Positions 1 to 64,000 of a stretch of 64,000 nt of DNA are shown piece after piece (within the stretch, counting starts at the first letter, position 1; every line of letters begins with the position of its first letter). A program made the translations under genes and the position numbers. Below the pieces are notes generated by a model. That model was given only the letters and a program-made list of their open reading frames with translations, was not told the origin of the DNA and ran no database searches. This DNA is from Henricia sp. BOLD:AAB3569 (taxonomy: Eukaryota; Echinodermata; Asteroidea; Spinulosida; Echinasteridae). The DNA lies in the NCBI GenBank assembly GCA_037783545.1, contig JBBELK010000024.1, positions 2,356,001-2,420,000 on the forward strand. The letters run 5' to 3'.

Positions 1-80
1 TGCGACGGTTCATCAGTTGTTACGACGCGTCGCAAATTGTTTGTGAAATCGACACCAGAAAGGCAAACATGTCAACTTAC

Positions 81-350
81 TAGTCAGGTGCCTTGCTGTG
101 CGTTGTATATTAGATCCAACCAGTAGAACCTGGACATCATACAACGTGGCCGACAGCAGTCCTACTAACTCAGCGCGTAGATCAGGGTCAGTTGGATAAA
201 TGGACGCTCGATCCGCAACCACCCCTTGTTGGTTAGAAGCAGTCACTTGATATGATGTGAAGACCGTGGATGGGTCTGCCTTACCAACGGTCAGTGTGAT
301 GGACATTGGTGTGGAGTCCAAGATTATGATCTCCCCAATTGTGGCTTTAA
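81..350 (-). CDS. FN3 domain 42 (A-type) exon, last in window
   Basis: 90 codons, phase 1-1, donor GTAAGT at 80-75. KATIGEIIILDS. The tryptophan is replaced by valine (LTVGKADPSTVF), the corner is LLSATLYDV and the end is RHLT. Bases 1-80 belong to the next intron, so further exons lie beyond the left edge. Confidence 0.87.
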
Positions 351-876
351 CTGAAGGTAAAGTAGAAATCAATACAGTCATTTAAGATTTCATGGAATTC
401 AAGAAAGCACTCCTTAGTTCAAGAAAGCACTCCTACATTTCTGAGCCCCCATTTTTCCCATGGGTGTTGAGATTTTGATACCATATCATTTCTCCTAATC
501 TGTCTCATTACTATTCCGAAATTTCGCGCTCTCAATCTGTGTGTTTTCAAGGATATTGTCAAAAAACCACCAATGTTTTGTAAACTAATTTATCAATTCC
601 ATAAAGCAGTGCAGTGATTACACCAACCTTTTTGCTTCCACATCCAAATTGGAGATTGCAATTTTCCTGTTTTCTTCCTATGGATAGTATATTGGGGAAC
701 TATTTTATATGATTGTTAGGTTAGAACGGAATCCATTTACTGGAAAAATCTGAACAATCTCCTTTAAGTGGAAATTCTGAAAGCAAGTTCGATAGATGAC
801 TATCGTAAACTATAGGTCCAGAAATGGCACTTACAAGTGGTGTCAGAATATGGACTTTTGAATACTTGCTATTTAC
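351..876 (-). other. Intron without recognised element
   Basis: 526 bases between domains 41 and 42. AT-rich, with a short direct repeat near 410-440 (CAAGAAAGCACTCCT twice). I see no ORF, TIR or SINE head. Confidence 0.6.
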
Positions 877-1143
877 CTGTTCTAGACGGTATCTCCGCTG
901 GGTTGCTCTCCCCAGCAGAAGCTGAGTTGGCACTGAGTGAGAATCTGTACTCTGTATCAGGATTCAACTCTCCGACCACGTACTCCCTGAGGCCGGGTCC
1001 CAGAACGATTGGTAAGGGGATGATTGAGGGGAAGTAGGACAAGAAGTAAGCCTCAGGGTTGCCGAGGATGGCTGCTTCCCATCGTAGCATGATGGACGAG
1101 ATAGTCACAGTGCCGATACGCAGCTGGATTGGGGGCAGTAATC
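877..1143 (-). CDS. FN3 domain 41 (B-type) exon
   Basis: 89 codons, phase 1-1, donor GTAAAT. LLPPIQLRIGTV, LRWEAAILGNPEAY, corner LNPDTEYRF, ending PSRT. Confidence 0.88.
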
Positions 1144-1215
1144 CTGGAATCGAAGCAAATATCCAACGTTAAATTGCTGCATGCTATATGAACGGTGCTT
1201 GTAGGGGAAAAAACA

Positions 1216-1345
1216 TTAAAGGCAGAGGCTCGTCAGCAATGCGCACGCGCCAAATTCGTGCCACGAAATACGCAAAGACATGGAGCTGCATATTTCGTAG
1301 CACGAAATTGGCGCGCGCGCATTGCTGACGAGCCTCCGCCTTTAA
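1216..1345. mobile_element. TTAA-flanked palindromic MITE (family 1, copy 1)
   Basis: A 130-bp hairpin. The arm TTAAAGGCAGAGGCTCGTCA is mirrored by the right end with few mismatches, and TTAA stands at both tips. A second copy lies at 46425-46565. TTAA duplication is the rule for piggyBac-type transposases, so it is probably a non-autonomous piggyBac-like element (inference). Confidence 0.7.
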
Positions 1346-1369
1346 GGCAAGTTACAATTGCAGACAATT

Positions 1370-1657
1370 GACCTTTATCACGGTGCGGCCATCTTAGTCT
1401 TGTTCCGGGCCCATAGCATGCATAGTATGTGTCGAGGATGATCAGTGCGTCTGCGCAACTGCACGATAGCTTATGTAATTGTTGTTTTGAAAGAATCACT
1501 GTCCGTGCTGCACGTTTTCCTGAACGCGCCACACATGTGCCATTGTGATGCCTACAATAATGAACAATTTCAACACAGACCTTTTTCCTGCAAGACCCGC
1601 TTTGGTTATGTTCATTTTAATAGTGGAAAGGGAAGATGGCCGCACCATGGAAAAAGT
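1370..1657. mobile_element. MITE with GACCTTTATCAC termini, copy 1
   Basis: The left end GACCTTTATCACGGTGCGGC and a right end containing AAGATGGCCGCACC form inverted termini. The outer right tip has decayed. The internal sequence recurs, in reverse orientation, at 51814-52075, where both tips are clear. Confidence 0.55.
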
Positions 1658-1689
1658 CCACTGTTGGGAACACCATTTGAAGCTAAAAA

Positions 1690-1755
1690 ATATTTCCAAG
1701 AAACTTTCTAAAAGCAATTATTTTGGAGAAATTTTTTACTTTCTGGAATTTTTCT
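1690..1755. repeat. Short dispersed repeat (also at 2857-2910)
   Basis: AAAGCAATTATTTTGGAGAA followed by a similar TTTACTTTCTGGAAT stretch occurs in the two neighbouring introns. No termini were recognised. Confidence 0.5.
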
Positions 1756-1871
1756 CAAATAGATCTTGTATTTGTATTTGTATTTATTTACCACATCCAA
1801 CAGCGGAAGAACTGCCAATTATAGGAATGGGATCAATTAACATAGATATTCGAATAACTATCAACTTCTAA

Positions 1872-2130
1872 GTTGAATTAGAAATGGCCAGAGACACCGG
1901 GGAATCCCTCCCCTTGCTCTTCACGAAATAATGCTCTGGGATCTTTAAAGTGCGTTACATGTAACACACTGGACCAACGGCTTTACATCCCTTCCGAAGG
2001 ACGGAACAAGTGTGATTAAGTGCCTTGCTCAAGAGCACAAGTGTCACGGCCCGGAATCGAACCCACATTCTAGTACTGTATGGCACAGGAACTTGAGTTC
2101 GACGCGCTAGACCGCCACCACCTCCTACCC
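1872..2130 (-). mobile_element. SINE, minus orientation
   Basis: The segment has a Pol III B-box-like GGGTTCGATTCCGG (minus strand, near 2052) and a core with GAGCAAGGCACTTAATC next to it. The tail GAGACACCGGGG at the left end is shared with the copy at 16208-16440. Its A-box region near 2100-2125 is degenerate. Confidence 0.55.
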
Positions 2131-2429
2131 TGTGACTCCCACACAGAATTGCGTGCATGTAAACAAATGGCGTCAATGTTTCAAGTCTATTCTTGCATAG
2201 CGTACTGGAATGTGGAATGTAGGTCTTTCTGTATGCATAGAATTTGGGGCTTGAGTTATTCTTAAAACAAATTTAAGTTATTTCTTCTATTTTGGGGAAA
2301 CTATTATCTCAATTCTTAAAAATAACGCTAGACTGAAAACAAAAACCACATTCTTTGAAACCTCACTCCACAAAACAAATGGTGGCTACACATTATGGAC
2401 AGCATTCAATTGGACAAGCAAGCACATAC

Positions 2430-2705
2430 TTGTTACTTGTGTGACGGCACCGAGGTCGGAATTCTGATTGTTGTCCAAGGAGATTGACAGCGCAAATCGG
2501 TACTCCGTGCCCGGTGTAAGGTTGGTTATGGTTGCAGTGGTGGTTCCCTTACGAACAAACTGAACCTCTTGCTGCGGGAGTCTAGGTGCCGGACTAATTT
2601 CAATGATGTAGCCAACGAAAACTTCAATAGTAGTTGGGGACCAGATCAGAGTCACCTCCCGAGCTTCGTAGGACTGAACAGCCAACATGCCTTCTCCTAG
2701 AGCAC
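2430..2705 (-). CDS. FN3 domain 40 (A-type) exon
   Basis: 92 codons, phase 1-1, donor GTATGT. ALGEGMLAVQS, LIWSPTTIEVFVGY, corner LTPGTEYRF, ending TQVT. Confidence 0.88.
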
Positions 2706-2947
2706 CTGATTGGTCAAGAGGAAAATAAAAGAGGTTTTGTCTTCAAAATATTACAGCTAAATGACTTCAAAGAATGTTAACACATTTTCCAAAGGATTAT
2801 GCAACAAAATCTGAAATGAGCACTATAAGAACAACTGATGGTGACATTCTATCATTAAAAAGCAATTATTTTGGAGAAATTGTTTACTTTCTGGAATGTT
2901 TGTGCCAAAACAGCACCATAAAATTTGTATGTGACACTACTGCTTAC

Positions 2948-3235
2948 TTGTGACAGCGGTTTGGTCTCCGGGCTCACTCTTGACGGCCGATGGTCCAGAC
3001 CCAACAATGTTAACAACACTGACTTTGTACTCAGTTAAAGGCAGGAGGTTTGTGATGTTATACTGGCGAAGTCCCGTGGCGGCCATGTCAGGGTTTAATC
3101 GCTGTATCAGTGTGGGTCTTTCATCACCAGGTCTAGTCAGGAAGATTTCAGATGATAGATGAGGCTCAGTTACCCATGTCAGAGGTAAGGTTGTTGGTCC
3201 AGGTGTAGCAATGATTGGTACTGGTGTGGCAGGCA
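2948..3235 (-). CDS. FN3 domain 39 (B-type) exon
   Basis: 96 codons, phase 1-1, donor GTAAGC. PATPVPIIATP, LTWVTEPHLSSEIF, LLPLTEYKV, ending TAVT. Confidence 0.88.
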
Positions 3236-3267
3236 CTGCAGGGAAATCACATTACATAAGACAATAT

Positions 3268-3457
3268 GAGAGCGGTATCACGGCCGGGCAGTCTAGTGAA
3301 TCAAACTCAAGTCCTCAGTTAATTCTGCAGGTCGTGGGTTCGAATCTGGGTCCGCCCATGTCCACGGTGCATGTGGCCTTGGGCAAGGCACTTTACCGTG
3401 AATTGCCTCTTTCAATCCAGGAGGAAATGGGTACATGTGAGGGTAGTGAAAGCTGAT
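3268..3457 (+). mobile_element. tRNA-derived SINE
   Basis: An A-box-like GGCCGGGCAGTCTAGTG, B box GGTTCGAATCTGG and the core CCTTGGGCAAGGCACTTT follow in the usual order. The same family occurs at 40768-40930, where the head resembles a tRNA with a long variable arm. Confidence 0.65.
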
Positions 3458-3585
3458 TAGTCCATGTGTGTGTAAGTTGCACAGGACAGTATGCTTCCCA
3501 GGGAGTTGAGAAGGATGATATTACTGAGCTCAATGAACACGGATGATAATGTGACAGTGCCTTGAGCATCCTTGGGATGGATATG

Positions 3586-3900
3586 CAGGCCCGTAACCAG
3601 CGAGTTTTGCGGGGGGTATCGAATAGTGCCGTCAGGCACTAGTTTTGAAACAGTAAAATGCCGACTATACATAACATTGCATACATAACGAAGAATGCAT
3701 GGATAAGTGGATGACCCCTTTTCAGATATGATCACTGTGATATACAACAACATAATACAATATAATCCAACTGGCTATATTGTGCGACAAAAAATTGAAT
3801 TATTCGAATTATTGAATTTTTATTTTGTATATAGAGCGGAACTCCCTGTTCCGCGGGGGGATCGTCCGATCCAACAGATCCCCCCCTGGTTACGGGCCTG
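3586..3900. mobile_element. hAT-like MITE
   Basis: Perfect 15-bp inverted ends (CAGGCCCGTAACCAG). GATATG lies directly on both sides (3580-3585 and 3901-3906). The CAGG start and the length of the duplication, 6 bp and possibly 8 before trimming, fit the hAT superfamily. Confidence 0.7.
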
Positions 3901-4680
3901 GATATGTGAGCGACATAAATGTGAAAGTATTACTATTATTATAATCAACTGAGATTCCAAAACAATCATTGTAGCTTTGAAGCAGAAACATTTCCTACGT
4001 AGTTGTCCTACTTTCCTTTCACAATAGTTAACTGTAGTTCAGTTTATATACATGTATCTTTTCCTTACTATATATGAAGAAGTGATTATTTCTTTTTAGG
4101 GATCATGACCCAGGGACCACCAGGGTGAATGAATTTGATACAAATTTGGGAAATCTGGATGCAGTGAAAAGCAACTTGGCTCCACCGGGATTCAAACCGC
4201 GGACCTTCTGCTTAACGTGCAGGCGCCCTACCATGAAGCCAACCCTAGCTATGAAGCCAACTGGTGTCCACATTTGTATCGAATGTCTTACTATAAATCT
4301 AACTACTTGCCAACATTTTATTATTAGTATCATCCCAAATCTTACTTTACAAGTTAACGGAAACCTTACTCAAACTGATCAGATCAATGATAACAAATAC
4401 CCTATGACGTTGTTCCACCTGAGATGGTGTCATTTTAGAGGAAATTGAAGATGGTTTTTAAAAAATGAGTGTGCGCACTCATTTTTTTCTTATATGTTTA
4501 TATTCTTTGGCAGTACACGGGTACCTTGTAAATACGCATGGATTTTTAGAGTTGAACTGCACCTAAAGATCTGAGATTTCTAAGCATTAGTTTACTGTGA
4601 CTGGTTTTTTCACAAACATAAGGAAGTCATTCTGGGAATTTATAAAAAAAACAAAAAAAACCGAACATCTATAAAGACCA

Positions 4681-4802
4681 GGGGCCAATTTCACAAAGTT
4701 CTAAGACGCGTCTTAGGAAGGGTCACTCTTCTCATCTTGGGACGTTGGTATGGGAATTAGGTCGTATTGAACTAGTCTTAACTTTTGTGAAATCGATCCC
4801 AG
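4681..4802. mobile_element. Short MITE (family GGG-CCAATTTCACAAAG), copy 1
   Basis: Inverted ends of the type GGGCCAATTTCACAAAG and TTTGTGAAATCGATCCC. A shorter relative lies at 5717-5799, on the other side of the LINE fragment. Confidence 0.55.
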
Positions 4803-4819
4803 GTCTCGGTGGCTAGTTG

Positions 4820-5703
4820 ATAATTTGTACTAATTGGTGAGACCCGTTAGTCATGCCTAGTCTAGATTATTGTTGCACAGTATGGGGTGACCGTTACGCA
4901 TCTCATAACACTGTCTTGAACAAATGCCTCAAACGTGCAGCCAGAATAATACTGAAATGCGATTTCCTAACGCCATCAGCTGACATGTTTAAAAAACTCG
5001 ACTGGCTTGCCTATCCAGAGAGAGTTAAGTACAAGAAAGCTATATTTGTCTTTAAAAGCATCAATTCCTTGGCCCCGCAGTATATGGCAAGTATATTTAC
5101 ACCTTATATTTACAAACTCGAGAAACTCGTCAATCTGCCGAAAAGACACTGAAAATTCCCTTTGCACGAAAGGGGTCTTTCGCCTCGAGTTTTGCTGTAA
5201 CTGGCGCCGCAATTTGGAACAGCCTTAGTGCACACCTTAGAACTATGTCTTCTTTGAGCTCATTCAAAACGGCACTTCGCCAAACATACACATAATATTC
5301 ACATGATCAATTTCAAGTGAGAAATGCTAATTTACGGAGTCGTATGACTTGGTTGCCATAAAATAAAACTTTAATTTTGGAGCCGGAGGGGAATTTTCCC
5401 ACTTGTTGTTTTTTTCTCTTAAAAAGGGTTTTTGCGGGTTTTTCGCCCTTCCCGTAATTAGCGTAAATGTTAGTGTCACGTGCATGTATAATAATTAATT
5501 GTGATATTGTTCTTCTGTAACCACTGGTTTTTTTATGTTGTAATTGTTGTACAAATGTATCTTATTCCAGTTTGTTTGTGATTGTGAAGTTGTTCAATTT
5601 AGTATATTTGTGTTTGCAGGGCCCCAATGGAAACCAGTTTTTGTAAACTGTTTGGGCACACCCTGGGTAAATAAATGGAATAAATAAATAAATAAATAAA
5701 TTT
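4820..5703 (+). pseudogene. L2/CR1-like LINE 3' end, broken
   Basis: Residues SLDYCCTVWGD, CLKRAARIIL and LDWLAYPERVKYKKAIFVFKS belong to the C-terminal region that follows reverse transcriptase in CR1/L2-type ORF2. A frameshift near 5145 moves the remaining part (TGAAIWNSL, then stop at about 5294) to another frame. An AAATAAAT tail at about 5675-5703 closes the copy. It is 5' truncated, and the catalytic RT motifs are absent. Confidence 0.75.
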
Positions 5704-5716
5704 AAATACATGACAA

Positions 5717-5799
5717 GGGACCGATTTCACAAAGCGCTGAGACGCATCTTAGGAGGGGTCACTTTGAACTTGTCTTAACTTTTATGAAATCGATCCCAA
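5717..5799. mobile_element. Short MITE, copy 2 of the 4681 family
   Basis: GGGACCGATTTCACAAAG at the left and TATGAAATCGATCCC at the right; 83 bp, internally deleted relative to 4681-4802. Confidence 0.55.
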
Positions 5800-5834
5800 G
5801 TCTTAAGTGATACCCGCGACTGTGTGAACCTTAC

Positions 5835-6092
5835 CTGTAAATGCAGTTGTTGTGCTAACTGGCTCCTCATTGACGGCAATTCTCAATAACACCGTGTATT
5901 TGGTGGCAGGGGTAAGGCGAGTGAAGGTGTGTTCCCGTGCCTGGGTGTTGCTGACCATTAACTGCGTGAAACCAGCAGGTTGCGGTGTGATGTCAACGTA
6001 GTAGAATGATGCGCCTTGGCAGATCCCCCATTCAACAGAAAGGGTTGTGTTGGTCGAGGATACCGTTAAGATGTCACATTCTCCAATGTTGC
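5835..6092 (-). CDS. FN3 domain 38 (A-type) exon
   Basis: 86 codons, phase 1-1, donor GTAAGG. NIGECDILTVS, VEWGICQGASFYY, corner LTPATKYTV, ending TAFT. Cysteines in the A strand and just after W-G match the pair in domain 29. No start codon lies near the exon start, so a simple ORF scan misses it. Confidence 0.89.
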
Positions 6093-6111
6093 CTGTGAAG
6101 ATAAACCATAT

Positions 6112-6265
6112 AAAAGGCCGTCCAAATTTGTCAACATTTTCACAACAGTGTTGTATTTTTTAAGACTCCTCCCCCCTCCCCCTCCTCCCTCCCTCCCTCC
6201 CTAAAAATACTACTTATCAACATTTTTCTGTCAGTACCATGAAATGTCAAAATTTTACAGTGCAT
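6112..6265. repeat. Dispersed repeat (GGCCGTCCAAA family)
   Basis: GGCCGTCCAAATTTGTCAAC followed by a C/T-rich run (CTCCCTCCCTCCC). A similar segment lies at 25525-25670, and GGGGCCGTCCATAAAGTATG at 63942 starts another relative. Confidence 0.45.
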
Positions 6266-6371
6266 ATAAAAGCAAATTTGTTTGAAATATGACGAGTCAC
6301 AAAAATTTACGCTCAAAATGCTGATGCACATGGCAATCTGTAGGAAGTATAGTCATTCGAGAAAGATAATT

Positions 6372-6660
6372 ATTATATAAAATGAAGCTTTTGTGGACAC
6401 CGTGCGTTTCTGTTACTGTGCAGAACAGAGCCCAGATTCGATGTGCGTGCACGCTGGGTGCACCACGAACACACAAGTACCCGCGCATCATGGATCGAGG
6501 GAATGGCTTGCACGCATGTGCCAGAGTACAGTAACAAAAAATACTGTACAACAGTAACAAAAGCGCATGCATTTGTAAACCATGAAAAGAACTGACAAAA
6601 ATCTTGTGGAAATCTTACAAAACAAAGAAGATAGAAGCTTCATTTTATATAACAATAATA
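6372..6660. repeat. Inverted repeat in intron
   Basis: TTATATAAAATGAAGCTT at 6374 is mirrored by AAGCTTCATTTTATATAA at about 6636. It may be a decayed fold-back element. No target duplication was recognised. Confidence 0.4.
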
Positions 6661-6766
6661 ATATTGGATGTCTTTTCGGGCGATATGAGAATATACCGCA
6701 CTCGTCATGAAAATAGTATCACCCTCACTCAAAGCCATCCAATATTATATAAATACTAGCACATAC

Positions 6767-7057
6767 TTGTAGCTGTGTTGACCTCTCTAGGCAAGCTCTC
6801 TGTCAGACTGCCTACTGTACCGCTCTCCGTAGTCACACTAATCTTGTATTGCATCGACGGTTGCAGATCATCGACAGTATACGTTAGAGTGCCTGTCCTA
6901 GGAACCACTCCAGCGGGTTGTCTCATAGCGCCTGGGGTATCTAAATCCTCCGAGTAGATCCTATAGTCATTGAACAGACCACTGGCTGGCTGCCAGGTGA
7001 CCTGGATGGACAAGGAATCAACGCTGAGCACGGTGACTGGGCCAGGCTGGTTGGGAG
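6767..7057 (-). CDS. FN3 domain 37 (B-type) exon
   Basis: 97 codons, phase 1-1, donor GTATGT. PNQPGPVTVLS, VTWQPASGLFNDY, corner LQPSMQYKI, ending NTAT. Confidence 0.9.
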
Positions 7058-7154
7058 CTGAGCAATACAAACAACAAATAAAAAACATTCATTGGCAACC
7101 GTATTACATTGTTATAAGTAAGACTTAAGGCTATGCATGGTGAAAATCAACAGA

Positions 7155-7360
7155 TAAGTGCCATACAAAATTGTGCATGTACCTCAAGCTTTTCTGTCTT
7201 ACCTTTCAGAGAAAAAAACCAGCAAAATGTAAAATAAAGGTATTAAATTGGTAAATCAAGACTTTGAATTGAATGCATCAGTGTTGCATTTTGCTGGTTA
7301 TTTTCTGAAAGGCAAGCATAATTATAAGGTTAAGGTACGTGCACAATTTTGAATGGCACA
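7155..7360. repeat. Imperfect palindrome in intron
   Basis: TGCCATACAAAATTGTGCATGTACC near 7160 is matched in reverse by GGTACGTGCACAATTTTGAATGGCA near 7335, with CTTTCAGAGAAAAAAACCAGC and its near mirror inside. Probably an old MITE. Confidence 0.5.
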
Positions 7361-7693
7361 CCAAATTAAATTCTTCATGTGTACGTGGTTTGCAGTAGCA
7401 CCACGTGAAAATCTCTTTTGTATATGTATTTCCTTAGTTTATTGTGAGTAGTGAAACGTCATTTTTTGTGCAGTGATGGCAAGAGACGGCCATCTTCACT
7501 GATTGCCATTCGCCCACGGGGACTGCGGACTTGCCGTTCGCGTGATGTGACCCGAGTGCAATGCGTACGCATTACTCCCGAGTAATGAGAACTGCACGCC
7601 CGAACGGAGCCACTATATGCAGATGCTCGGTAAAAACTCCAAACTGGGGCATAAAAGCTCAAACAAGTTACCAAAGAATATTCTGAAACGTAC

Positions 7694-7960
7694 TTGTACG
7701 CTGAGTAACTGATCTGACAACTTCCGGGTTTGTTCCAGTGAAGAACACATTGATGCGGTACTCTACTCCAGGGAAGAGGTTCTGGAAATCATACAGATAG
7801 GGCCCATTGGCATTGACAATGCCAGTATGTAGTACGCTGCCTGAAGGTGTTTGGCGGATTTCAACGCGATAGCTAATGGGGGTTTGAGACATGGTCCAGC
7901 TGACTGAAATGCTGCGTGGTGTCACGTCAGTAACGTTGATTTCACCTGGAAGTCCATCCT
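7694..7960 (-). CDS. FN3 domain 36 (A-type) exon
   Basis: 89 codons, phase 1-1, donor GTACGT. GLPGEINVTDV, VSWTMSQTPISY, corner LFPGVEYRI, ending TQRT. Confidence 0.9.
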
Positions 7961-8476
7961 CTGTAAACAAACAGATTGTGTTTGTAAATGTTGAAATTCA
8001 TTCCACAGGCACGCAAGTGTGTTATTAAAAAAAAAAGAGGAAAACGAAGAAAACAAATCTCCAACTTTGTACAGAGTTTTTATTTTCAATGAGGCAATAA
8101 AAAAAGAGTAAATCAGCTGATCTGCTGAAAGTTGCACTTTTTCTGTTTTTTGGTTTTGTTTTGTTTTCTTTTATTTTAGACAAATATTTTAGCTAATGTT
8201 CATGAATTGCATCGGTCTTTTTAACAAGAATTATCGCTCTTTCAACAATCCTATGCACAAATAATTCCAACTGAGTAACAGGAAATTAAATTTATATATG
8301 TCATACATGTATAAATTATTGCTTTATTAAATCCTGAATTTGAATAAATACTCCAAACTTTAATGGTTAAAACTCTGAAAATTGACACATTGAATAATGA
8401 CTTTTGACTCAATTGCAGAGAATTTGGACTTGACGTCATTTTGCTCTTAGTCAAGAAGAAGCCAAGAATATCTCAC
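7961..8476 (-). other. Intron without recognised element
   Basis: AT-rich sequence between domains 35 and 36 with poly-T tracts near 8150. I see no TIR, SINE head or ORF that resembles a protein family. Confidence 0.5.
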
Positions 8477-8746
8477 CCAAACGCAAGGAGCGTGTGACCT
8501 TGTCACTCTGCACACGTTCTTCATTTTCACCCACAAAAGACGAAACGCTGATGATGTATTCGATAGCTGGATTTAGACTGGTCAGTTCCCGTGTGTTGTC
8601 ACCAATGACTTGAGTTGGCAGGAAACGGCTAGGAGAGTAACACACTAGGTACTGGTTGGGTGGTACAACGCTGGTCCAGCCGAGAGTCACAGCTGTAGCA
8701 TCGGAACTGATACTTAGGACGTTTAGCTGACTAGGAACCTGTGGTT
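8477..8746 (-). CDS. FN3 domain 35 (B-type) exon
   Basis: 90 codons, phase 1-1, donor GTGAGA. PQVPSQLNVLS, LGWTSVVPPNQYLVCY with a lone cysteine, corner LNPAIEYII, ending RSLRL rather than T-T-G. Confidence 0.86.
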
Positions 8747-8826
8747 CTGTGGGAATTGGACAAGCAAAAAATAACAGCAATTCCAAAAAAATGGCAGATT
8801 TTCAGAACACCTGTCAATAACACTAA

Positions 8827-9086
8827 TGGGTCATTCTATAAATTTTGGGTCCAATTTTTCTGTCCCCCGTTACGTCTGACATCTTGTAAAATGTTGTAGT
8901 TTGTAAATTCAGGACACATTCTTTAAAATGCCTTCTAATTCAAAGAGTGATTACATAAAGTACAATTCATAAAAATATGTTTTGAAGGCATTTTTAATGA
9001 TACTTGTATGGCAAATAGCAGTATGTAAGGTGTAAACGGGACAGAAAAATGACACACGTTGGACCCCAAATTTATAGAATGACCCA
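8827..9086. mobile_element. MITE TGGGTCATTCTATAAATTT, copy 1
   Basis: 260 bp with near-perfect inverted ends TGGGTCATTCTATAAATTTT. A second copy of 258 bp in the opposite orientation lies at 24049-24306. Both contain GCATTTTTAATGATACTTGTATGGCAAAT or its complement, so they are one family. A target duplication is not clear. Confidence 0.7.
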
Positions 9087-9237
9087 AATGCATTCCATGA
9101 AATTGGAAAAAGCTAGAATATTAAATAAGTTAACATGCCTGACATTGCCTCATGCACACTAGCAAAAGAAACCTTCCCGTTACATACTTTTCCTAAAGTC
9201 TAGTTTCATAGGTCAACCTCTGCCCAGGAAAACTGAC

Positions 9238-9500
9238 CAGGGGCCAATTTCATGGCGCTGCTAAGCACAAAAATTTGCTTAGCACAGGATTTATTTGCAT
9301 TATAAAATGGATTACAAGCCAAAAATATTCGCCAACTTGTGCTCTTCGCAAGAGTAGGAGAATACCTTTCAATACACATCCCTTACGATTTTCCCGAGAC
9401 ATCATGAAAAAACTTCATAACGTGCTCGGGTTGGACTCGAACCCACGACCTCCTGCAAACAAAGCAGACGTCTTAACCACTCAACCACCGAGCTAGCCAG
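9238..9500 (-). mobile_element. tRNA-derived SINE, minus orientation
   Basis: On the minus strand: a head with TAGCTCGGTGGTTGAGTGG (A-box region) and GTGGGTTCGAGTCC (B box) at 9496-9425. The other end carries the GGGGCCAATTTCAT motif, followed by TGCTAAGCACAAAAATTTGC. Confidence 0.6.
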
Positions 9501-9590
9501 TGTTGAATGGCCGGTTCAAATCTATGTAATGATGTCGTTTCCAATCATGTTATCGGTCTTTAAATTGAACAAGCAAGCATTGACACTTAC

Positions 9591-9860
9591 TGGTGTACTG
9601 GTTGAGCATGTCACTAGACAGTCCTGTGCCAATAGGTAGAACCGTAATTTCATACCGCGAAGCCGGCTGTAAGTTTGGGCCAATCACTATCGAAGTTGTA
9701 CTGCTAGGAACATTCTCGTTGTAGACTGGGTTGTTGGACTGTGCTCGGTTGATGGCAAGGATTCTGTAATTAGTGAAATCACCCACAAAGACTCCCCAGA
9801 GAATGCGGATGGAGTTACTGGTCACCTCGTCAACTGCAATCTTACCCGGAGTAAGCGTTC
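9591..9860 (-). CDS. FN3 domain 34 (A-type) exon
   Basis: 90 codons, phase 1-1, donor GTAAGT. LTPGKIAVDEV, ILWGVFVGDFTNY, corner LQPASRYEI, ending NQYT. Confidence 0.9.
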
Positions 9861-10149
9861 CTGTAAAAACAAACAAATGACAAAAGCTTTATTCTACAAG
9901 CAGACAAACTACGCAAATTATTTTACTTATATGCCAATTTAACAATCATATTACAAGAGAAAAGAAAAATGATATAAAAAAAAATAATGTAATTTAGGCC
10001 ATCATATAACAGCATAACATTATAAAACAATGACAAATTGGCATCTGACAAAAAACAGGCGCAGTATCTTACTGTAAAAATTAGTATTTCTTTCTAATGG
10101 CATATTAAAAGTCGAAATATCAATGTGAATTCTCCAAAATATTTGTATG

Positions 10150-10240
10150 GGTCACCTTAATGGATAAGGGATTCGAACCAGAGACCTCTGATACTCCAAG
10201 CAGAGATGCTCTACCAGCTGAGCTATAATGAGCGGTGATT
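10150..10240 (-). mobile_element. tRNA-like SINE head, minus orientation
   Basis: The minus strand carries TAGCTCAGCTGGTAGAGCAT and GGTTCGAATCCC, in the A-box and B-box order. It belongs to the same SINE family as the array at 44480-45175. Confidence 0.6.
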
Positions 10241-10260
10241 TAATACTGACGAATCAAATT

Positions 10261-10318
10261 TCTTTTTTTTGGGGGGGGGGGGGGGGGGGTTGGGGGGAGG
10301 GGGGGTGGGGGAGGGGGA
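10261..10318 (+). repeat. G-rich tract
   Basis: About 50 bases that are nearly all G, in runs split by T or A, following a T run. It lies between two SINE heads and may form quadruplex structures (inference). The exact length of such a run is often uncertain in assemblies. Confidence 0.7.
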
Positions 10319-10439
10319 AAATGTTGCATAGGCGCCCAACTGAGCAACATAACAAACACGATGTTTAAAATGGTGGCTAACCACCATTGAAATGAAACAG
10401 CCAAACATGCTATAATAGAAAAATCATATGGTTTTCATT

Positions 10440-10497
10440 AGGATTCAAACCTGAGACCTCCGACTCTGCGGGCAGATGCTCTTACAACAGAGCTGGG
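10440..10497 (-). mobile_element. SINE head fragment, minus orientation
   Basis: ATTCAAACCTGAGACCTC (complement of a B box) and CAGATGCTCTTACAACAGAGCT (decayed A-box region) match units of the 44480 array. Confidence 0.5.
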
Positions 10498-10925
10498 TCT
10501 TTCCACAGTAAAGGGGGCATTTTGGCAACACAGGCCATATTTTCGAGGAAATACATTTGTCTGGTCTCAAAATAAAAGGAATAAGTTTCAGTTGTTCTAA
10601 GATAACTTAGGCCCAAAAAGGGTTACAAATAGTGTGACAACATGCCTTTCTAAAAACCCTGTGTACAAATTTATAATATACGCTCGTAACCGGGACGGCC
10701 TAAAATGTAACCCAAGTGTCCGTCCCGGTTACGAGCGTATATTGGAAATTTGTACACGGGGTATTTAGAAAGGCATGTTGTCACACTATTTGTAACTCTT
10801 TTTGGGCCTAAGTTATCTCTTCAGAACAACTGAAACTTATTTCTTTTATTTTGAGACCAGACAAAGGTATTTTCTGGAAAATATGGTCTGTGTTGCCAAA
10901 ATGCCCCCTTTACTGTGGAAAGACC
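10496..10925. mobile_element. Palindromic fold-back element
   Basis: Arms 10496-10698 and 10720-10925 are almost exact inverted copies around a 21-base loop. GGTCTTTCCACAGTAAAGGG is mirrored by the right tip. A lone arm-like copy lies at 11390-11578, in the intron that splits domain 33. Confidence 0.75.
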
Positions 10926-11159
10926 AAGCTACGATTCACAACGGTATAACCCACACACACACGCGCTCCCCCACCCCCTCTCGCGCTCCCCCCAACCCCC
11001 AGTTTTCCCTATTTTTCTCTTGGCAATGCATGGGTGCACAGCTGAGCAAAGTAAAAAGTGCAATTTTTGTATGATGCCTAATAAACAGCAAATTGAAACA
11101 ACCAAACGTACATTTCAGCCAACTATTGGAAAATACTTTTTAAAAAAGTTAAAACCTAC

Positions 11160-11315
11160 GAGTTGTAACGGTGGTTGTCAGGGGCTCTGACGATGTCAGA
11201 CGTCCAGATTGAAGAACAATGGAAATGTCGTATGTGCATCCAGGTTCCAGACCAGTCAATATGACCTGCGGACAAGCATCGGGCTTCAAGGTGATCTCAA
11301 TGGGTTGAGAAGTGC
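11160..11315 (-). CDS. FN3 domain 33 (B-type), second of two exons
   Basis: 156 bases, phase 1-1, donor GTAGGT. TSQPIEITL, two cysteines in PDACPQVILTGLEPGC that flank the E-F region, then TYDISIV and ending TVTT. The acceptor lies at the end of a long T run. Confidence 0.84.
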
Positions 11316-11389
11316 CTGGGAAAAAAAAAACAAATCATGAGGAGGTGAAATTTTGCAGGTTGGTTTTCTGACACGTCTTCAAATCTATA

Positions 11390-11578
11390 ATTCGGTTATG
11401 CGCGTTATATTGGAAATTTGTACAAAGGGTTTTTAAAAAGGCATGCTATTGCACTATTTGTAACCCTTTCTGGGCCCAAGTTATTACTTCAGAACAACTG
11501 AAACTTATTTCTTTTATTTTGACACCAGACAAAGGTATTTTCTGAAAAATATGGTCTGTGTTGCCAAAACGCTGAAGC
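11390..11578 (+). repeat. Single arm of the 10496 fold-back family
   Basis: GGAAATTTGTACAAAGGG through TATGGTCTGTGTTGCCAAAA matches the right arm of 10496-10925 with scattered differences. Confidence 0.65.
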
Positions 11579-11699
11579 AGATGCGCGTGTGGTAGTTGAG
11601 TTGGATTCCGTCATTGTGATGTGAGGGATGTCAGGGACTTAAGTATTTTGTTATATTCTCAGGCGGTCAGATGTTCTCCAATTAAATGATAATGATCTC

Positions 11700-11890
11700 T
11701 TTGGGCGTTATATAAAACAATCAATTAATGTTTTTCATTCGTTCAATGGAACAAATATTTTCATTCGTTGAAAGATGGAATTATTCCATTCATCTCGGCT
11801 CCGCCTCATTGAATGGAACATTCCATCTTTCAACTCATGAAAATATTTGTACCATTGAACTCATAAAAATTCATTATTTGTATATTAACT
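11700..11890. mobile_element. Hairpin MITE (GGAATATTTTCATT family), copy 1
   Basis: The centre is a hairpin in which GAAAGATGGAAT is mirrored by GGAACATTCCATCTTTCA, and ATTTTCAT flanks it on both sides. Related copies lie at 51655-51800 and around the insertion at 56442-60210. Confidence 0.6.
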
Positions 11891-12090
11891 TTGCCATTTC
11901 TTCACCACTTGTTTTATTTTAATCACAATTTCTTTTATATCCTCTTCAATCACATTTTTGAAAGTGATTTCTTTTTCTGTCCAAATTTCTGTGACTGAAG
12001 GGGATATATATGGTACGCCAAATGTGTAGTAACTGTCATAAACAGAATAGAAAATAAATTTTGAAAAATGGGGGAAATGACAAAATGTAC

Positions 12091-12225
12091 CTGCTCCAGC
12101 GCCCGAGGTCGCAGGTGTTACAGTCGCCACAAGGTTGTCATAAACTCCAGGAGATGATGGTCTTAGGTCCAGGACAATTTGACTTTGTTGTCGAATAGTC
12201 TGCCGTATGGTTGGAGCCACAGGTG
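12091..12225 (-). CDS. FN3 domain 33 (B-type), first of two exons
   Basis: 135 bases, phase 1-1, donor GTACAT. PVAPTIRQT, with leucine in place of the B-strand tryptophan (IVLDLRPSSPGVY). It ends SGAGA plus a split codon and joins 11160-11315. This is the only intradomain intron in phase 1. Confidence 0.8.
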
Positions 12226-12550
12226 CTGAAATCAACAGAGTATATAAAGTTAAGATAGTAGATTAGGACATTAGAAATTAAACATGACGATCACGGGGGG
12301 GATGCAAACTATAATGTGCAATTTTAAACCAAATTAAAGATTTAAAACCATTTATTTGTGCCATTGTAAAATACTCCTCAGACTTTAGTAAATGCGAATA
12401 AATTCATCAATTCTTCTGCAGGAACAATGTCCGTTTTTTTTACAGGATTAGTCCAAGAGCTCTTAGATAAATCAGAATTAATTAACAACAAAGAAATTAG
12501 GATAATTGTGTTTATAAATAGTTTTATAAATATTTTTACCAATGCTTAGA

Positions 12551-12698
12551 ATAGACCGTATCGAATAGCCCCCATTTCGTGGCGCAGTTTCTTTGTTCCT
12601 TGAGGACATGCATGGTTGCACATAGTGTGCTTCCATTGTTGAACGGTTTAAGTAACAAAAGGTACCCCACGAAATGGCGGCTATTCGATACGGTCTAT
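12551..12698. mobile_element. MITE ATAGACCGTATCGAATAG, copy 1
   Basis: 148 bp with inverted ends ATAGACCGTATCGAATAG and a further inner match (CATTTCGTGG). A second copy in reverse orientation lies at 54846-54995. Confidence 0.7.
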
Positions 12699-12992
12699 AG
12701 AAACATCATTCATATTATACCTTTTTTTTAAAGAAATCTTTATGATTGACTTTTTTGGGGGGGTGGGGGGACGGTCTTAAAAGGTCTTGGTAAAACCTTT
12801 CCGAGAATTTTAGAACAAAATATCAATTGTTACTGCTGAAAGAACAGTGTGGATACTGGCCAGCCTTTTTCTGAGTGTAATGCATTGAAAGCAAATTTTA
12901 GAAAGGTCTTGGGAGGATCTCAGAAAGGTTTGAACGTCATTAGTAGTTTTTTACAGTAACCACTTATATTGACTTCGGCATTAGAAAGTCAG

Positions 12993-13319
12993 TTAAAGGC
13001 CCATTGTATCATTTGCAATCACCCATTTTTGTTTATCATGAATTGACAAGAAAAACCTTACTCAAAGTGTTGATAGCGTTGGTAACAAACACCACATGAA
13101 TTTATTTTCATCCAAAATAGTATTTCATGCTGGAAATTGACAACCGAAGGTGGTTTTCTAAAATAGTCCCATGCATCTATATCTATAGATTTTTAAGGTT
13201 TTCTGAAGCATTGATGCATCTAAGTAGCTAACATTTATTCAGGCTAGTTTACATTCTTCCTTAGATATTCCACGAATCTGTAAAATGTTTTATCTTGCAA
13301 ATGAAACATAGGCCTTTAA
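12993..13319. mobile_element. TTAA-flanked MITE (family 2), copy 1
   Basis: 327 bp between TTAA sites. The left end TTAAAGGCCCATTGTATCAT and the right end ATACATAGGCCTTTAA-like sequence are inverted. Relatives: 19235-19571, 52743-54509 (interrupted) and part of 63255-63450. Confidence 0.7.
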
Positions 13320-13501
13320 AGGCCCACTGTATCATTTGCAATGACAAATGTGTGTGGTGGTTCACACAAGCTCAATATGTGCCTGTCAGTTGAGTATAGA
13401 CTTTAATACGGTCTCATTGAGTTAAAAATAGGTAAAATGAAAATAGGTGAAAAAAAACGAATCTAAAAATAGCCGAAAATGAATTCAAAGATGTTACTTA
13501 C

Positions 13502-13756
13502 GCATAATGTACGTAGCCGTAGAAATGAGCTGCCTATTCAGAGCAGCAGTCAAGGCAGCGTATATTGAGATGATGTAATGACGTCCCGGAATCAGATCGA
13601 TGAGCTGAATACTCCTGCCCAAGATTGATAACGCGGTACCATCAGACGGAGTGTACTCAACTTCATATTGGACAAAGTTGATACCGGGAGTGTGTGAGGG
13701 CCACGTCACTTGAAGGTTGCGGTTGCTTATTCTGTTGAATAGCAGAATGCTGTTGT
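13502..13756 (-). CDS. FN3 domain 32 (A-type) exon
   Basis: 85 codons, phase 1-1, donor GTAAGT. NSILLFNRIS, VTWPSHTPGINFVQY, corner LIPGRHYII, ending ATYIM instead of the usual R-T. It is immediately preceded (upstream) by a 16-bp tandem repeat in the intron. Confidence 0.87.
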
Positions 13757-13797
13757 CTGCGAATGAAATAAAGAACAGGATGTAAGAGAAAATCAAT

Positions 13798-13935
13798 CAA
13801 ATAAAAAATCAATCAATTCAAAAATCAATCAATTCGAAAATCTATCAATCCAAAAATCAATCAATCCAAAAATCAATCAATCCAAAAATCAATCAATTCA
13901 AAAATCAATCAATTCAAAAATCAATAAATACAGTA
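13798..13935 (+). repeat. 16-bp tandem repeat
   Basis: About eight units of AAAAATCAATCAATTC, with T/C and A/G variants. Confidence 0.85.
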
Positions 13936-14066
13936 TTGTATTTTTAAGTCGTTTACGAGCCCCTACTGGCTTATACAGTCGGTACTCATCTAGGAGCACT
14001 GCTACTTCTCCTGGATGGGATGCCAGTCCATCACAGGTTTACCCCATCGCAGGTCTTACCCTAACC

Positions 14067-14287
14067 CAGCGGCGGCACCAGACCTGTTAATCTGGGGGGG
14101 CAAGAGGGGGGGCAAACTTAAATTTAGGGGGGCAAAAAAATATATATAATGTAATTTTGTACTGCAGAAAACTCAATTTCCGCCATCGGGAAAAAAACTG
14201 GGGGGGCAAACGGGGGGGCAAAACAAAAAACTGGGGGGCATTTGCGCCCCCGTGCCCCCCCCCCCCCCCCCCGTAGCGCCGCCGCTG
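14067..14287. mobile_element. hAT MITE with 8-bp target duplication
   Basis: Ends CAGCGGCGGC and GCCGCCGCTG. CCCTAACC stands on both sides (14059-14066 and 14288-14295), the 8-bp duplication typical of hAT. The inside is rich in GGGGGGGCAAA. It is inserted in an older repeat containing GGATGGGATGCCAGTCCATC. Confidence 0.85.
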
Positions 14288-14356
14288 CCCTAACCGTATT
14301 TGCTGGTACCCATTTATGTCAAGTCGGTACACTACCCTAATGAACAGATCAAAATA

Positions 14357-14858
14357 CAGTGAAACCTGCTCTTCAGGCCACCTCTATAAAGAGGCCACCT
14401 CTATAAAGAGGCCACCTGTCTAAAGTGGCCAAACTTGTTCGGTCCCAAACAAGATTGTACACAAACATATGGAGGTGGAACCTTGATATTAGGGCCCCTC
14501 TCTAACGCGGCCAGTGGCCAGGGCACTAGGATTTCTGTGTGTACAATCCGATGGCAGTTGAACCTGGATAATCTGGCCACACACAATAAATTGCCTCAAT
14601 AAATCAAGCTACTCTGGGAAATTTTATGAGGAGCTTTAACAAAATATCAAAAACTAAACAATTTTCAACTTTTTAATGAGGAAACCTTTCATACACTTCA
14701 CTTTTAGCTGTTTTTCAACTATAGACATGCACTGTGGTATTTTTTTAATGTTTGGATATTCCTGCATGTGTACGCTAAACCTCTATATAAGGGCCACCTG
14801 CTTATTCTGGCCACATTTTGTGGGTCCCTTGGGTGGCCACTACAGACAAGTTTCACTG
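14357..14858. mobile_element. mariner/pogo-like MITE with TA duplication
   Basis: CAGTGAAACCTG at the left and AAGTTTCACTG at the right lie between TA dinucleotides (14355-14356, 14859-14860). GGCCACCT-type subterminal repeats occur on both sides. No transposase ORF is left. Confidence 0.65.
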
Positions 14859-14948
14859 TATTAGTATAATTTATATTCTTAAAATAATTAGTGCCGAAGG
14901 ATTTCAAAACAGCTTAGTACTCTGCCCAAACATTGATGGATGATTTAC

Positions 14949-15224
14949 CTGTTCGGATAACGGCTTCAGATGGCATGCTTCTAACGTCAGTACCAACCAC
15001 TGTGTACACACGAACGGTGTAATTAGTCCCTGGTGTCAACTCGTCAATCCTAGAGCGAATTTGTCCCCTCGGTAAAGTTTCAAACAGCTCTTCAGGGTTT
15101 GATCCAGTGAAGAAGACAACTTGATACCTGAAGGCACCCGAGTTACCGACGGCCGAGCCCCATTGGAAGGCAATCAGGGTTTGTGTGGTGGCAACTTCGG
15201 TGACCGTTCCTGGTGCATTTGGCC
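14949..15224 (-). CDS. FN3 domain 31 (B-type) exon
   Basis: 92 codons, phase 1-1, donor GTAAAT. PNAPGTVTEVA, FQWGSAVGNSGAF, corner LTPGTNYTV, ending VIRT. Confidence 0.89.
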
Positions 15225-15289
15225 CTACAAATAGGAGTAAAAATAAAATGAATAGGCTGCTCATCAGCAATAACTATAAATTATTTTAC

Positions 15290-15380
15290 AAGTATCAATT
15301 ACCTAGCCCCACAGTATATGACAAGTCTGTTTACACCACACGTACAAACCCGAGAAACTCATCAATCTGCCGAAAATGCG
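15290..15380 (+). repeat. Small LINE fragment related to 4820-5703
   Basis: CCCCACAGTATATGACAAG through CTCATCAATCTGCCGAAAA parallels positions 5072-5145. It is cut by the MITE that starts at 15387. Confidence 0.6.
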
Positions 15381-15386
15381 CCCCTT

Positions 15387-15567
15387 AAGCCCGGTTCATA
15401 CTTCACGCGAAAGCGAATCCCACGTCAATCTGACGTCCAATATTTCGCGGCGAACATTCGCGCAAGTTGAAACTTGTTCAACTTGCGCGAATTCGCTGCG
15501 CGAAACATTCCCTGTGACGTCAAATTCGCATTCGCGTTCGCTTTCGCGTGAAGTATGAACCGGGCTT
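15387..15567. mobile_element. MITE AAGCCCGGTTCATACTTCAC
   Basis: 181 bp with inverted ends AAGCCCGGTTCATACTTCAC and its complement. The centre (TTGAAACTTGTTCAA) is itself palindromic. It inserts into the LINE fragment at 15290-15380. Confidence 0.7.
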
Positions 15568-15667
15568 TACTGTGGAAAGACCCAAATATGAACTGTTATG
15601 AAATTGCACCCCATTTCTGTGGATAAACATATAAAAGAAATTTGTTCTCGTGTCAGCTAATACTTAC

Positions 15668-15925
15668 TTGTATACTGCAGTGCTTCCGTGGTTGGCAATG
15701 CAGTTCCCTGAATCCGCACGGTGATTTGGTACTCTACCCCAGGCATGAGTGAGGTGATTGTAGTACTAGTGGTGCTTAGGGAAACAGAGCGGGCCTGAAT
15801 CTGCCCTCCTTGGGCTGGTACAGCACTGATGATGAACCCAGAGCCTGTAGGACTGGCTCCCCAGGAAATGGTGATGCTTGTTGTGTCATAGTCTTCTATA
15901 GTGATTTCCCCTGGTGGAGCCGCGG
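15668..15925 (-). CDS. FN3 domain 30 (A-type) exon
   Basis: 86 codons, phase 1-1, donor GTAAGT. AAPPGEITIEDY, ISWGASPTGSGF, corner LMPGVEYQI, ending LQYT plus split codon. The exon is open throughout in this frame. Confidence 0.89.
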
Positions 15926-16207
15926 CTGTGAACAGTTTAAAGATAGACTACATGATTGGTAAAATGTTACAAATGGCATTACTTCCACTCGTAATTAAAA
16001 GTCTATGGCAAGAAAAACGCCTTGTAGGAATTTCAGCCACATAGATACAGTAATACTTCAGAAAACCTGAAAAATACATGCATGTTTTTTGTGTGATTGA
16101 TGAAGGGTAAAAAAGTTTATTATTATTATTATTATTATTTATTTCTGGTATTCATACCAAGGATTTCTCAATAGTGCTCATTGCACTGTCACTCGCAAGC
16201 GTGAAGA

Positions 16208-16440
16208 AACCCATGAAGAATTCAAATTAGAAACGACCAGAGACACCGGGGAATATCCCCTTGCTCTTTACGAAAGAATGCTCTGGGATCTTTAGAGTGC
16301 GTTACCATTACCTAACACACTGGACCAACGGCTTTTCATCCCTTCCGAAGGATGGAGCAAGTGTGGTTGAGTGCCTTGCCCAAGGGCACAGGTACCGCAG
16401 CCGGATTCTCCCACAGAAGCACCCAGCCCCCACCCACCCC
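16208..16440 (-). mobile_element. SINE fragment, minus orientation
   Basis: It matches 1872-2130 (GAGACACCGGGGAAT, AACACACTGGACCAACGG, CCTTCCGAAGGA, GCCTTGCCCAAGGGCACA). The tRNA head is largely missing. A TTA microsatellite stands just before it at 16119-16140. Confidence 0.55.
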
Positions 16441-16784
16441 CCATGACGAGAACCCTAGCTACGCTGCTGGTAAACACATTCATTTAAAACACAAATACCT
16501 TGGACACTTTACTCACGCCTATAGTGTATCCGACAAACATCTAGTGAGCCAGCCCTCTTGTGGTTATCTCACTGTTACTGTGCTGTATGTTTATTATAAC
16601 ATCATGTAAACACATTGGAGATACACCACAGTTTTTGTTCACTGGATTAATCTACTGGCAGAGAACATGTCACATGGGTGGTTTTAATAGACAATACTTA
16701 GGCCCAGCTGGTTTTAATAAAGGCTTAGCGTATTATGCACAATGAAGGTTTCATCAATGTATGAACGAAACACCGTAGACAAAC

Positions 16785-17036
16785 CTGTAGAAGCAGTTAA
16801 TAACTGTGGTTGACTTCGCTGGTTCCCACTGATTGTTACCACAGAGATGGTGTATTCGGTAGCCGGTTCAAGACCTGTTAGACTAGCCTCAAGGTTATTG
16901 TGGGAGATGCTTCCATCTTGTGGAGTGTAGGTTACTTCAAAGGAGCCCCACACTGTTCCTTCAGGTGTACACCAGGTGAAGTCTAGTCTGTGTGCTGTGC
17001 TTAGCTTCAGGGAGATGTCACATGTCGGCAGTGGTA
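16785..17036 (-). CDS. FN3 domain 29 (B-type) exon
   Basis: 84 codons, short for a B-type. Phase 1-1, donor GTTTGT. PLPTCDISLKL, FTWCTPEGTVWGSF, corner LEPATEYTI, ending TAST. Two cysteines, one in the A strand and one directly after the B-strand tryptophan, could bond across the sheet (inference). Domain 38 has the same pair. Confidence 0.87.
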
Positions 17037-17109
17037 CTACCAAAATGGACAAGCATTAACAAAATATGAATTAAAAAATGGAATTTATACAGTAATTAAC
17101 ATTACATAG

Positions 17110-17450
17110 GTGCATGTGTAGTCTACTGGGTACACAGCCGTGCTCGTAATCAAGGGGTTATGGGATCGAGCCCCACTTGTGCCAACATGTTTGTGTCCGT
17201 GGGCAAGACACTTAGTCTCAATTGCCTCGTCAACCCAAGCGATATTTGGGGAGCTGTTAGGGGAATGCCACAATCTAAGCGCCTTGGCCAGGTAGCCACC
17301 TAGATGAAGCGAAATGGTTCTGGTGATTCCCTGAATCAATTGATTCCCTGAATCAATAATGGCAACATCGCCAGAAGTACCCTGTAGGGTGGACATATGT
17401 GCGTTATACAAGAGTCCACCATTATTATTATTATTATTATTACATGTAAC
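17110..17450 (+). mobile_element. SINE with TTA-repeat tail
   Basis: B-box-like GGGATCGAGCCCC near 17162, the core GTCCGTGGGCAAGACACTTAG and a final run of TTA at about 17422-17445. It includes a 14-base direct repeat (TGATTCCCTGAATC). Confidence 0.55.
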
Positions 17451-17713
17451 GTCAGTTACCGTTAAAATGGCCTTATGACGGACCCATCAAGCTACATATA
17501 GTTTGTCATTCTTTGACACTGCATATCCTGAATTCTATAACATGCTACATGTAGCTCACTATATCATTATAAGAGCATCTTCATGATGACTGATGTTACA
17601 TGTTATGTTAGTTACTGTGAAAATGCACAGACATTTGGTAAACGGGTTATTCTAAAGATCGAGTTGAGACACAAAGTATGACATTTCTTCATTTCCACAA
17701 AATGATCAGTAAT

Positions 17714-18432
17714 GCCTGTATTACATTTGGCCTGCGATTAGTGTACGGAGCCCGTATCCTGCCCGTATCCCCTTTTCCGTGCAGCCTCTGTGCGGAGGCA
17801 GGAGGCGGCCGTGAGATTTTCGTACGGATTCACGGGCTCCGCAGCCTTTACGATTTTGTTTCGCGAGAAGTTAAACAAATTTGAAAAAATCGTAAGCCCG
17901 TAGCCCGTATACATGTCGTAGGTGGCATTGCACAATTCCCGCACGGGCATCGCCCGGCGCCCTCGCACTGATTGTGCAGCAAACGTACGATTTTTCGGTG
18001 AACATGGGGGCCCAAAAAATCGTACAGAGATTGTAGACTCATGGGGCATTCGCACGGCCATTGCACAGCTATCGCAAGGTTGCTGCTCGCTGCCCGTGCA
18101 GTATCCGTGATATTGAGCAGTCATCCCGCGGCAACCCCACAGCTCCCGCACCATGGCCGTGCAGCCGCCTTGAGACGGGCTCCGTACGATTTCCGTGCGG
18201 AGGCTGCGGAGACTGCACGGCTACTGCATTCAAATTGCACGATTTCCGTACAATCTCCGAGCAGCCTCTGTACGGATTTGCCCCGGCCTGCCCCCGAGGG
18301 CCAATACAATAAATGGCACGATGCTCGTAGATAATGTAAACACAAACATCGTAGCCCGTAGCCTCCTACGATGTCTACGAAAAATCGTAGACTAATTTAT
18401 CGTACGGCGCCCGGGGCAAATGTAATCCAGGC
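17714..18432. mobile_element. GC-rich non-autonomous element with clustered CGTACG/CGTAG motifs
   Basis: The ends GCCTGTATTACATTTGGCC and GGCAAATGTAATCCAGGC are inverted with one or two mismatches. The 719-bp inside is much richer in GC than its surroundings and filled with variants of CGTACGATTTT, CCCGTAG and CCGTGCAG in both orientations. Several open frames exist in it, but none looks like a protein family. Confidence 0.6.
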
Positions 18433-18743
18433 ATAAGGCAATGAGTCATAATTTGTACAATGATGTTGTGGCTTACACTGTTTGGGTGTAATTTCAGCCC
18501 ATAGTTCTAAACTAAACAATCCTTTTTAAATTTTAATTTAGAAAATCCTAACTTGAATATTCCGTGTGGTTCAAGAAAATATGTTGAAAACCATCAAATG
18601 TCACACCTGAATTTGCACAGAAGAGCCATACGCATCCTTCCAGATAGACATGTATGCTATACGCACAAAGTACTCAAGGAAAAAACGTGCTGTTGCTTTT
18701 CAACATTTATATCTTTTTTATTTTTAGGATAGACAAAACCAAC

Positions 18744-18983
18744 CTGTATTTGTGGTGACGAAGGACGCTTCGCCAAATCTATAGATCAAACTGATGATGA
18801 CTTCCCTTCCAGGCATGAGTCTGGAAACGGTTCCCGAGTCTCTGTCATTGGCAGTTCGAGCACCTGGTAATGATAATCCCAAATCATATGAAGAGCCAGT
18901 TGTTGAAGGTCGAGGTACCCAGGCTACCGATACTACGGTGGTGTCAACGGAGACTATGTAGATAACCTCTTGCCCGGAGGAAA
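18744..18983 (-). CDS. FN3 domain 28 (A-type) exon
   Basis: 80 codons, the shortest domain. Phase 1-1, donor GTTGGT. SSGQEVIYIVS, VAWVPRPSTTGSSY, LMPGREVII with the corner tyrosine replaced by valine, ending TTNT. The unusual donor and missing tyrosine make it the most divergent A domain. Confidence 0.83.
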
Positions 18984-19234
18984 CTGTTGGTAATAAAATA
19001 CATGTATAGAGAAAAATCAGGGGCCTGGAATTGTTTGTTTGTTTTTTTTTGGTTTATTTTACGAAAAGTGGTACGGTCAAGACCGTAGTGACTGTACAGC
19101 TTTCGACGGCCTTGAAAATTTGATGATGCAGTATTATTACAGTAAATAATAGGGATAGTTTAGGATATATAGTTACTCTATAAGTACATAAATAGTTTTT
19201 TGACACAGTCCATTAATATAGTTTTATAAGGCTG

Positions 19235-19571
19235 TTAAAGGGTCATTGCATCACCTGTATTGATTACATCAAAGTATTGATAGCAAGGTAACAAACATGA
19301 CATGGGTTTCTTTGTCCAAAATTGTACTTGTACTTTTTGTACGAAATTAACAACTGAAAGTTGTTTAAATGTGCACACACATTCTTTTTTTAACATTCAC
19401 TTAACAAAACTACACATGGATTTTAAAGGTTTTCTGTAGCATTGATGCATCTGTGTAGCTGAAATGTCTTTCTAGTTTACCAACATTCTTCTTCAGATAC
19501 AAATACGTGAAGCCCTTATTCCAAAAATCCGCAAAAAGGTTTCATCTTGTAAATGATATTTGGACCTTTAA
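19235..19571. mobile_element. TTAA-flanked MITE (family 2), copy 2
   Basis: TTAAAGGGTCATTGCATCAC at the left and TGATATTTGGACCTTTAA at the right, with the shared inside (GGTTTTCTGTAGCATTGATG). It lies next to the domain 27 donor. Confidence 0.65.
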
Positions 19572-19589
19572 ATTAGAGATTGCTCTTAC

Positions 19590-19865
19590 GTGTTGTGGTT
19601 ATTGACTGCTCTCGTCTACTTCTTGCACTGTCATAGAGTGCCCACAATTGTACTCGATAGCTGGTACCCGATATCAGGCCATCAACTACATACTCTTTGG
19701 CATCTCTGGGCAGCGGAACCAGCTTAATTTCAACATAGGGAGTGTTGTCTAGGCCGTAACCCAGCTGGTAGCTTTGGTATCTGCCATTGGCCGGAGGGTC
19801 CCATGTGACCTTGAATGAGGTAATTGTCTCCTCTGAGATGGCAGGATTTCGTACTGGCTGGGGAT
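19590..19865 (-). CDS. FN3 domain 27 (B-type) exon
   Basis: 92 codons, phase 1-1, donor GTAAGA. PQPVRNPAISEE, VTWDPPANGRYQSY, LISGTSYRV, ending ITTT. A TTAA-ended MITE finishes only 18 bases downstream of the donor. Confidence 0.89.
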
Positions 19866-20165
19866 CTGAAAACACAGTCAAATAAGAGTCCATAGAAAAA
19901 ATTACAATAAAATTTGCAACTTTCAGTTTTTTGGGCCAAAGTTAAAAATCATGTTACCTCCAGCCCCTCCCTCAAAAAAGCAAGCACATTGTCAAATGCA
20001 GCTTTAAAAGTGAACTCCAAAATTTACAATTTTATGACAGGAAAAGAATGGTCTGGTGATGCATTCAATAAAGTGTTTTGTTTGAAAAAGTTGTGGTTGA
20101 AGTTATGCACACAGGGAAAATTTTAAACTTTTCTTCTACAATAAGCACGGGTTTTCAGCTAACGC

Positions 20166-20746
20166 TTAAAGGGCCCCTTATTTAGGATTTTTATCAATGA
20201 AATCTATGCTTTAAAACCACTCTACTCAGTTAAAGTCATAAAAATCCTATTTGGAGCTTGCTTTGGGGGTTAAAACGAAGGTTTTTAGTTTTTATGCTAA
20301 TGAAAATATGCATATTCATGACCAAGGTCACTATGTCACAAGAGGCACAGACAGGAAAATCACATACAATTGTGCACAAACGATTCCACTTTTTTCTCAA
20401 TTTTCCTGAAACTTTTGTAATCCATGGCTGTTTGAGTTTGATTTACATGTTGCCTGCTGTAAGCCATGATAAAACTGGGGGTAGAAACTGCAGCAATTTG
20501 CCACAAGTCCAACTTGAAGTCTTATGTTTTTTCTTAACTTTTCCCTTCTGTCTTCCTTATGTGATGCACTCAAAACAGCGCCCTCTGTCTGTGATTTATT
20601 GCAATGAAATCTTCAAAGTTGCAAAAGGCTACTTTTTATTGATTTTACATCCAAACGAACAATAGTATGTCTTGCTGAACAAGTAATCCATCATTATGAA
20701 GCAAAGCTTAGGCACAAAGTTATTTTGGATGTCACAGGCCCTTTAA
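20166..20746. mobile_element. TTAA-flanked MITE (family 3)
   Basis: 581 bp between TTAAAGGGCCCC and GGCCCTTTAA. One 135-aa ORF crosses it, but it has no recognisable similarity and looks like chance. Confidence 0.6.
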
Positions 20747-20861
20747 GCAGCCCCAGGTAAAACAAGTATTCCGCCATCCACATTTCTTATTTTATGGGGT
20801 CTAAGTAATTCTAATAATGGGGTATATGATAGGATTGACAATTAGACATGAATTTAGAAAC

Positions 20862-20962
20862 ACAAGAAAATTGCAATGCCCTGACTGGGATTCGAACCCC
20901 GTTCCCTGGCAAACATGGCCAACTGCTCTACCAACTGAGCTATCTGGGCATCCCGTCGGAGC
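20862..20962 (-). mobile_element. tRNA-like SINE, minus orientation
   Basis: The minus strand carries TAGCTCAGTTGGTAGAGCAG and GGGGTTCGAATCCC. The anticodon loop lacks the usual U33 and the D-to-T spacing is long, so it is a SINE head and not a working tRNA gene. Its inverted partner lies at 21172-21275. Confidence 0.6.
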
Positions 20963-21171
20963 ATCACAACAATCTCCTGCTTGCCACGAGATTGGCACGT
21001 GCTTGCCACGAGGGTTGGTATGGATTTCCCCCCCCCCCCCCCCTCCCATGGAGGTAAAACCTCTCTTCACGATAGGCCATCAGTGTAGCTAAATTGATCG
21101 GCATTGATTTGCCCCACTGCATTGTTGGAATAAAGAGTGGCAAGCCTGAGATTTTTGTGATGCTCCGATGG

Positions 21172-21275
21172 GATGCTCAGATAGCTCAGTTGGTAGAGCA
21201 GTTGGCCATGTATGCCAAGGATCTGGGTTTAAATCCCAGTCGGGGCATTGCAATTTTCTTGTGTTTCTAAATTCA
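21172..21275 (+). mobile_element. tRNA-like SINE, plus orientation
   Basis: TAGCTCAGTTGGTAGAGCAG, GGGTTTAAATCCC and the tail TTTTCTTGTGTTTCTAAATT. The same tail stands at the far side of 20862, so the two form an inverted pair about 200 bp apart. Confidence 0.6.
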
Positions 21276-21308
21276 TCTCTAATTCTAATAAGTTTCTTGA
21301 ACACTCAC

Positions 21309-21578
21309 TTGTCCTTATAATTACAGAATTCTGGAATGTCTCAGTTCCTCCTTGCCTAACTTGGTAGAGTCTGATCCGATACAGAGTAGCGGGCTCTAGA
21401 CCACCTATGTTGTCGCTGTATGATCGGTCACTTCTCACTGGTATCGGCCGGGAACCAATTGGGTTTTGGCCTTCTGGTCCCCAGCTCAGTCGGTAACCAG
21501 TGATACTGAGTGAACTGGTGTCGCTCCAACTGATGTAGATATAGGTATCATCTGGTTGTACGATAAACCTCACAGGAC
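21309..21578 (-). CDS. FN3 domain 26 (A-type) exon
   Basis: 90 codons, phase 1-1, donor GTGAGT. PVRFIVQPDD, ISWSDTSSLSITGY, corner LEPATLYRI, ending IIRT. A tRNA-like SINE lies about 50 bases downstream of the donor. Confidence 0.89.
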
Positions 21579-22039
21579 CTGTAAAGGATTAAGAGGAATA
21601 AAATACGGGGGTGGGTTGCAATAAAGAAAGTTACGACGTCCTAACTCTGACATCACTTATACCCCAGTCACAATTAGCTAGCCATGGGTTTGCGAGTAGT
21701 TTGCGACGGATTTCTAGACATTTTGTTGTTGTATTTTGATGAGCGAGGATCTTCCGCAGATTTCTTCTTATGGTCGCAAAAACTCGACCTAGCCTGCGCT
21801 ACTTATTGTACCTTTTTGCAGAACGGGACACATATGATGTGTCTCAGACGTAGGATGGTTTATTGCAATCCTCTCCAGGAGACAATTTAATGGAGCTGTT
21901 TAGTGTTATTTACGCGTTATGCAAAGTGCCTTCCGGAGTCTCAATTTTTTTGGGTGGTGCATCTCCGAGGGTTAATGGTTACTGTTATCATAACCGTATT
22001 TATCACCTTGCGAAACTTCTCTAATTACTGCTAACTTAC
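21579..22039 (-). other. Intron without recognised element
   Basis: 461 bases between domain 26 and the second half of domain 25. No TIR, SINE box or protein similarity was noticed. Confidence 0.45.
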
Positions 22040-22157
22040 GTGTTGTGACTGTGACTGAAGACGGATCACTGATTGTTGCCGTTGGTCCTGAGCCGCTAAC
22101 GGATCGGACAGACACAATGTACAACGTGTTAGCTGATAATTCATCCACAATGTACTC
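22040..22157 (-). CDS. FN3 domain 25 (B-type), second of two exons
   Basis: 118 bases, phase 0 to phase 1, donor GTAAGT. EYIVDELSANTLYIV, then VSGSGPTAT in the F-G turn and ending TVTT. The acceptor is TGTATTCAG. Confidence 0.86.
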
Positions 22158-22529
22158 CTGAATACAAAGAAAATCATGCAATTCATTCAAACATTCAAAC
22201 AGCAAATTCATCAATTAACCTTGATTTAGTACATTTTATACACTACAAATTGACAGCTAGCACCCACAGCATTATTGTGCTGGATGAATGTGTGCTATGT
22301 TAAAACCAAAGGGTTTAGTATATTTAACTAATTAGGGACCAGAGTCAAGTCATGATAATGAGATATCACTGGTTACCAACAGAGCTGCAAACAACTTTGG
22401 AGTTATATTCAAAGTTTGCAATCATAGGTCTCCCTCTCTCGTATGATCCCCTGAAGGAATTGAGTTGCTGAATGATTTGCCGACGTAAATCGTTGCCCTG
22501 TAGCCAACTAGGAGGTTCTTCAGCTCAGC

Positions 22530-22725
22530 CACGAAGTGCGAGAGAACAGAAAGAAATTCTCAGTTTTAAAGGTGGGAGAAAAGCCCCACACACCAACGTG
22601 TGGGGAAAACCCACGGAATCAAGCAGTGACTGAGAACTCAATCCACGTACCGACCCGGACGGGAATCGAACCAAAGCCACACTGGTGGAAGGTGAGTAAA
22701 GAACCGCTACGCCACCCTGATTCCC
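22530..22725 (-). repeat. Dispersed repeat with tRNA-like B box
   Basis: CGGGAATCGAACC (complement of a B box) and GAACCGCTACGCCACCCTGATTCCCC suggest a tRNA-derived end on the minus strand. The rest (CCCCACACACCAACGTGTGG) forms a small hairpin. It lies in the intron that splits domain 25. Confidence 0.4.
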
Positions 22726-22972
22726 CTACCATCATGGGTCAATCACACGTATATTTGCAAATTTAAGCATTTCATTTGTATACTTTAAGTTGGCCTTGTA
22801 AAAACATGCATGGTTAGCAAGGCACTGCTGGTGATAGCATATTGACACCTAGCGAATACGTCATTTGGGGGTCAAATGATGAAATGTGCATGTGCATGCC
22901 ACTGGCAGGCATAATGCGGTTCATTTTACCAATGGGAACCCTAGTAAGCCTATAAATAGAATCAATTCTTAC

Positions 22973-23148
22973 CAGAGTATCAGCTGGTACAGGTCCATGC
23001 ACGGTTTCTATACCATTGGGGCCTGTAAAAGCAATTCTGTAGGATGTCAGTTCAGATGGTTGAATTGATGGAGCACTCCACCTAATAGGCACGCCGTTGG
23101 CTGTCGTGTCTTCAGGAAGTGCCGTAACTAGACCAGGAGTTGCAGGCT
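22973..23148 (-). CDS. FN3 domain 25 (B-type), first of two exons
   Basis: 176 bases, phase 1 to phase 0, donor GTAAGA. PATPGLVTALP, IRWSAPSIQPSELTSY, ends ADTL. Joined to 22040-22157 it makes a 98-codon domain. Confidence 0.86.
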
Positions 23149-23418
23149 CTGGAATGGGGGAAAATTATAGCAGTTACACCAAGACATTTAAAGGCTCTTT
23201 AGACTGAATGAGAAAAGACGTGAACAATGTAAACAAAACCACGCCACGCAAGGGTTCATGGCATTGTTTGGAGTCTAATAAAATGGCTTATGCGGTTTTG
23301 CATTGGTCAGTGAATTTGATGTGGTTGGCTCTTTGCTACTGTTAACAAATCTTTACCAAGAATACTCCAGAGACTCTTCAGACCTGGCTTTAGTGCCGGA
23401 AGGGGGAGGGGGCTAACT

Positions 23419-23824
23419 GCATTATTTTTAAAATTCTCACTTTCATCTATAAATGCCTGCATGATCAGTCTCCATCATATTTAGTTAACCTCATACAGTT
23501 GCTTAACTTCAACAGTTCTAACACCCAGAGACAGCGACTCCGCTCAGCTTCAGATCGCACCCGGCTTTCCATTCCAAGATCCAAGAGGAAAGCCGGGGAT
23601 AATTCCTTCAGCATTGCTGGTCCTCGGTTGTGGAACATGTTGTCAGCCGATCTGAGAGAAACCGAGTCGCTGTCCCACTTCATACGTTCTCTCAAGACTT
23701 TCTTATTTCGGTTTCCTTTGTGAATAATGTACCCAGTGAATCCCGTTGACTACTGTTTTGTTTTTGTTTGTCTTCACCCATTCATTGTTACGCGCTCTGA
23801 TCTTTGTATAGCGCGATACAAATG

Positions 23825-23856
<32 letters not shown>

Positions 23857-23857
23857 C
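23419..23857 (+). pseudogene. L2/CR1-like LINE 3' end, copy in plus orientation
   Basis: It encodes a C-terminal stretch (LRSASDRTRLSIPRSKRKA, FSIAGPRLWNMLS, FLFRFPL) followed by a 3' UTR with GATCTTTGTATAGCGCGATA and an ATT tail. It is nearly identical to 42600-43060 in the opposite orientation. Severely 5' truncated. Confidence 0.8.
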
Positions 23858-24048
23858 CCAATCAGTTGAAGAGCGCGACGTAAACTACAGTGAATTTGAC
23901 GTACGTAATGCAAACTCGATGAGAGGCATTTCAGTTAATCCCATCATGCTTCCCGTCAAAAGATATTGTTACGTCATCTCACTTGCAGGTTACATATTAT
24001 TTACAACATGAAATTGTTCACAGATTCCTAGAATAAGGGCATAGCATG

Positions 24049-24306
24049 TGGGTCATTCTATAAATTTGGGGTCCAACGTGTGAAATTTTTCTGTCCCCGT
24101 TACGCCTGACATACTGCTATTTGCCATACAAGTATCATTAAAAATGCCTTCAAAACGTATTTTTATGAATTGTACTTTATGTAAGCACTCATTGAAATAG
24201 AAGGCATTTAAAGAATATGTCCTGAATTTACAAACTACAACATTTTACAAGATGTCAGACGTAACGGGGACAGAAAAATTGGACCCCAAATTTATAGAAT
24301 GACCCA
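24049..24306. mobile_element. MITE TGGGTCATTCTATAAATTT, copy 2
   Basis: It is the reverse-oriented counterpart of 8827-9086, with nearly equal length and intact inverted ends. Confidence 0.7.
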
Positions 24307-24373
24307 TATCTAAAGAAGAAGCTTGGTACACTAGCCTGCAGAAATTGTAAAGTAAAATTGTTATTTGACGTAC

Positions 24374-24640
24374 TGGTTCGCTGCACAACTCGTCTTTCCT
24401 CGGGTCCCGGTATAGTCTCCACAACAATGCTGTATTGTCGGCCTGGAACCAAGTTAATCAGTCGAGTTCCTGCAGAGGGCGAAACTCCCGCAGGCACAGA
24501 AGTAGCGAAGACGTTATTACCGCTGGGATCGACAAACGACACAGTGTACCGCTCCACAGAGCCAGGGGTAACGTCCCAAAGTAGCTCCAACTCGGTTGTC
24601 TGTACGTCGCGGATGAGGATTTCGCTCGGAGGAATCGGTT
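24374..24640 (-). CDS. FN3 domain 24 (A-type) exon
   Basis: 89 codons, phase 1-1, donor GTACGT. PIPPSEILIRDV, LLWDVTPGSVERY, corner LVPGRQYSI, ending VQRT. Its start resembles a B-type (P-x-P-P), but the C-terminal half is plainly A-type. Confidence 0.88.
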
Positions 24641-25182
24641 CTATCAAATAAACCAGACATGCAACTGAGTCATTACAAAAAATAAGAGGAAAATGCAAAA
24701 AAATCCAACTTTGTACAGTATTTTTTGTGCTTTTGTTAATGGGGCAGATGAGGAAAAAAGAAGAAATCAGCTGATCAGCTTAAAAGTTGCATGTTTGAAT
24801 AAACATGTCACATCATAACCATGTTTCTAAACTTCACTACATTAGCCTGTGGTATGTTTCATAAAAATAGTGTCTGGTGTACTGATGTACTTTCGTTCCA
24901 CTTGACCAGATGCAGTGTTTGTTGCTATGTGGTGTATGCTGTAGGTGTGAAGTACAGAATCAATACCGTCTGCACCATAGGGGAGAATGGCATAAAGCAA
25001 CCAGACTGTTGGTTGTTAGGGATTGGTGTGTACAACGCAACAATAGCAGCATAGTACGTGACTTTCTAAAGTGCACCTATGTTTAAATGTGAAGAGTTCA
25101 GGGTGCCAGCCAAAGGGCAAAGGTTACGTGCAAATGCCTTCATCAACAATTTGTTTGAGTAAAAGTCAGTGGAATGTTTTAC

Positions 25183-25455
25183 CTGTTCGAACCGTGACAC
25201 GATCCGGCATACTAATGAGTCTGTTTGGTCTAGTGCCAACGATGGTAGCCAGTTCAACCACATAGGTCGAGTCAGGACTCAAACCAGTAATCTCGTAGTC
25301 TCTGAGCATTGCTATTTCATCAACCACTGTGCGGACATTGTTGGAATCTCTGTAGGCAATCTGGAAGCTCCCGAAACTGCCTGATGGAGGCTGGCCATTG
25401 ATGATTACGGACAGGGCGTCGTTTCTTACCGAGATGACTTGAGGACTCTCTGGTC
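25183..25455 (-). CDS. FN3 domain 23 (B-type) exon
   Basis: 91 codons, phase 1-1, donor GTAAAA. PESPQVISVRN. The conserved tryptophan is missing (VIINGQPPSGSF). The corner is LSPDSTYVV and the end is TVRT. Confidence 0.88.
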
Positions 25456-25524
25456 CTGGATGAAACGACAAATGTAAATTGACAAATGTACTTTTTTTTC
25501 TAGATTTAATGATTATATTTAACT

Positions 25525-25670
25525 TAAGGGCCGTCCAAAGTTATTAACATTTTCACGGTTGTACAGAGCATAGTATTTTACATGTAAAGTCCTATGCAGC
25601 CTTCCTCCCCTCCCCCTTTCTACGCTTTGTAGAACCGTGAAAATAGTGACAACTTTAGATGGCGTCTTAA
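25525..25670. repeat. Dispersed repeat (GGCCGTCCAAA family), copy 2
   Basis: GGGCCGTCCAAAGTTATTAAC, TTTTCACGG, a C/T-rich run and then CCGTGAAAATAGTGACAACTTTAGATGGC form a loose inverted repeat around the C/T run. Confidence 0.5.
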
Positions 25671-25769
25671 TACATATCTTATGTGAAAGTTTCCATGTTT
25701 ATTTTACATGATACCTGTATGGTGTGTCTCAACTTTTAAATATCAGAAATAAATAAAAGTAAATAAATT

Positions 25770-26140
25770 GAAGCATAAGTGTACCCAAAAAACCCAAAAG
25801 ACATTTTGCTAATTAAACTTGTACATTGGAACAAAAAATATGACCAACTGAAAAGCAGATATGAACTTCACAAAGAGCAGCCATTGCAGTGATGCGTTGT
25901 AGTATGAGGTGCTGTCATTTTGTTGGGTATAACTTTTTTGTGTATTCTTGGGTTTTACTTCGCTTGACACAGTTGCTATCCGCCATTACTGTGTCCATAC
26001 TATGGCACGCCAAAGTGAACAATAATTCATCACTGATAATTTAATGTTGACGCATATTTTCTCAAATGTGAACCCAAGAATTGCCATAGGGACAACCATA
26101 TTTCCACAAAAAATCCTCTGCTTATAAAGCTATAACAAAT
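25770..26140. repeat. Diverged relative of the 34678-35128 MITE
   Basis: ACTGAAAAGCAGATATGAACTTCACAAAG, GTGATGCGTTGTAGTATGAGG and CATTTTGTTGG follow the order of the 34678 element. The ends have decayed. Confidence 0.45.
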
Positions 26141-26174
26141 CAAACATTTGAGCACTGGTTTTATAATGACTCAC

Positions 26175-26450
26175 TTGTAAACTGCAAGATCAAGTTTCTG
26201 GCAGCACTTCCACTGGTCAGAATAGCTTGAACCGAGACCTCAAACTGAGTTCCCGAACTCAATTCAATGAATGTATGCTCCAGCTGTTCATTGGAACCGT
26301 ACTGCTCTGTCATAAGGTTGCCTGGTACGCTGGGTAGTTTAATAGCCGCCAGGTAGAACTGGATGGTCGGGTTACTGCTCTGGCCCCAGCGGATTCGGAT
26401 GGTCGTTTCAGTCACTTGAACAATGTAGATTTCATTTTCGCGGATGGATA
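26175..26450 (-). CDS. FN3 domain 22 (A-type) exon
   Basis: 92 codons, phase 1-1, donor GTGAGT. SIRENEIYIVQV, IRWGQSSNPTI, LSSGTQFEV where the corner tyrosine is phenylalanine, ending LQFT. Confidence 0.88.
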
Positions 26451-27008
26451 CTTCAAGAAAAACATTACAATCAACCCAAAACAAAAATTATACTGTGCTA
26501 TGAAGTAAAACAAGGGAAGAAATATTCAAGAATTAGATTCTTTAATTCCAGGACTGATTTATTTCATGCACAGTTTGTGTCAAATTTAAGGCAACGTTCT
26601 TCTATGGCCATTTATGCCATTAACTATACAGTATTTATTGGCTTTAACTAGACTTTATTATCAACTTGAGATGACGACAGAGATGCAGTTTCAGAAGCAC
26701 TGAGGATGTAAACCCCCAGAGAAATCTTCTTAGTGGGGGGGGGGTACCCAACTGTTCTAATTCAATTCAATCATCTTTATTATCCCCCTTTCGCAGTAGT
26801 ACAAAAATCACAACATAACAAACTCACTAGATAAGTTTATTAAAAACACATGAATAAAATGACATCACAAACAAGATATTCTTATAATTAATAAGAGCAT
26901 TAAAAACATTATTAGGCACTCAATTATAATTTCAAAATAAGCTGGAGACGGTTAGCTCTGAAATCCTATTAAAAAAAATTTCCAAGAAACGTGATAAAGT
27001 AACTATAC
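26451..27008 (-). other. AT-rich intron without recognised element
   Basis: 558 bases between domain 22 and the second half of domain 21, with a short G run at 26736. Nothing recognisable. Confidence 0.45.
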
Positions 27009-27165
27009 CTGTTGTTCCAGTTCCCCTTGCTGGTTCTCCAGAGACCTCATTGGGTTGCGAACCAACGAAAGATGTCACAATGAAATCATACGTTACTCCG
27101 CTGTCAAGACCCGTTACCTTCCGCTCTCTAGTGTTACTGTCCACTGCACCATCAGAGATCTCAAT
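27009..27165 (-). CDS. FN3 domain 21 (B-type), second of two exons
   Basis: 157 bases, phase 0 to phase 1, donor GTATAG. It begins IEISDGAVDS, has the corner LDSGVTYDF and ends GTTG. The acceptor CAATTTAG directly precedes ATTGAG. Confidence 0.85.
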
Positions 27166-27700
27166 CTAAATTGGTAAACAAAACACACGTTGTGAATTGG
27201 CATTGCCAAATTATGAGCATTTTTGTTCTGAAGTGTAATTAATACTCAGCCAAAAATAAACACATTTTTTTTGCAACTGTAGTAAAATCACACTTTAAAA
27301 TTAATGGTCTCAGAATCTGACCCTTGCAGAATTTTCCTCAAAGGCAAAATGCCTTCAAAGGCAAAACGCCTTTTTTTTTGGCAAAACATCATCTTTAAAG
27401 ACAAAATGATATTTTATTTTATCTTTGCAAAATACTCTACTAAGGTTGGAATGCGAGGCCACTAATTAAAAAGTTTGATTTATGAAAATTAAAATGCCCA
27501 ATCAAGATCAAAATTTGTTCCAGAATGAACCACGTTCTTGCAAAATTCCATAATTTCTAACATTATTTATGGTAATCCTTTAAAACCCTTTTAAATATTC
27601 AATCACAATAAAACACTCTATTAAAAAACCAATGTACTTGCATTAGTTCACATTTCCAAACTTAAAACAGGCCAAACTAACATCTGGATTAAAATCCTAC
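27166..27700 (-). other. Intron inside domain 21 without recognised element
   Basis: AT-rich. A degenerate local repeat (GGCAAAATGCCTT, GGCAAAACGCCTT, GGCAAAACATC) lies at 27343-27400. No TIR or SINE signal. Confidence 0.5.
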
Positions 27701-27834
27701 CTGTCGACCTTGTACTCCATATGACACTTCATAACCACTGACAAATCCAAATGCAGGTTGCCACTCAATGACCAGGGAAACTGGAGTGACTTCACTTCCT
27801 GGTTGGACTCTCACATTACTGGCAGGGTTTGGTC
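27701..27834 (-). CDS. FN3 domain 21 (B-type), first of two exons
   Basis: 134 bases, phase 1 to phase 0. PNPASNVRVQP, IEWQPAFGFVSGY, ends GRQ at donor GTAGGA. It pairs with 27009-27165 to make a 97-codon domain. It is the first exon downstream of the LINE-bearing intron. Confidence 0.86.
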
Positions 27835-28504
27835 CTGGGAATATCAGAAAAAAAGGCAAATTTATCAAATTGTGGGTGCTTAATTAATAGATCGATTCAT
27901 AAGTGTTTAAGCCCGGTCGATTTGCAGGACAATGGCGAATGGTGATCCATGTGGTCTTTTAGCAATCTAAACAATCTAATGATTCTGCACACTTTGAGTG
28001 AGTGAGTGAGTGAGTTTGGAGTTTAACGCCATGCCGGCATCAGAGGCCATATTCATGGCGGGATTAAGTTAATATATAAAATACTTGGTATTAATTAAAG
28101 ATAATTAAATAATTGTTAATAATTAAATAATTAGGATCAGTTATATGGATAACAAATGATATGTTTTAATATAATTGAACTAACATTATATATATATATA
28201 AGTATTACATGGATTCTGGACAGTTTTCCAAGGAAGCCCCTAGGAGGTCGGTTATAGAGGATCCCCCAGACACACGGTACCGTGTCTAAATGGTCCCGCA
28301 AGGCCGGCCGTTTCCCTTGCAGTTTAAGGGCCCGGGCCCCGCCGGTATTTTTACAGGTCCGCTAACCTCCGGGTGATGAAGGGACAATGGTACCGAGTGT
28401 CTGGTCAATCCTCCACACCCCGTCCCCCAGGACAAATAGGGGTCCTTGTTTCACCGTCCAGTGTGTAATGTGAGTTTTATTTCAGGGAGATCAACCATGG
28501 GCAG

Positions 28505-28825
28505 TGTAACACCTTGTCTCGCCGAGGCGAGCAAACCTCAGGATGAGTCCCTAATTATAGTGTTGTCCTAAGAATTTCAGAAGAAGACTGTTACTTATAT
28601 GTAGGTATACATACTGTTGAAAAGTATGAGTCCTTGTGATTTTATTTTGAGAAACTCATCTCTAAGGTAGGTCTACACCTTGTCTCACCGGGGTGAGCTA
28701 ACCTTAGAGTGAGTTCTAAACCAGTATGTGAAAATGTTTGAGTTTGTCATGTGAAACTCATCTCAGGGGTAGGACAACGCCTTGTCTCACCAGGGTGAGC
28801 AAACCCCCAGAATGAGTCCCAAAAT
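28505..28825 (-). repeat. Three repeated hairpin units in the LINE 3' UTR
   Basis: CTTGTCTC-G/A-CC...GGTGAGC(A/T)AACC occurs near 28514, 28679 and 28781, each followed by a GAGTGAGT- or GATGAGTCCC-like end. TCTCACC and GGTGAG pair into a short stem. The units may serve template recognition by the reverse transcriptase (inference). Confidence 0.6.
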
Positions 28826-28848
28826 ACAATAAGAGAAATTCGATGAGT

Positions 28849-31800
28849 TTATAAAATGTGATATAGCTCAGATGATTTGAGAAATGAGATTATGGTTTCA
28901 GGGGGTATATTAAATAAATCTTTCAATGTAGTAGCATGGAAGAACCGTTGTCTGATTTCAGCTAATTCAACACATTCAATGATGAGGTGATGTATAGTCA
29001 AAGGGCTATCACACGGGATACATTGTGGGTTAGGTTCTGCTTTAAGAAGGAAAGAGTGTGTTAATATTGAGTGGCCTATCCGGCATCTAGTCAGGACAAC
29101 CTGATCTTGTCGAGACAGATTTCTATATGGTTGCCATAAGCCAAGGTGAGGTTGGATGGAAAAAAGTTTGTTTGATGTAAAGGTTGCCCAAGAGTCTTTC
29201 CATAACTGTTTGGTGTATGAATGGATAGAGTTCCTCAGGTCTGTATAAGGGATGGTACAAGGATAAACTGGTAAATCCAACGCATGTTTAGCTAGAGCAT
29301 CTACTTGATCATTTCCTGCTATGCCGACATGACTTGGAATCCAGCAGAAAATGATGTCAAAATGTTTCTTGTGTAATTGGGTTAGTTTATTTAAGACTTT
29401 TATTAAATAGGGATGATTTATATTGCATCCACTTATAGCCTGTAGGCATGATAAAGAATCACTAAAGATAATGAACTTCCTTTTCTTAGAGGAATCAATC
29501 ATATCTAGTGCTAGCAGGATTGCCTTAATTTCAGCTGTATAGATTGAAGCTTGATTTGGGAGACGAATACTTCTTGAATAATGATAATAGGTAGCTGCTG
29601 AGGCAACCTTTTCTTCATCTTTGGAGCCATCTGTGTAGATGCAAATATGGTTGGGAAACCTAACTTTAAATTCTAGATGATCATTTTGGAATACTGATAC
29701 ATCAGTATCTGATTTTTTGTATTTTGTCATATGTAGAAAGACTTGAGGTTTGTGAATTTCCCAGTGTGGTATCACTGGAATCTCGGTTTGTGCTATGTTT
29801 TGAAAGTCAAGTTTAGCTGCTTGTATGTGTGACTGTAGACGTAGGCCAAGTGGTTTAATTGTTTTGGGTTTGGCAGCATATATATGTTGAAATTTAGGAT
29901 AAAAAACACATTGATATGCTGGGTTAGATGGATTAGCTGCTAATTTAGTGATGTATTGTAGAGATAGTTTAATGCGCCTATTTTCAAGAGGCGGTTCATC
30001 AGCTGTAACATAAAGGCTCTCCACTGGTGATGTTCTAAATGCACCAAAGGAGAGCCGTAGGCCTTGATGGTGAACAGTGTTGAGTTGTTTAAGATAAGAT
30101 TTGGGGGCAGAACCGTAAATTATGCATCCATAGTCTAATTTAGATCGGATAAGTGATCTATATAATTGTAACAGAACTGAACATTCAGCTCCCCAGTTTT
30201 TGTTAGCTACAGCTTTGATAATGTCCATAGCTTTCAGACATTTAATTTTGAGAGCTTTGATATGAGGTAAAAAGTTAAGTTTAGAATCAAAGATTATTCC
30301 TAAAAATTTGGTTTCATTAACCACTTTAATTTTGTCGCCTTCGAGATATAGCTCAGGGTCAAAGTGTGCATTTCTGAGTCGGCAGAAATGCATACAAACA
30401 GTTTTAGGTTTTGAGAATTTAAAACCATTTTCAGTAGACCATTTCTGTAGTTTGTTAAGAGTCAACTGGAGTTGACGTTCAATATTTTGCATACGGTTAC
30501 CTCTATAGCAAATCAGGAAATCATCTACATACAGCGAAGGAGAGACTCCATTCTGGACCGTTTTAACAATGTTATTAATTTTGATACTAAATAAGGAAAC
30601 GGAAAGGATACTCCCTTGGGGTACACCCATTTCTTGTTCGTGTGAGGCAGATAGGGTGGTCCCTACCTTAACTTTAAAATATCTGTCAATTAAAAAATTT
30701 GCAATAAAAATGGGAAGTTTACCTCTGAATCCCATTTCATGAAGGTCTTTCATTATGCCATACTTCCATGTAGTATCATATGCTTTTTCTAAGTCAAAGA
30801 ATATTGCAACAGCATGCTCTTTTTTGATAAAAGCATCTCGGACGAAGGATTCTAGTCTTACTAAGTGGTCTGTAGTACTTCGGCCTTTCCGAAAGCCACA
30901 TTGGTAGTTATTTATAAGGCCATTTGCTTCAAGCAACCAGACAAGTCTGTCGTTGACCATTCTTTCCATGGTTTTACATAAACATGAAGTGAGTGCTATT
31001 GGTCGGTAGTTGGAAGGGTTTGTGTGATCTTTACCTGGTTTTGGTATAGGAATGACGGTAGCATTCTTCCACGATGGTGGAATGTCACCAGTTTCCCATA
31101 CGATATTAAATATGTCTAATAGAGTTATTAGACATTTCTCAGGTAAGTGTTTTAATAGTTGATAGTGTATTTGATCTGGGCCTGTTGCTGTATCATGGGA
31201 TTTCCTAATGGCTGTGATTAGTTCTTCGAGTGTAAATGGTTGGTTGTAGTTTTCGGTGTTATTAGATGTGAAGTTTAGTCGTTGTTGTTCATTCCGTAAT
31301 TTGAATTTTTGAAATTCTTTTGAGTAGTTTTCTGTAGAGGAATTTTTTTCAAATGTTTTTGCTAATTCCTCTGCTATGTCTGTCTTAGTAGTAAGGGTAT
31401 CATCATCTTTTTTTAGATGTTTAACTCCCGATCTCACCTTTCGACCATTCATTTTCTGGACCATATTCCAGACTTTACTCAAAGGAGTACGTGAGGTAAG
31501 TTTAGATACATATGTTTTCCAGCTATTTCTTCTTTTGTGGTTAATAATTTGACGGGCCTTAGCTCTAGTAATTTTAACTTGAGCTAGGTTATCTGGTGTT
31601 GGTCTGTGGTTAAATTTCCGTTCAGCTTTTTTACGAGTTTTCCTGGCATCCTTGCATTCTTGGTCATCCCATGGTATATGTGGTTTAGATGGCCGAGTTG
31701 ATGTTTTGGGAATAGTTTCGTCGGCTATAGAGATTAAGATTTTTGTAAAAGTTCTTATGGGGTCAGCTTCATTGTCGAAGTTGATATTATCAGTAGTTAA

Positions 31801-32538
31801 TTTTTCTTCACAGTTCTTAGAAAAAGATTTCCAGTCTGCTTTGTTGAAGTTCCATTTAGGGGTGTATTCTTCAGTGAGTGATTGGTCATATTCTAAGATT
31901 ATTGGGAAATGATCGCTTCCACATAGGTCATCCCAAACTTCCCATGAAAAGTCTGTTACTAGTTCAGGGTCAGTAAGGGAAAGGTCTATAGATGAGTATG
32001 AGCCATTACCGGGGTGCAGGTAGGTATATGATCCATCATTCAAAATACACAGTGCTTGATCACCGATGAATTTCTCGAGTAGTCTACCTTTTGTATTATG
32101 TGTGTCAGAACCCCAGATAGGATTGTGACCATTAAAATCTCCTAGTATTACGTATGGAGTTGGGAGCTGGTAAGCAAGATCATCTAGGTCAGCTTGTTTT
32201 AAACTGAGAGGAGGAGGAATATAAACAGAACAAACAGTAATTGTTTTGTGTAAAGTAACACGGGCTGCAACAGCCTGAAGAGTGGTATTTAAAAGTACAG
32301 GGCTATGGAGAACATTTTGTTTAATAAGTAATGAGGAGCCTCCTTTGGCTCGTTCATTGTCTGGATCATAGGCGTTATACATATGGTAGGATTTAAAGTT
32401 AATATTGTCATTTCCTTTTAAGTGGGTCTCTTGAAGCGCAAACACAGCAGGGTTGTGTGTTTGCGCTAAAACTTTAATTTCATTAAAGTTGGCTTCAAAG
32501 CCTCTACAATTCCATTGAACTATTTTACTAGTATTCAT
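28849..32538 (-). CDS. LINE ORF2: endonuclease, reverse transcriptase, RNase H
   Basis: 1,229 residues, uninterrupted. The N-terminal APE-type endonuclease carries QETHL with E37, GDFNGHN near residue 133 and SDHFP near 210. Reverse transcriptase: motif A FFDLEKAYD near 578, GVPQGS, and motif C YVDD near 669 (YADD is more common). RNase H: YTDGSK near 967, an E in TAEIKA, a D in FSDS, and WIPSHVGIAGND near 1064, so the catalytic acidic set is kept. A C-terminal CxxC...H...C finger follows at about 1183-1199. Role: target-primed reverse transcription in the nucleus. The start ATG at 32538 is chosen because it directly precedes the endonuclease. Confidence 0.93.
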   Translation of the reverse strand: MNTSKIVQWNCRGFEANFNEIKVLAQTHNPAVFALQETHLKGNDNINFKSYHMYNAYDPDNERAKGGSSLLIKQNVLHSPVLLNTTLQAVAARVTLHKTITVCSVYIPPPLSLKQADLDDLAYQLPTPYVILGDFNGHNPIWGSDTHNTKGRLLEKFIGDQALCILNDGSYTYLHPGNGSYSSIDLSLTDPELVTDFSWEVWDDLCGSDHFPIILEYDQSLTEEYTPKWNFNKADWKSFSKNCEEKLTTDNINFDNEADPIRTFTKILISIADETIPKTSTRPSKPHIPWDDQECKDARKTRKKAERKFNHRPTPDNLAQVKITRAKARQIINHKRRNSWKTYVSKLTSRTPLSKVWNMVQKMNGRKVRSGVKHLKKDDDTLTTKTDIAEELAKTFEKNSSTENYSKEFQKFKLRNEQQRLNFTSNNTENYNQPFTLEELITAIRKSHDTATGPDQIHYQLLKHLPEKCLITLLDIFNIVWETGDIPPSWKNATVIPIPKPGKDHTNPSNYRPIALTSCLCKTMERMVNDRLVWLLEANGLINNYQCGFRKGRSTTDHLVRLESFVRDAFIKKEHAVAIFFDLEKAYDTTWKYGIMKDLHEMGFRGKLPIFIANFLIDRYFKVKVGTTLSASHEQEMGVPQGSILSVSLFSIKINNIVKTVQNGVSPSLYVDDFLICYRGNRMQNIERQLQLTLNKLQKWSTENGFKFSKPKTVCMHFCRLRNAHFDPELYLEGDKIKVVNETKFLGIIFDSKLNFLPHIKALKIKCLKAMDIIKAVANKNWGAECSVLLQLYRSLIRSKLDYGCIIYGSAPKSYLKQLNTVHHQGLRLSFGAFRTSPVESLYVTADEPPLENRRIKLSLQYITKLAANPSNPAYQCVFYPKFQHIYAAKPKTIKPLGLRLQSHIQAAKLDFQNIAQTEIPVIPHWEIHKPQVFLHMTKYKKSDTDVSVFQNDHLEFKVRFPNHICIYTDGSKDEEKVASAATYYHYSRSIRLPNQASIYTAEIKAILLALDMIDSSKKRKFIIFSDSLSCLQAISGCNINHPYLIKVLNKLTQLHKKHFDIIFCWIPSHVGIAGNDQVDALAKHALDLPVYPCTIPYTDLRNSIHSYTKQLWKDSWATFTSNKLFSIQPHLGLWQPYRNLSRQDQVVLTRCRIGHSILTHSFLLKAEPNPQCIPCDSPLTIHHLIIECVELAEIRQRFFHATTLKDLFNIPPETIISFLKSSELYHIL

Positions 32539-32690
32539 TTACAATGTTATTAAGTTAGGTTAATAACATATGGAGTTATGTTATTTATTATCAGGTCTAG
32601 GGGATCTACTTCTTGTTCTATTCTTTGAGTTTGTAGATACTTGTTGAAGTTCTGTATAATAGACTTCCATGTCGTCTTCTGCTTCGTCAT

Positions 32691-33989
32691 TTAAGTTACC
32701 GAATTTGTTTTGGAGGTTGATTGGGTTTTTGTCGGCTTTTTTTGTTCGGTTACTTGAGTCAGGGTTAGCTTTTTGTTGGAATGTTTTCCTGGTGGTTTTC
32801 CTTTTGAGCTATCACTAGTTGATGGTTGATTTGCTGACTTAGTGGTAGTAGCAGTAGTAGTAGTAGTAGTTGGGTGCTTTTTGACTTGGGCTGTTGAGCT
32901 ACTACTAGTTGATGGTTGATTTGCCGACTTAGAGGTAGCAGCAGTAGTAGTAGTAGTAGTAGGGTGCATTTTGGCTTGGGGATCAAATGGATCAGTCTGG
33001 CAACTGCAGGATTTGGTTTTGGGTTGGTTCTGACTTATGGTTGGCGTGTAGGTTATTGGGTTTTCAGTTGTGATCCAGGTGAGTTTAGTTTGACATTCCA
33101 TATTTCTTGTTGCTTTGGGTTTAGCTACTGCTGTTGCATATGTAACTGTAGGTTTATCCGCATTGGAGGCTTTGGCCATTTTCTTGGCTTCTTGATAACT
33201 GATATTGTTCATGGTTTTTAGATGTTGGACATGTTTCTCCATTTTCCATACTGGGCAGTCTTTAGATGAGGCCATATGATCCCCATGGCAATTGGTGCAT
33301 TTTGGATCTTTGTGGCAATCCTGTCCATTGTGGTCAGGTTCGCCACAGCGGAAGCAACAGGCTCTTCCTCTACACGCTTGTAGACCATGGCCAAACTTTT
33401 GGCATTGATAGCATCTAAGTGGGTTCGGAATGAACTTCTCAACCCTGACTTTGAGGTATCCCAGCTTAATGGATTCTGGGAGTATGGTTGAACCAAAGGT
33501 CAAGATGTAAGTACCTGTAGCAATGATGTTATTGTTTTTCCTGATAGTTATTCTTTTAACAGAGGTGACATTTTGTGCCGTAAGATAGTTTAGGATTTCA
33601 TCTTCTAGTTGGTCATCTAGTTCACGTGTTTTTATAACTCCTTTGCTGCTGTTCAGCGTCTTATGCGGTTGAACAGCAACAGGTATGTTAGTTAGTTGTT
33701 TGACTTTGATGATGTTATGACTTTGGGCTTGGGTAGCTACCTCAATGAGGAGGCTGCCCGCAGGAGGTCTTCTTAATTTCTTCACAGATTTGACAATGCC
33801 AACCATACCTTGAATTGCTTTGTCAATTATGAAAGGAGAAAGCTTTGTGATGGAGTGGCTGTCGTCAGTCAAAATAATTTCAAAAAATCTGTTCCAAGTA
33901 TCTTTGGAACCGGTGGAAGATTGTTCGTTCAAGTTGTCTGAATCCGAGTCCGAGTCTTTACGATTTCGTTTTTTTGTGTGGGAGGCCAT
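32691..33989 (-). CDS. LINE ORF1: nucleic-acid-binding protein with CCHC knuckles
   Basis: 432 residues. The N-terminus is basic and acidic-serine-rich. A globular part spans about 40-185, as in I/Jockey-type ORF1 proteins. Three zinc knuckles stand at about 190-245: CYQCQKFGHGLQAC, CFRCGEPDHNGQDC and a longer-spaced CTNCHGDHMASSKDC. The C-terminal third is low in complexity, with two copies of a TTTTT-SANQPSTS unit. Role: RNA binding and particle formation for retrotransposition. It ends 152 bases before ORF2, so ORF2 needs reinitiation or internal initiation (inference). Confidence 0.9.
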   Translation of the reverse strand: MASHTKKRNRKDSDSDSDNLNEQSSTGSKDTWNRFFEIILTDDSHSITKLSPFIIDKAIQGMVGIVKSVKKLRRPPAGSLLIEVATQAQSHNIIKVKQLTNIPVAVQPHKTLNSSKGVIKTRELDDQLEDEILNYLTAQNVTSVKRITIRKNNNIIATGTYILTFGSTILPESIKLGYLKVRVEKFIPNPLRCYQCQKFGHGLQACRGRACCFRCGEPDHNGQDCHKDPKCTNCHGDHMASSKDCPVWKMEKHVQHLKTMNNISYQEAKKMAKASNADKPTVTYATAVAKPKATRNMECQTKLTWITTENPITYTPTISQNQPKTKSCSCQTDPFDPQAKMHPTTTTTTAATSKSANQPSTSSSSTAQVKKHPTTTTTTATTTKSANQPSTSDSSKGKPPGKHSNKKLTLTQVTEQKKPTKTQSTSKTNSVT

Positions 33990-34677
33990 GTTTTATTTGC
34001 ATAATATTCATCATCCTTGCTCCTCACCCACCACGGAGTCCAACAAGGGGATGTACAGAGCTACTTCATAAGAAGATAGATATACAACAAGGATACAAAG
34101 ATGATATACTCAGACATGTTCACATAAAAATGTAATACATGTCTGATTGACCCATGAGCCGTCGCTTTCTAAGGCCGAGGTAATAAAGTTAAATAAAATA
34201 GACTTGATTTGTAACACAGAGTTAGAGTTAGAAAAGTGTTCAATCATATTTTAAACCTCGGCGCATAGGGCTAGACACGACCAGCCGATTGATCTGAACG
34301 GGCCATTCAGACCGCTCGTCTAGATGAAATAAGGGCCAAAGAGGTGTGTTGGATATCATGGAAGCCGCAGCTCCCAGAATCCTCAACCTCCAGGATCCCG
34401 TCTTCCATCGACACGAGTCGCAACTCACGGCAAACGAGTTGCCTCCATTTTTTCGCCTTTTACGAAATGCAAGGAGGATGCAGGGCACCTATTCTGTAAC
34501 CCCGGGTGCCCACAGGGGTGCACACTTTGAAGTCGCTAGATGCATTTCTACGTGGGCAAGGCTTTATACTGGATCGGTCTATTAAGACAGTACATTCACA
34601 TCCTTTTCCTAAACTTCCGAATCTGCAACTTTACAGGGACTTACTTTTTTTTGTAAATATTGCTTTCTTTTAAGCCC

Positions 34678-35128
34678 TTAAAGGAGAAGGGTACCCAAGA
34701 AACAAAAGACCTTGTGCTCAAGAAATACAACTCAAAAAATTATTTTAATGCAAAGAAAAAGAAATATTACCTACTGAAAAGCGCACAAGAACTTCACAAT
34801 GAATCAAAATTTTAGCGATGCGTTGCACTATGGGCGCCGCCATTTTGTCCTAATACTGGTCAACGGATGACGTTTTTGCGGACAACATTTCCGTGTATTG
34901 CCATAGAAATGCACGAAGGACTTGTACGCGAAAACGTCATTCTTTGCCCAATATTGGGACAAAATGGCGGCGCCCATAGTGCGACTCATCGCTAAAATGT
35001 TGATTCTTTGTGAAGTTCTTGTGCGCTTTTCAGTAGGTAATATTTCTTTTTCTTTGCATTAAAATAATTTACGAGTTGTACTTCTTGGGCACAAGGTCTT
35101 TTGTTTCTTGGGTACCCTTCTCCTTTAA
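34678..35128. mobile_element. TTAA-flanked MITE with long inverted ends (family 4)
   Basis: 451 bp. AAAGGAGAAGGGTACCCAAG is mirrored at the right end and the inverted match runs for more than 150 bp per side, including GCGCACAAGAACTTCACAA and ATGGGCGCCGCCATTTTGTCC. TTAA lies at both tips. It stands only 148 bases from the LINE target duplication. Confidence 0.75.
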
Positions 35129-35164
35129 GGTAATCTATGCAAAACACTACTCTAATAATAACTT

Positions 35165-35270
35165 GGGATGAGACAAAAATCAACAGGGGGATTCGACCCC
35201 GAGACCTCTGACCCACCGGGCAGATGCTCTTCCACCTGAGCTACAAGGCACAGTAGTACATTCCCTCTAA
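35165..35270 (-). mobile_element. tRNA-derived SINE, minus orientation
   Basis: The minus strand carries GTAGCTCAGGTGGAAGAGCAT and GGTCGAATCCC. CATGGGAGCGCATGAGTGATG lies at the other side. Same family as the 44480 array. Confidence 0.6.
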
Positions 35271-35348
35271 ATTTTCCCTATGAACCCAATTTTTCTCTCG
35301 GTGTTGCATGGGAGCGCATGAGTGATGACTCTTGAGTGGGATACTCAC

Positions 35349-35606
35349 GTGTTCGCTGCGAGATCGTAGACATCGAGTTTGGATCGCCATTACCCGGGAT
35401 AAGGAACACCGTGATGCTGTACTCCATTCCCGCTGTGAGACCAGTAATTGAAGCAGTGCGTTGCGGTTGATTGACTGCGACTGGCGCGGACTGCGGAGTG
35501 ACCGTTACGCCATACACAATGCTGGTATCAGCCACTGCACCCCAAGCAATATCGATTGTCATTGTTGTCAAGTCAAGAACACCGATTTGCAGTCGGTTAA
35601 GAGCAA
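35349..35606 (-). CDS. FN3 domain 20 (A-type) exon
   Basis: 86 codons, phase 1-1, donor GTGAGT. LNRLQIGVLDL, IAWGAVADTSIVY, LTAGMEYSI (the usual P of the corner is A), ending SQRT. The next intron downstream is 7.5 kb long and holds the intact LINE. Confidence 0.89.
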
Positions 35607-35924
35607 CTGTTTCAAAGACAAAAGCAGTGAATGAATGCACAGATTATAATTCATGCATAGCAAACTTCAATATACACAATCACAATAAGTTAGGGATATT
35701 GTGAGGTGCACACAGATATTTTACTGAGGGTATGCATTCCGCTTGAATGATTTTTAAAGAAAGAATCCGCTTGAATGAATCTCACACCAAACTAAAAGAA
35801 AATGGTCGCAGATTGTCTAAATTTCTCAGGCCTCTTGATTTGCACGATAGTCTTCGGGAGAGAATTCCAGAGTTGGGTGTAGTATTGTGTTAAAAAAGAA
35901 AAAGTTAAAATTCCAGCCACCTAC

Positions 35925-36209
35925 CTGTACTAGCCGCTACGACTGCCGCTTCGCTCTTAGTGATCGTTGCGCCACGTCCAGCAACCGTCGTCACAAACAC
36001 GTTGTATGTTGTACCCGGCAGAAGTCTACGTAGCGTGTAGGTGGTGACGTCAGCTTCAACAAAATCTACACTCGTCCTTGGACCACTCTCAATGTTGTAC
36101 TCAATCTCAAAGAGATCAAGTTCACCAGCAGGACGAGCCCAGTTGACTGTGACTGAGGTGGAAGTGGGCTCCTGTATGTCCACAACCAAATTGGAAGGTG
36201 GCTGAGGCC
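35925..36209 (-). CDS. FN3 domain 19 (B-type) exon
   Basis: 95 codons, phase 1-1, donor GTAGGT. PQPPSNLVVDI, VNWARPAGELDLF, corner LLPGTTYNV, VAGRGAT in the F-G turn, ending AAST. Confidence 0.9.
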
Positions 36210-36429
36210 CTGTTGGCAAGAAAGTAAATATGAGATGTTTTGTTTGATGTTCTAAGAGCTATTTCGGAACCAGCCAGGTGTATTAAAGTACTTGTTTCCC
36301 CCTAGCTGTGGGGACATTGACCAGTTACTCACAGATGCTATGGGGACTACAAATACAGGAAAAATGTCCCCACAGCGTCTTTTCCTAAAACTCACTAAAA
36401 GAGTGAAAAATAACTCAAAATACAGTGTA

Positions 36430-36670
36430 AATTATATTAGGGTTAGGGTTAGGATTATAATGATTTCTACTCTAATTTTTTGTAGAGTAATTTTTACTTT
36501 ATCTGGAGTAATTTTAGAGTGATTTTCATTCTATTTAGTGTGCTTTAAGAGTGATTAACCCTAAACCTAACCCTAAACCTAACCCTGATCCTGAACATTA
36601 CCCTAACCGTAAACTAATTTTCACTCTATTTAGAGTGATTTTCACTCTATTTGGATTGATGTCCCCGTAA
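36430..36670. repeat. Telomere-like hexamers in inverted order within a repeat
   Basis: TTAGGGTTAGGGTTAGG at 36438-36454 and AACCCTAAACCTAACCCTAAACC at 36557-36580 face each other. The space between has many TCTA(A/T)TTAGAGTGATTTT-like repeats. Confidence 0.55.
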
Positions 36671-37007
36671 CTGTGTATGCTAGAAAGTTAAAGAGCTAGA
36701 ATCCCCCTTGAAGGAAAATCCAGCATTTAGGCTTTTTTCGATAGTCCAAACATCCCTCTTACCGACGTGGATAGCTGTTTTTTTTAAATTGTCGGTTTTA
36801 AGTGGATAAATTGCGAGCAAAAGTGTAGAAACATAAAGCTCCATGATAAACAGGAAAAGTAAAAAAATGTAGATGGGGGGATACTAGCTGTTTAAGATGT
36901 ACTAACTCTTAATATGTCTTGACTAAAACATCACATGTACAATTCGTCTTGTAATAAACAACTTGTATCTTGAGACACATGAATTTTAAAGCACCTTAAA
37001 ATGTTGC

Positions 37008-37159
37008 GTCTAAAGCGGGCCTCCCACTGTGCGATTTTTGCCACGAATTTCCAACGATTAGGTACGATTTGATGAGATTACCAGAGACTGTCTATATACT
37101 TTATACACAATCGTACCCAATCGTACCAAAAATTGCACAGTGGGAGGCCCACTTTAGAC
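37008..37159. mobile_element. MITE GTCTAAAGCGGGCCTCCCAC
   Basis: 152 bp with about 30-bp inverted ends (GTCTAAAGCGGGCCTCCCAC and GTGGGAGGCCCACTTTAGAC). The inside has CGATTTGATG and CAATCGTACC motifs. Confidence 0.7.
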
Positions 37160-37338
37160 TTAAAATGGTTATATTGCAATCGATCCCAAGTATAAAAGGT
37201 GAAATAACTGTTACAAGACACATCATAAGTCTAACTGAATTTAGCCGTCTTGGATTTCAATAAAATGTTAGGTGTCTAATTTGTTTTAGGTGTCTCAACA
37301 CTAAGGTTAAAATAACTAAGCTGTCTTTCAGAGTGCAG

Positions 37339-37568
37339 CAGGCGCGGATCCAGGGGGGGGTGAAGGGGGGTTTGGGGGTCAAACCCCCCTGTCCCCCCTG
37401 CATTCTGTGCGTCTGCATGTCCGCAATAAGCCAATACGACTGGCTACCCTCCCTCCAAATTGAAACTAAAATGTTATTTTTTGGGGGGGGGGGAGGGGGC
37501 TGGTTGGGGGTGAAGGCACCCAGCTGATAAAAAACCCCTCCCTGGCAAAAATCCTGGATCCGCCCCTG
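37339..37568. mobile_element. hAT-like MITE
   Basis: Ends CAGGCGCGGATCCAGG and CCTGGATCCGCCCCTG. GTGCAG lies on both sides. The interior is G/C-run rich, with GGGGGGG and CCCCCCCTGTC blocks. Confidence 0.65.
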
Positions 37569-37604
37569 TGCAGGTATGAAATACCCAAGAAGATGAATGC
37601 TTAC

Positions 37605-37853
37605 TTGTTCTTTTAACCAGGGATCCTTCCTCGTTCTGACCCACAAGAAGTGTGATGGTGTACTCAGTTCCAGGGGTGAGATTGTTGAATGTGACCACGC
37701 GGTCGTCCTCTCGCAAAACGCTTTGATCCGATAAGGAACCAGGGCGAATACGCAGCAAGTAGTTGAGGAATGTGCCAGCTATTGGGCCCCAACTGACTGT
37801 TAATGACGTGTTGTCAAAGCTCAGGCAGATAATGTCCCCAGCTGCAAGGGTAA
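37605..37853 (-). CDS. FN3 domain 18 (A-type) exon
   Basis: 83 codons, phase 1-1, donor GTAAGC. LAAGDIICLSF with a lone A-strand cysteine, VSWGPIAGTFLNY, corner LTPGTEYTI, ending VKRT. A hAT-like MITE ends only about 30 bases downstream of the donor. Confidence 0.89.
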
Positions 37854-38467
37854 CTGCAATGGCAAAAGAAAAACAACTCAACTTTAATCCAATGTTGACA
37901 TCTTCTATTAACTTTCTGCATAACTGCAGTCCAAATCGAGGAATATTTAACTGACCACTAAACGTCATTCAACAGAAACTCTTATTCAACAGAAACGCTT
38001 GGGAATGTGATGTCATGCAACGTCTCAATGCAGTGGTTTCCGCCATGTTATGTGGCAGTAACTTGCGCGACGTACGTTCAGCTTGTTTTGTTCTCACGCG
38101 TGCAGGATGCGCGCGCGCTGCGACATGTGGAATTTAATGACAAGGTCGTTGTTTGCGCAATATGGAATCGCGCGGGTGCCGCACGCATATCCAAACTTGA
38201 CGATGCTGCACGCCAGTTTGCATAGCAACCACTCACTACCTTGAAGTATGGTGGCCGAGAATGACGTCAATAATGGTGTCGTGACGTCTCTTTCTAAGCC
38301 CTATATTAAGCTGACATTTAAAAAAAATCACCAATTATCTTTCTTTTTAACTCCATTCTCTTTAACCGAGGCTTTCAAATTTGTTAGATTATACACTTTC
38401 AAGAAACACTTTGATTGTGCCTCTAGTGTTTTAAGGGGGTTTGGGGGTTTGTATATGTTGGCGTTTT

Positions 38468-39053
38468 AATAGACCGATCCAGTAAGCTCCGCCCATTTTG
38501 GAGTTGACCAATCACAGCCTCAGGTTCAGGTAACCAAAATGTTTGGTTACCTGAGTCCTCAAAATTATGTGCACAGAGCTACGGCAAATGCAGCACGAGT
38601 GTCGCAAAAACACCATAAACATCAATTTTATCAGCGCAGATGACCCTAGCCGGTTTAAAACGGATTGTATAAGACTATCCTAACCTACTTTTAATCCCTT
38701 CATAAATGTGTTTTTGTGTAAACGGGAAAAACTCACCAAAATTAGCTTGTCGTTTTGCTATGTTTTGCATTCACTGCGTTCTAGATGTGTGTCGAGATGT
38801 TTTTGTTTGATCGCGCGCGTTACGCGTAATGCAGGCGTGTTGTACGTGCACGCAAACGACCGGATACTTAAGTGCACATTTTGCTTTCGAGCGTGCAGTT
38901 TCTGTGTGCGTGTGCGTGTTTCAATACGCGCTGACCAGGGCGCGGACGCTGACGCACGGCGCAGCCACGCGACTCTACTGCACACGTGCTTCACATGTGT
39001 GGCATGTTGCTAGGCAATTTCTAAATGGGCGGAGCTTACTGGATCGGTCTATT
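38468..39053. mobile_element. TIR element AATAGACCGATCCAGTAAGC
   Basis: 586 bp with a perfect 31-bp inverted terminus. The inside is CpG- and GTGCG-rich. The terminal CTGGATCGGTCTATT also occurs alone at 34569-34583. No transposase similarity was noticed in its ORFs. Confidence 0.75.
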
Positions 39054-39165
39054 GTTGTGATCAAGGACATTTGTTAACATCAGGGCAAAGTTGTGTTAAG
39101 GCAATCTGTCACTCTACAAACTCTACAAAGCATTATTGCTAAGTAATTCTATAACATGGGCTAAC

Positions 39166-39447
39166 TTGTTGTGAAGACCCGCTGCAGAGGATCACTCTCT
39201 CTGAAGCCAACAACTCGACCCGACACCGCCTTGACAGAGAACGTGTAATCAGTGCTTGGCCGCAGGTTATCTACTCTAAGCTCCAGCGGGGAGTCTGAGT
39301 CAACGTTCTGAGGAGGTTCTGGGGTGCCATCAGGGGGCGAGTAGGTCACTTCGTACAGATCTACCTCCCCAAAACCGGGTTGCCACTGTACCGCGATGGT
39401 TGTCGCTGTAGTGATGGATGGTGTGAGGGATACTGGTGTCGAGGGCT
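39166..39447 (-). CDS. FN3 domain 17 (B-type) exon
   Basis: 94 codons, phase 1-1. It starts PSTPVSLTPS, has VQWQPGFGEVDLY, corner LRPSTDYTF and ends VFTT. The donor is GTTAGC, which is weak by consensus. Read-through would meet a stop at once (AGT TAG). Confidence 0.87.
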
Positions 39448-39926
39448 CTGAAAGGAAACACAGTCATCTGTTTTAAACAAATTTGTTTTTTTCTTTTTTT
39501 CTTTTTTTCGTAGCGATTCACAAGCAAGCATTTCAAAACACTATGTAAGATACACAGGTGAATTTACTTTAAGCATCCAAACAAAAACCTTTGTTGGTAA
39601 ACAAATGATCTTGGATCTTTTAAGTACATAGACCAATCAGCACACAGCAACTTGATCACATGACCCCTTTATTTAAAAAGCCAATTGCCATTTGTCACCA
39701 TCGAAAAATAATGTAGGAAACTTCCGTTTCCAATTTGGGGGAAAACTATAATTGAACAAGGTTTTAAACAAGTGAGCAAGGTCAAATTTGTTTTGCTAGA
39801 AAAGCTATCCCTGGTAGGATTTCGACAGCTAGTAATGTTACAACAATGAAACATTACTAGTTATGTTAGTCCCTTATTTGAGCAAATAACATAACGTAGT
39901 CTGTATCATGCAACAAGAAGCCTTAC
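39448..39926 (-). other. Intron without recognised element
   Basis: 479 bases between domains 16 and 17. It has a T-rich acceptor region and no recognised repeat. Confidence 0.45.
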
Positions 39927-40190
39927 TTGTTCTCTCTGTGGTGCCAAAGTTTGCCACTAGATTATCCGGTCGAACCTGGATGTTAAACGAATAGTCCCTG
40001 CCAGGGAAGAGGCCATTGAGAACCAATGAAGCAGTGTTGCCGGCTGTTGGAATGACGATTCTCGGATTGTCACCAACAGGTGGAGATATGAAGACAGAAT
40101 AGGAAACGGCACTGGGGACCTCGTTCCACAGCAAGGTGAGGGAGGTGGTTGTTACACCACGAGTTATGATCATGTTGTCTGCAATTGCTT
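39927..40190 (-). CDS. FN3 domain 16 (A-type) exon
   Basis: 88 codons, phase 1-1, donor GTAAGG. Features: AIADNMIITRG, LLWNEVPSAVSY, corner LFPGRDYSF, ending TERT. Confidence 0.88.
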
Positions 40191-40767
40191 CTGTAAAATG
40201 AAAAAGAAAATACCGCATTGGTCAAAGGAAATGTTTGTAAACTTCCAAAACTGGAATAGTGATCCTATTGATCACGTTCACAGACGCCATCTTCGTAGGA
40301 AAAAAATGCTACTGCGTATTTAACGCGCGCGTGTTGCTCAAAATACGGCGCAAACAATGCGCATCACAAACAAATACACTCAAAATCATGATGCACGTGG
40401 CAATTTGAAGGAAGTGACGTCATTTGAACGTGATAAATACCAGGTACCTTGTGAAGACATGGGTATAATAGGGAACAAAAGGATGAAAAGGTCTTCCCAA
40501 GGAAATTTCTATTGATGAAAAGGTCTCCACAATGATTTCACGAAATAGATATGGATTTTACTCAAAAAGGAGGAATTTCCAAGGTATACTTATCTGTCGC
40601 TCTTTGAAGTATTTTATATTAGGGACATTTGGTAGAAATTTCACCTCAGGAAAGTAATTCTGGTTTAAATAGGAGCGCTTCGAATATTGTTCTTTCGACC
40701 CTCTAACCTGTTTGTACATGAGAACAAAGGGATGTCTCCACAGGTATACAAATTTAAGTATGTGTGT

Positions 40768-40930
40768 GGCCGAGCGGTCTGATGTGTCGTACTCAAGACT
40801 TATTTGACTCTACAGGTTGTGGGTTCAAATCCAGGTCGTGTTATGGTGTATGTGCCCTTGGGCAAGGTACTTTGCCATGAATTGCCTCTCTGTACCCAAA
40901 TGGGTATAAATATAAATATTTGCATTAAGC
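40768..40930 (+). mobile_element. SINE with tRNA-Leu/Ser-like head
   Basis: GTGGCCGAGCGGTCTGATG (A box of a long-arm tRNA type), ACTCAAGA in the anticodon position, GGGTTCAAATCC (B box), then CCCTTGGGCAAGGTACTTTG. Same family as 3268-3457. Confidence 0.65.
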
Positions 40931-41092
40931 TGCCTTTCTATAGGTCAGTTTTTCATGCGTTGCGTTTGTCCATCTGTATCGGTGTATGGAGCGATTCAGA
41001 CCCAAACGCAAGGCACATGCAAGATGGATGAAAAACGGACATATGGAAAGGTGTCGTTATTATTACTGTCATAAAACTGACTGGCCAAATGG

Positions 41093-41248
41093 GAGACTTT
41101 TGAAATGCATGGTGGCACCAATCAAACTGGTCCTTTTCCTTTGTTTACGTCACGTTTGAGCTAAAGTGCGCATGCTTAATGTGACGTAGACAATGGGAAA
41201 GAACCGGTTAGTTTGCTGCAACCAAGCGACTCAAAGGTCTCCCATTGG
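41093..41248. mobile_element. MITE CCAAATGGGAGACTTTTGA
   Basis: 156 bp with inverted ends CCAAATGGGAGACTTTTGA and TCAAAGGTCTCCCATTGG, and an inner match GTTTGCTGC/GCACC. It ends about 95 bases downstream of the domain 15 donor. Confidence 0.6.
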
Positions 41249-41342
41249 TAGGGTCTTTGCTTTGGGTGATGGGCCAAGTTTAAGTCAAAGGTAGCTTCTC
41301 CTGGGGGAAAAACCCACAGGGCCGAGTTATCGCTAAGCTCAC

Positions 41343-41642
41343 CTGTAGTGTACGTCTTTCTCTGCACAGTGCTACCCTGTTGCTCCTCAAGATTCTGTGA
41401 ACTATCAGACAGAAGCACGGTGCCAACAGACACCTCATAAGCGGTCTCTGGATCCAGATCAATGAAAGTGTACCGTGTGGGCTCCGATGGGAATATGGGA
41501 TCTGCAATGACTCGGATACCGGTTGGGTCCGTGATTGATACCCTGTAGAAGTCAAATGATCCCGCAGGGGCACCGATCCAAGAGATGGTCAGAGATGTCG
41601 GGGTTCTCGCAACTAGACTGATCACGCCTGGTGAACGCGGGT
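41343..41642 (-). CDS. FN3 domain 15 (B-type) exon
   Basis: 100 codons, the longest domain. Phase 1-1, donor GTGAGC. Features: PRSPGVISLVA, ISWIGAPAGSFDFY, corner LDPETAYEV, and a longer F-G region (SDSSQNLEEQQG) before the end TYTT. Confidence 0.89.
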
Positions 41643-42044
41643 CTGGAAAGTCAAACATTTATTTAGGATAAAGTAATAACAACTTAAAACAACATAAATC
41701 AGTGACAGTTTATCTCATTTCGTTGTATCATTTGCAACAACCCAATATTTCACTTATGAGTCGATGTAAAAAGACTTAGGCCTGCTTAAAACGCTGAACT
41801 TCTGCCGTGTCTAATGCAATGAACCTGCAAATGATACAATGTACTTTTACAATCAATTTCTTTCAGGCTTCAATAACCTTCCTGAGCTTGGGATTACATT
41901 CTGGACAGCAAATACTTCTATTTTCTTTTCCAAAAATTGTTGTAATCTTAATTTTGTATTCGTTACCACCAGTTTTTGCAAACTCCGTTAGGCGACATTT
42001 AGAAAGAAAAAAAACAGGGAAATGTAGCCAAGGATATAACTTAC

Positions 42045-42293
42045 TTGTTCTAACAGTTGTCCCGAAGGGCTGTCCCGGCTGCAGACTAACAAGCGGCACA
42101 ATGGTAATGGTGTAAATCGTCGCTGGTTGCAGAGAAGTAAATTCCGCCTGGAGTCTGTCGTCATTAATAGTTCCAACTCCAGCTGCATTGATGGTAGTGG
42201 TATATAGAGAGGCACTAGGCACGGCTCCCCATATTACAACCACACTGTCCTCCGTAATGCTCTTCACAAAGACTTCTCGCTCAGCCAGTGAGG
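42045..42293 (-). CDS. FN3 domain 14 (A-type) exon
   Basis: 83 codons, phase 1-1, donor GTAAGT. SLAEREVFVKSI, VIWGAVPSASL, corner LQPATIYTI, ending TVRT. The acceptor reads TTCGTAG. Confidence 0.88.
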
Positions 42294-42409
42294 CTACGAA
42301 AACAGAACATAAATTTAGACATCAGTTTGAAACAAACAATGATTGCAAAAAAATTATAATATTCACAAAGATTTAACAAGAAAATAAACTTAACACAAAA
42401 AGGAAATGT

Positions 42410-42598
42410 GCATTTTTGTAACGGTCAATATTTTGCAAATTGGCCACCACGGAGCTTCACACCATAAAGCAATTGTCGTGAAGTTGTCTGCCAGACATGT
42501 GTTACATAACTTTTTCACATAAAATTTCAGATGACAGCAAGTATGCATTTATAAAGTACATTTTCAATAAAAGTGGCAGACGTTACGATTAAAAGTAT
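42410..42598. repeat. Dispersed repeat shared with 47370-47600
   Basis: GCAAATTGGCCACCACGGAGC, CACACCAT and GACAGCAAGTATG match 47408-47570 with an internal deletion. Confidence 0.45.
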
Positions 42599-44450
42599 AA
42601 TAATAATAATAATAATAAAAATAAGCATTTGTATCGCGCTATACAAAGATCAGAGCGCGTAACAATGAACGGGTGAAGACAAACAAATAACAAAACAATA
42701 GTCAACGGGAATCACTGGGTACATTATTCACAAAGGAAACCGAAATAAGAAAGTCTTGAGAGAACGCTTGAAGAGGGACAGCGACTCCGTTTCTCTCAGA
42801 TCGACTGACAACATGTTCCACAACCGAGGACCAGCAATGCTGAAGGAATTATCCACGGCTTTCCTCTTAGATCTTGGAATGGAAAGCCGGGTGCGATCTG
42901 AAGCTGAGCGGAGTCGCTGTCTCTGTGTGTTTGAAGTGTTGAAGTTAAGCAACTGTATGAGGTTAACTAAATATGATGGAGACTGATCATGAAGGCATTT
43001 ATATATGAAAGTGAGAATTTTAAAAATAATGCGTTGTCTAACAGGCAGCCAATGTAATTCCTTCAGCAGGTTAGCTGACGGATGGTCCCGTCCGCAGGCA
43101 AAGACGAGCCGCGCGGCTTTGTTCTGAAGACGCTGCAAGCGCTGCAAGTCAGATTCACGAGCGCCGAACAGAAGTGAATTAGCGTAGTCGAGGCGCGACA
43201 AGACAAGTGCTCTGACGGCGTGATGACAGGCTTATTTTGTTAGAAATCGCCGTATGCGCCAGAGATTACGCAGATGAAAATTAATAGACTTGCAAAGAAA
43301 AGCAATATGACACGACATGTTAAGTGTACCATCAAACATAACGCCTAAGTTCCGAACAGATTTGGAAACAGGAATAACCAAATCACCCAGTTTCAACTCA
43401 ATTGTAGAAAGAGATGATCAAACCCTACTGTTGGCAAACGCGATGAATTCGGTCTTGTCTTGGTTTAGTTGCAACATGTTTTGAGCCATCCATTTGTTCA
43501 CTGCGAGGACACAGGAGGACAACCGGTCAAGCACACGCTGACAATCACCCTCGACCTTCGGGTCGAATTCAGCATAAATCTGAATATCGTCAGCGTACGC
43601 ATGGAACAAAACATGGAAATCACGAATAATGGCCCCAACTGGTGTGGTGTACAATATAAATGCCTGTGGACCGATAATGGAACCCTGGGGCAGTGAGTAT
43701 GAGAGAGTTTGTTCCTTGGATAACTCTCCTTTAATTGAAACCCTAGTATTACGATTAGTGAGGTATGAACTAAACCAAGACTTGACTGAACCACGTAGCC
43801 TAAATTCAGTGTCAAATCTATGCAAAAGAATATGATGGTCGACGGTGTCGAAAGCGGCTGACATGTCAAGGAGGACCATGAGGACAGCTTTGTTGTTATC
43901 AAGGGACCCAAGAATGTCATTTTTGACTCTCAGAAGAGCAGTCTCCGTACTATGGTGTCGCTTATACGAAGACTGGTACTGGTCCCCAATACTGTTGCTG
44001 TCCACATGGTCCATGACTTGGCATAGGGCCGCCCTCTCAATGACCTTGGATAAAAATGGAATGTTGGCAACGGGTCGATAGCATTGCAAACTATTATGAT
44101 CAAGAGTGGTTTTCTTTAATACCGGTGTTATGATAGAATGTTTGAGACTTGATGGAAAGTTGCCTGTCGAGAGTGATACATTGACAATCTTTGTAATGAG
44201 CGGTAACAAGATTTGAACATTATCTTTTGCTAGCCAGGTTGGTATCGAGTCGAGGGAGCAGCTTTTGCGTGGAAAACGCATTATAATTTTCTCGACATCG
44301 TCACTGGTCAGGGGGTCAAATTCAAGCATGGCCGTGACTGTGTCAAAAGAAGCCGACTGACCATGACCACTGATTGCAGTGCTAGCTGGTTGCGGCTCAG
44401 TGAGGTGTGGACAGCTTGAACCAACATTCCAACGTATTTTCTCAACCTTT
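42599..44450 (-). pseudogene. L2/CR1-like LINE ORF2, 5' truncated and broken
   Basis: Reverse transcriptase is visible at 44329-43418: CYRPVANIPFLSKVIERA, LDMSAAFDTVDH (motif A), YSLPQGSIIGPQ (B), YADD (C). In-frame stops occur at about 43418 and 43237. The C-terminal part SRLDYANSLLFG through FLFRFPL follows at 43201-42728. The 3' UTR has a TTTGTATAGCGCGATA motif and ends in an ATT repeat (minus strand). The endonuclease is missing. The element abuts the SINE array at its 5' side. Confidence 0.85.
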
Positions 44451-44479
44451 CATTGGGATGAGAGATGAATCATATGGTC

Positions 44480-45175
44480 CTCATAGGGATTCAAACCTGA
44501 GACTTCTGACTCACCAGGCAGATGCTCTACCAGCTGAGCTATGAGGCACAGTGGTATACTCCCTCATGTTTTCCCCAAGACCTCTGACACACCAAGCAGA
44601 TGCTCTACCAGCTGAGCTATGAGGCACAGTGGTATACTCCCTCATGTTTTCCCCAAGACCTCTGACACACCAGGCAGATGCTCTACCAGCTGAGCTATGA
44701 GGCACAGTGGTATACTCCCTCATGTTTTCCTCAAGACCTCTGACATACCAGGCAGATGCTCTACCAGCTGAGCTATGAGGCACAGTGGTATACTCCCTCA
44801 TGTTTTCCCCAAGACCTCTGACATACCAGGCAGATGCTCTACCAGCTGAGCTATGAGGCACAGTGGTATACTCCCTCATGTTTTCCCCAAGTCATCGACA
44901 CACTGGGCAGATGCTCTACCAGCTGAGCTATGAGGCACAGTGGTATACTCCCTCATGTTTTCCCCAAGACATCTGACACACTGGGCAGATGCTCCACCAG
45001 CTGAGCTATGAGGCACAGTGGTATACTCCCTCATGTTTTCCTCAAGACCTCTGACACACCAGGCAGATGCTCTACCAGCTGAGCTATGAGGCACAGTGGT
45101 ATACTCCCTCATGTTTTCCCCATGACATCTGACACACGCTCTACCAGCTGAGCTATGAGGCACAGTGGTATACTC
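44480..45175 (-). repeat. Tandem array of a tRNA-SINE head, 9 units of about 78 bp
   Basis: Units begin (plus strand GCAGATGCTCTACCAGCTGA) at 44518, 44596, 44674, 44752, 44830, 44907, 44985 and 45063, with a shortened ninth near 45137. On the minus strand every unit holds TAGCTCAGCTGGTAGAGCAT, the Pol III A-box region. Only the last one (44490) also has the B box GGTTTGAATCC. Reading through gives a repeated SSAGRASAW peptide, which is not a gene. Confidence 0.9.
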
Positions 45176-45501
45176 AGTACTCAGGTTTTACCCAGTGTTG
45201 TATGGTTGCGCAAATGAACAAAGTAGCAAACATTTTATATTTGGCATGGTGCCTTATCGCCATTGAAATGAAATGACCTCACATTAATATTTGTATAAAG
45301 ACTTGCTGATTTTGTGATAAGGCTTAAATAAAACCTTTTCAGTTTATCATGAAATAACTGTGCAAATACCAAAAGCCTAGAAAGTTGAGGTCCTAAAGCA
45401 AAAACACCCAAGATATGTGTGTGTTATTCACAAATAAACAACATGAAACCCTTACAGTACGACGCCTTTCCTAAACAAAATTTTAAAAATATGTCTGGTA
45501 C

Positions 45502-45777
45502 CTGTAAGTCCAGACACACTTATGGGTGTGCTTCTCTGGTTTCCAGCCGCCACAACCAGTGTAAATGTGTAGTTACGACCAGGATCCAGTCCAGTCATTG
45601 TGTATGACGTGAGACCAGACTCCGGATTGATTATCGGTATGTTTACAGGAGGTCCGTTATCGAAGGAGGTTACCGCGAGCCTGTAAGATGTCAGAACACC
45701 GCCCCCTGGAGTCCACTGTAGACTGATTGATGCAGGAGCGGTAACGGTCACCATGAAGTTACTTGCTGGTCGGGGAA
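45502..45777 (-). CDS. FN3 domain 13 (B-type) exon
   Basis: 92 codons, phase 1-1, donor GTACCA. It starts PRPASNFMVTV, has LQWTPGGGVLTSY, corner LDPGRNYTF, GNQRSTP in the F-G region (compare GNQRSQP in domain 29) and ends SGLT. Confidence 0.89.
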
Positions 45778-46424
45778 CTAATTGAGAAAAAAAAACGGAA
45801 ATGTGTAATGTAAATTCAAATAAGTTATGCCCAGTATTTTTGTGGGTTTTTTTTTTCGTGGCTTATTAATAAATTCATTGGCAATGGGCAAGTTCATATT
45901 ATGTATTTCTTACTGGTTGCTTTCGGTGTTGGACAATAAACGTGTTCAAAAAAATAATTCGTTGGCAGAGTCGTTTGTAACAGAAAAACTCAACAGAAAT
46001 TTGTTTATGGCTCCTGTGCAAAACGAATAGAGAAACGCGTTGCCATGCATGTAGCGTGAACCGGTGTCGAAGACATGAGCGTGTCCGCACGGAAATTGAC
46101 GTCACACTCTGCCAGCAAATACCAAAAGCAGGTTTATGCAGGGAATTTAAATAACAATAATTTAAACATTTTGGGCTCTCCGAATTAATAATGTATTCAT
46201 TTCTCTGTAACACATTCAATGTAAAACCACCACAATTGCCACTGAGTGTCTCACTTATTACAGAATTTGTTCATGGTCTGTGTGGTAATTAATTGAAGAC
46301 CCGGTTTGTTTATGTGTACAGGTGAGCCGCTGGCAGCAACTTTCTGGCCAGATGTAGACGTGTCTCGATACACTGTGAGCGGCGCGCCATAGTGGGAAAT
46401 TTGAGTTAAATCGACTTAATTAAG

Positions 46425-46565
46425 TTAAAGGCACAGGCTCGTCAGCAATGCGCGCGCGCCAAAATTGTACCACGAAATACGCAGCTCCATAGCAAAGGCA
46501 TGGAGCTGCATATTTCGTGGCACAAATTTGGCGCACGTGCATTGCTGACAAGCCTCTGCCTTTAA
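46425..46565. mobile_element. TTAA-flanked palindromic MITE (family 1), copy 2
   Basis: 141 bp, TTAA at both ends, arms with AGGCTCGTCAGCAATGCGC. It is 11 bp longer in the centre (AGCTCCATAGCAAAGGCATGG) than the copy at 1216. Confidence 0.7.
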
Positions 46566-46716
46566 ATTGTCTCAAGACAGGTCAGACCAAACTTAAATTT
46601 TAGCCCCAAAATTGGCACTAAATGAAAATGCATCGTTAATACATGTGTACCACTTTAAGACTTGACTCGTGTCTAGAATTTAAGCAAATCACTTAAATTA
46701 AACATCTTCAACTTAC

Positions 46717-46983
46717 TGGTTCTTTGCGTTACACTGTCTTCTCTGTTGTTGGTGCTAGCAGCAAAAATCAGCGTAACTGTGATAGTATACTCCTCTCCAG
46801 GAGTCAAACCACCAAACGTCGCTGTTCGTTGATCTCTGTCTGTTGTCGGTACAGTCGGTACAGCTGGTACGATTCTTAGTGAAGTGTCTATATAGCCAGT
46901 GAGGGTGGTACCATCGCCCCATGCTATCTCAATGGACGTGCTTGAAAAGGATAGCACCACGGTTTCTGCTGCACTTAATGTAC
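46717..46983 (-). CDS. FN3 domain 12 (A-type) exon
   Basis: 89 codons, phase 1-1, donor GTAAGT. Features: SAAETVVLSF, IAWGDGTTLTGY, corner LTPGEEYTI, ending TQRT. This is a textbook A-type domain. Confidence 0.9.
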
Positions 46984-47369
46984 CTGTAAAATAATTATTG
47001 GATCATATACAATTGAAGTCAAAAGTATAAATACATGTACACCACTACCATCATCACCTAAAATGGTAAACAGGACTACCCGAACCATTGCAAGGTGGAC
47101 AAGCTATGTTTTAAGTACTGCATGCACGTGAGGAATTTCACAAAATCAAGAGTTTAGTAAAGACTGTTACAAAAAATGTGTAAGCACACCAGTTTCAACT
47201 GTGCTTTGTTCTTTTTTTGTAATGTGTTACCACAGCAATGGCACTGATACCTATTACCTTTATATGTTTTAGGAACGCAGGAAGGGAAGAAATGGAACAG
47301 AAAGAGATGGAGGGAAAGGTTGAAAATATGCAGGCAGGAAAAGGGATTATCTTGAAATATACTCAAAAA

Positions 47370-47600
47370 AAAAAACACACACACATTTTTGTAACTGCCG
47401 ATATCTTGCAAATTAGCCACCACGAAACAGCGAAATTTCACACCATTCATGTGAAGCATTGTAAATTTCATTTGCACCAATTGTCAAGGCTTGTGACCTT
47501 GTTGGGTCTGACAGACATATGCTACGTAACTTTTATGAAATTGAATTTAAAATGACAGATGACAGTATGTTTGTTTTTATTTGACAATCTCGGATATTAC
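47370..47600. repeat. Dispersed repeat shared with 42410-42598
   Basis: It has GCAAATTAGCCACCACGAAAC and CTGACAGACATATGCTACG. Its start also resembles sequence near 50830-50880 in inverse orientation (TTTCACACCATT). Confidence 0.45.
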
Positions 47601-47654
47601 ACACAAAAAGAAACATACATACAACACAATAAGTTTAATTGAGAGACAAAATAC

Positions 47655-47812
47655 AGGGGCCTGTTTTCACTATCACAACCAGAAACATGTTTCTGACGTA
47701 AGAGCAGAATGAACCAATGGCTAGCTTTGGTCGGCAGCAACCGAGGCCGTTCATTGGTTGAACTAGTAAGACGTCAGAAACATGTTTCTGATTATGTGTC
47801 GAGAAAACAGAG
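47655..47812. mobile_element. Palindromic MITE AGAAACATGTTTCTGACG
   Basis: CCAGAAACATGTTTCTGACGT on the left and ACGTCAGAAACATGTTTCTG on the right, with inverted ACCAATGG and CCATTGGT-like inner parts. It lies close to the domain 11 donor. Confidence 0.6.
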
Positions 47813-47861
47813 CACTGATGTGTGTTTCTTTTCTTTCTTATTTTCGAGTCTAGTATCCAAC

Positions 47862-48146
47862 CTGTAGTAGCAGTAGTTGATGCGAAATCGCTTGTTGATT
47901 CGCAGCCTTGGCCATCAGACACCGTCTGCACTAAGATCATATACGTTGTATCTGGGAATAACCCCATCACAGTGTACGATGACACAAACTGTCCGACTTC
48001 TCCGGATAAAACCATGGGACCATTGTTCAGGCTGTACCAGATTCTGTAACCGCTGAAGATATTGTTTAATCCGCTGTCGCTGATAGTGACACTGATTGTG
48101 GTTGCAGTCCTACTATGTAGCATCACTTGTCTTGGCGATAGTGGTT
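47862..48146 (-). CDS. FN3 domain 11 (B-type) exon
   Basis: 95 codons, phase 1-1. The conserved tryptophan is isoleucine (VTISDSGLNNI). The corner is LFPDTTYMI, a single cysteine sits in GQGCEST, and the end is TATT. The donor GTTGGA departs from the usual GTAAGT, which could make this a weaker splice site. Confidence 0.86.
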
Positions 48147-48750
48147 CTGAAGGTAATACAAGGAAAACAAAAATTACCAAGTCACTTTTCACAAAATCAA
48201 TCCCTACATATATTCTACAAATTTAAACACAGTAATAAAGAAAATGTACACATTTAAAATCCTACAGTTATACTAGACAATGACTGGGGTACACTTGTAT
48301 AGACATTGAGAAACTAACACCCATTTCATACAGTCGCGCCGAACTAAATTATCCCAGAAATTTGAATTAAGTTTGACAAATGAAACCATTTGAAGCGACT
48401 TGGTTCGCCAGAAGTTGACTGTTCCAGTCGGTCAGAACGACTGAAGAGCGACTTATTTTGGGCGTCGATCTTTTCACAACGTTGCATAAGGGCAAAACAA
48501 AACAGTAATTAACATTCAGTGTCCCCGACGCAAACTAAATCAATTTCTGAAAAATTAATCAAATAGTAAAAAACAAAAAAAAGATATCTTTTTCTTTTCA
48601 AACATCTTTGGCTTTAACAAATGCCACAAAATGTTTTGAATAGTCACTTGTCATGATAAATAGAAGCTTTGTTTTCAGCCTTTCTAAAGCAGAAATTTGT
48701 CAAACATGAGAGAATATTTCAGAAAATATCCCAATGACTTGGCAACTTAC
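48147..48750 (-). other. Intron without recognised element
   Basis: 604 bases between domains 10 and 11. A short stretch GTCGCGCCGAACTAA to AGTCGGTCAGAACGACTG may be an old hairpin, but no termini can be fixed. Confidence 0.4.
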
Positions 48751-49008
48751 TTGTTCTGACTGCTTTCATTTCTTGAGCCACTCCAGCTACAGACACTGAG
48801 ATGTTGTACTTCTGGCCGGGAACCAGGTTCATGAAATCAACAAGCCGAGGATCATTACGTTGAACATTTCGGACATCGGCCTGACCTCCGTTACTTGGGA
48901 TCAGCGTCAGAATGTAGGGATTAGTAGTACCAGACACTTCACCCCAAGTAACTTGGATTGAATCGGTCGTCACGTCACGGATGATGACTTCAGCTGGTTG
49001 AGCTGCGA
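48751..49008 (-). CDS. FN3 domain 10 (A-type) exon
   Basis: 86 codons, phase 1-1, donor GTAAGT. AAQPAEVIIRDV, VTWGEVSGTT, corner LVPGQKYNI, ending AVRT. Nearest visible relative within the window is domain 2. Confidence 0.9.
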
Positions 49009-49418
49009 CTGAAATTAATTGGATCGATAAAGCAATGTTAGTAAATGGGAAATGACACGCCAAAGTGGACAAGACGGTCAAAATTTAAAATTGATTGCAC
49101 AATTTTTTGTAACCACACAGCTATGGCGCAACAACATAAAGCAAGGTTAAGCGTCAGAGGTAAGTGCAACAATGGATGCTCTTTTCTTGGTTATTTTGCT
49201 GGTAATCACAAGGGCCACATGGGTCATGATAAATGACACCCAAAATGGTGGATTGAAGGCGTGACGTCAATCAATTCCAAAGCAATAAATTCCAAAAATC
49301 TTCTAGGAAAGTCTGCATTAATTATCCTTGGTACACTGGCTGAACACCGGTTTAAGAATTTAACGTTATGAGCTCTTAAAAACAGGGGGGGAAACAGAAA
49401 GAGGAAACAATAACTTAC

Positions 49419-49700
49419 TGGTTGAGAATGTTGCCCTAATCCGATCACTCTCTGTTCTATTAGGACTCGCTGTACGACTAACAAGCCTGAAGGCGTACTC
49501 AGTCTCTGGCAGTAAGTTGGACACAACCACGTCACGAGGATCACCCAATGCACTGAGGAATGGGGAAGCCGGTGTGCCATCGTCAGGCAGGTAGAAGATT
49601 TGGTAATGTTCAAACTCGCCGCCTGAGGGCACGGCCCATGTCAATCGTAAGGATGTAGACTGGGGACTTGAAAACGTAAGCATGTGTGGAGGTAGGGGAT
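49419..49700 (-). CDS. FN3 domain 9 (B-type) exon
   Basis: 94 codons, phase 1-1, donor GTAAGT. It begins PLPPHMLTFSS, carries LTWAVPSGGEF, corner LLPETEYAF and ends TFST plus a split codon. The bases after the exon read TAAGTG on the plus strand, fitting a TTAG acceptor. Confidence 0.88.
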
Positions 49701-49911
49701 CTAAGTGCAAAAAGAGATTTTAAAAATACTCAAACGTCAATAAAAAGAATAAATAACATATTGAAGCATTGGCCTTATTTGTTTATGCCAATCACCTGTC
49801 AACAAAATATAGCTATTTCGTGGAGATGTACGACTGATTGTGATCCATATGTCCTTAAGCAAGACAGTTTAGCTTAGTAGTGCTACAAACATCTTGATGC
49901 GGACTAGTTAC

Positions 49912-50319
49912 CCTGTTCACAATCGCCGTGTTTCCACGGAACAATCCACTAAACCTGGAGTAAAATTCCGTGCTAACTCTGACACGGCATGTTTCCACAG
50001 ATGGCAGAATATTGGTTTGTATAAGCCGATGCTACAAAAGCATGCAGTTGCTATCGGATGTCTGGAGAGTTGGCCCAGTGCAGTGGTTAAATACACCTTT
50101 TATTCGGTTTATTGTACTGGTGCATTTTCACAAAGCTGAAATGCCGAACTCACCCGGAAAGAACTACCTCTGGAGAAGGGTACGAGAATCGGATTTTAGG
50201 TGGCTATCGATTTTATTAAAAATCAGTATCTGGTGTGTTTCCAAAGACCCCTTTTCCAATTTTGTTTCTTCTAATCGACCCGGATTTTTAGGTTCTGTGG
50301 AAACACGCTGAATGTACAG
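49912..50319. mobile_element. Possible TIR element
   Basis: CTGTTCACAATCGCCGTGTTTCCAC on the left faces GTGGAAACACGCTGAATGTACAG on the right. The match is imperfect, and the target duplication is unclear. Confidence 0.4.
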
Positions 50320-50418
50320 AGTAGTATATATTTTGGTTAGAGCAAAAAGCAAAGTTTCTATGGACAATGTCAGTTAACCCCTTATTGACTACTTGGCATT
50401 GTAATGGGCACTCAATAC

Positions 50419-50745
50419 TATACACCAATCAAGTAACTAAGGTCTTCTCCCTGCATATCCGCCATAGCTGGGGGGCGTCCAGTGCATGGGCTGTGCATTT
50501 TGTGTTGCTGTTAGAACGAAAAGCGCTCATCCATTACATGCACGAACACGCCTCCTTCGCGTACACGCAACGCGCCCGCCTTTGCGTACACGCGACGCGC
50601 CCGCCTTCGCGCACACACAACCATACAAAGACGCGCAGCTTGTTCGAAGTAAAGCAACAGCAAAAACATACAGTTCATTCAGTGGAAGCCCCCCAGCTAT
50701 GGCGGATGTACAGGGAAGGAGACCTTATTACCAGATTGGTGTATA
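50419..50745. mobile_element. TIR element TATACACCAATC
   Basis: TATACACCAATC and GATTGGTGTATA form the tips. Further in, CCGCCATAGCTGGGGGGC pairs with the mirrored CCCCCCAGCTATGGCGG, so the arms are about 60-65 bp long. The inside is rich in CACGAACACGC-like direct repeats (ACGCAACGCGCCCGCC, ACGCGACGCGCCCGCC). Confidence 0.7.
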
Positions 50746-50973
50746 CCCAAAAAAGAAACCTAGACCTATTGTCATCTGAAATTGTATAAGATATTTGTAA
50801 AAGCCTAGACAATTGGTGAAGATGAAATTTCCAATGCTTCACATAAATGGTGTGAAATTTCGCTGCTTATTTGCAAAATAATAAAATAAAAAAATGCAAA
50901 TAGGCCTATATGTGTTGGAGTATACATTTAACCTAAATCCCCAAAACAAACTGGCACAAGGAACAAGACTTAC

Positions 50974-51246
50974 TCGTTCGTTGTTGAGTGCTAATGATGA
51001 ACTGTGAGGCAAAGTCAATATCGATATCATACAGTCTTCCAGGAAACAGGCCTATAAGGGTACGGTAGACGAGACCAGTGCGAGTGACGCTGTTAAAGGA
51101 AATGATTTGATTGGCTGACGGCCTGGTGTCCCCATCAGGGTAGATGTACAACAAGTAGAAATTGATGCCTGACTGGTGTTTCCATACGACGCTGATTGAA
51201 TTTGTTGTCCAATCTTGAATGATCACCTGGTTGTCTGGAACAGACA
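50974..51246 (-). CDS. FN3 domain 8 (A-type) exon
   Basis: 91 codons, phase 1-1, donor GTAAGT. Features: PDNQVIIQDW, VVWKHQSGINF, corner LFPGRLYDI, ending QQRT. DNxVII is shared with domain 16 (DNMIITRG). Confidence 0.88.
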
Positions 51247-51290
51247 CTATGGGACAAAAAACAAACAAACAGAGGTGTCAATATCAACTT

Positions 51291-51660
51291 TTATATAACG
51301 CCCAAGTAGATCCTTGTGATTTGATTGGACGATAGCAGGTCATGTGTCGTTCAATATTTAATCCATTTAATGCTCTGTCACTATTTGTGCAATTTTGTTC
51401 CATACGGCGTGCAATTTTGTTCCATTGCACGGTGCGCCCGTGCCCACTGTATTAATCCAGCGCATACGTGTATAACTATGTGCGTGTCGAATGTATGACG
51501 CGAGCGCGACTCTGGCCCTGACACAAACGTTTTACAACTCCCATGTACAAGCGACATGGCGGGTTTTATACTTTGTTGGACGATGAAATAAACTCGAAGG
51601 GTAAGCCTGAATAATTTGTAAAAAAAAGTAGGATGACAAGGATCTACTTGGCCGTCATAT
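51291..51660. mobile_element. TIR element TTATATAACGCCCAAGTAGATCC, copy 1
   Basis: The left end is intact and the right end GGATCTACTTGGCCGTCATAT is decayed. The inside shares GCGACATGGCGGGTTTT and GACGATGAAATAAACT with 56067-56442. It is followed directly by the hairpin MITE (51661-51800). Confidence 0.6.
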
Positions 51661-51812
51661 TCGTGCAATGGGAGGAATATTTTCATTGGGTGAAAGATGG
51701 AATGTGTTCCATTCAACTCAGCTTCGCTGAGTTGAATGGAACATTCCATCTTTCACCTCATGAAAATATTCCTCTCATTGCACTCATAAACATTCATTAT
51801 TTGTATACTATT
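51661..51812. mobile_element. Hairpin MITE (GGAATATTTTCATT family), copy 2; empty site
   Basis: GGAGGAATATTTTCATTGGG through CATGAAAATATTCCTC is a hairpin. Its right arm reads GAGTTGAATGGAAC at 51730-51743, the uninterrupted form of the site in which the 56501-60133 element sits. Confidence 0.65.
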
Positions 51813-51813
51813 A

Positions 51814-52075
51814 GACCTTTATCACAGTGCGGCCATCTTCCCTTTTTCACTATTAAAATGAATGTGACCAAAGTGAGTCTTGCAGGAAAGATAGTTTGGT
51901 TCCTTGTTTGAATTGTTCATAGTGTGCATGACATTGACACATGCATGACGCGGACAGGGATTTTCTCAAAACAACAACAGAACAATACACGCGCTTGTGT
52001 GGTCGTGCAGACGCACCGATCGTGCCGACACGTACTACGGGGAACAAGACAGATGTATGCACCGTGATAAAGGTC
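51814..52075. mobile_element. MITE with GACCTTTATCAC termini, copy 2
   Basis: GACCTTTATCACAGTGC at the left and GCACCGTGATAAAGGTC at the right are clear inverted ends. It is the partner of 1370-1657. Confidence 0.65.
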
Positions 52076-52266
52076 AATACTTCCAGAAATTCCATTATTT
52101 TACATAAATTTGGCTTAGGAATGAGGTCACATGTCAAATAGTCTTTGAATTTTGTGACCTTTGGCATCATTACCAAACCGAATTTATGCAAAACAGGATG
52201 CGTGTGCATAAAGGGCGCTTCAGGTATAAACAAAAAGCACAGCATCTGGACTTGCTAAGACATTAC

Positions 52267-52391
52267 CTGTGAGTGTGCTCTGAATGCAGGGGTTGTCACT
52301 GACACAGAACTCGCCTCCATTAATGTTGTTCGCTAGAGACTGAATGCTAACAACATACGGTGTATCGGGCATCAAGCCATAGATAGTGTAC
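52267..52391 (-). CDS. FN3 domain 7 (B-type), second of two exons
   Basis: 125 bases, phase 2 to phase 1. It reads YTIYGLMPDTPYVV and contains two cysteines six residues apart (EFCVSDNPC) near the F-G turn, then ends STLT plus a split codon. The cysteines may form a small disulfide loop (inference). The donor is GTAATG. Confidence 0.87.
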
Positions 52392-52742
52392 CTGCAGCAA
52401 CAAGATGCACCAAGATAAATAAATCATTCTTTTCATAGCATGTTTAAAAACAAAATTGTCAAACTGTCTGCCGAACTGTAGACCAAGACAGTTAAGAATT
52501 GTTCGCAGTTCCTTAGGGCGTACACAAACTAGAAATATATAAAGTGTTTATGCACAACAATGTAGCAAGACTTTATGACAATTCTGATGAATATCTCTTT
52601 TTGAGAGACATTTTGTATGCTATGCATACCAATAATATCAGTAGAATGAACAATGCTATTAGTACTATAGTAGTATCAATGACTGATAAATATTGCAATC
52701 GGCTAATAATATCTTGCAGAAAGTACCAATGCTATCAACACT

Positions 52743-54509
52743 TTAAAGGCCATTGTATCATTTGCAATGACCCAATTTTGTTTTTCATGAGTTGATATTG
52801 TTTTTCAAGTGTTGATAGCAATGGTAACAAACACCACTTGAATTTATTTCCGTCCAAAATGGTATTTCATGCTGGAAAATGACAACCGAAGGTGGTTTTC
52901 TAAAAAAAATCCATTCACTTGTACACAAAATCCATTTATAGATTTTGAAGGTTTTCTAAAGCATTGATGCATCTAAGTAGCTAAAATTTCTTCAGGCTAG
53001 TTTACCAACATTATTCCTTAGACACTATGAACATCTACTCGGTTAAAATTACCGTTTCTCGGTTAAAATTTTATAGGCACGCATTTTAACCGTGCCGGAA
53101 CTCGGTTAAATTTTGAGTCACGTTTTCACTCGGTTAAATTGAGGTGAATGTTTGAACTCCTGTTCTGGCCAGCTCATTAACTCTGCGCCGAACGAAATCT
53201 GCATATTTTCTCGGTTAAAACGTGGTCTTCCAGTCTGTGGTGTTCCTGCGGTCAGCTAGTCCGTTGCTAATCCGAGTGTCAGTCACCCTGCGCTGAAGAT
53301 TACGGGCGATTGAATTATCGGCTCAGACGATGCTGCACAACAGTACAATGAACTTGGTTCGTGATTGAAAATCGTTGCTGTTGTGCGACTTCTCAGTAGA
53401 TATTTTGGCGACAAGATCCGACGCCGAATAATTCTGCGGCAGCAGGTTGCGTTGTCCTGCCGATATCGTACAAAAATTTGACTTTTTTTCTTCTTCTATA
53501 GGCCTATCATAAATTCTGCCGAACGGCCGTGGACGACCACGCTAACGATGTTTGTGGCTTCACGTATGGGCCTACATGTACATGGTATAATGTTGTACAC
53601 AAAGGCAAACTGATTATTTAATTCAAAACATTTTTGTTTTGTTTTTTCTTCTGCAGTTGCATGAGGTGGAAACGTCGGGCGTATAACTTCGATCGAACAT
53701 GAATGAAATGATGTACGACCTCTCCGGACCACTTCAAATTTTTAAAAACATTTCCGATTCATGTTCGATCGAAGTTATACGCCCGACGTTTCCACCTCAT
53801 GCAACTGCAGAAGAAAAAACAAAACAAAAATGTTTTGAATTAAATAATCAGTTTGCCTTTGTGTACAACATTATACCATGTACATGTAGGCCCATACGTG
53901 AAGCCACAAACATCGTTAGCGTGGTCGTCCACGGCCGTTCGGCAGAATTTATGATAGGCCTATAGAAGAAGAAAAAAAGTCAAATTTTCGTACGATATCG
54001 GCAGGACAACGCAACCTGCTGCCGCAGAATTATTCGGCATCGGATCTTGTCGCCAAAATATCTACTGAGAAGTCGCACAACAGCAACGATTTTCAATCAC
54101 GAACCAAGTTCATTGTACTGTTGTGCAGCATCGTCTGAGCCGATAATTCAATCGCCCGTAATCTTCAGCGCAGGGTGACTGACACTCGGATTAGCAACGG
54201 ACTAGCTGACCGCAGGAACACCACAGACTGGAAGACCACGTTTTAACCGAGAAAATATGCAGATTTCGTTCGGCGCAGAGTTAATGAGCTGGCCAGAACA
54301 GGAGTTCAAAAATTCACCTCAATTTAACCGAGTGAAAACGTGACTCAAAATTTAACCGAGTTCCGGCACGGTTAAAATGCGTGCCTATAAAATTTTAACC
54401 GAGAAACAGTAATTTTAACCGAGTAGATGTTCATAGTGAGATATGTTACACTCTTATTCCACGAATCTGTAAAAAGTGTTATCATGCAAATGATACATAG
54501 GGCCTTTAA
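52743..54509. mobile_element. TTAA-flanked MITE (family 2), copy 3, interrupted
   Basis: TTAAAGGCCATTGTATCATT at the left and GATACATAGGGCCTTTAA at the right. The family inside (ATTTCATGCTGGAAAATGACAACCGAAGG) stops at about 53022, where the fold-back enters, and resumes at 54439. Confidence 0.7.
53023..54438. mobile_element. CACTA-like fold-back element, 682-bp arms
   Basis: Arms 53023-53704 and 53757-54438 have the same length and, by eye, only about four to six mismatches, around a 52-bp loop. The tips are CACTATGAACATC and GATGTTCATAGTG. AGA stands on both sides (53020-53022, 54439-54441). CACTA tips and a 3-bp duplication are marks of the CACTA (EnSpm) superfamily. The outer arm has repeated CTCGGTTAAAA motifs, as subterminal transposase sites would. 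No transposase is encoded. Confidence 0.8.
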
Positions 54510-54629
54510 ATCTCGTCTTGTCAACTCACAAAGTCAAATTCCGGGTCACTGCATATGATAAAATGTCTATTTTCTTCTTTATGTAACATCACTGACTTAT
54601 AAACTATGAGGATATTGATGACTACTTAC

Positions 54630-54795
54630 TCATTCTCAGTGTAATCAAGCAGAGGGCTTGCAACAAACTCAGCTCCAATAGGATCATAATATCGGACTCG
54701 GTAGAAGTCCAACTTGCCCACAGCAGGATTCCATCTCAATCTGACTGTAGTTGGGCCGGGTACGAGTTCAGCAAGGGTGCCAGGATCGGGTGGGT
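54630..54795 (-). CDS. FN3 domain 7 (B-type), first of two exons
   Basis: Phase 1 to phase 2, 166 bases. It starts PPDPGTLAELVP, has LRWNPAVGKLDFYRV, and ends ENE with the last codon split GA|G at donor GTAAGT. It joins the exon at 52267-52391 to make a 97-codon domain. The intron between the halves (2.2 kb) holds the nested TTAA element and the CACTA-like fold-back. Confidence 0.87.
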
Positions 54796-54845
54796 CTGAG
54801 ATGAGAAATCATCAGAATGTATTTGGGTCATTCATCAGAATCAGT

Positions 54846-54995
54846 ATAGACCGTATCGAATAGCTGCCATTTCGTGGGGCACTTTTTGTTACTTAAACCG
54901 TTCAACAATGGATCAGCACAATATGTGCAACCATGCATGTCCTCAAGGAACAAAGAAACTGCCCCACGAAATGGCGATTATTCGATACGGTCTAT
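54846..54995. mobile_element. MITE ATAGACCGTATCGAATAG, copy 2
   Basis: 150 bp, reverse orientation relative to 12551-12698. Both termini are intact. Confidence 0.7.
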
Positions 54996-55017
54996 AAGTT
55001 GTGTTAAATGAATATGT

Positions 55018-55175
55018 ACTCATATTATTCAAATTGTTTATTCATATTATTCAAATTGTTTATTCATATTATTCAAATTGTTTATTCATATTATTCAAAT
55101 TGTTTATTCATATTATTCAAATTGTTTATTCATATTATTTCAATTGTTTACTCATATTATTTCAATTGTTGGAGA
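55018..55175 (+). repeat. 22-bp tandem repeat
   Basis: About seven units of CATATTATTCAAATTGTTTATT, period 22 (starts at 55021, 55043, 55065). An ORF through it is an artefact of the repeat. Confidence 0.85.
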
Positions 55176-55248
55176 AAATATGGACAGAAATCGAGTCCTG
55201 GGCATTAGACAAGGTAAAGAAAAGGATTTTTGAAGCAATCAAGCTTAC

Positions 55249-55491
55249 TTGTTTTTGCCATTCCACTGAAGCTCGTTTGTGCATCCAAGGTCACGGTCAT
55301 TGTGTAGACCGTCGTAGGGTTCAGATTCTCAAAGAGATATGTCTTGGCGTCACCAACAAACATGTTACTGCTGGTGGGTGGATCTTGACTGGCGATGAAG
55401 AGCGTTGTGGCAGTGGATTCACCAATCCACAGTACCCTGATAGTGGTTGATGTGACTTTAAGAATGTACAGAGTGGATGGTTGGGCTGCAC
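55249..55491 (-). CDS. FN3 domain 6 (A-type) exon
   Basis: 81 codons, one of the shortest domains. Phase 1-1, donor GTAAGC. Features: AAQPSTLYILKV, VLWIGESTATT, corner LNPTTVYTM, ending MAKT. The usual glycine after W is shifted by one residue (W-I-G). Confidence 0.87.
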
Positions 55492-55544
55492 CTGTCAATA
55501 AGGACACAAACATTTGAACAATCTGGTGTTGTGGGACTTCCCAT

Positions 55545-55690
55545 GTCTTCCAACTCTATGGCCCTGGTTCGATTCCCATCCAAGCTCACATGTAGCTTGG
55601 GTTTTTAGTCCCAAGATTTCCTAGGTTTTCCTCTACTATTTTGCTCAGGGTTTTTAATGGGGATGGGAATTCACGATTAATTCAGAAACC
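55545..55690 (+). repeat. SINE-like fragment
   Basis: GGCCCTGGTTCGATTCCCA is a B-box-like sequence. It is followed by TTTTAGTCCCAAGATTTCC and GGGTTTTTAATGGGG. The A box is not clear. Confidence 0.4.
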
Positions 55691-56066
55691 CGTTAAGTTT
55701 TTGTTATTGCACCTCTAAACATCACATGTGAAAACTAGGCAACAACTTTAACTGGCTGTTCACACAAGAAAATTGTTCCTTTTGACAATTTCATAAGAAA
55801 AATCTAACAAAGCAGTTACCATTTTTGGGCACACTATATTGGTTTATGACATTAATTTTCCTGCTTCCTGCAACCTCAAGTTTATCCTCAACTTTGTCAC
55901 CATCATTTTGAGAAAACAAATTTCCATACCTAGTCGTAAAAGTTAGATATATAAGCATTTATCAGGTTCAACTTAATTGCAAATAAATAATAATGATGAA
56001 TTCTTATATCAGTTGCAAATCTACCAAGCAAGGTGACCCCTGGTGACTGGGTTCAATTATATGATT

Positions 56067-56442
56067 TTATATAACGCCCAAGTAGATCCTTGTGATCTGA
56101 TTGGTTGATAGCAGCTCACCTGTAGTTTAATATTTAATCCATTTAATGCTACGTCACTAACTGTGCAATTTTGTTCCATAAATTGTTTTTCATTGCACGG
56201 AACCCCGGCGCCCACTGTGCGCGTGTACACAGTACAGTATTGTATGACTATGTGTGTGTCGAAAGTATGACGCGAGCGTGACCAGTAAATGCGACCTCCG
56301 ACACAAAAACGTTTTTTTTTATAAACATGGCGGGTTTTGTACTTATGACGGACGATGAAATAAACTTAAAGGGTAAGCCTGAATAATTTGTAAAAAAAAG
56401 TAGGATGACAAGAATCTACATGTGTACTTGGGTGTTATATAA
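56067..56442. mobile_element. TIR element TTATATAACGCCCAAGTAGATCC, copy 2
   Basis: TTATATAACGCCCAAGTAGATCC and TACTTGGGTGTTATATAA mark both ends (376 bp). It is adjacent to the hairpin MITE that received the BEL-bearing insertion. Confidence 0.65.
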
Positions 56443-56500
56443 AACAAATAATTAATGTTTTAATTCGTGCAATGGGAGGAATATTTTCGCCTCGTTGAAT

Positions 56501-59500
56501 TAGTCCGGCAGCCAAGGAGAGTGACCCTTTTTTCTCTGATATAGTTTTTTTCTCTGCTGATCATTCATCTTTGGGGTGTATCTAATGAGATCTAGGGTGG
56601 TGTGGACCTTTCACCCTTGAGCAATTTTAAATATTCAAAATGGCGTCCAAGATGGCTGTTGCGATGGACTAAAATAGGAAAATTCCAATTATGTCAGCGT
56701 TTTCTGCCACAAAGCAATGATGTTTTAACCAAAATTTATGTTTTGGGGTATGATGGATTTAATAAAAAGGGTTTGAGAAGTATTAAATGTACCGTTGCTA
56801 TGGTAACTAGCCATATGGCAACCATTAAGACTGTATAAAGTGGTAAAATGACAAAACTGCCATAAAGTCCAAGATATATGAATTGAACATTCTTTGTATA
56901 TCCTATGTATATACTATTGCCCTTGACAAATTCGATAACAAGAGAATGGATTCGTGTAAGATTTTCTGTTGCCATGGTAACCACCTTTCAGTTTGGAGTG
57001 GTGTCACAAAATTAATGTTCTGAGACAATGGGTCAGTGGGTATTTGCAGATGGAAACAGATGTTTATCTGTCCCGTCTCGGGTTCATTTGAGAGTCTTCT
57101 AATCAGTCCACACCAACGTAAGTAAAGGGTGGCTTCCCAGGAGTAACTCTTCGTTCAGGGAGATCGGCCATACGCTGAAACTGTGGTCGTCCATTCAACC
57201 TTCTGCAAACAAGACATCCTTTTAGAATCCGACTGATCAAAGGTCGTGGTTGAGGGATCCAATACTTCCTTCTCAGGAGGGACAGAACATGATCCTTGCC
57301 ACTATGCTCAGCCAATGTCTGGTGAGTGTGTCTCACTAGAAGAAGCGACACATGGTGATTCTTGGGAAGAATTGCTTGAAACTTGTGCTCATCCCCAATC
57401 GGTGCAAGCCGAAGTCTACCACCAATCCTAAGTATGCCGGTGTCGTCAAGATGAGGACAAAGACTATAGACGGAGCTCTGTCGTCTGACGGAACGACCTC
57501 CACGCAAGTCTATGATTTCCTGCCGGAAGCTCCTTCCCTGCACATACTTTACAACTGCCGTCTCAGCAGCCTTAAGTTCACCGACAGTCAGACCTGATCC
57601 TTGTTCTTGTCGGTGGTTTTTGAGCCAGCTCTTGAAACGGAGGATCCATGCCACAGCCTTCGTAAGGCGTAGCCAAGAGGAATATCTATTGATGAGCCTG
57701 TCAATTACATCAGTACTCTCATTACTGGAGACTATGTGATTTGCATTAAGCCCACGTGAGGCGTCATCAGCTGGGTTAGTTTCAGTGTCTACATGTCGCC
57801 ACTTGTTAGGCGATGAAGCTCTGTGTATTTCTGCCACTCTATTGGCAACGAACGTATGGAATATCTTGTCCAGATTTGTGATATACTGAAGTACAAGCGT
57901 ACTATCAGTCCAGAACACTGACTCCTGCAGTTCTAACCCGAGCTCCCTCTTGAGCGTCTCCTCCATTCTCACAGCCACAACTGCGGCCGACAATTCCAGC
58001 CTTGGGATCGTCATTGTCTTTAATGGTGCAAGACACGACTTGCCCATCAAGAACGCGCAGTGGATGTTTCCCTTGGCATTGACTATGCGCAGGTAAGACA
58101 CCGCACCATAGCCATCTTGTGAAGCGTCTGCAAAATGATGCAGGCGGCATTCACAGATTTCCCCGAAGTCATCTGGGACGAGGCATCTCTTGAGGGAGAA
58201 TCTATACCTAAGAGTGGGAGGTCTTTTAGCCACCTTACCCACTCTTGCTGAGTGTCACTCTCCAGGGGGTCATCCCAGCCCTTCCCAACAATCCTGCACT
58301 CATTTTGAAAGAGCAATTTTGCCTTCAGGATGAATGGGCATACAAATGGGTCATATACTGAGCTGATCACGCTCAACAGACCTCTCCTGGTGTGACTCCT
58401 GGGGTCGATTTTTATCTTGATCCCAAGACAGTCCCCATTCATGTCCCAGTGCACTCCCAAAGCCCTCTCGATGGGCAGCCGATCCTGATCCAAATCCAGA
58501 TCCTTGACGACCTTGGCTTTATCAGCTTGTGGTATAGCTGCTAAGACTTTCTTGCTGTTGCTCACCCATTTTGTCAACCGGAAACCGCCTTTAGCCAGCA
58601 GTTTCGTCAACTGGTCAACCATGGCAATGGCTTCGTCGTCTGAATTGAATGACTTAAGAAGGTCATCCACATAGAAGTTTTCCTTGACTGCTTGTGCCAA
58701 AATCCGCAGCATTGTCATCTGCTGTGCGTCTCAAAGCAAAGCTTGCACAGCTTGGGCTCCACACGCCCCCAAATAGATGGGCCGTCATGCGTAGCACTTC
58801 AGGTGCTTCAGCGAGGTCTCCCTCAGGCCACCACAAGAATCTCAAAGCATCACGGTGTTTCTCTGTCACACGGACTTGATGGAACATTTGTTCAATGTCC
58901 TCCATCAGGCCAACGCGCTTTTTCCGAAAACGCACGAGAACACCAACCAGCTTATTAGTCATGTCCGGCCCCTGTAGAACCTTGTCATTTAGTGACACAC
59001 CGTGAAACTTGGCCGCACAGTCAAACACAACCCTAAGCTTCTCTGGCTTATTGGGATTGCAGACACCATGCTGGGGAACGTACCATGTGTTACCAGGGGC
59101 GTGGTCAAGTTTCTCTACAGGGACCTTCTCAGCATAGCCTTTGTCCAGGAGGCTACTGATTTCTTGGCTGTACCTCATATGCAGGTCATGATTTTTGGAT
59201 AGCCGTTTTCCAAGGGACTGCAGTCGCTTGACCGCCATGGATTTATTGTCTGGTAGACCGGGAGGTTCAGACTTGAATGGTACAGGCAAATGGTAGTGTC
59301 CATCCTTCAAACAGATCGACTCGTTCCAGGTGTCCACCACCTGTTTGTCATTAGCTGACATCTTGAGAGAGTCATCAGTTGCCTGAACAATCCCTGTGTC
59401 CAACTTCCAAAACCGCTCAACCTGAGCTTCGAGACCACCTCGAGCAAAGTTGGACACCGCACCTGAATCACTCGAACACCCAAGGGGGCCATTTATGGTC

Positions 59501-60133
59501 CATCCGAGAGGTGTTCTTACGGCATATGGCTCACCTTCTTTCCCTCGCGAACTTCAAGTGGCATGAGGGCCTGCGGTGCATCTTGGCCAATCAAGATCGT
59601 CACACCGCTCTCATCTACCTGGGGAACTGGGAGGCACTTGAGGTGATCATATGTCACCAGATTCTCGTAGGTTGCCCAGCTATCCAATACATTGTGGCCA
59701 TTAGTACATACAGGAACAACAATGCTCAAATAAACATTTAACTATAAGTTTTTGACAGTTTGTCTGTTTTTTACCAATTTTTACCGCATTTTACCACTTT
59801 TTACTGCCATATTTCTTGTTACCATAGCAACGGTACATCCAATACTTCTCCAAACCTCTCTATCAAAATTATTGTACCCAAAACATATATCTGGGCCCAA
59901 AAAACATTGATCTGTTGCAGCAAACATGGAAATATGGGGAATTTTACAATTTTAGACCTTAGCGGGAGCCATCTTGGACGCCATCTTGAATATTTAAAAT
60001 TGCTCAAGGGTGTCCGTTCCACACCACCCTAGATCTCATTAGATACACCCCAAAGATGAATAATCAGCAGAGAAAAAAACTATATCAGACATTTTAGGGT
60101 CAGGTGGAAATTTGGCCTTTGGCTGCCGGACTA
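56501..60133. mobile_element. 3.6-kb TIR element enclosing a BEL/Pao fragment
   Basis: The ends TAGTCCGGCAGCC and GGCTGCCGGACTA open inverted repeats of about 330 bp per side (56501 to about 56855 and about 59790 to 60133), roughly 80% alike by eye. They share GGGGTGTATCTAATGAGATC and ACCGTTGCTATGGTAAC. AAT lies on both sides (56498-56500, 60134-60136), and the related MITE at 51730-51743 shows the empty site with one AAT. The middle (about 57100-59740) is a damaged BEL/Pao segment on the minus strand. No DNA-transposase was recognised. Superfamily unassigned. Confidence 0.75.
57103..59735 (-). pseudogene. BEL/Pao-type pol fragment, frameshifted and truncated
   Basis: Order on the minus strand: aspartic-protease region (LPVPQVDESGVTILIGQDAP), reverse transcriptase (LMEDIEQMFHQV for motif A, YVDD for motif C), RNase H (HHFADASQDGYGAV, PRLELSA, WTDS) and integrase zinc region (HxxxH... 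CLVCRR) ending at the first core residues (YVGVD) with a stop at 57103. Frames shift near 59525, 58710 and 58205. Gag, the integrase core and both LTRs are missing. It is not functional. It is probably a passenger inside the surrounding TIR element. Confidence 0.85.
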
Positions 60134-60384
60134 AATGGAACATTCCATCTTTCACCTCATAAAAATATTCCTCCCATTGAACTCAGAAACACTCATTATT
60201 TGTATACTATTAAACCTTTTCCTGAGGAGCTTGCAATATGGAGCATTTGTGCGCACAAACTATAATAAGAAAACGATACAATTACAAAATTGTTGCATCA
60301 TTAGACAAGAACACTTTCAAGAATTTTCTACAAAATTTCGACGAATCCCAAGAACAATTTGAGAATGACTTTCTTCAAACCTAC

Positions 60385-60669
60385 TTGTGGTATGGCGTAT
60401 AGACGAAGGCACGCTGGTAACTCGATCGTTGTCGGTTCCTGATGCCGTTTCAACCTCAATCAGATATTCAGTCTGTGGTTTAAGGTCCTTCAGTTCATAA
60501 AACTGAGTGTTCTGGTTCACCGTGTCTGCCGGTTTGCGAATCTGTCGTCCTACTTCGGTGTAATAAATGTCAAATGCGCCAAAGACACCCTGTGGAAGAC
60601 TGTATCGGAAACGGGCACTTGTTGGCGTAGAGGAGAGGGAAATGAACAATGAGCCTGGTGGATTGGGAA
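60385..60669 (-). CDS. FN3 domain 5 (B-type) exon
   Basis: 95 codons, phase 1-1, donor GTAGGT. It starts PNPPGSLFISL. The tryptophan position is a tyrosine (RFRYSLPQGVF), the corner is LKPQTEYLI and the end is RHTT. The next exon downstream lies 4.9 kb away, because the intron holds the BEL-bearing inverted-repeat element. Confidence 0.88.
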
Positions 60670-61041
60670 CTGTTGGAAGAAAAAAATTAAACAGGTCTTA
60701 ATTTGACATGGCATTGTTTGATACTCTGTTAGTTTGAGTCAAATGGCTAGGTTTTTCAAATTTGGCTCTAAATCGAAACATGGTGATTTGTTTACTGTTG
60801 GACGTGGTTAAATAAATAAATATATTTGCTACAATAAACACGTCTTAGCAATGTAAGCAATTATGTAGTTTACAAAAATGTGCATTTTGGATAAATTTGG
60901 CAAGTATTTAAAATTTGCCAGCTGGAACCCTGGTTTTTTTTATTCAGACTCTTAAGAGGAAAAATTATGAATAATTTTATAAATTCTCTTGAAGCTTAAA
61001 ATCATTCTCAAGTCACTTTGGAATTTCACACACAAACTTAC
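60670..61041 (-). other. Intron without recognised element
   Basis: 372 AT-rich bases between domains 4 and 5. No repeat was recognised. Confidence 0.5.
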
Positions 61042-61308
61042 TTGTTCTTTGGAACTTGAGCCTGCGAATTTCTTGGGAGGCGTCCACTCTAAGTACTCTA
61101 AGACTAATCTCATAGAGTTGACCCGGCGTTAGTCCACTGAACACAGCGCGCCGTCCAGTGGCATCAACTTCATCAGCAAACACTCCCAGTGGATAGATGG
61201 ATACGTCATAACCAATTAACCCTGATTGGCCAGTGGCATCGCCCCAGGTTATGGTGATGGATGTTAAGGTGACTTCAAGACACACGATTTCTCCAGCAGC
61301 GGGTGAGA
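61042..61308 (-). CDS. FN3 domain 4 (A-type) exon
   Basis: 89 codons, phase 1-1, donor GTAAGT. It carries PAAGEIVCLEV with a lone cysteine in the A strand, ITWGDATGQS, corner LTPGQLYEI and ending FQRT. The same cysteine position recurs in domain 18 (IICLSF), so these two A domains are close relatives. Confidence 0.9.
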
Positions 61309-61804
61309 CTAAAAGAGAGAGAATGAATCTTATTGAACATTTTTGCTGCATTTGGGTCATTCCACGAAGTTGGGGCACAAAGTGATACAATTCTTCATTT
61401 CCACAAAATGGCCAATTAGTGAACAGCCTTGATTTTCAGGATAGTTTGAAACCCTGTAATGAGTATTTGTATGATAAATTAGACAAACATGGACATTTAA
61501 TTATTATATCTTTAAACACAAAAATGTTTTCCCAAACTCAACAAGCGTACCTTTTTAAAGTATCCTCTACTGAGCTTGTGTGGACCACCACACAAGTGCA
61601 TTTCTGTGTTGTTTTGGAAGTCAAATGAAAGCATGTCACAATGCATAAGGTGCATGTTGTGCTTTTTCAAACTCCCTTAATTGTGACTCCCAAAATGGCA
61701 GTCTGCACTTGTGCTCAATACAAGCTCAATCCATGTATGTTATTAGCATTGAAACTTTTTCGTGTATGAAAATAAAGTGAATTGAATTGAAATTGAAAAC
61801 CTAC
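61309..61804 (-). other. Intron without recognised element
   Basis: 496 bases between domains 3 and 4. Only a short AATTGAATTGAAATTGAAA run next to the domain 3 donor. Confidence 0.5.
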
Positions 61805-62101
61805 CTGTGAAAACTGACTGAGTAAGATCATCGCTTGTCCGAGATGTCTGGCCTGTTCCTGATACGGTAGCAGCATACAGCGTGTAGTTGGTGCTAGGTA
61901 GCAAGTCTTTGAACGTGTACATAGTGGCACTAGCAGGAAGAAAAATTGTCTTGGAGGGGAGATTGTCTCGAATGCCGATGGCTAGCCTGAAGAGGTCAAA
62001 GATCACCGGTTGGCCATTGAAGTTGGCAGGTGGACTGAAGGAGAACTGGATGGATGTTAGGTTGGGAGTCACGCTGGTGAAGGATGCAGGTCTGGTTGGC
62101 T
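61805..62101 (-). CDS. FN3 domain 3 (B-type) exon
   Basis: 99 codons, phase 1-1, donor GTAGGT. The usual B-strand tryptophan is replaced by phenylalanine (QFSFSPPANF). The corner is LLPSTNYTL and the sequence ends SVFT plus a split codon. Acceptor CTGCCAG follows a run of T on the coding strand. Confidence 0.88.
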
Positions 62102-62177
62102 CTGGCAGGAAAAAAAGATAAACAGTCAATTAGCCTTTGGCGTGTTTTACATGAATGGTGTCCTGCAGGGTTGTAAT

Positions 62178-62268
62178 CATGTCCATCACATGTCCATCAC
62201 ATGTCCATCACATGTCCATCACATGTCCATCACATGTCCATCACATGTCCATCACATGTCCATCACAA
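62178..62268 (+). repeat. 11-bp tandem repeat
   Basis: About eight exact units of CATGTCCATCA, then decay (CAAGTCACTG). Confidence 0.9.
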
Positions 62269-62318
62269 GTCACTGGGTGATAATTCAAGTCACAAGCTAT
62301 TCAAATGAACAAAGTGAC

Positions 62319-62790
62319 CAAGGGCCAATTTCATAAAACATGTTACGCTTAATCAAAGATTTTGAATTAAGGGCCTATTTCATTAAGCTTGTTGTTCTAA
62401 GCGCGCGTAGAGGGTGCACACGCGCAACGCTGTCGTCTGTTTTGTTTAAACACATTCATCGTCTGCTTTCATAAGTCAACGTCAAAATTATCAAGTACCA
62501 TTATCGATAATGTTTCCAATTTGGGATGATTATTACTACCACAGAAGACCCTTGCCTGTCGATGACTGGAATATTTTAACAACAGCTGAAAGTTGTGTAT
62601 CTGTTGGAATATGTGTCGCGAATTTTGCCGAGTATGACGAAGAAAAAAGATGGCGTCGCGTTAGCAAAAAAATAGTAGGTTAGCATGCTGTTTGGTTTGC
62701 TAGTGCTTAAACGGTTTTATGACATGGAGAGAGCTCTGCTTAATCAGAAATCAGGTGCTAACTTTTTTTTAATGAAATTGGCCCAGGTCA
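62319..62790. mobile_element. TIR element GGGCCAATTTCATAAA
   Basis: ACCAAGGGCCAATTTCATAAA on the left and TTTTAATGAAATTGGCCCAGGT on the right. The inside repeats GGGCCTATTTCATTAAGC near 62370. It is related to the termini found at 4681 and 9238. Confidence 0.6.
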
Positions 62791-62967
62791 TACCAAATTC
62801 TTTCTATGCCGCCGCATTTTCTTAAGGCCACGTATGTCACATTTATGCGAATTACCGCGTGAACAAAAGTTTTAAAATGACATAATTGATCTAAATTACA
62901 ATGCACCCTTAATGCCTAGTGCTGCATGGAAGTTAAAATCTTTAACATCATAAAAATTTGGACTCAC

Positions 62968-63219
62968 TTGTCCTGACAACTTTTCTTCCAGTCGGCAATG
63001 CAGCAACATTTGTGGACACCTGTATGACGTACTCCTTGCCAGGAACCAGATTACTGAAGGTCCTAACTGCGGGCCTGCCTGTAGACGCTACCTGAGACGA
63101 CGCGTCGGCACTGATCTCCAGGGTGTAACCAGTGAAGCTTCCAGTAACTTCACCCCAAGTGAACTGAATGCTAGATTCAGTGACTCGGCGGATGATAACT
63201 TCAGCTGGGTTTGCGCTGA
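62968..63219 (-). CDS. FN3 domain 2 (A-type) exon
   Basis: 84 codons, phase 1-1, donor GTGAGT. A-type signature: PAEVIIRRV, FTWGEVTGSF, corner LVPGKEYVI, C-terminus VVRT plus split codon. It is closely similar to domain 10 (PAEVIIRDV, VTWGEVSGTT), which suggests that these two are copies from a fairly recent duplication of the A-B unit. Confidence 0.88.
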
Positions 63220-63254
63220 CTGTGATTGGATAAATTACACATCATGCTAAAAGT

Positions 63255-63450
63255 TTAAAGCCCCAAAATGTTACTTCACGACTCGACAAGAAAAACCTGA
63301 CTAAAAATGTTAATAGCAATGATAACAAACACCACATGATTTTTTGTCCGTGGAAAATGGTACCTTTGTGGGAGAAATTGTCAACCGAAGGTGTTTTATT
63401 AATTATATTTTAAATTGTCTGCAGACATTTTTTTCACCAGTCATTCAACA
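63255..63450. repeat. Partial TTAA-family-2 copy
   Basis: CTCGACAAGAAAAACCTGAC, ATAGCAATGATAACAAACACC and GTCAACCGAAGGTG match the inside of 12993-13319. The right half is missing. Confidence 0.55.
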
Positions 63451-63529
63451 CAAAAAAAACAGTAATGGATTTTACATAGAATAACATTAACTCGATGGGC
63501 ATTCTGAAGACAAAAATCAAGTTACTTAC

Positions 63530-63823
63530 TCGTCATGAACGTTTCCGAAACCTCTTGACTTTTCTCACTCGTAGTACCGGTACTATCACCGGATACGGCC
63601 TCAATAGTCACAACATAGTTGCTATCTGGCAGCAAGTTTTCAAACTTCACCTGCTGGGGGCTTCCGGACCGGACGACCAAATTCGAGGGAGTGGTCCCCT
63701 CGGCGGGGAAGTGAGAAACTAAGAAGAAGTCCAAGATGCCTTGACCTAGTGTGGTGCCCCAAGCAACCTCTATGGATGTGGAGGAGCTCTCGATCAATCG
63801 TAAGTTGACTGGAGGATTGGGAC
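63530..63823 (-). CDS. FN3 domain 1 (B-type) exon
   Basis: 98 codons, phase 1 to phase 1, acceptor CCGGCAG and donor GTAAGT. It starts PNPPVNLRL, has the B-strand tryptophan in VAWGTT, the tyrosine corner in LLPDSNYVV, and ends FMT plus a split codon. It is the most upstream exon in the window, so preceding exons lie to the right of position 64000. Confidence 0.9.
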
Positions 63824-64000
63824 CTGCCGGATATAAATTAAAAAAACACAAGCAACTGACTGTTAGATAAAAAGAGAAGGAATGTGACACCAGTTATAAT
63901 GAGAATGGCTGTAAGCATGGTAGCTGACTGAAACTTTAGTTAGGGGCCGTCCATAAAGTATGTATGCAATCATTCTTTTGTTGACAAATTTAAATATTGT
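63824..64000 (-). other. Start of the next upstream intron
   Basis: 177 bases upstream of domain 1. From 63942 a GGGGCCGTCCATAAAGTATG repeat begins and runs off the window. Confidence 0.5.

Follow-up and report, generated by a model that had tools for sequence, protein, structure and literature searches.

The window, a 64,000-nucleotide stretch of the genome of a Henricia species, appears to be the middle of one giant R3-type receptor tyrosine phosphatase gene, with about 118 FN3 domains, one transmembrane segment (TM) and one PTP domain, the array of which has probably grown by exchange of even numbers of exons. From the sequence evidence presented below, we give this reading a probability of roughly three in four.

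Two alternating FN3 types in the window

The minus strand of the window, read from position 63823 to position 81, encodes 42 FN3 domains in strict alternation, from a first B to a last A (Table 1), with the exon edges exactly as given in a preliminary description of this DNA. The joined reading comprises 3810 aa from 46 exons with zero stops, and the best-scoring splice phase is phase 1 at both acceptor and donor of all 42 domains. Four B domains are split by an internal intron. Mean length is 86 aa for type A (79-91) and 93 aa for type B (83-99). The Pfam fn3 model matched four of the six array frames submitted, and the two missed frames were recovered with window-built models. Structure models of one domain of each type show the FN3 fold.

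Table 1. Exons of the FN3 array, in window positions.
Feature	Position	Strand	Basis
FN3 B01 (gene domain 39)	63530..63823	-	HMM + phase-1 splice sites
FN3 A02	62968..63219	-	HMM + phase-1 splice sites
FN3 B03	61805..62101	-	HMM + phase-1 splice sites
FN3 A04	61042..61308	-	HMM + phase-1 splice sites
FN3 B05	60385..60669	-	HMM + phase-1 splice sites
FN3 A06	55249..55491	-	HMM + phase-1 splice sites
FN3 B07 exon 1 (internal intron phase 2)	54630..54795	-	
FN3 B07 exon 2	52267..52391	-	
FN3 A08	50974..51246	-	HMM + phase-1 splice sites
FN3 B09	49419..49700	-	HMM + phase-1 splice sites
FN3 A10 (modelled, pLDDT 96.5, FN3 fold)	48751..49008	-	
FN3 B11	47862..48146	-	HMM + phase-1 splice sites
FN3 A12	46717..46983	-	HMM + phase-1 splice sites
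FN3 B13 (C103 copy identical)	45502..45777	-	
FN3 A14	42045..42293	-	HMM + phase-1 splice sites
FN3 B15	41343..41642	-	HMM + phase-1 splice sites
FN3 A16	39927..40190	-	HMM + phase-1 splice sites
FN3 B17 (modelled, pLDDT 96.8, FN3 fold)	39166..39447	-	
FN3 A18	37605..37853	-	HMM + phase-1 splice sites
FN3 B19	35925..36209	-	HMM + phase-1 splice sites
FN3 A20	35349..35606	-	HMM + phase-1 splice sites
FN3 B21 exon 1 (internal intron phase 0)	27701..27834	-	
FN3 B21 exon 2	27009..27165	-	
FN3 A22	26175..26450	-	HMM + phase-1 splice sites
FN3 B23	25183..25455	-	HMM + phase-1 splice sites
FN3 A24 (alternative acceptor possible at 24664)	24374..24640	-	
FN3 B25 exon 1 (internal intron phase 0)	22973..23148	-	
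FN3 B25 exon 2	22040..22157	-	
FN3 A26 (divergent)	21309..21578	-	HMM + phase-1 splice sites
FN3 B27	19590..19865	-	HMM + phase-1 splice sites
FN3 A28 (divergent)	18744..18983	-	HMM + phase-1 splice sites
FN3 B29	16785..17036	-	HMM + phase-1 splice sites
FN3 A30	15668..15925	-	HMM + phase-1 splice sites
FN3 B31	14949..15224	-	HMM + phase-1 splice sites
FN3 A32 (weak type call)	13502..13756	-	
FN3 B33 exon 1 (internal intron phase 1)	12091..12225	-	read from sequence, without own HMM match
FN3 B33 exon 2; paralogue of gene domain 103	11160..11315	-	
FN3 A34	9591..9860	-	HMM + phase-1 splice sites
FN3 B35 (weak type call)	8477..8746	-	
FN3 A36	7694..7960	-	HMM + phase-1 splice sites
FN3 B37	6767..7057	-	HMM + phase-1 splice sites
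FN3 A38	5835..6092	-	HMM + phase-1 splice sites
FN3 B39	2948..3235	-	
FN3 A40	2430..2705	-	HMM + phase-1 splice sites
FN3 B41	877..1143	-	HMM + phase-1 splice sites
FN3 A42 (gene domain 80); domains 81-118, TM, PTP past base 1	81..350	-	HMM + phase-1 splice sites

The strict alternation of the two types, proposed in the preliminary description, is borne out. One branch of a maximum likelihood tree separates all 21 A from all 21 B domains, without the mixing that the preliminary description named as a refutation; this branch has a support of 85/91, is not starred, and recurs in 83% of the trees of a 200-replicate bootstrap that was still unsettled. Pairs at even domain offsets score 58.9 on average and those at odd offsets 42.3, a difference reached in 0 of 20,000 permutations. 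Label-free spectral clustering matches parity in 41 of the 42 domains, leave-one-out HMM typing is correct in 40 (A32 and B35 are wrong by 1-2 bits), and 38 have a best hit of their own type. The sequence marks proposed for the types hold as tendencies only: WG occurs in 11/21 A and 2/21 B domains, PxxP in 16/21 B and 1/21 A, and P as first residue in 20/21 B and 2/21 A. Likewise, exons end in RT in 12/21 A and 3/21 B domains and in TT in 8/21 B domains, but the final S of the proposed R-T-S and the final G/R/S of T-T-G/R/S are splice-donor read-through.

The locus is repetitive, and a shorter array falsely expanded in tandem during assembly could look similar. Such an artefact is very improbable, because repeat misassembly would yield near-identical copies, while the window domains differ strongly (the mean identity of A members to A10 is about 27%). 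Moreover, the same exons recur on another contig (C103), with approximately 94-99.7% identity across the 40 kb that was compared. In the 26 of the 42 domains compared between the two haplotype copies, there are 13 nonsynonymous and 5 synonymous differences (pN/pS 0.89), and this small allele sample gives no sign of purifying selection.

Probable extent of the gene and its phosphatase end

Flanking DNA of the same contig (C24) extends the array in both directions to a total of about 118 FN3 domains detected by HMM, of which the window holds domains 39-80, roughly the middle third of the gene. The gene would span about 2471.1 to 2283.1 kb of C24 on the minus strand, with co-oriented FN3 exons across 175 kb and a largest inter-domain gap of 7.5 kb. 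In the flanks, phase 1 scores best at 74/76 acceptors and 70/76 donors. Type switches at 102 of the 117 neighbour pairs of the whole array, with a longest unbroken run of 83; the window-trained HMMs alternate at 33/37 neighbours on the 5' flank and at fewer (26/37) on the 3' flank, which has a BB slip at domains 105/106 and a B-type membrane-proximal end. No signal-peptide exon was found in 2471-2520 kb, nor did Pfam reveal one in 10 ORFs of 2470-2480 kb. Pfam analysis of 20 ORFs (six array frames and four retroelement frames of the window, and these 10 ORFs at the 5' end) gave no Ig match or other ectodomain domain; besides FN3, it gave only the retroelements' own domains and a weak zinc-finger match.

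A hydrophobic exon at C24:2292769-2292858 aligns with the TM of relatives and encodes the single predicted transmembrane segment; the exons before it match the membrane-proximal region of Antedon. PTP exons at 2289606-2283100 encode one cytoplasmic PTP domain, and a second set of PTP matches was not found down to 2256001. The HCSAGVGRSG motif is intact and spans an exon junction. The WPD loop reads WGD, so that catalytic strength is uncertain, with the general-acid Asp kept; WVD and WTD replace WPD in two sea urchin R3 proteins described in the consulted part of PMC5336234. Since a TM and one PTP with an intact HCSAGVGRSG motif follow the FN3 array, the gene would encode a giant R3-type receptor tyrosine phosphatase. 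This assignment is supported by a PTP tree of 22 rows (P0001, P0055 and P0093, which lack the motif searched for, were left out), in which the gene groups with R3 and not with R2A/R5, its PTP falling among the 13 rows of a deuterostome R3 cluster (94/80, not starred). A long-branched eel protein with an R3-type PTP_tm annotation falls outside this cluster, and the tree does not fix the place of the gene among R3 proteins.

The FN3 array could instead be a gene of its own, for a tenascin- or titin-like secreted or matrix protein, and only happen to lie upstream of a phosphatase gene: the initial search matches include tenascin and collagen XII, and the closest long match is annotated as titin-like in a model without PTP (P0019, see below). 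We consider this improbable. Keeping phase and strand, the FN3 domains reach to about 4 kb from the TM exon, and the order of domains 94-118 is matched in an Amphiura protein modelled as one with its PTP. In addition, P0019 and the PTPRB-like P0049 of the same animal are assigned to a contig of equal length, so P0019 may be one half of a gene model that was split. All of the approximately 118 FN3 domains, the TM and the PTP presumably belong to one transcript. A titin-like muscle protein, which would be cytoplasmic and without a transmembrane segment, was also considered and rejected, as the TM exon and PTP follow the array.

Relatives in other ambulacrarians

The preliminary description knew of no named protein with such a long pattern, but comparable arrays are present in acorn worms, a brittle star and a crinoid. 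The window-trained A and B models recognize the same two types there and alternate in Ptychodera P0019 (62/64), Glandiceps (54/65), Amphiura P0020 (47/56) and Antedon (31/39). P0019, annotated as 'titin-like', has 65 alternating domains. In Glandiceps, Amphiura and Antedon, one gene model holds both an array of this kind and a PTP. A PTP, as in this gene, is present in five of the six ambulacrarian models (Ptychodera P0049, Glandiceps P0050, Amphiura P0020 and P0001, and Antedon P0021) and absent in P0019; the PTP-bearing models have 25 to 66 FN3 domains, compared with about 118 here. Amphiura P0020 additionally carries EGF and C-type-lectin annotation.

Domains 94-118 of the gene correspond one-to-one to domains 1-25 of Amphiura P0001, a single model carrying a PTP; of 18 reciprocal best hits, 14 fall on a single diagonal (0/500 permutations). 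P0001, P0020 and Glandiceps P0050 are collinear with this membrane-proximal module, Ptychodera P0049 and Antedon P0021 more weakly so. An A/B phase slip within its 25 domains is common to all four relatives. The distal array, in contrast, is collinear with none of them, and the relatives have other super-periods (4 domains in Antedon).

Growth of the array

In the main run (domains 13-95), within-type offsets of 8, 16 and 24 stand out (z 6.9, 5.5 and 3.4); neither flank by itself shows a significant eight-domain period (family-wise p 0.47 and 0.26). The preliminary description attributed the array to repeated duplication of a two-domain unit. The A and B groups and the dominance of even offsets uphold duplication of even numbers of exons and not of single FN3 exons, but the recent duplication unit is eight domains (four A-B pairs), and the two-domain unit is an older layer. 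Three consecutive A domains (A15-A17) in Amphiura P0020 represent a single-domain duplication in a relative. That single-exon duplication built the present array, with the two types an accident of labelling, has next to no likelihood, given the tree, the offset test, the label-free clustering, and the flanks and species outside the training set.

The eight-domain super-repeat and the lack of collinearity of the distal array argue for growth by even-sized blocks. Types A and B would have diverged before the split of echinoderms and hemichordates. The array would then have expanded as unequal exchange copied exons in even numbers, with eight domains as the recent unit in this lineage, while the 25 membrane-proximal domains stayed as a fixed module. 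As like pairs with like, such exchange would maintain its own register, and alternation would outlast distal turnover.

Selection, and not only duplication history, might also keep the alternation, either because an A-B pair forms a structural unit (with two different interfaces, RT-x-P leading into B and T-x-A into A) or because unlike neighbours avoid mis-pairing during folding. In separate lineages, the register has held even as the distal array turned over, and alternation has arisen with other domain types elsewhere (see below). The consulted part of Björklund et al. (PMC1553488) cites low identity of neighbouring Ig/FN3 domains and notes that duplication of several domains at once may be favoured by selection against aggregation. 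Yet homology-guided exchange alone predicts both even offsets and peaks at multiples of eight, and same-type runs occur (the Amphiura AAA, the BB slip at 105/106 and the B-type membrane-proximal end). We therefore regard selection as a possible but rather doubtful addition to growth by even-numbered exchange.

The protein would be a very long beaded stalk, about 0.4 micrometres when fully extended, with the phosphatase at its foot. By analogy with the role considered for other R3 receptors, its bulky or tethering ectodomain may set the position of the phosphatase among its substrates. Tentatively, a receptor phosphatase may have persisted in ambulacrarians for more than 500 million years with a stalk that is a length-adjustable polymer of A-B pairs. 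A fixed foot of about 25 domains would carry a distal array rebuilt in each lineage in even blocks (eight here, four in Antedon), so that reach differs between species by hundreds of nanometres. Similar arrays would have arisen independently in cnidarian, tunicate and LAR-type phosphatases, hinting at a general rule that long FN3 stalks need unlike pairs.

Comparison with known systems

No paper title describing this giant alternating R3 form was found in a literature search made mostly without subscription papers. With this gene, R3 receptors gain a form with over six times the FN3 count of the largest human member, in which a history at three levels (domain, A-B pair and eight-domain block) can be read beside a frozen module. 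Whether the order of domains in long stalks reflects history or selection can be examined here as in a natural experiment, and so can size-based models of receptor phosphatases, because reach seems variable among relatives while enzyme and foot are constant.

Two-type alternation as such is not unique to this gene. It is also found in a Hydra PTPRQ-like protein, a titin-like protein of the coral Xenia, the tunicate Clavelina, and PTPRF-like (LAR-like) proteins of Acanthaster and Amphiura. Unlike in the ambulacrarian relatives, the types in these arrays are not separated by the window A and B models, and the array copies of Hydra and Xenia are far more alike.

Like this gene, the R3 receptors PTPRB/VE-PTP, PTPRJ/CD148, PTPRH, PTPRO and PTPRQ have an FN3 ectodomain, one TM and one PTP domain. 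Their FN3 exons, as far as the consulted part of PMC5336234 describes them, share the 1:1 phase seen here, at times interrupted by an internal intron in phase 0, 1 or 2 (1:1, more rarely 1:0:1, 1:1:1 and 1:2:1). Human members have 8 to 18 FN3 domains by UniProt count, according to the consulted part of PMC10815196. This gene differs from R3 receptors in its approximately 118 FN3 domains, the A/B alternation of the window type, the expansion of the distal array in blocks, and WGD in place of WPD. The hierarchical duplication of blocks, read by autocorrelation, is shared with nebulin (seven domains) and the titin A-band, as reported in the consulted part of Björklund et al. (PMC1553488), where the main FN3 duplication unit is four domains, compared with two and eight here. 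Nebulin and titin are muscle cytoskeletal proteins, whereas this gene probably encodes a receptor.

Alternation of two FN3 types in the window

Every fibronectin type III (FN3) match listed by six-frame HMM scans of the window lies on the minus strand. Splice-site reading assigns 46 exons, from 63823 down to 81, to 42 domains, and the joined exon translation of 3810 aa is stop-free. The outer introns are in phase 1 at all 42 domains, and each of four B domains is interrupted by a single intron of its own (phases 2, 0, 0 and 1). The folds predicted for one A and one B domain, from alignments of window sequences only (21 and 17 rows, respectively), reached pLDDT values of 96.5 and 96.8, and both match solved FN3 domains.

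The preliminary description had assigned these domains to two types, A and B, in unbroken alternation. Since the initial labels were given by position, label-independent tests were needed. Pairwise scores were higher at even than at odd domain offsets (58.9 versus 42.3), exceeding 20,000 of 20,000 permutations, and label-free two-way clustering recovered the parity of 41 of the 42 domains. Leave-one-out HMMs typed 40 correctly, missing A32 and B35 by a narrow margin, and 38 domains had their best match within their own type. In a maximum-likelihood tree, a single branch parts the 21 A from the 21 B domains without mixing (support 85/91, not starred; bootstrap not settled). A quick tree of 197 rows combined the 42 window domains with 65 from Ptychodera, the first 36 of Glandiceps, the first 20 of Antedon and 34 from chordates. 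It required 3 changes of the A/B label over the 163 rows that carry one; when the chordate rows were given a third label, it required 12 changes against a possible minimum of 2. The alternation over 42 domains is upheld by offsets, tree, clustering and HMMs alike. The sequence motifs proposed for the two types proved to be tendencies without strict rules, and the terminal S and G residues resulted from translation past the exon end into the splice donor.

Introns and haplotypes

Elements in the introns of the window (window positions)
Feature	Position	Strand	Location	Remarks
LINE-like element	28849-33992	minus	A20-B21 intron	1229-aa open frame: endonuclease, reverse transcriptase, RNase H
Reverse-transcriptase fragments	42728-44449	minus	B13-A14 intron	
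Minisatellite, 78-bp unit	44500-45175		intronic	8.8 copies, 94% match
BEL/Pao-type retrotransposon remains	57103-59553	minus	B05-A06 intron	several frames

A 433-aa frame upstream of the large LINE-like frame had no Pfam match. The BEL/Pao frame at 57103-58254 contains Peptidase_A17 and integrase zinc-binding domains. Aligning the second haplotype contig leaves a gap of ~650 bases (43131-43777) at the reverse-transcriptase fragments, and over ~43777-50074 the haplotype contigs diverge by ~2-6%, versus ~0.3-0.4% in other compared parts. Among the 26 of 42 domains compared between alleles, 17 codons differ (13 base differences nonsynonymous, 5 synonymous); domains 9-11 hold 15 of these codons. 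No signal of purifying selection was found in this sample, and the allele comparison was discarded as proof of selection.

The gene beyond the window

The window corresponds to C24:2356001-2420000 in the 740-Mb assembly, and we examined 100 kb on either side of it. Same-strand FN3 exons run from 2471126 to 2296456 on contig C24 (JBBELK010000024.1), and behind the array follow membrane-proximal, transmembrane (TM) and phosphatase (PTP) exons, reaching down to 2283100, as in a predicted giant R3-type receptor tyrosine phosphatase. Merging of split exons gave 118 FN3 domains. Not all are strong: domain 2 is incomplete, and matches above E 0.2 occur among the halves of domains 7, 25, 115 and 118. 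Type switches at 102 of 117 neighbour pairs (mean 58, maximum 79 in 20,000 shuffles), and the longest alternating run comprises 83 domains, from 13 to 95. In the flanks, which were unused in training, 33 of 37 neighbours switch type on the 5' side and 26 of 37 on the 3' side. The breaks at domains 12 (A 45.2, B 45.3 bits) and 96 are weak calls, and the Amphiura and Glandiceps partners of domain 96 are typed A. In the flanks, phase 1 is the best splice phase at 74/76 acceptors and 70/76 donors.

In the PTP domain, an intron separates HC from the rest of the motif HCSAGVGRSG, and the WPD loop reads WGD. A PTP tree of 22 rows, from which three candidates without the searched motif were omitted, places this domain in a 13-row cluster of deuterostome R3 proteins (94/80, not starred); one long-branched eel protein falls outside. 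A scan of 2471-2520 kb found no hydrophobic start exon (first coding exon), and ten ORFs at the 5' end matched nothing in Pfam except known FN3 (weak) and a weak zinc finger. About 0.5 Mb from the window, both haplotype contigs carry a large array of FN3 exons, several of them scoring equally (C24:2882814-2968848; C103:1987702-2068278), probably another giant FN3 gene.

Relatives and spread of the alternation

With domains 1-20 as the query, the top match was a brittle-star PTPRB-like protein. The full query returned the Ptychodera 'titin-like' protein P0019 first, followed by Amphiura and Antedon proteins, and an Antedon TM-PTP query added Glandiceps, Ptychodera PTPRB-like and crinoid proteins (best 120 of 304 matches). 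Of 145 collected proteins, 23 were typed with window-trained profiles. By this typing, neighbours switch between A and B at 62/64 pairs in P0019, 54/65 in P0050 (Glandiceps), 47/56 in P0020 (Amphiura) and 31/39 in P0021 (Antedon), and at 19/24 in P0001 (Amphiura; p 0.003) and 21/29 in P0049 (Ptychodera PTPRB-like; p 0.009). Window-type alternation was not found in the 15 other typed proteins with enough domains, namely amphioxus, vertebrate and tunicate proteins, tenascin, collagen XII, and cnidarian and R2A phosphatases; the crinoid proteins P0067 and P0074, with 6 profile matches each, were too short of domains to inform.

A label-free test, which dispenses with the window-trained models, confirmed the alternation in the window gene, P0019, P0050 and P0021 (p 0.001 each) and P0020 (p 0.009), and did not show it in P0049 (p 0.41) or P0001 (p 0.85). 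The same test found Clavelina, Hydra, Xenia and Acanthaster PTPRF-like proteins to alternate between types of their own, so that the absence of alternation outside Ambulacraria, as suggested by profile typing, was overturned. In two-cluster strings, which bear out long alternating runs, neighbours switch at 12/14 pairs in Hydra, 25/31 in Xenia, 14/17 in Acanthaster and 12/13 in an Amphiura PTPRF-like protein; in Clavelina 26/61 switch, nearly all within one run, and Mugil PTPRB has no long alternating run (4/31). The alternating arrays of this kind, each with two types of its own, belong to P0051, P0042, P0022, P0072 and P0060 (Hydra, Xenia, Clavelina and echinoderm PTPRF-like). Two-type alternation therefore recurs as a design, and this gene stands out by its length and by how old and widespread its two types are.

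Amphiura P0020 has three consecutive, similar A domains (15-17) that break the register, apparently a recent single-domain duplication. The listed contigs of P0019 and P0049 are equal in size (53098162); these proteins may be two halves of one Ptychodera gene.

History of the array

With type held fixed, the 83-domain run shows peaks of similarity at offsets 8 (z 6.9), 16 (5.5) and 24 (3.4), with a family-wise p of 0.0005, the floor of the test; offset 8 also stands out within the window alone (family-wise p 0.0007). Neither flank taken by itself gives a significant peak (5' side: p 0.47, best offset 16; 3' side: p 0.26, best offset 6). The peak offset is 4 in Antedon (p 0.004) and 2 in Glandiceps, and Ptychodera P0019 has no significant offset (p 0.08).

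Repeated duplication of a two-domain unit, rather than of single FN3 exons, had been proposed as the origin of the pattern. Growth by single-FN3 duplication is rejected on the tree and the offset pattern, which support an even unit, but the main run peaks at 8, 16 and 24. Like-with-like exchange would shift the array by two and, after copying of an eight-domain block, later by eight; exchange in such steps would keep the A/B register without need of selection.

The membrane-proximal domains 94-118 share diagonals of reciprocal best hits with Amphiura P0001 1-25 (14/18 on one diagonal), Amphiura P0020 33-57 (9/19) and Glandiceps 38-48 (5/25), each reached in 0/500 permutations. Diagonals are weaker with Antedon (4/18; 1/500) and Ptychodera P0049 (3/18; 30/500), and none was found with Ptychodera P0019, Branchiostoma or Clavelina. 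The relatives point to an ambulacrarian source of the gene, and the collinearity, closest with Amphiura, to an echinoderm. The BB pair at 105/106 is also BB at the corresponding sites of both Amphiura proteins, Glandiceps and Ptychodera; Antedon agrees only via its second diagonal (103-26, 106-29), where a run of five B domains starts. This slip is probably ancestral. Window domain B33 was dropped as the ortholog of the Amphiura/Antedon anchor domain, gene domain 103 being the better partner; B33 (gene domain 71) is a paralogue of domain 103, 32 domains apart. We infer a fixed membrane-proximal foot and a growing distal array.

Proposed function

An FN3 domain is roughly 3.5 nm long, and 118 of them would reach ~0.4 micrometre. 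The likeliest role predicted for the protein is that of a long surface stalk or tether setting where the phosphatase can act. For R3 ectodomains, passages of PMC10815196 discuss ligand binding and size exclusion, and for PTPRQ the cross-linking of stereocilia shafts.
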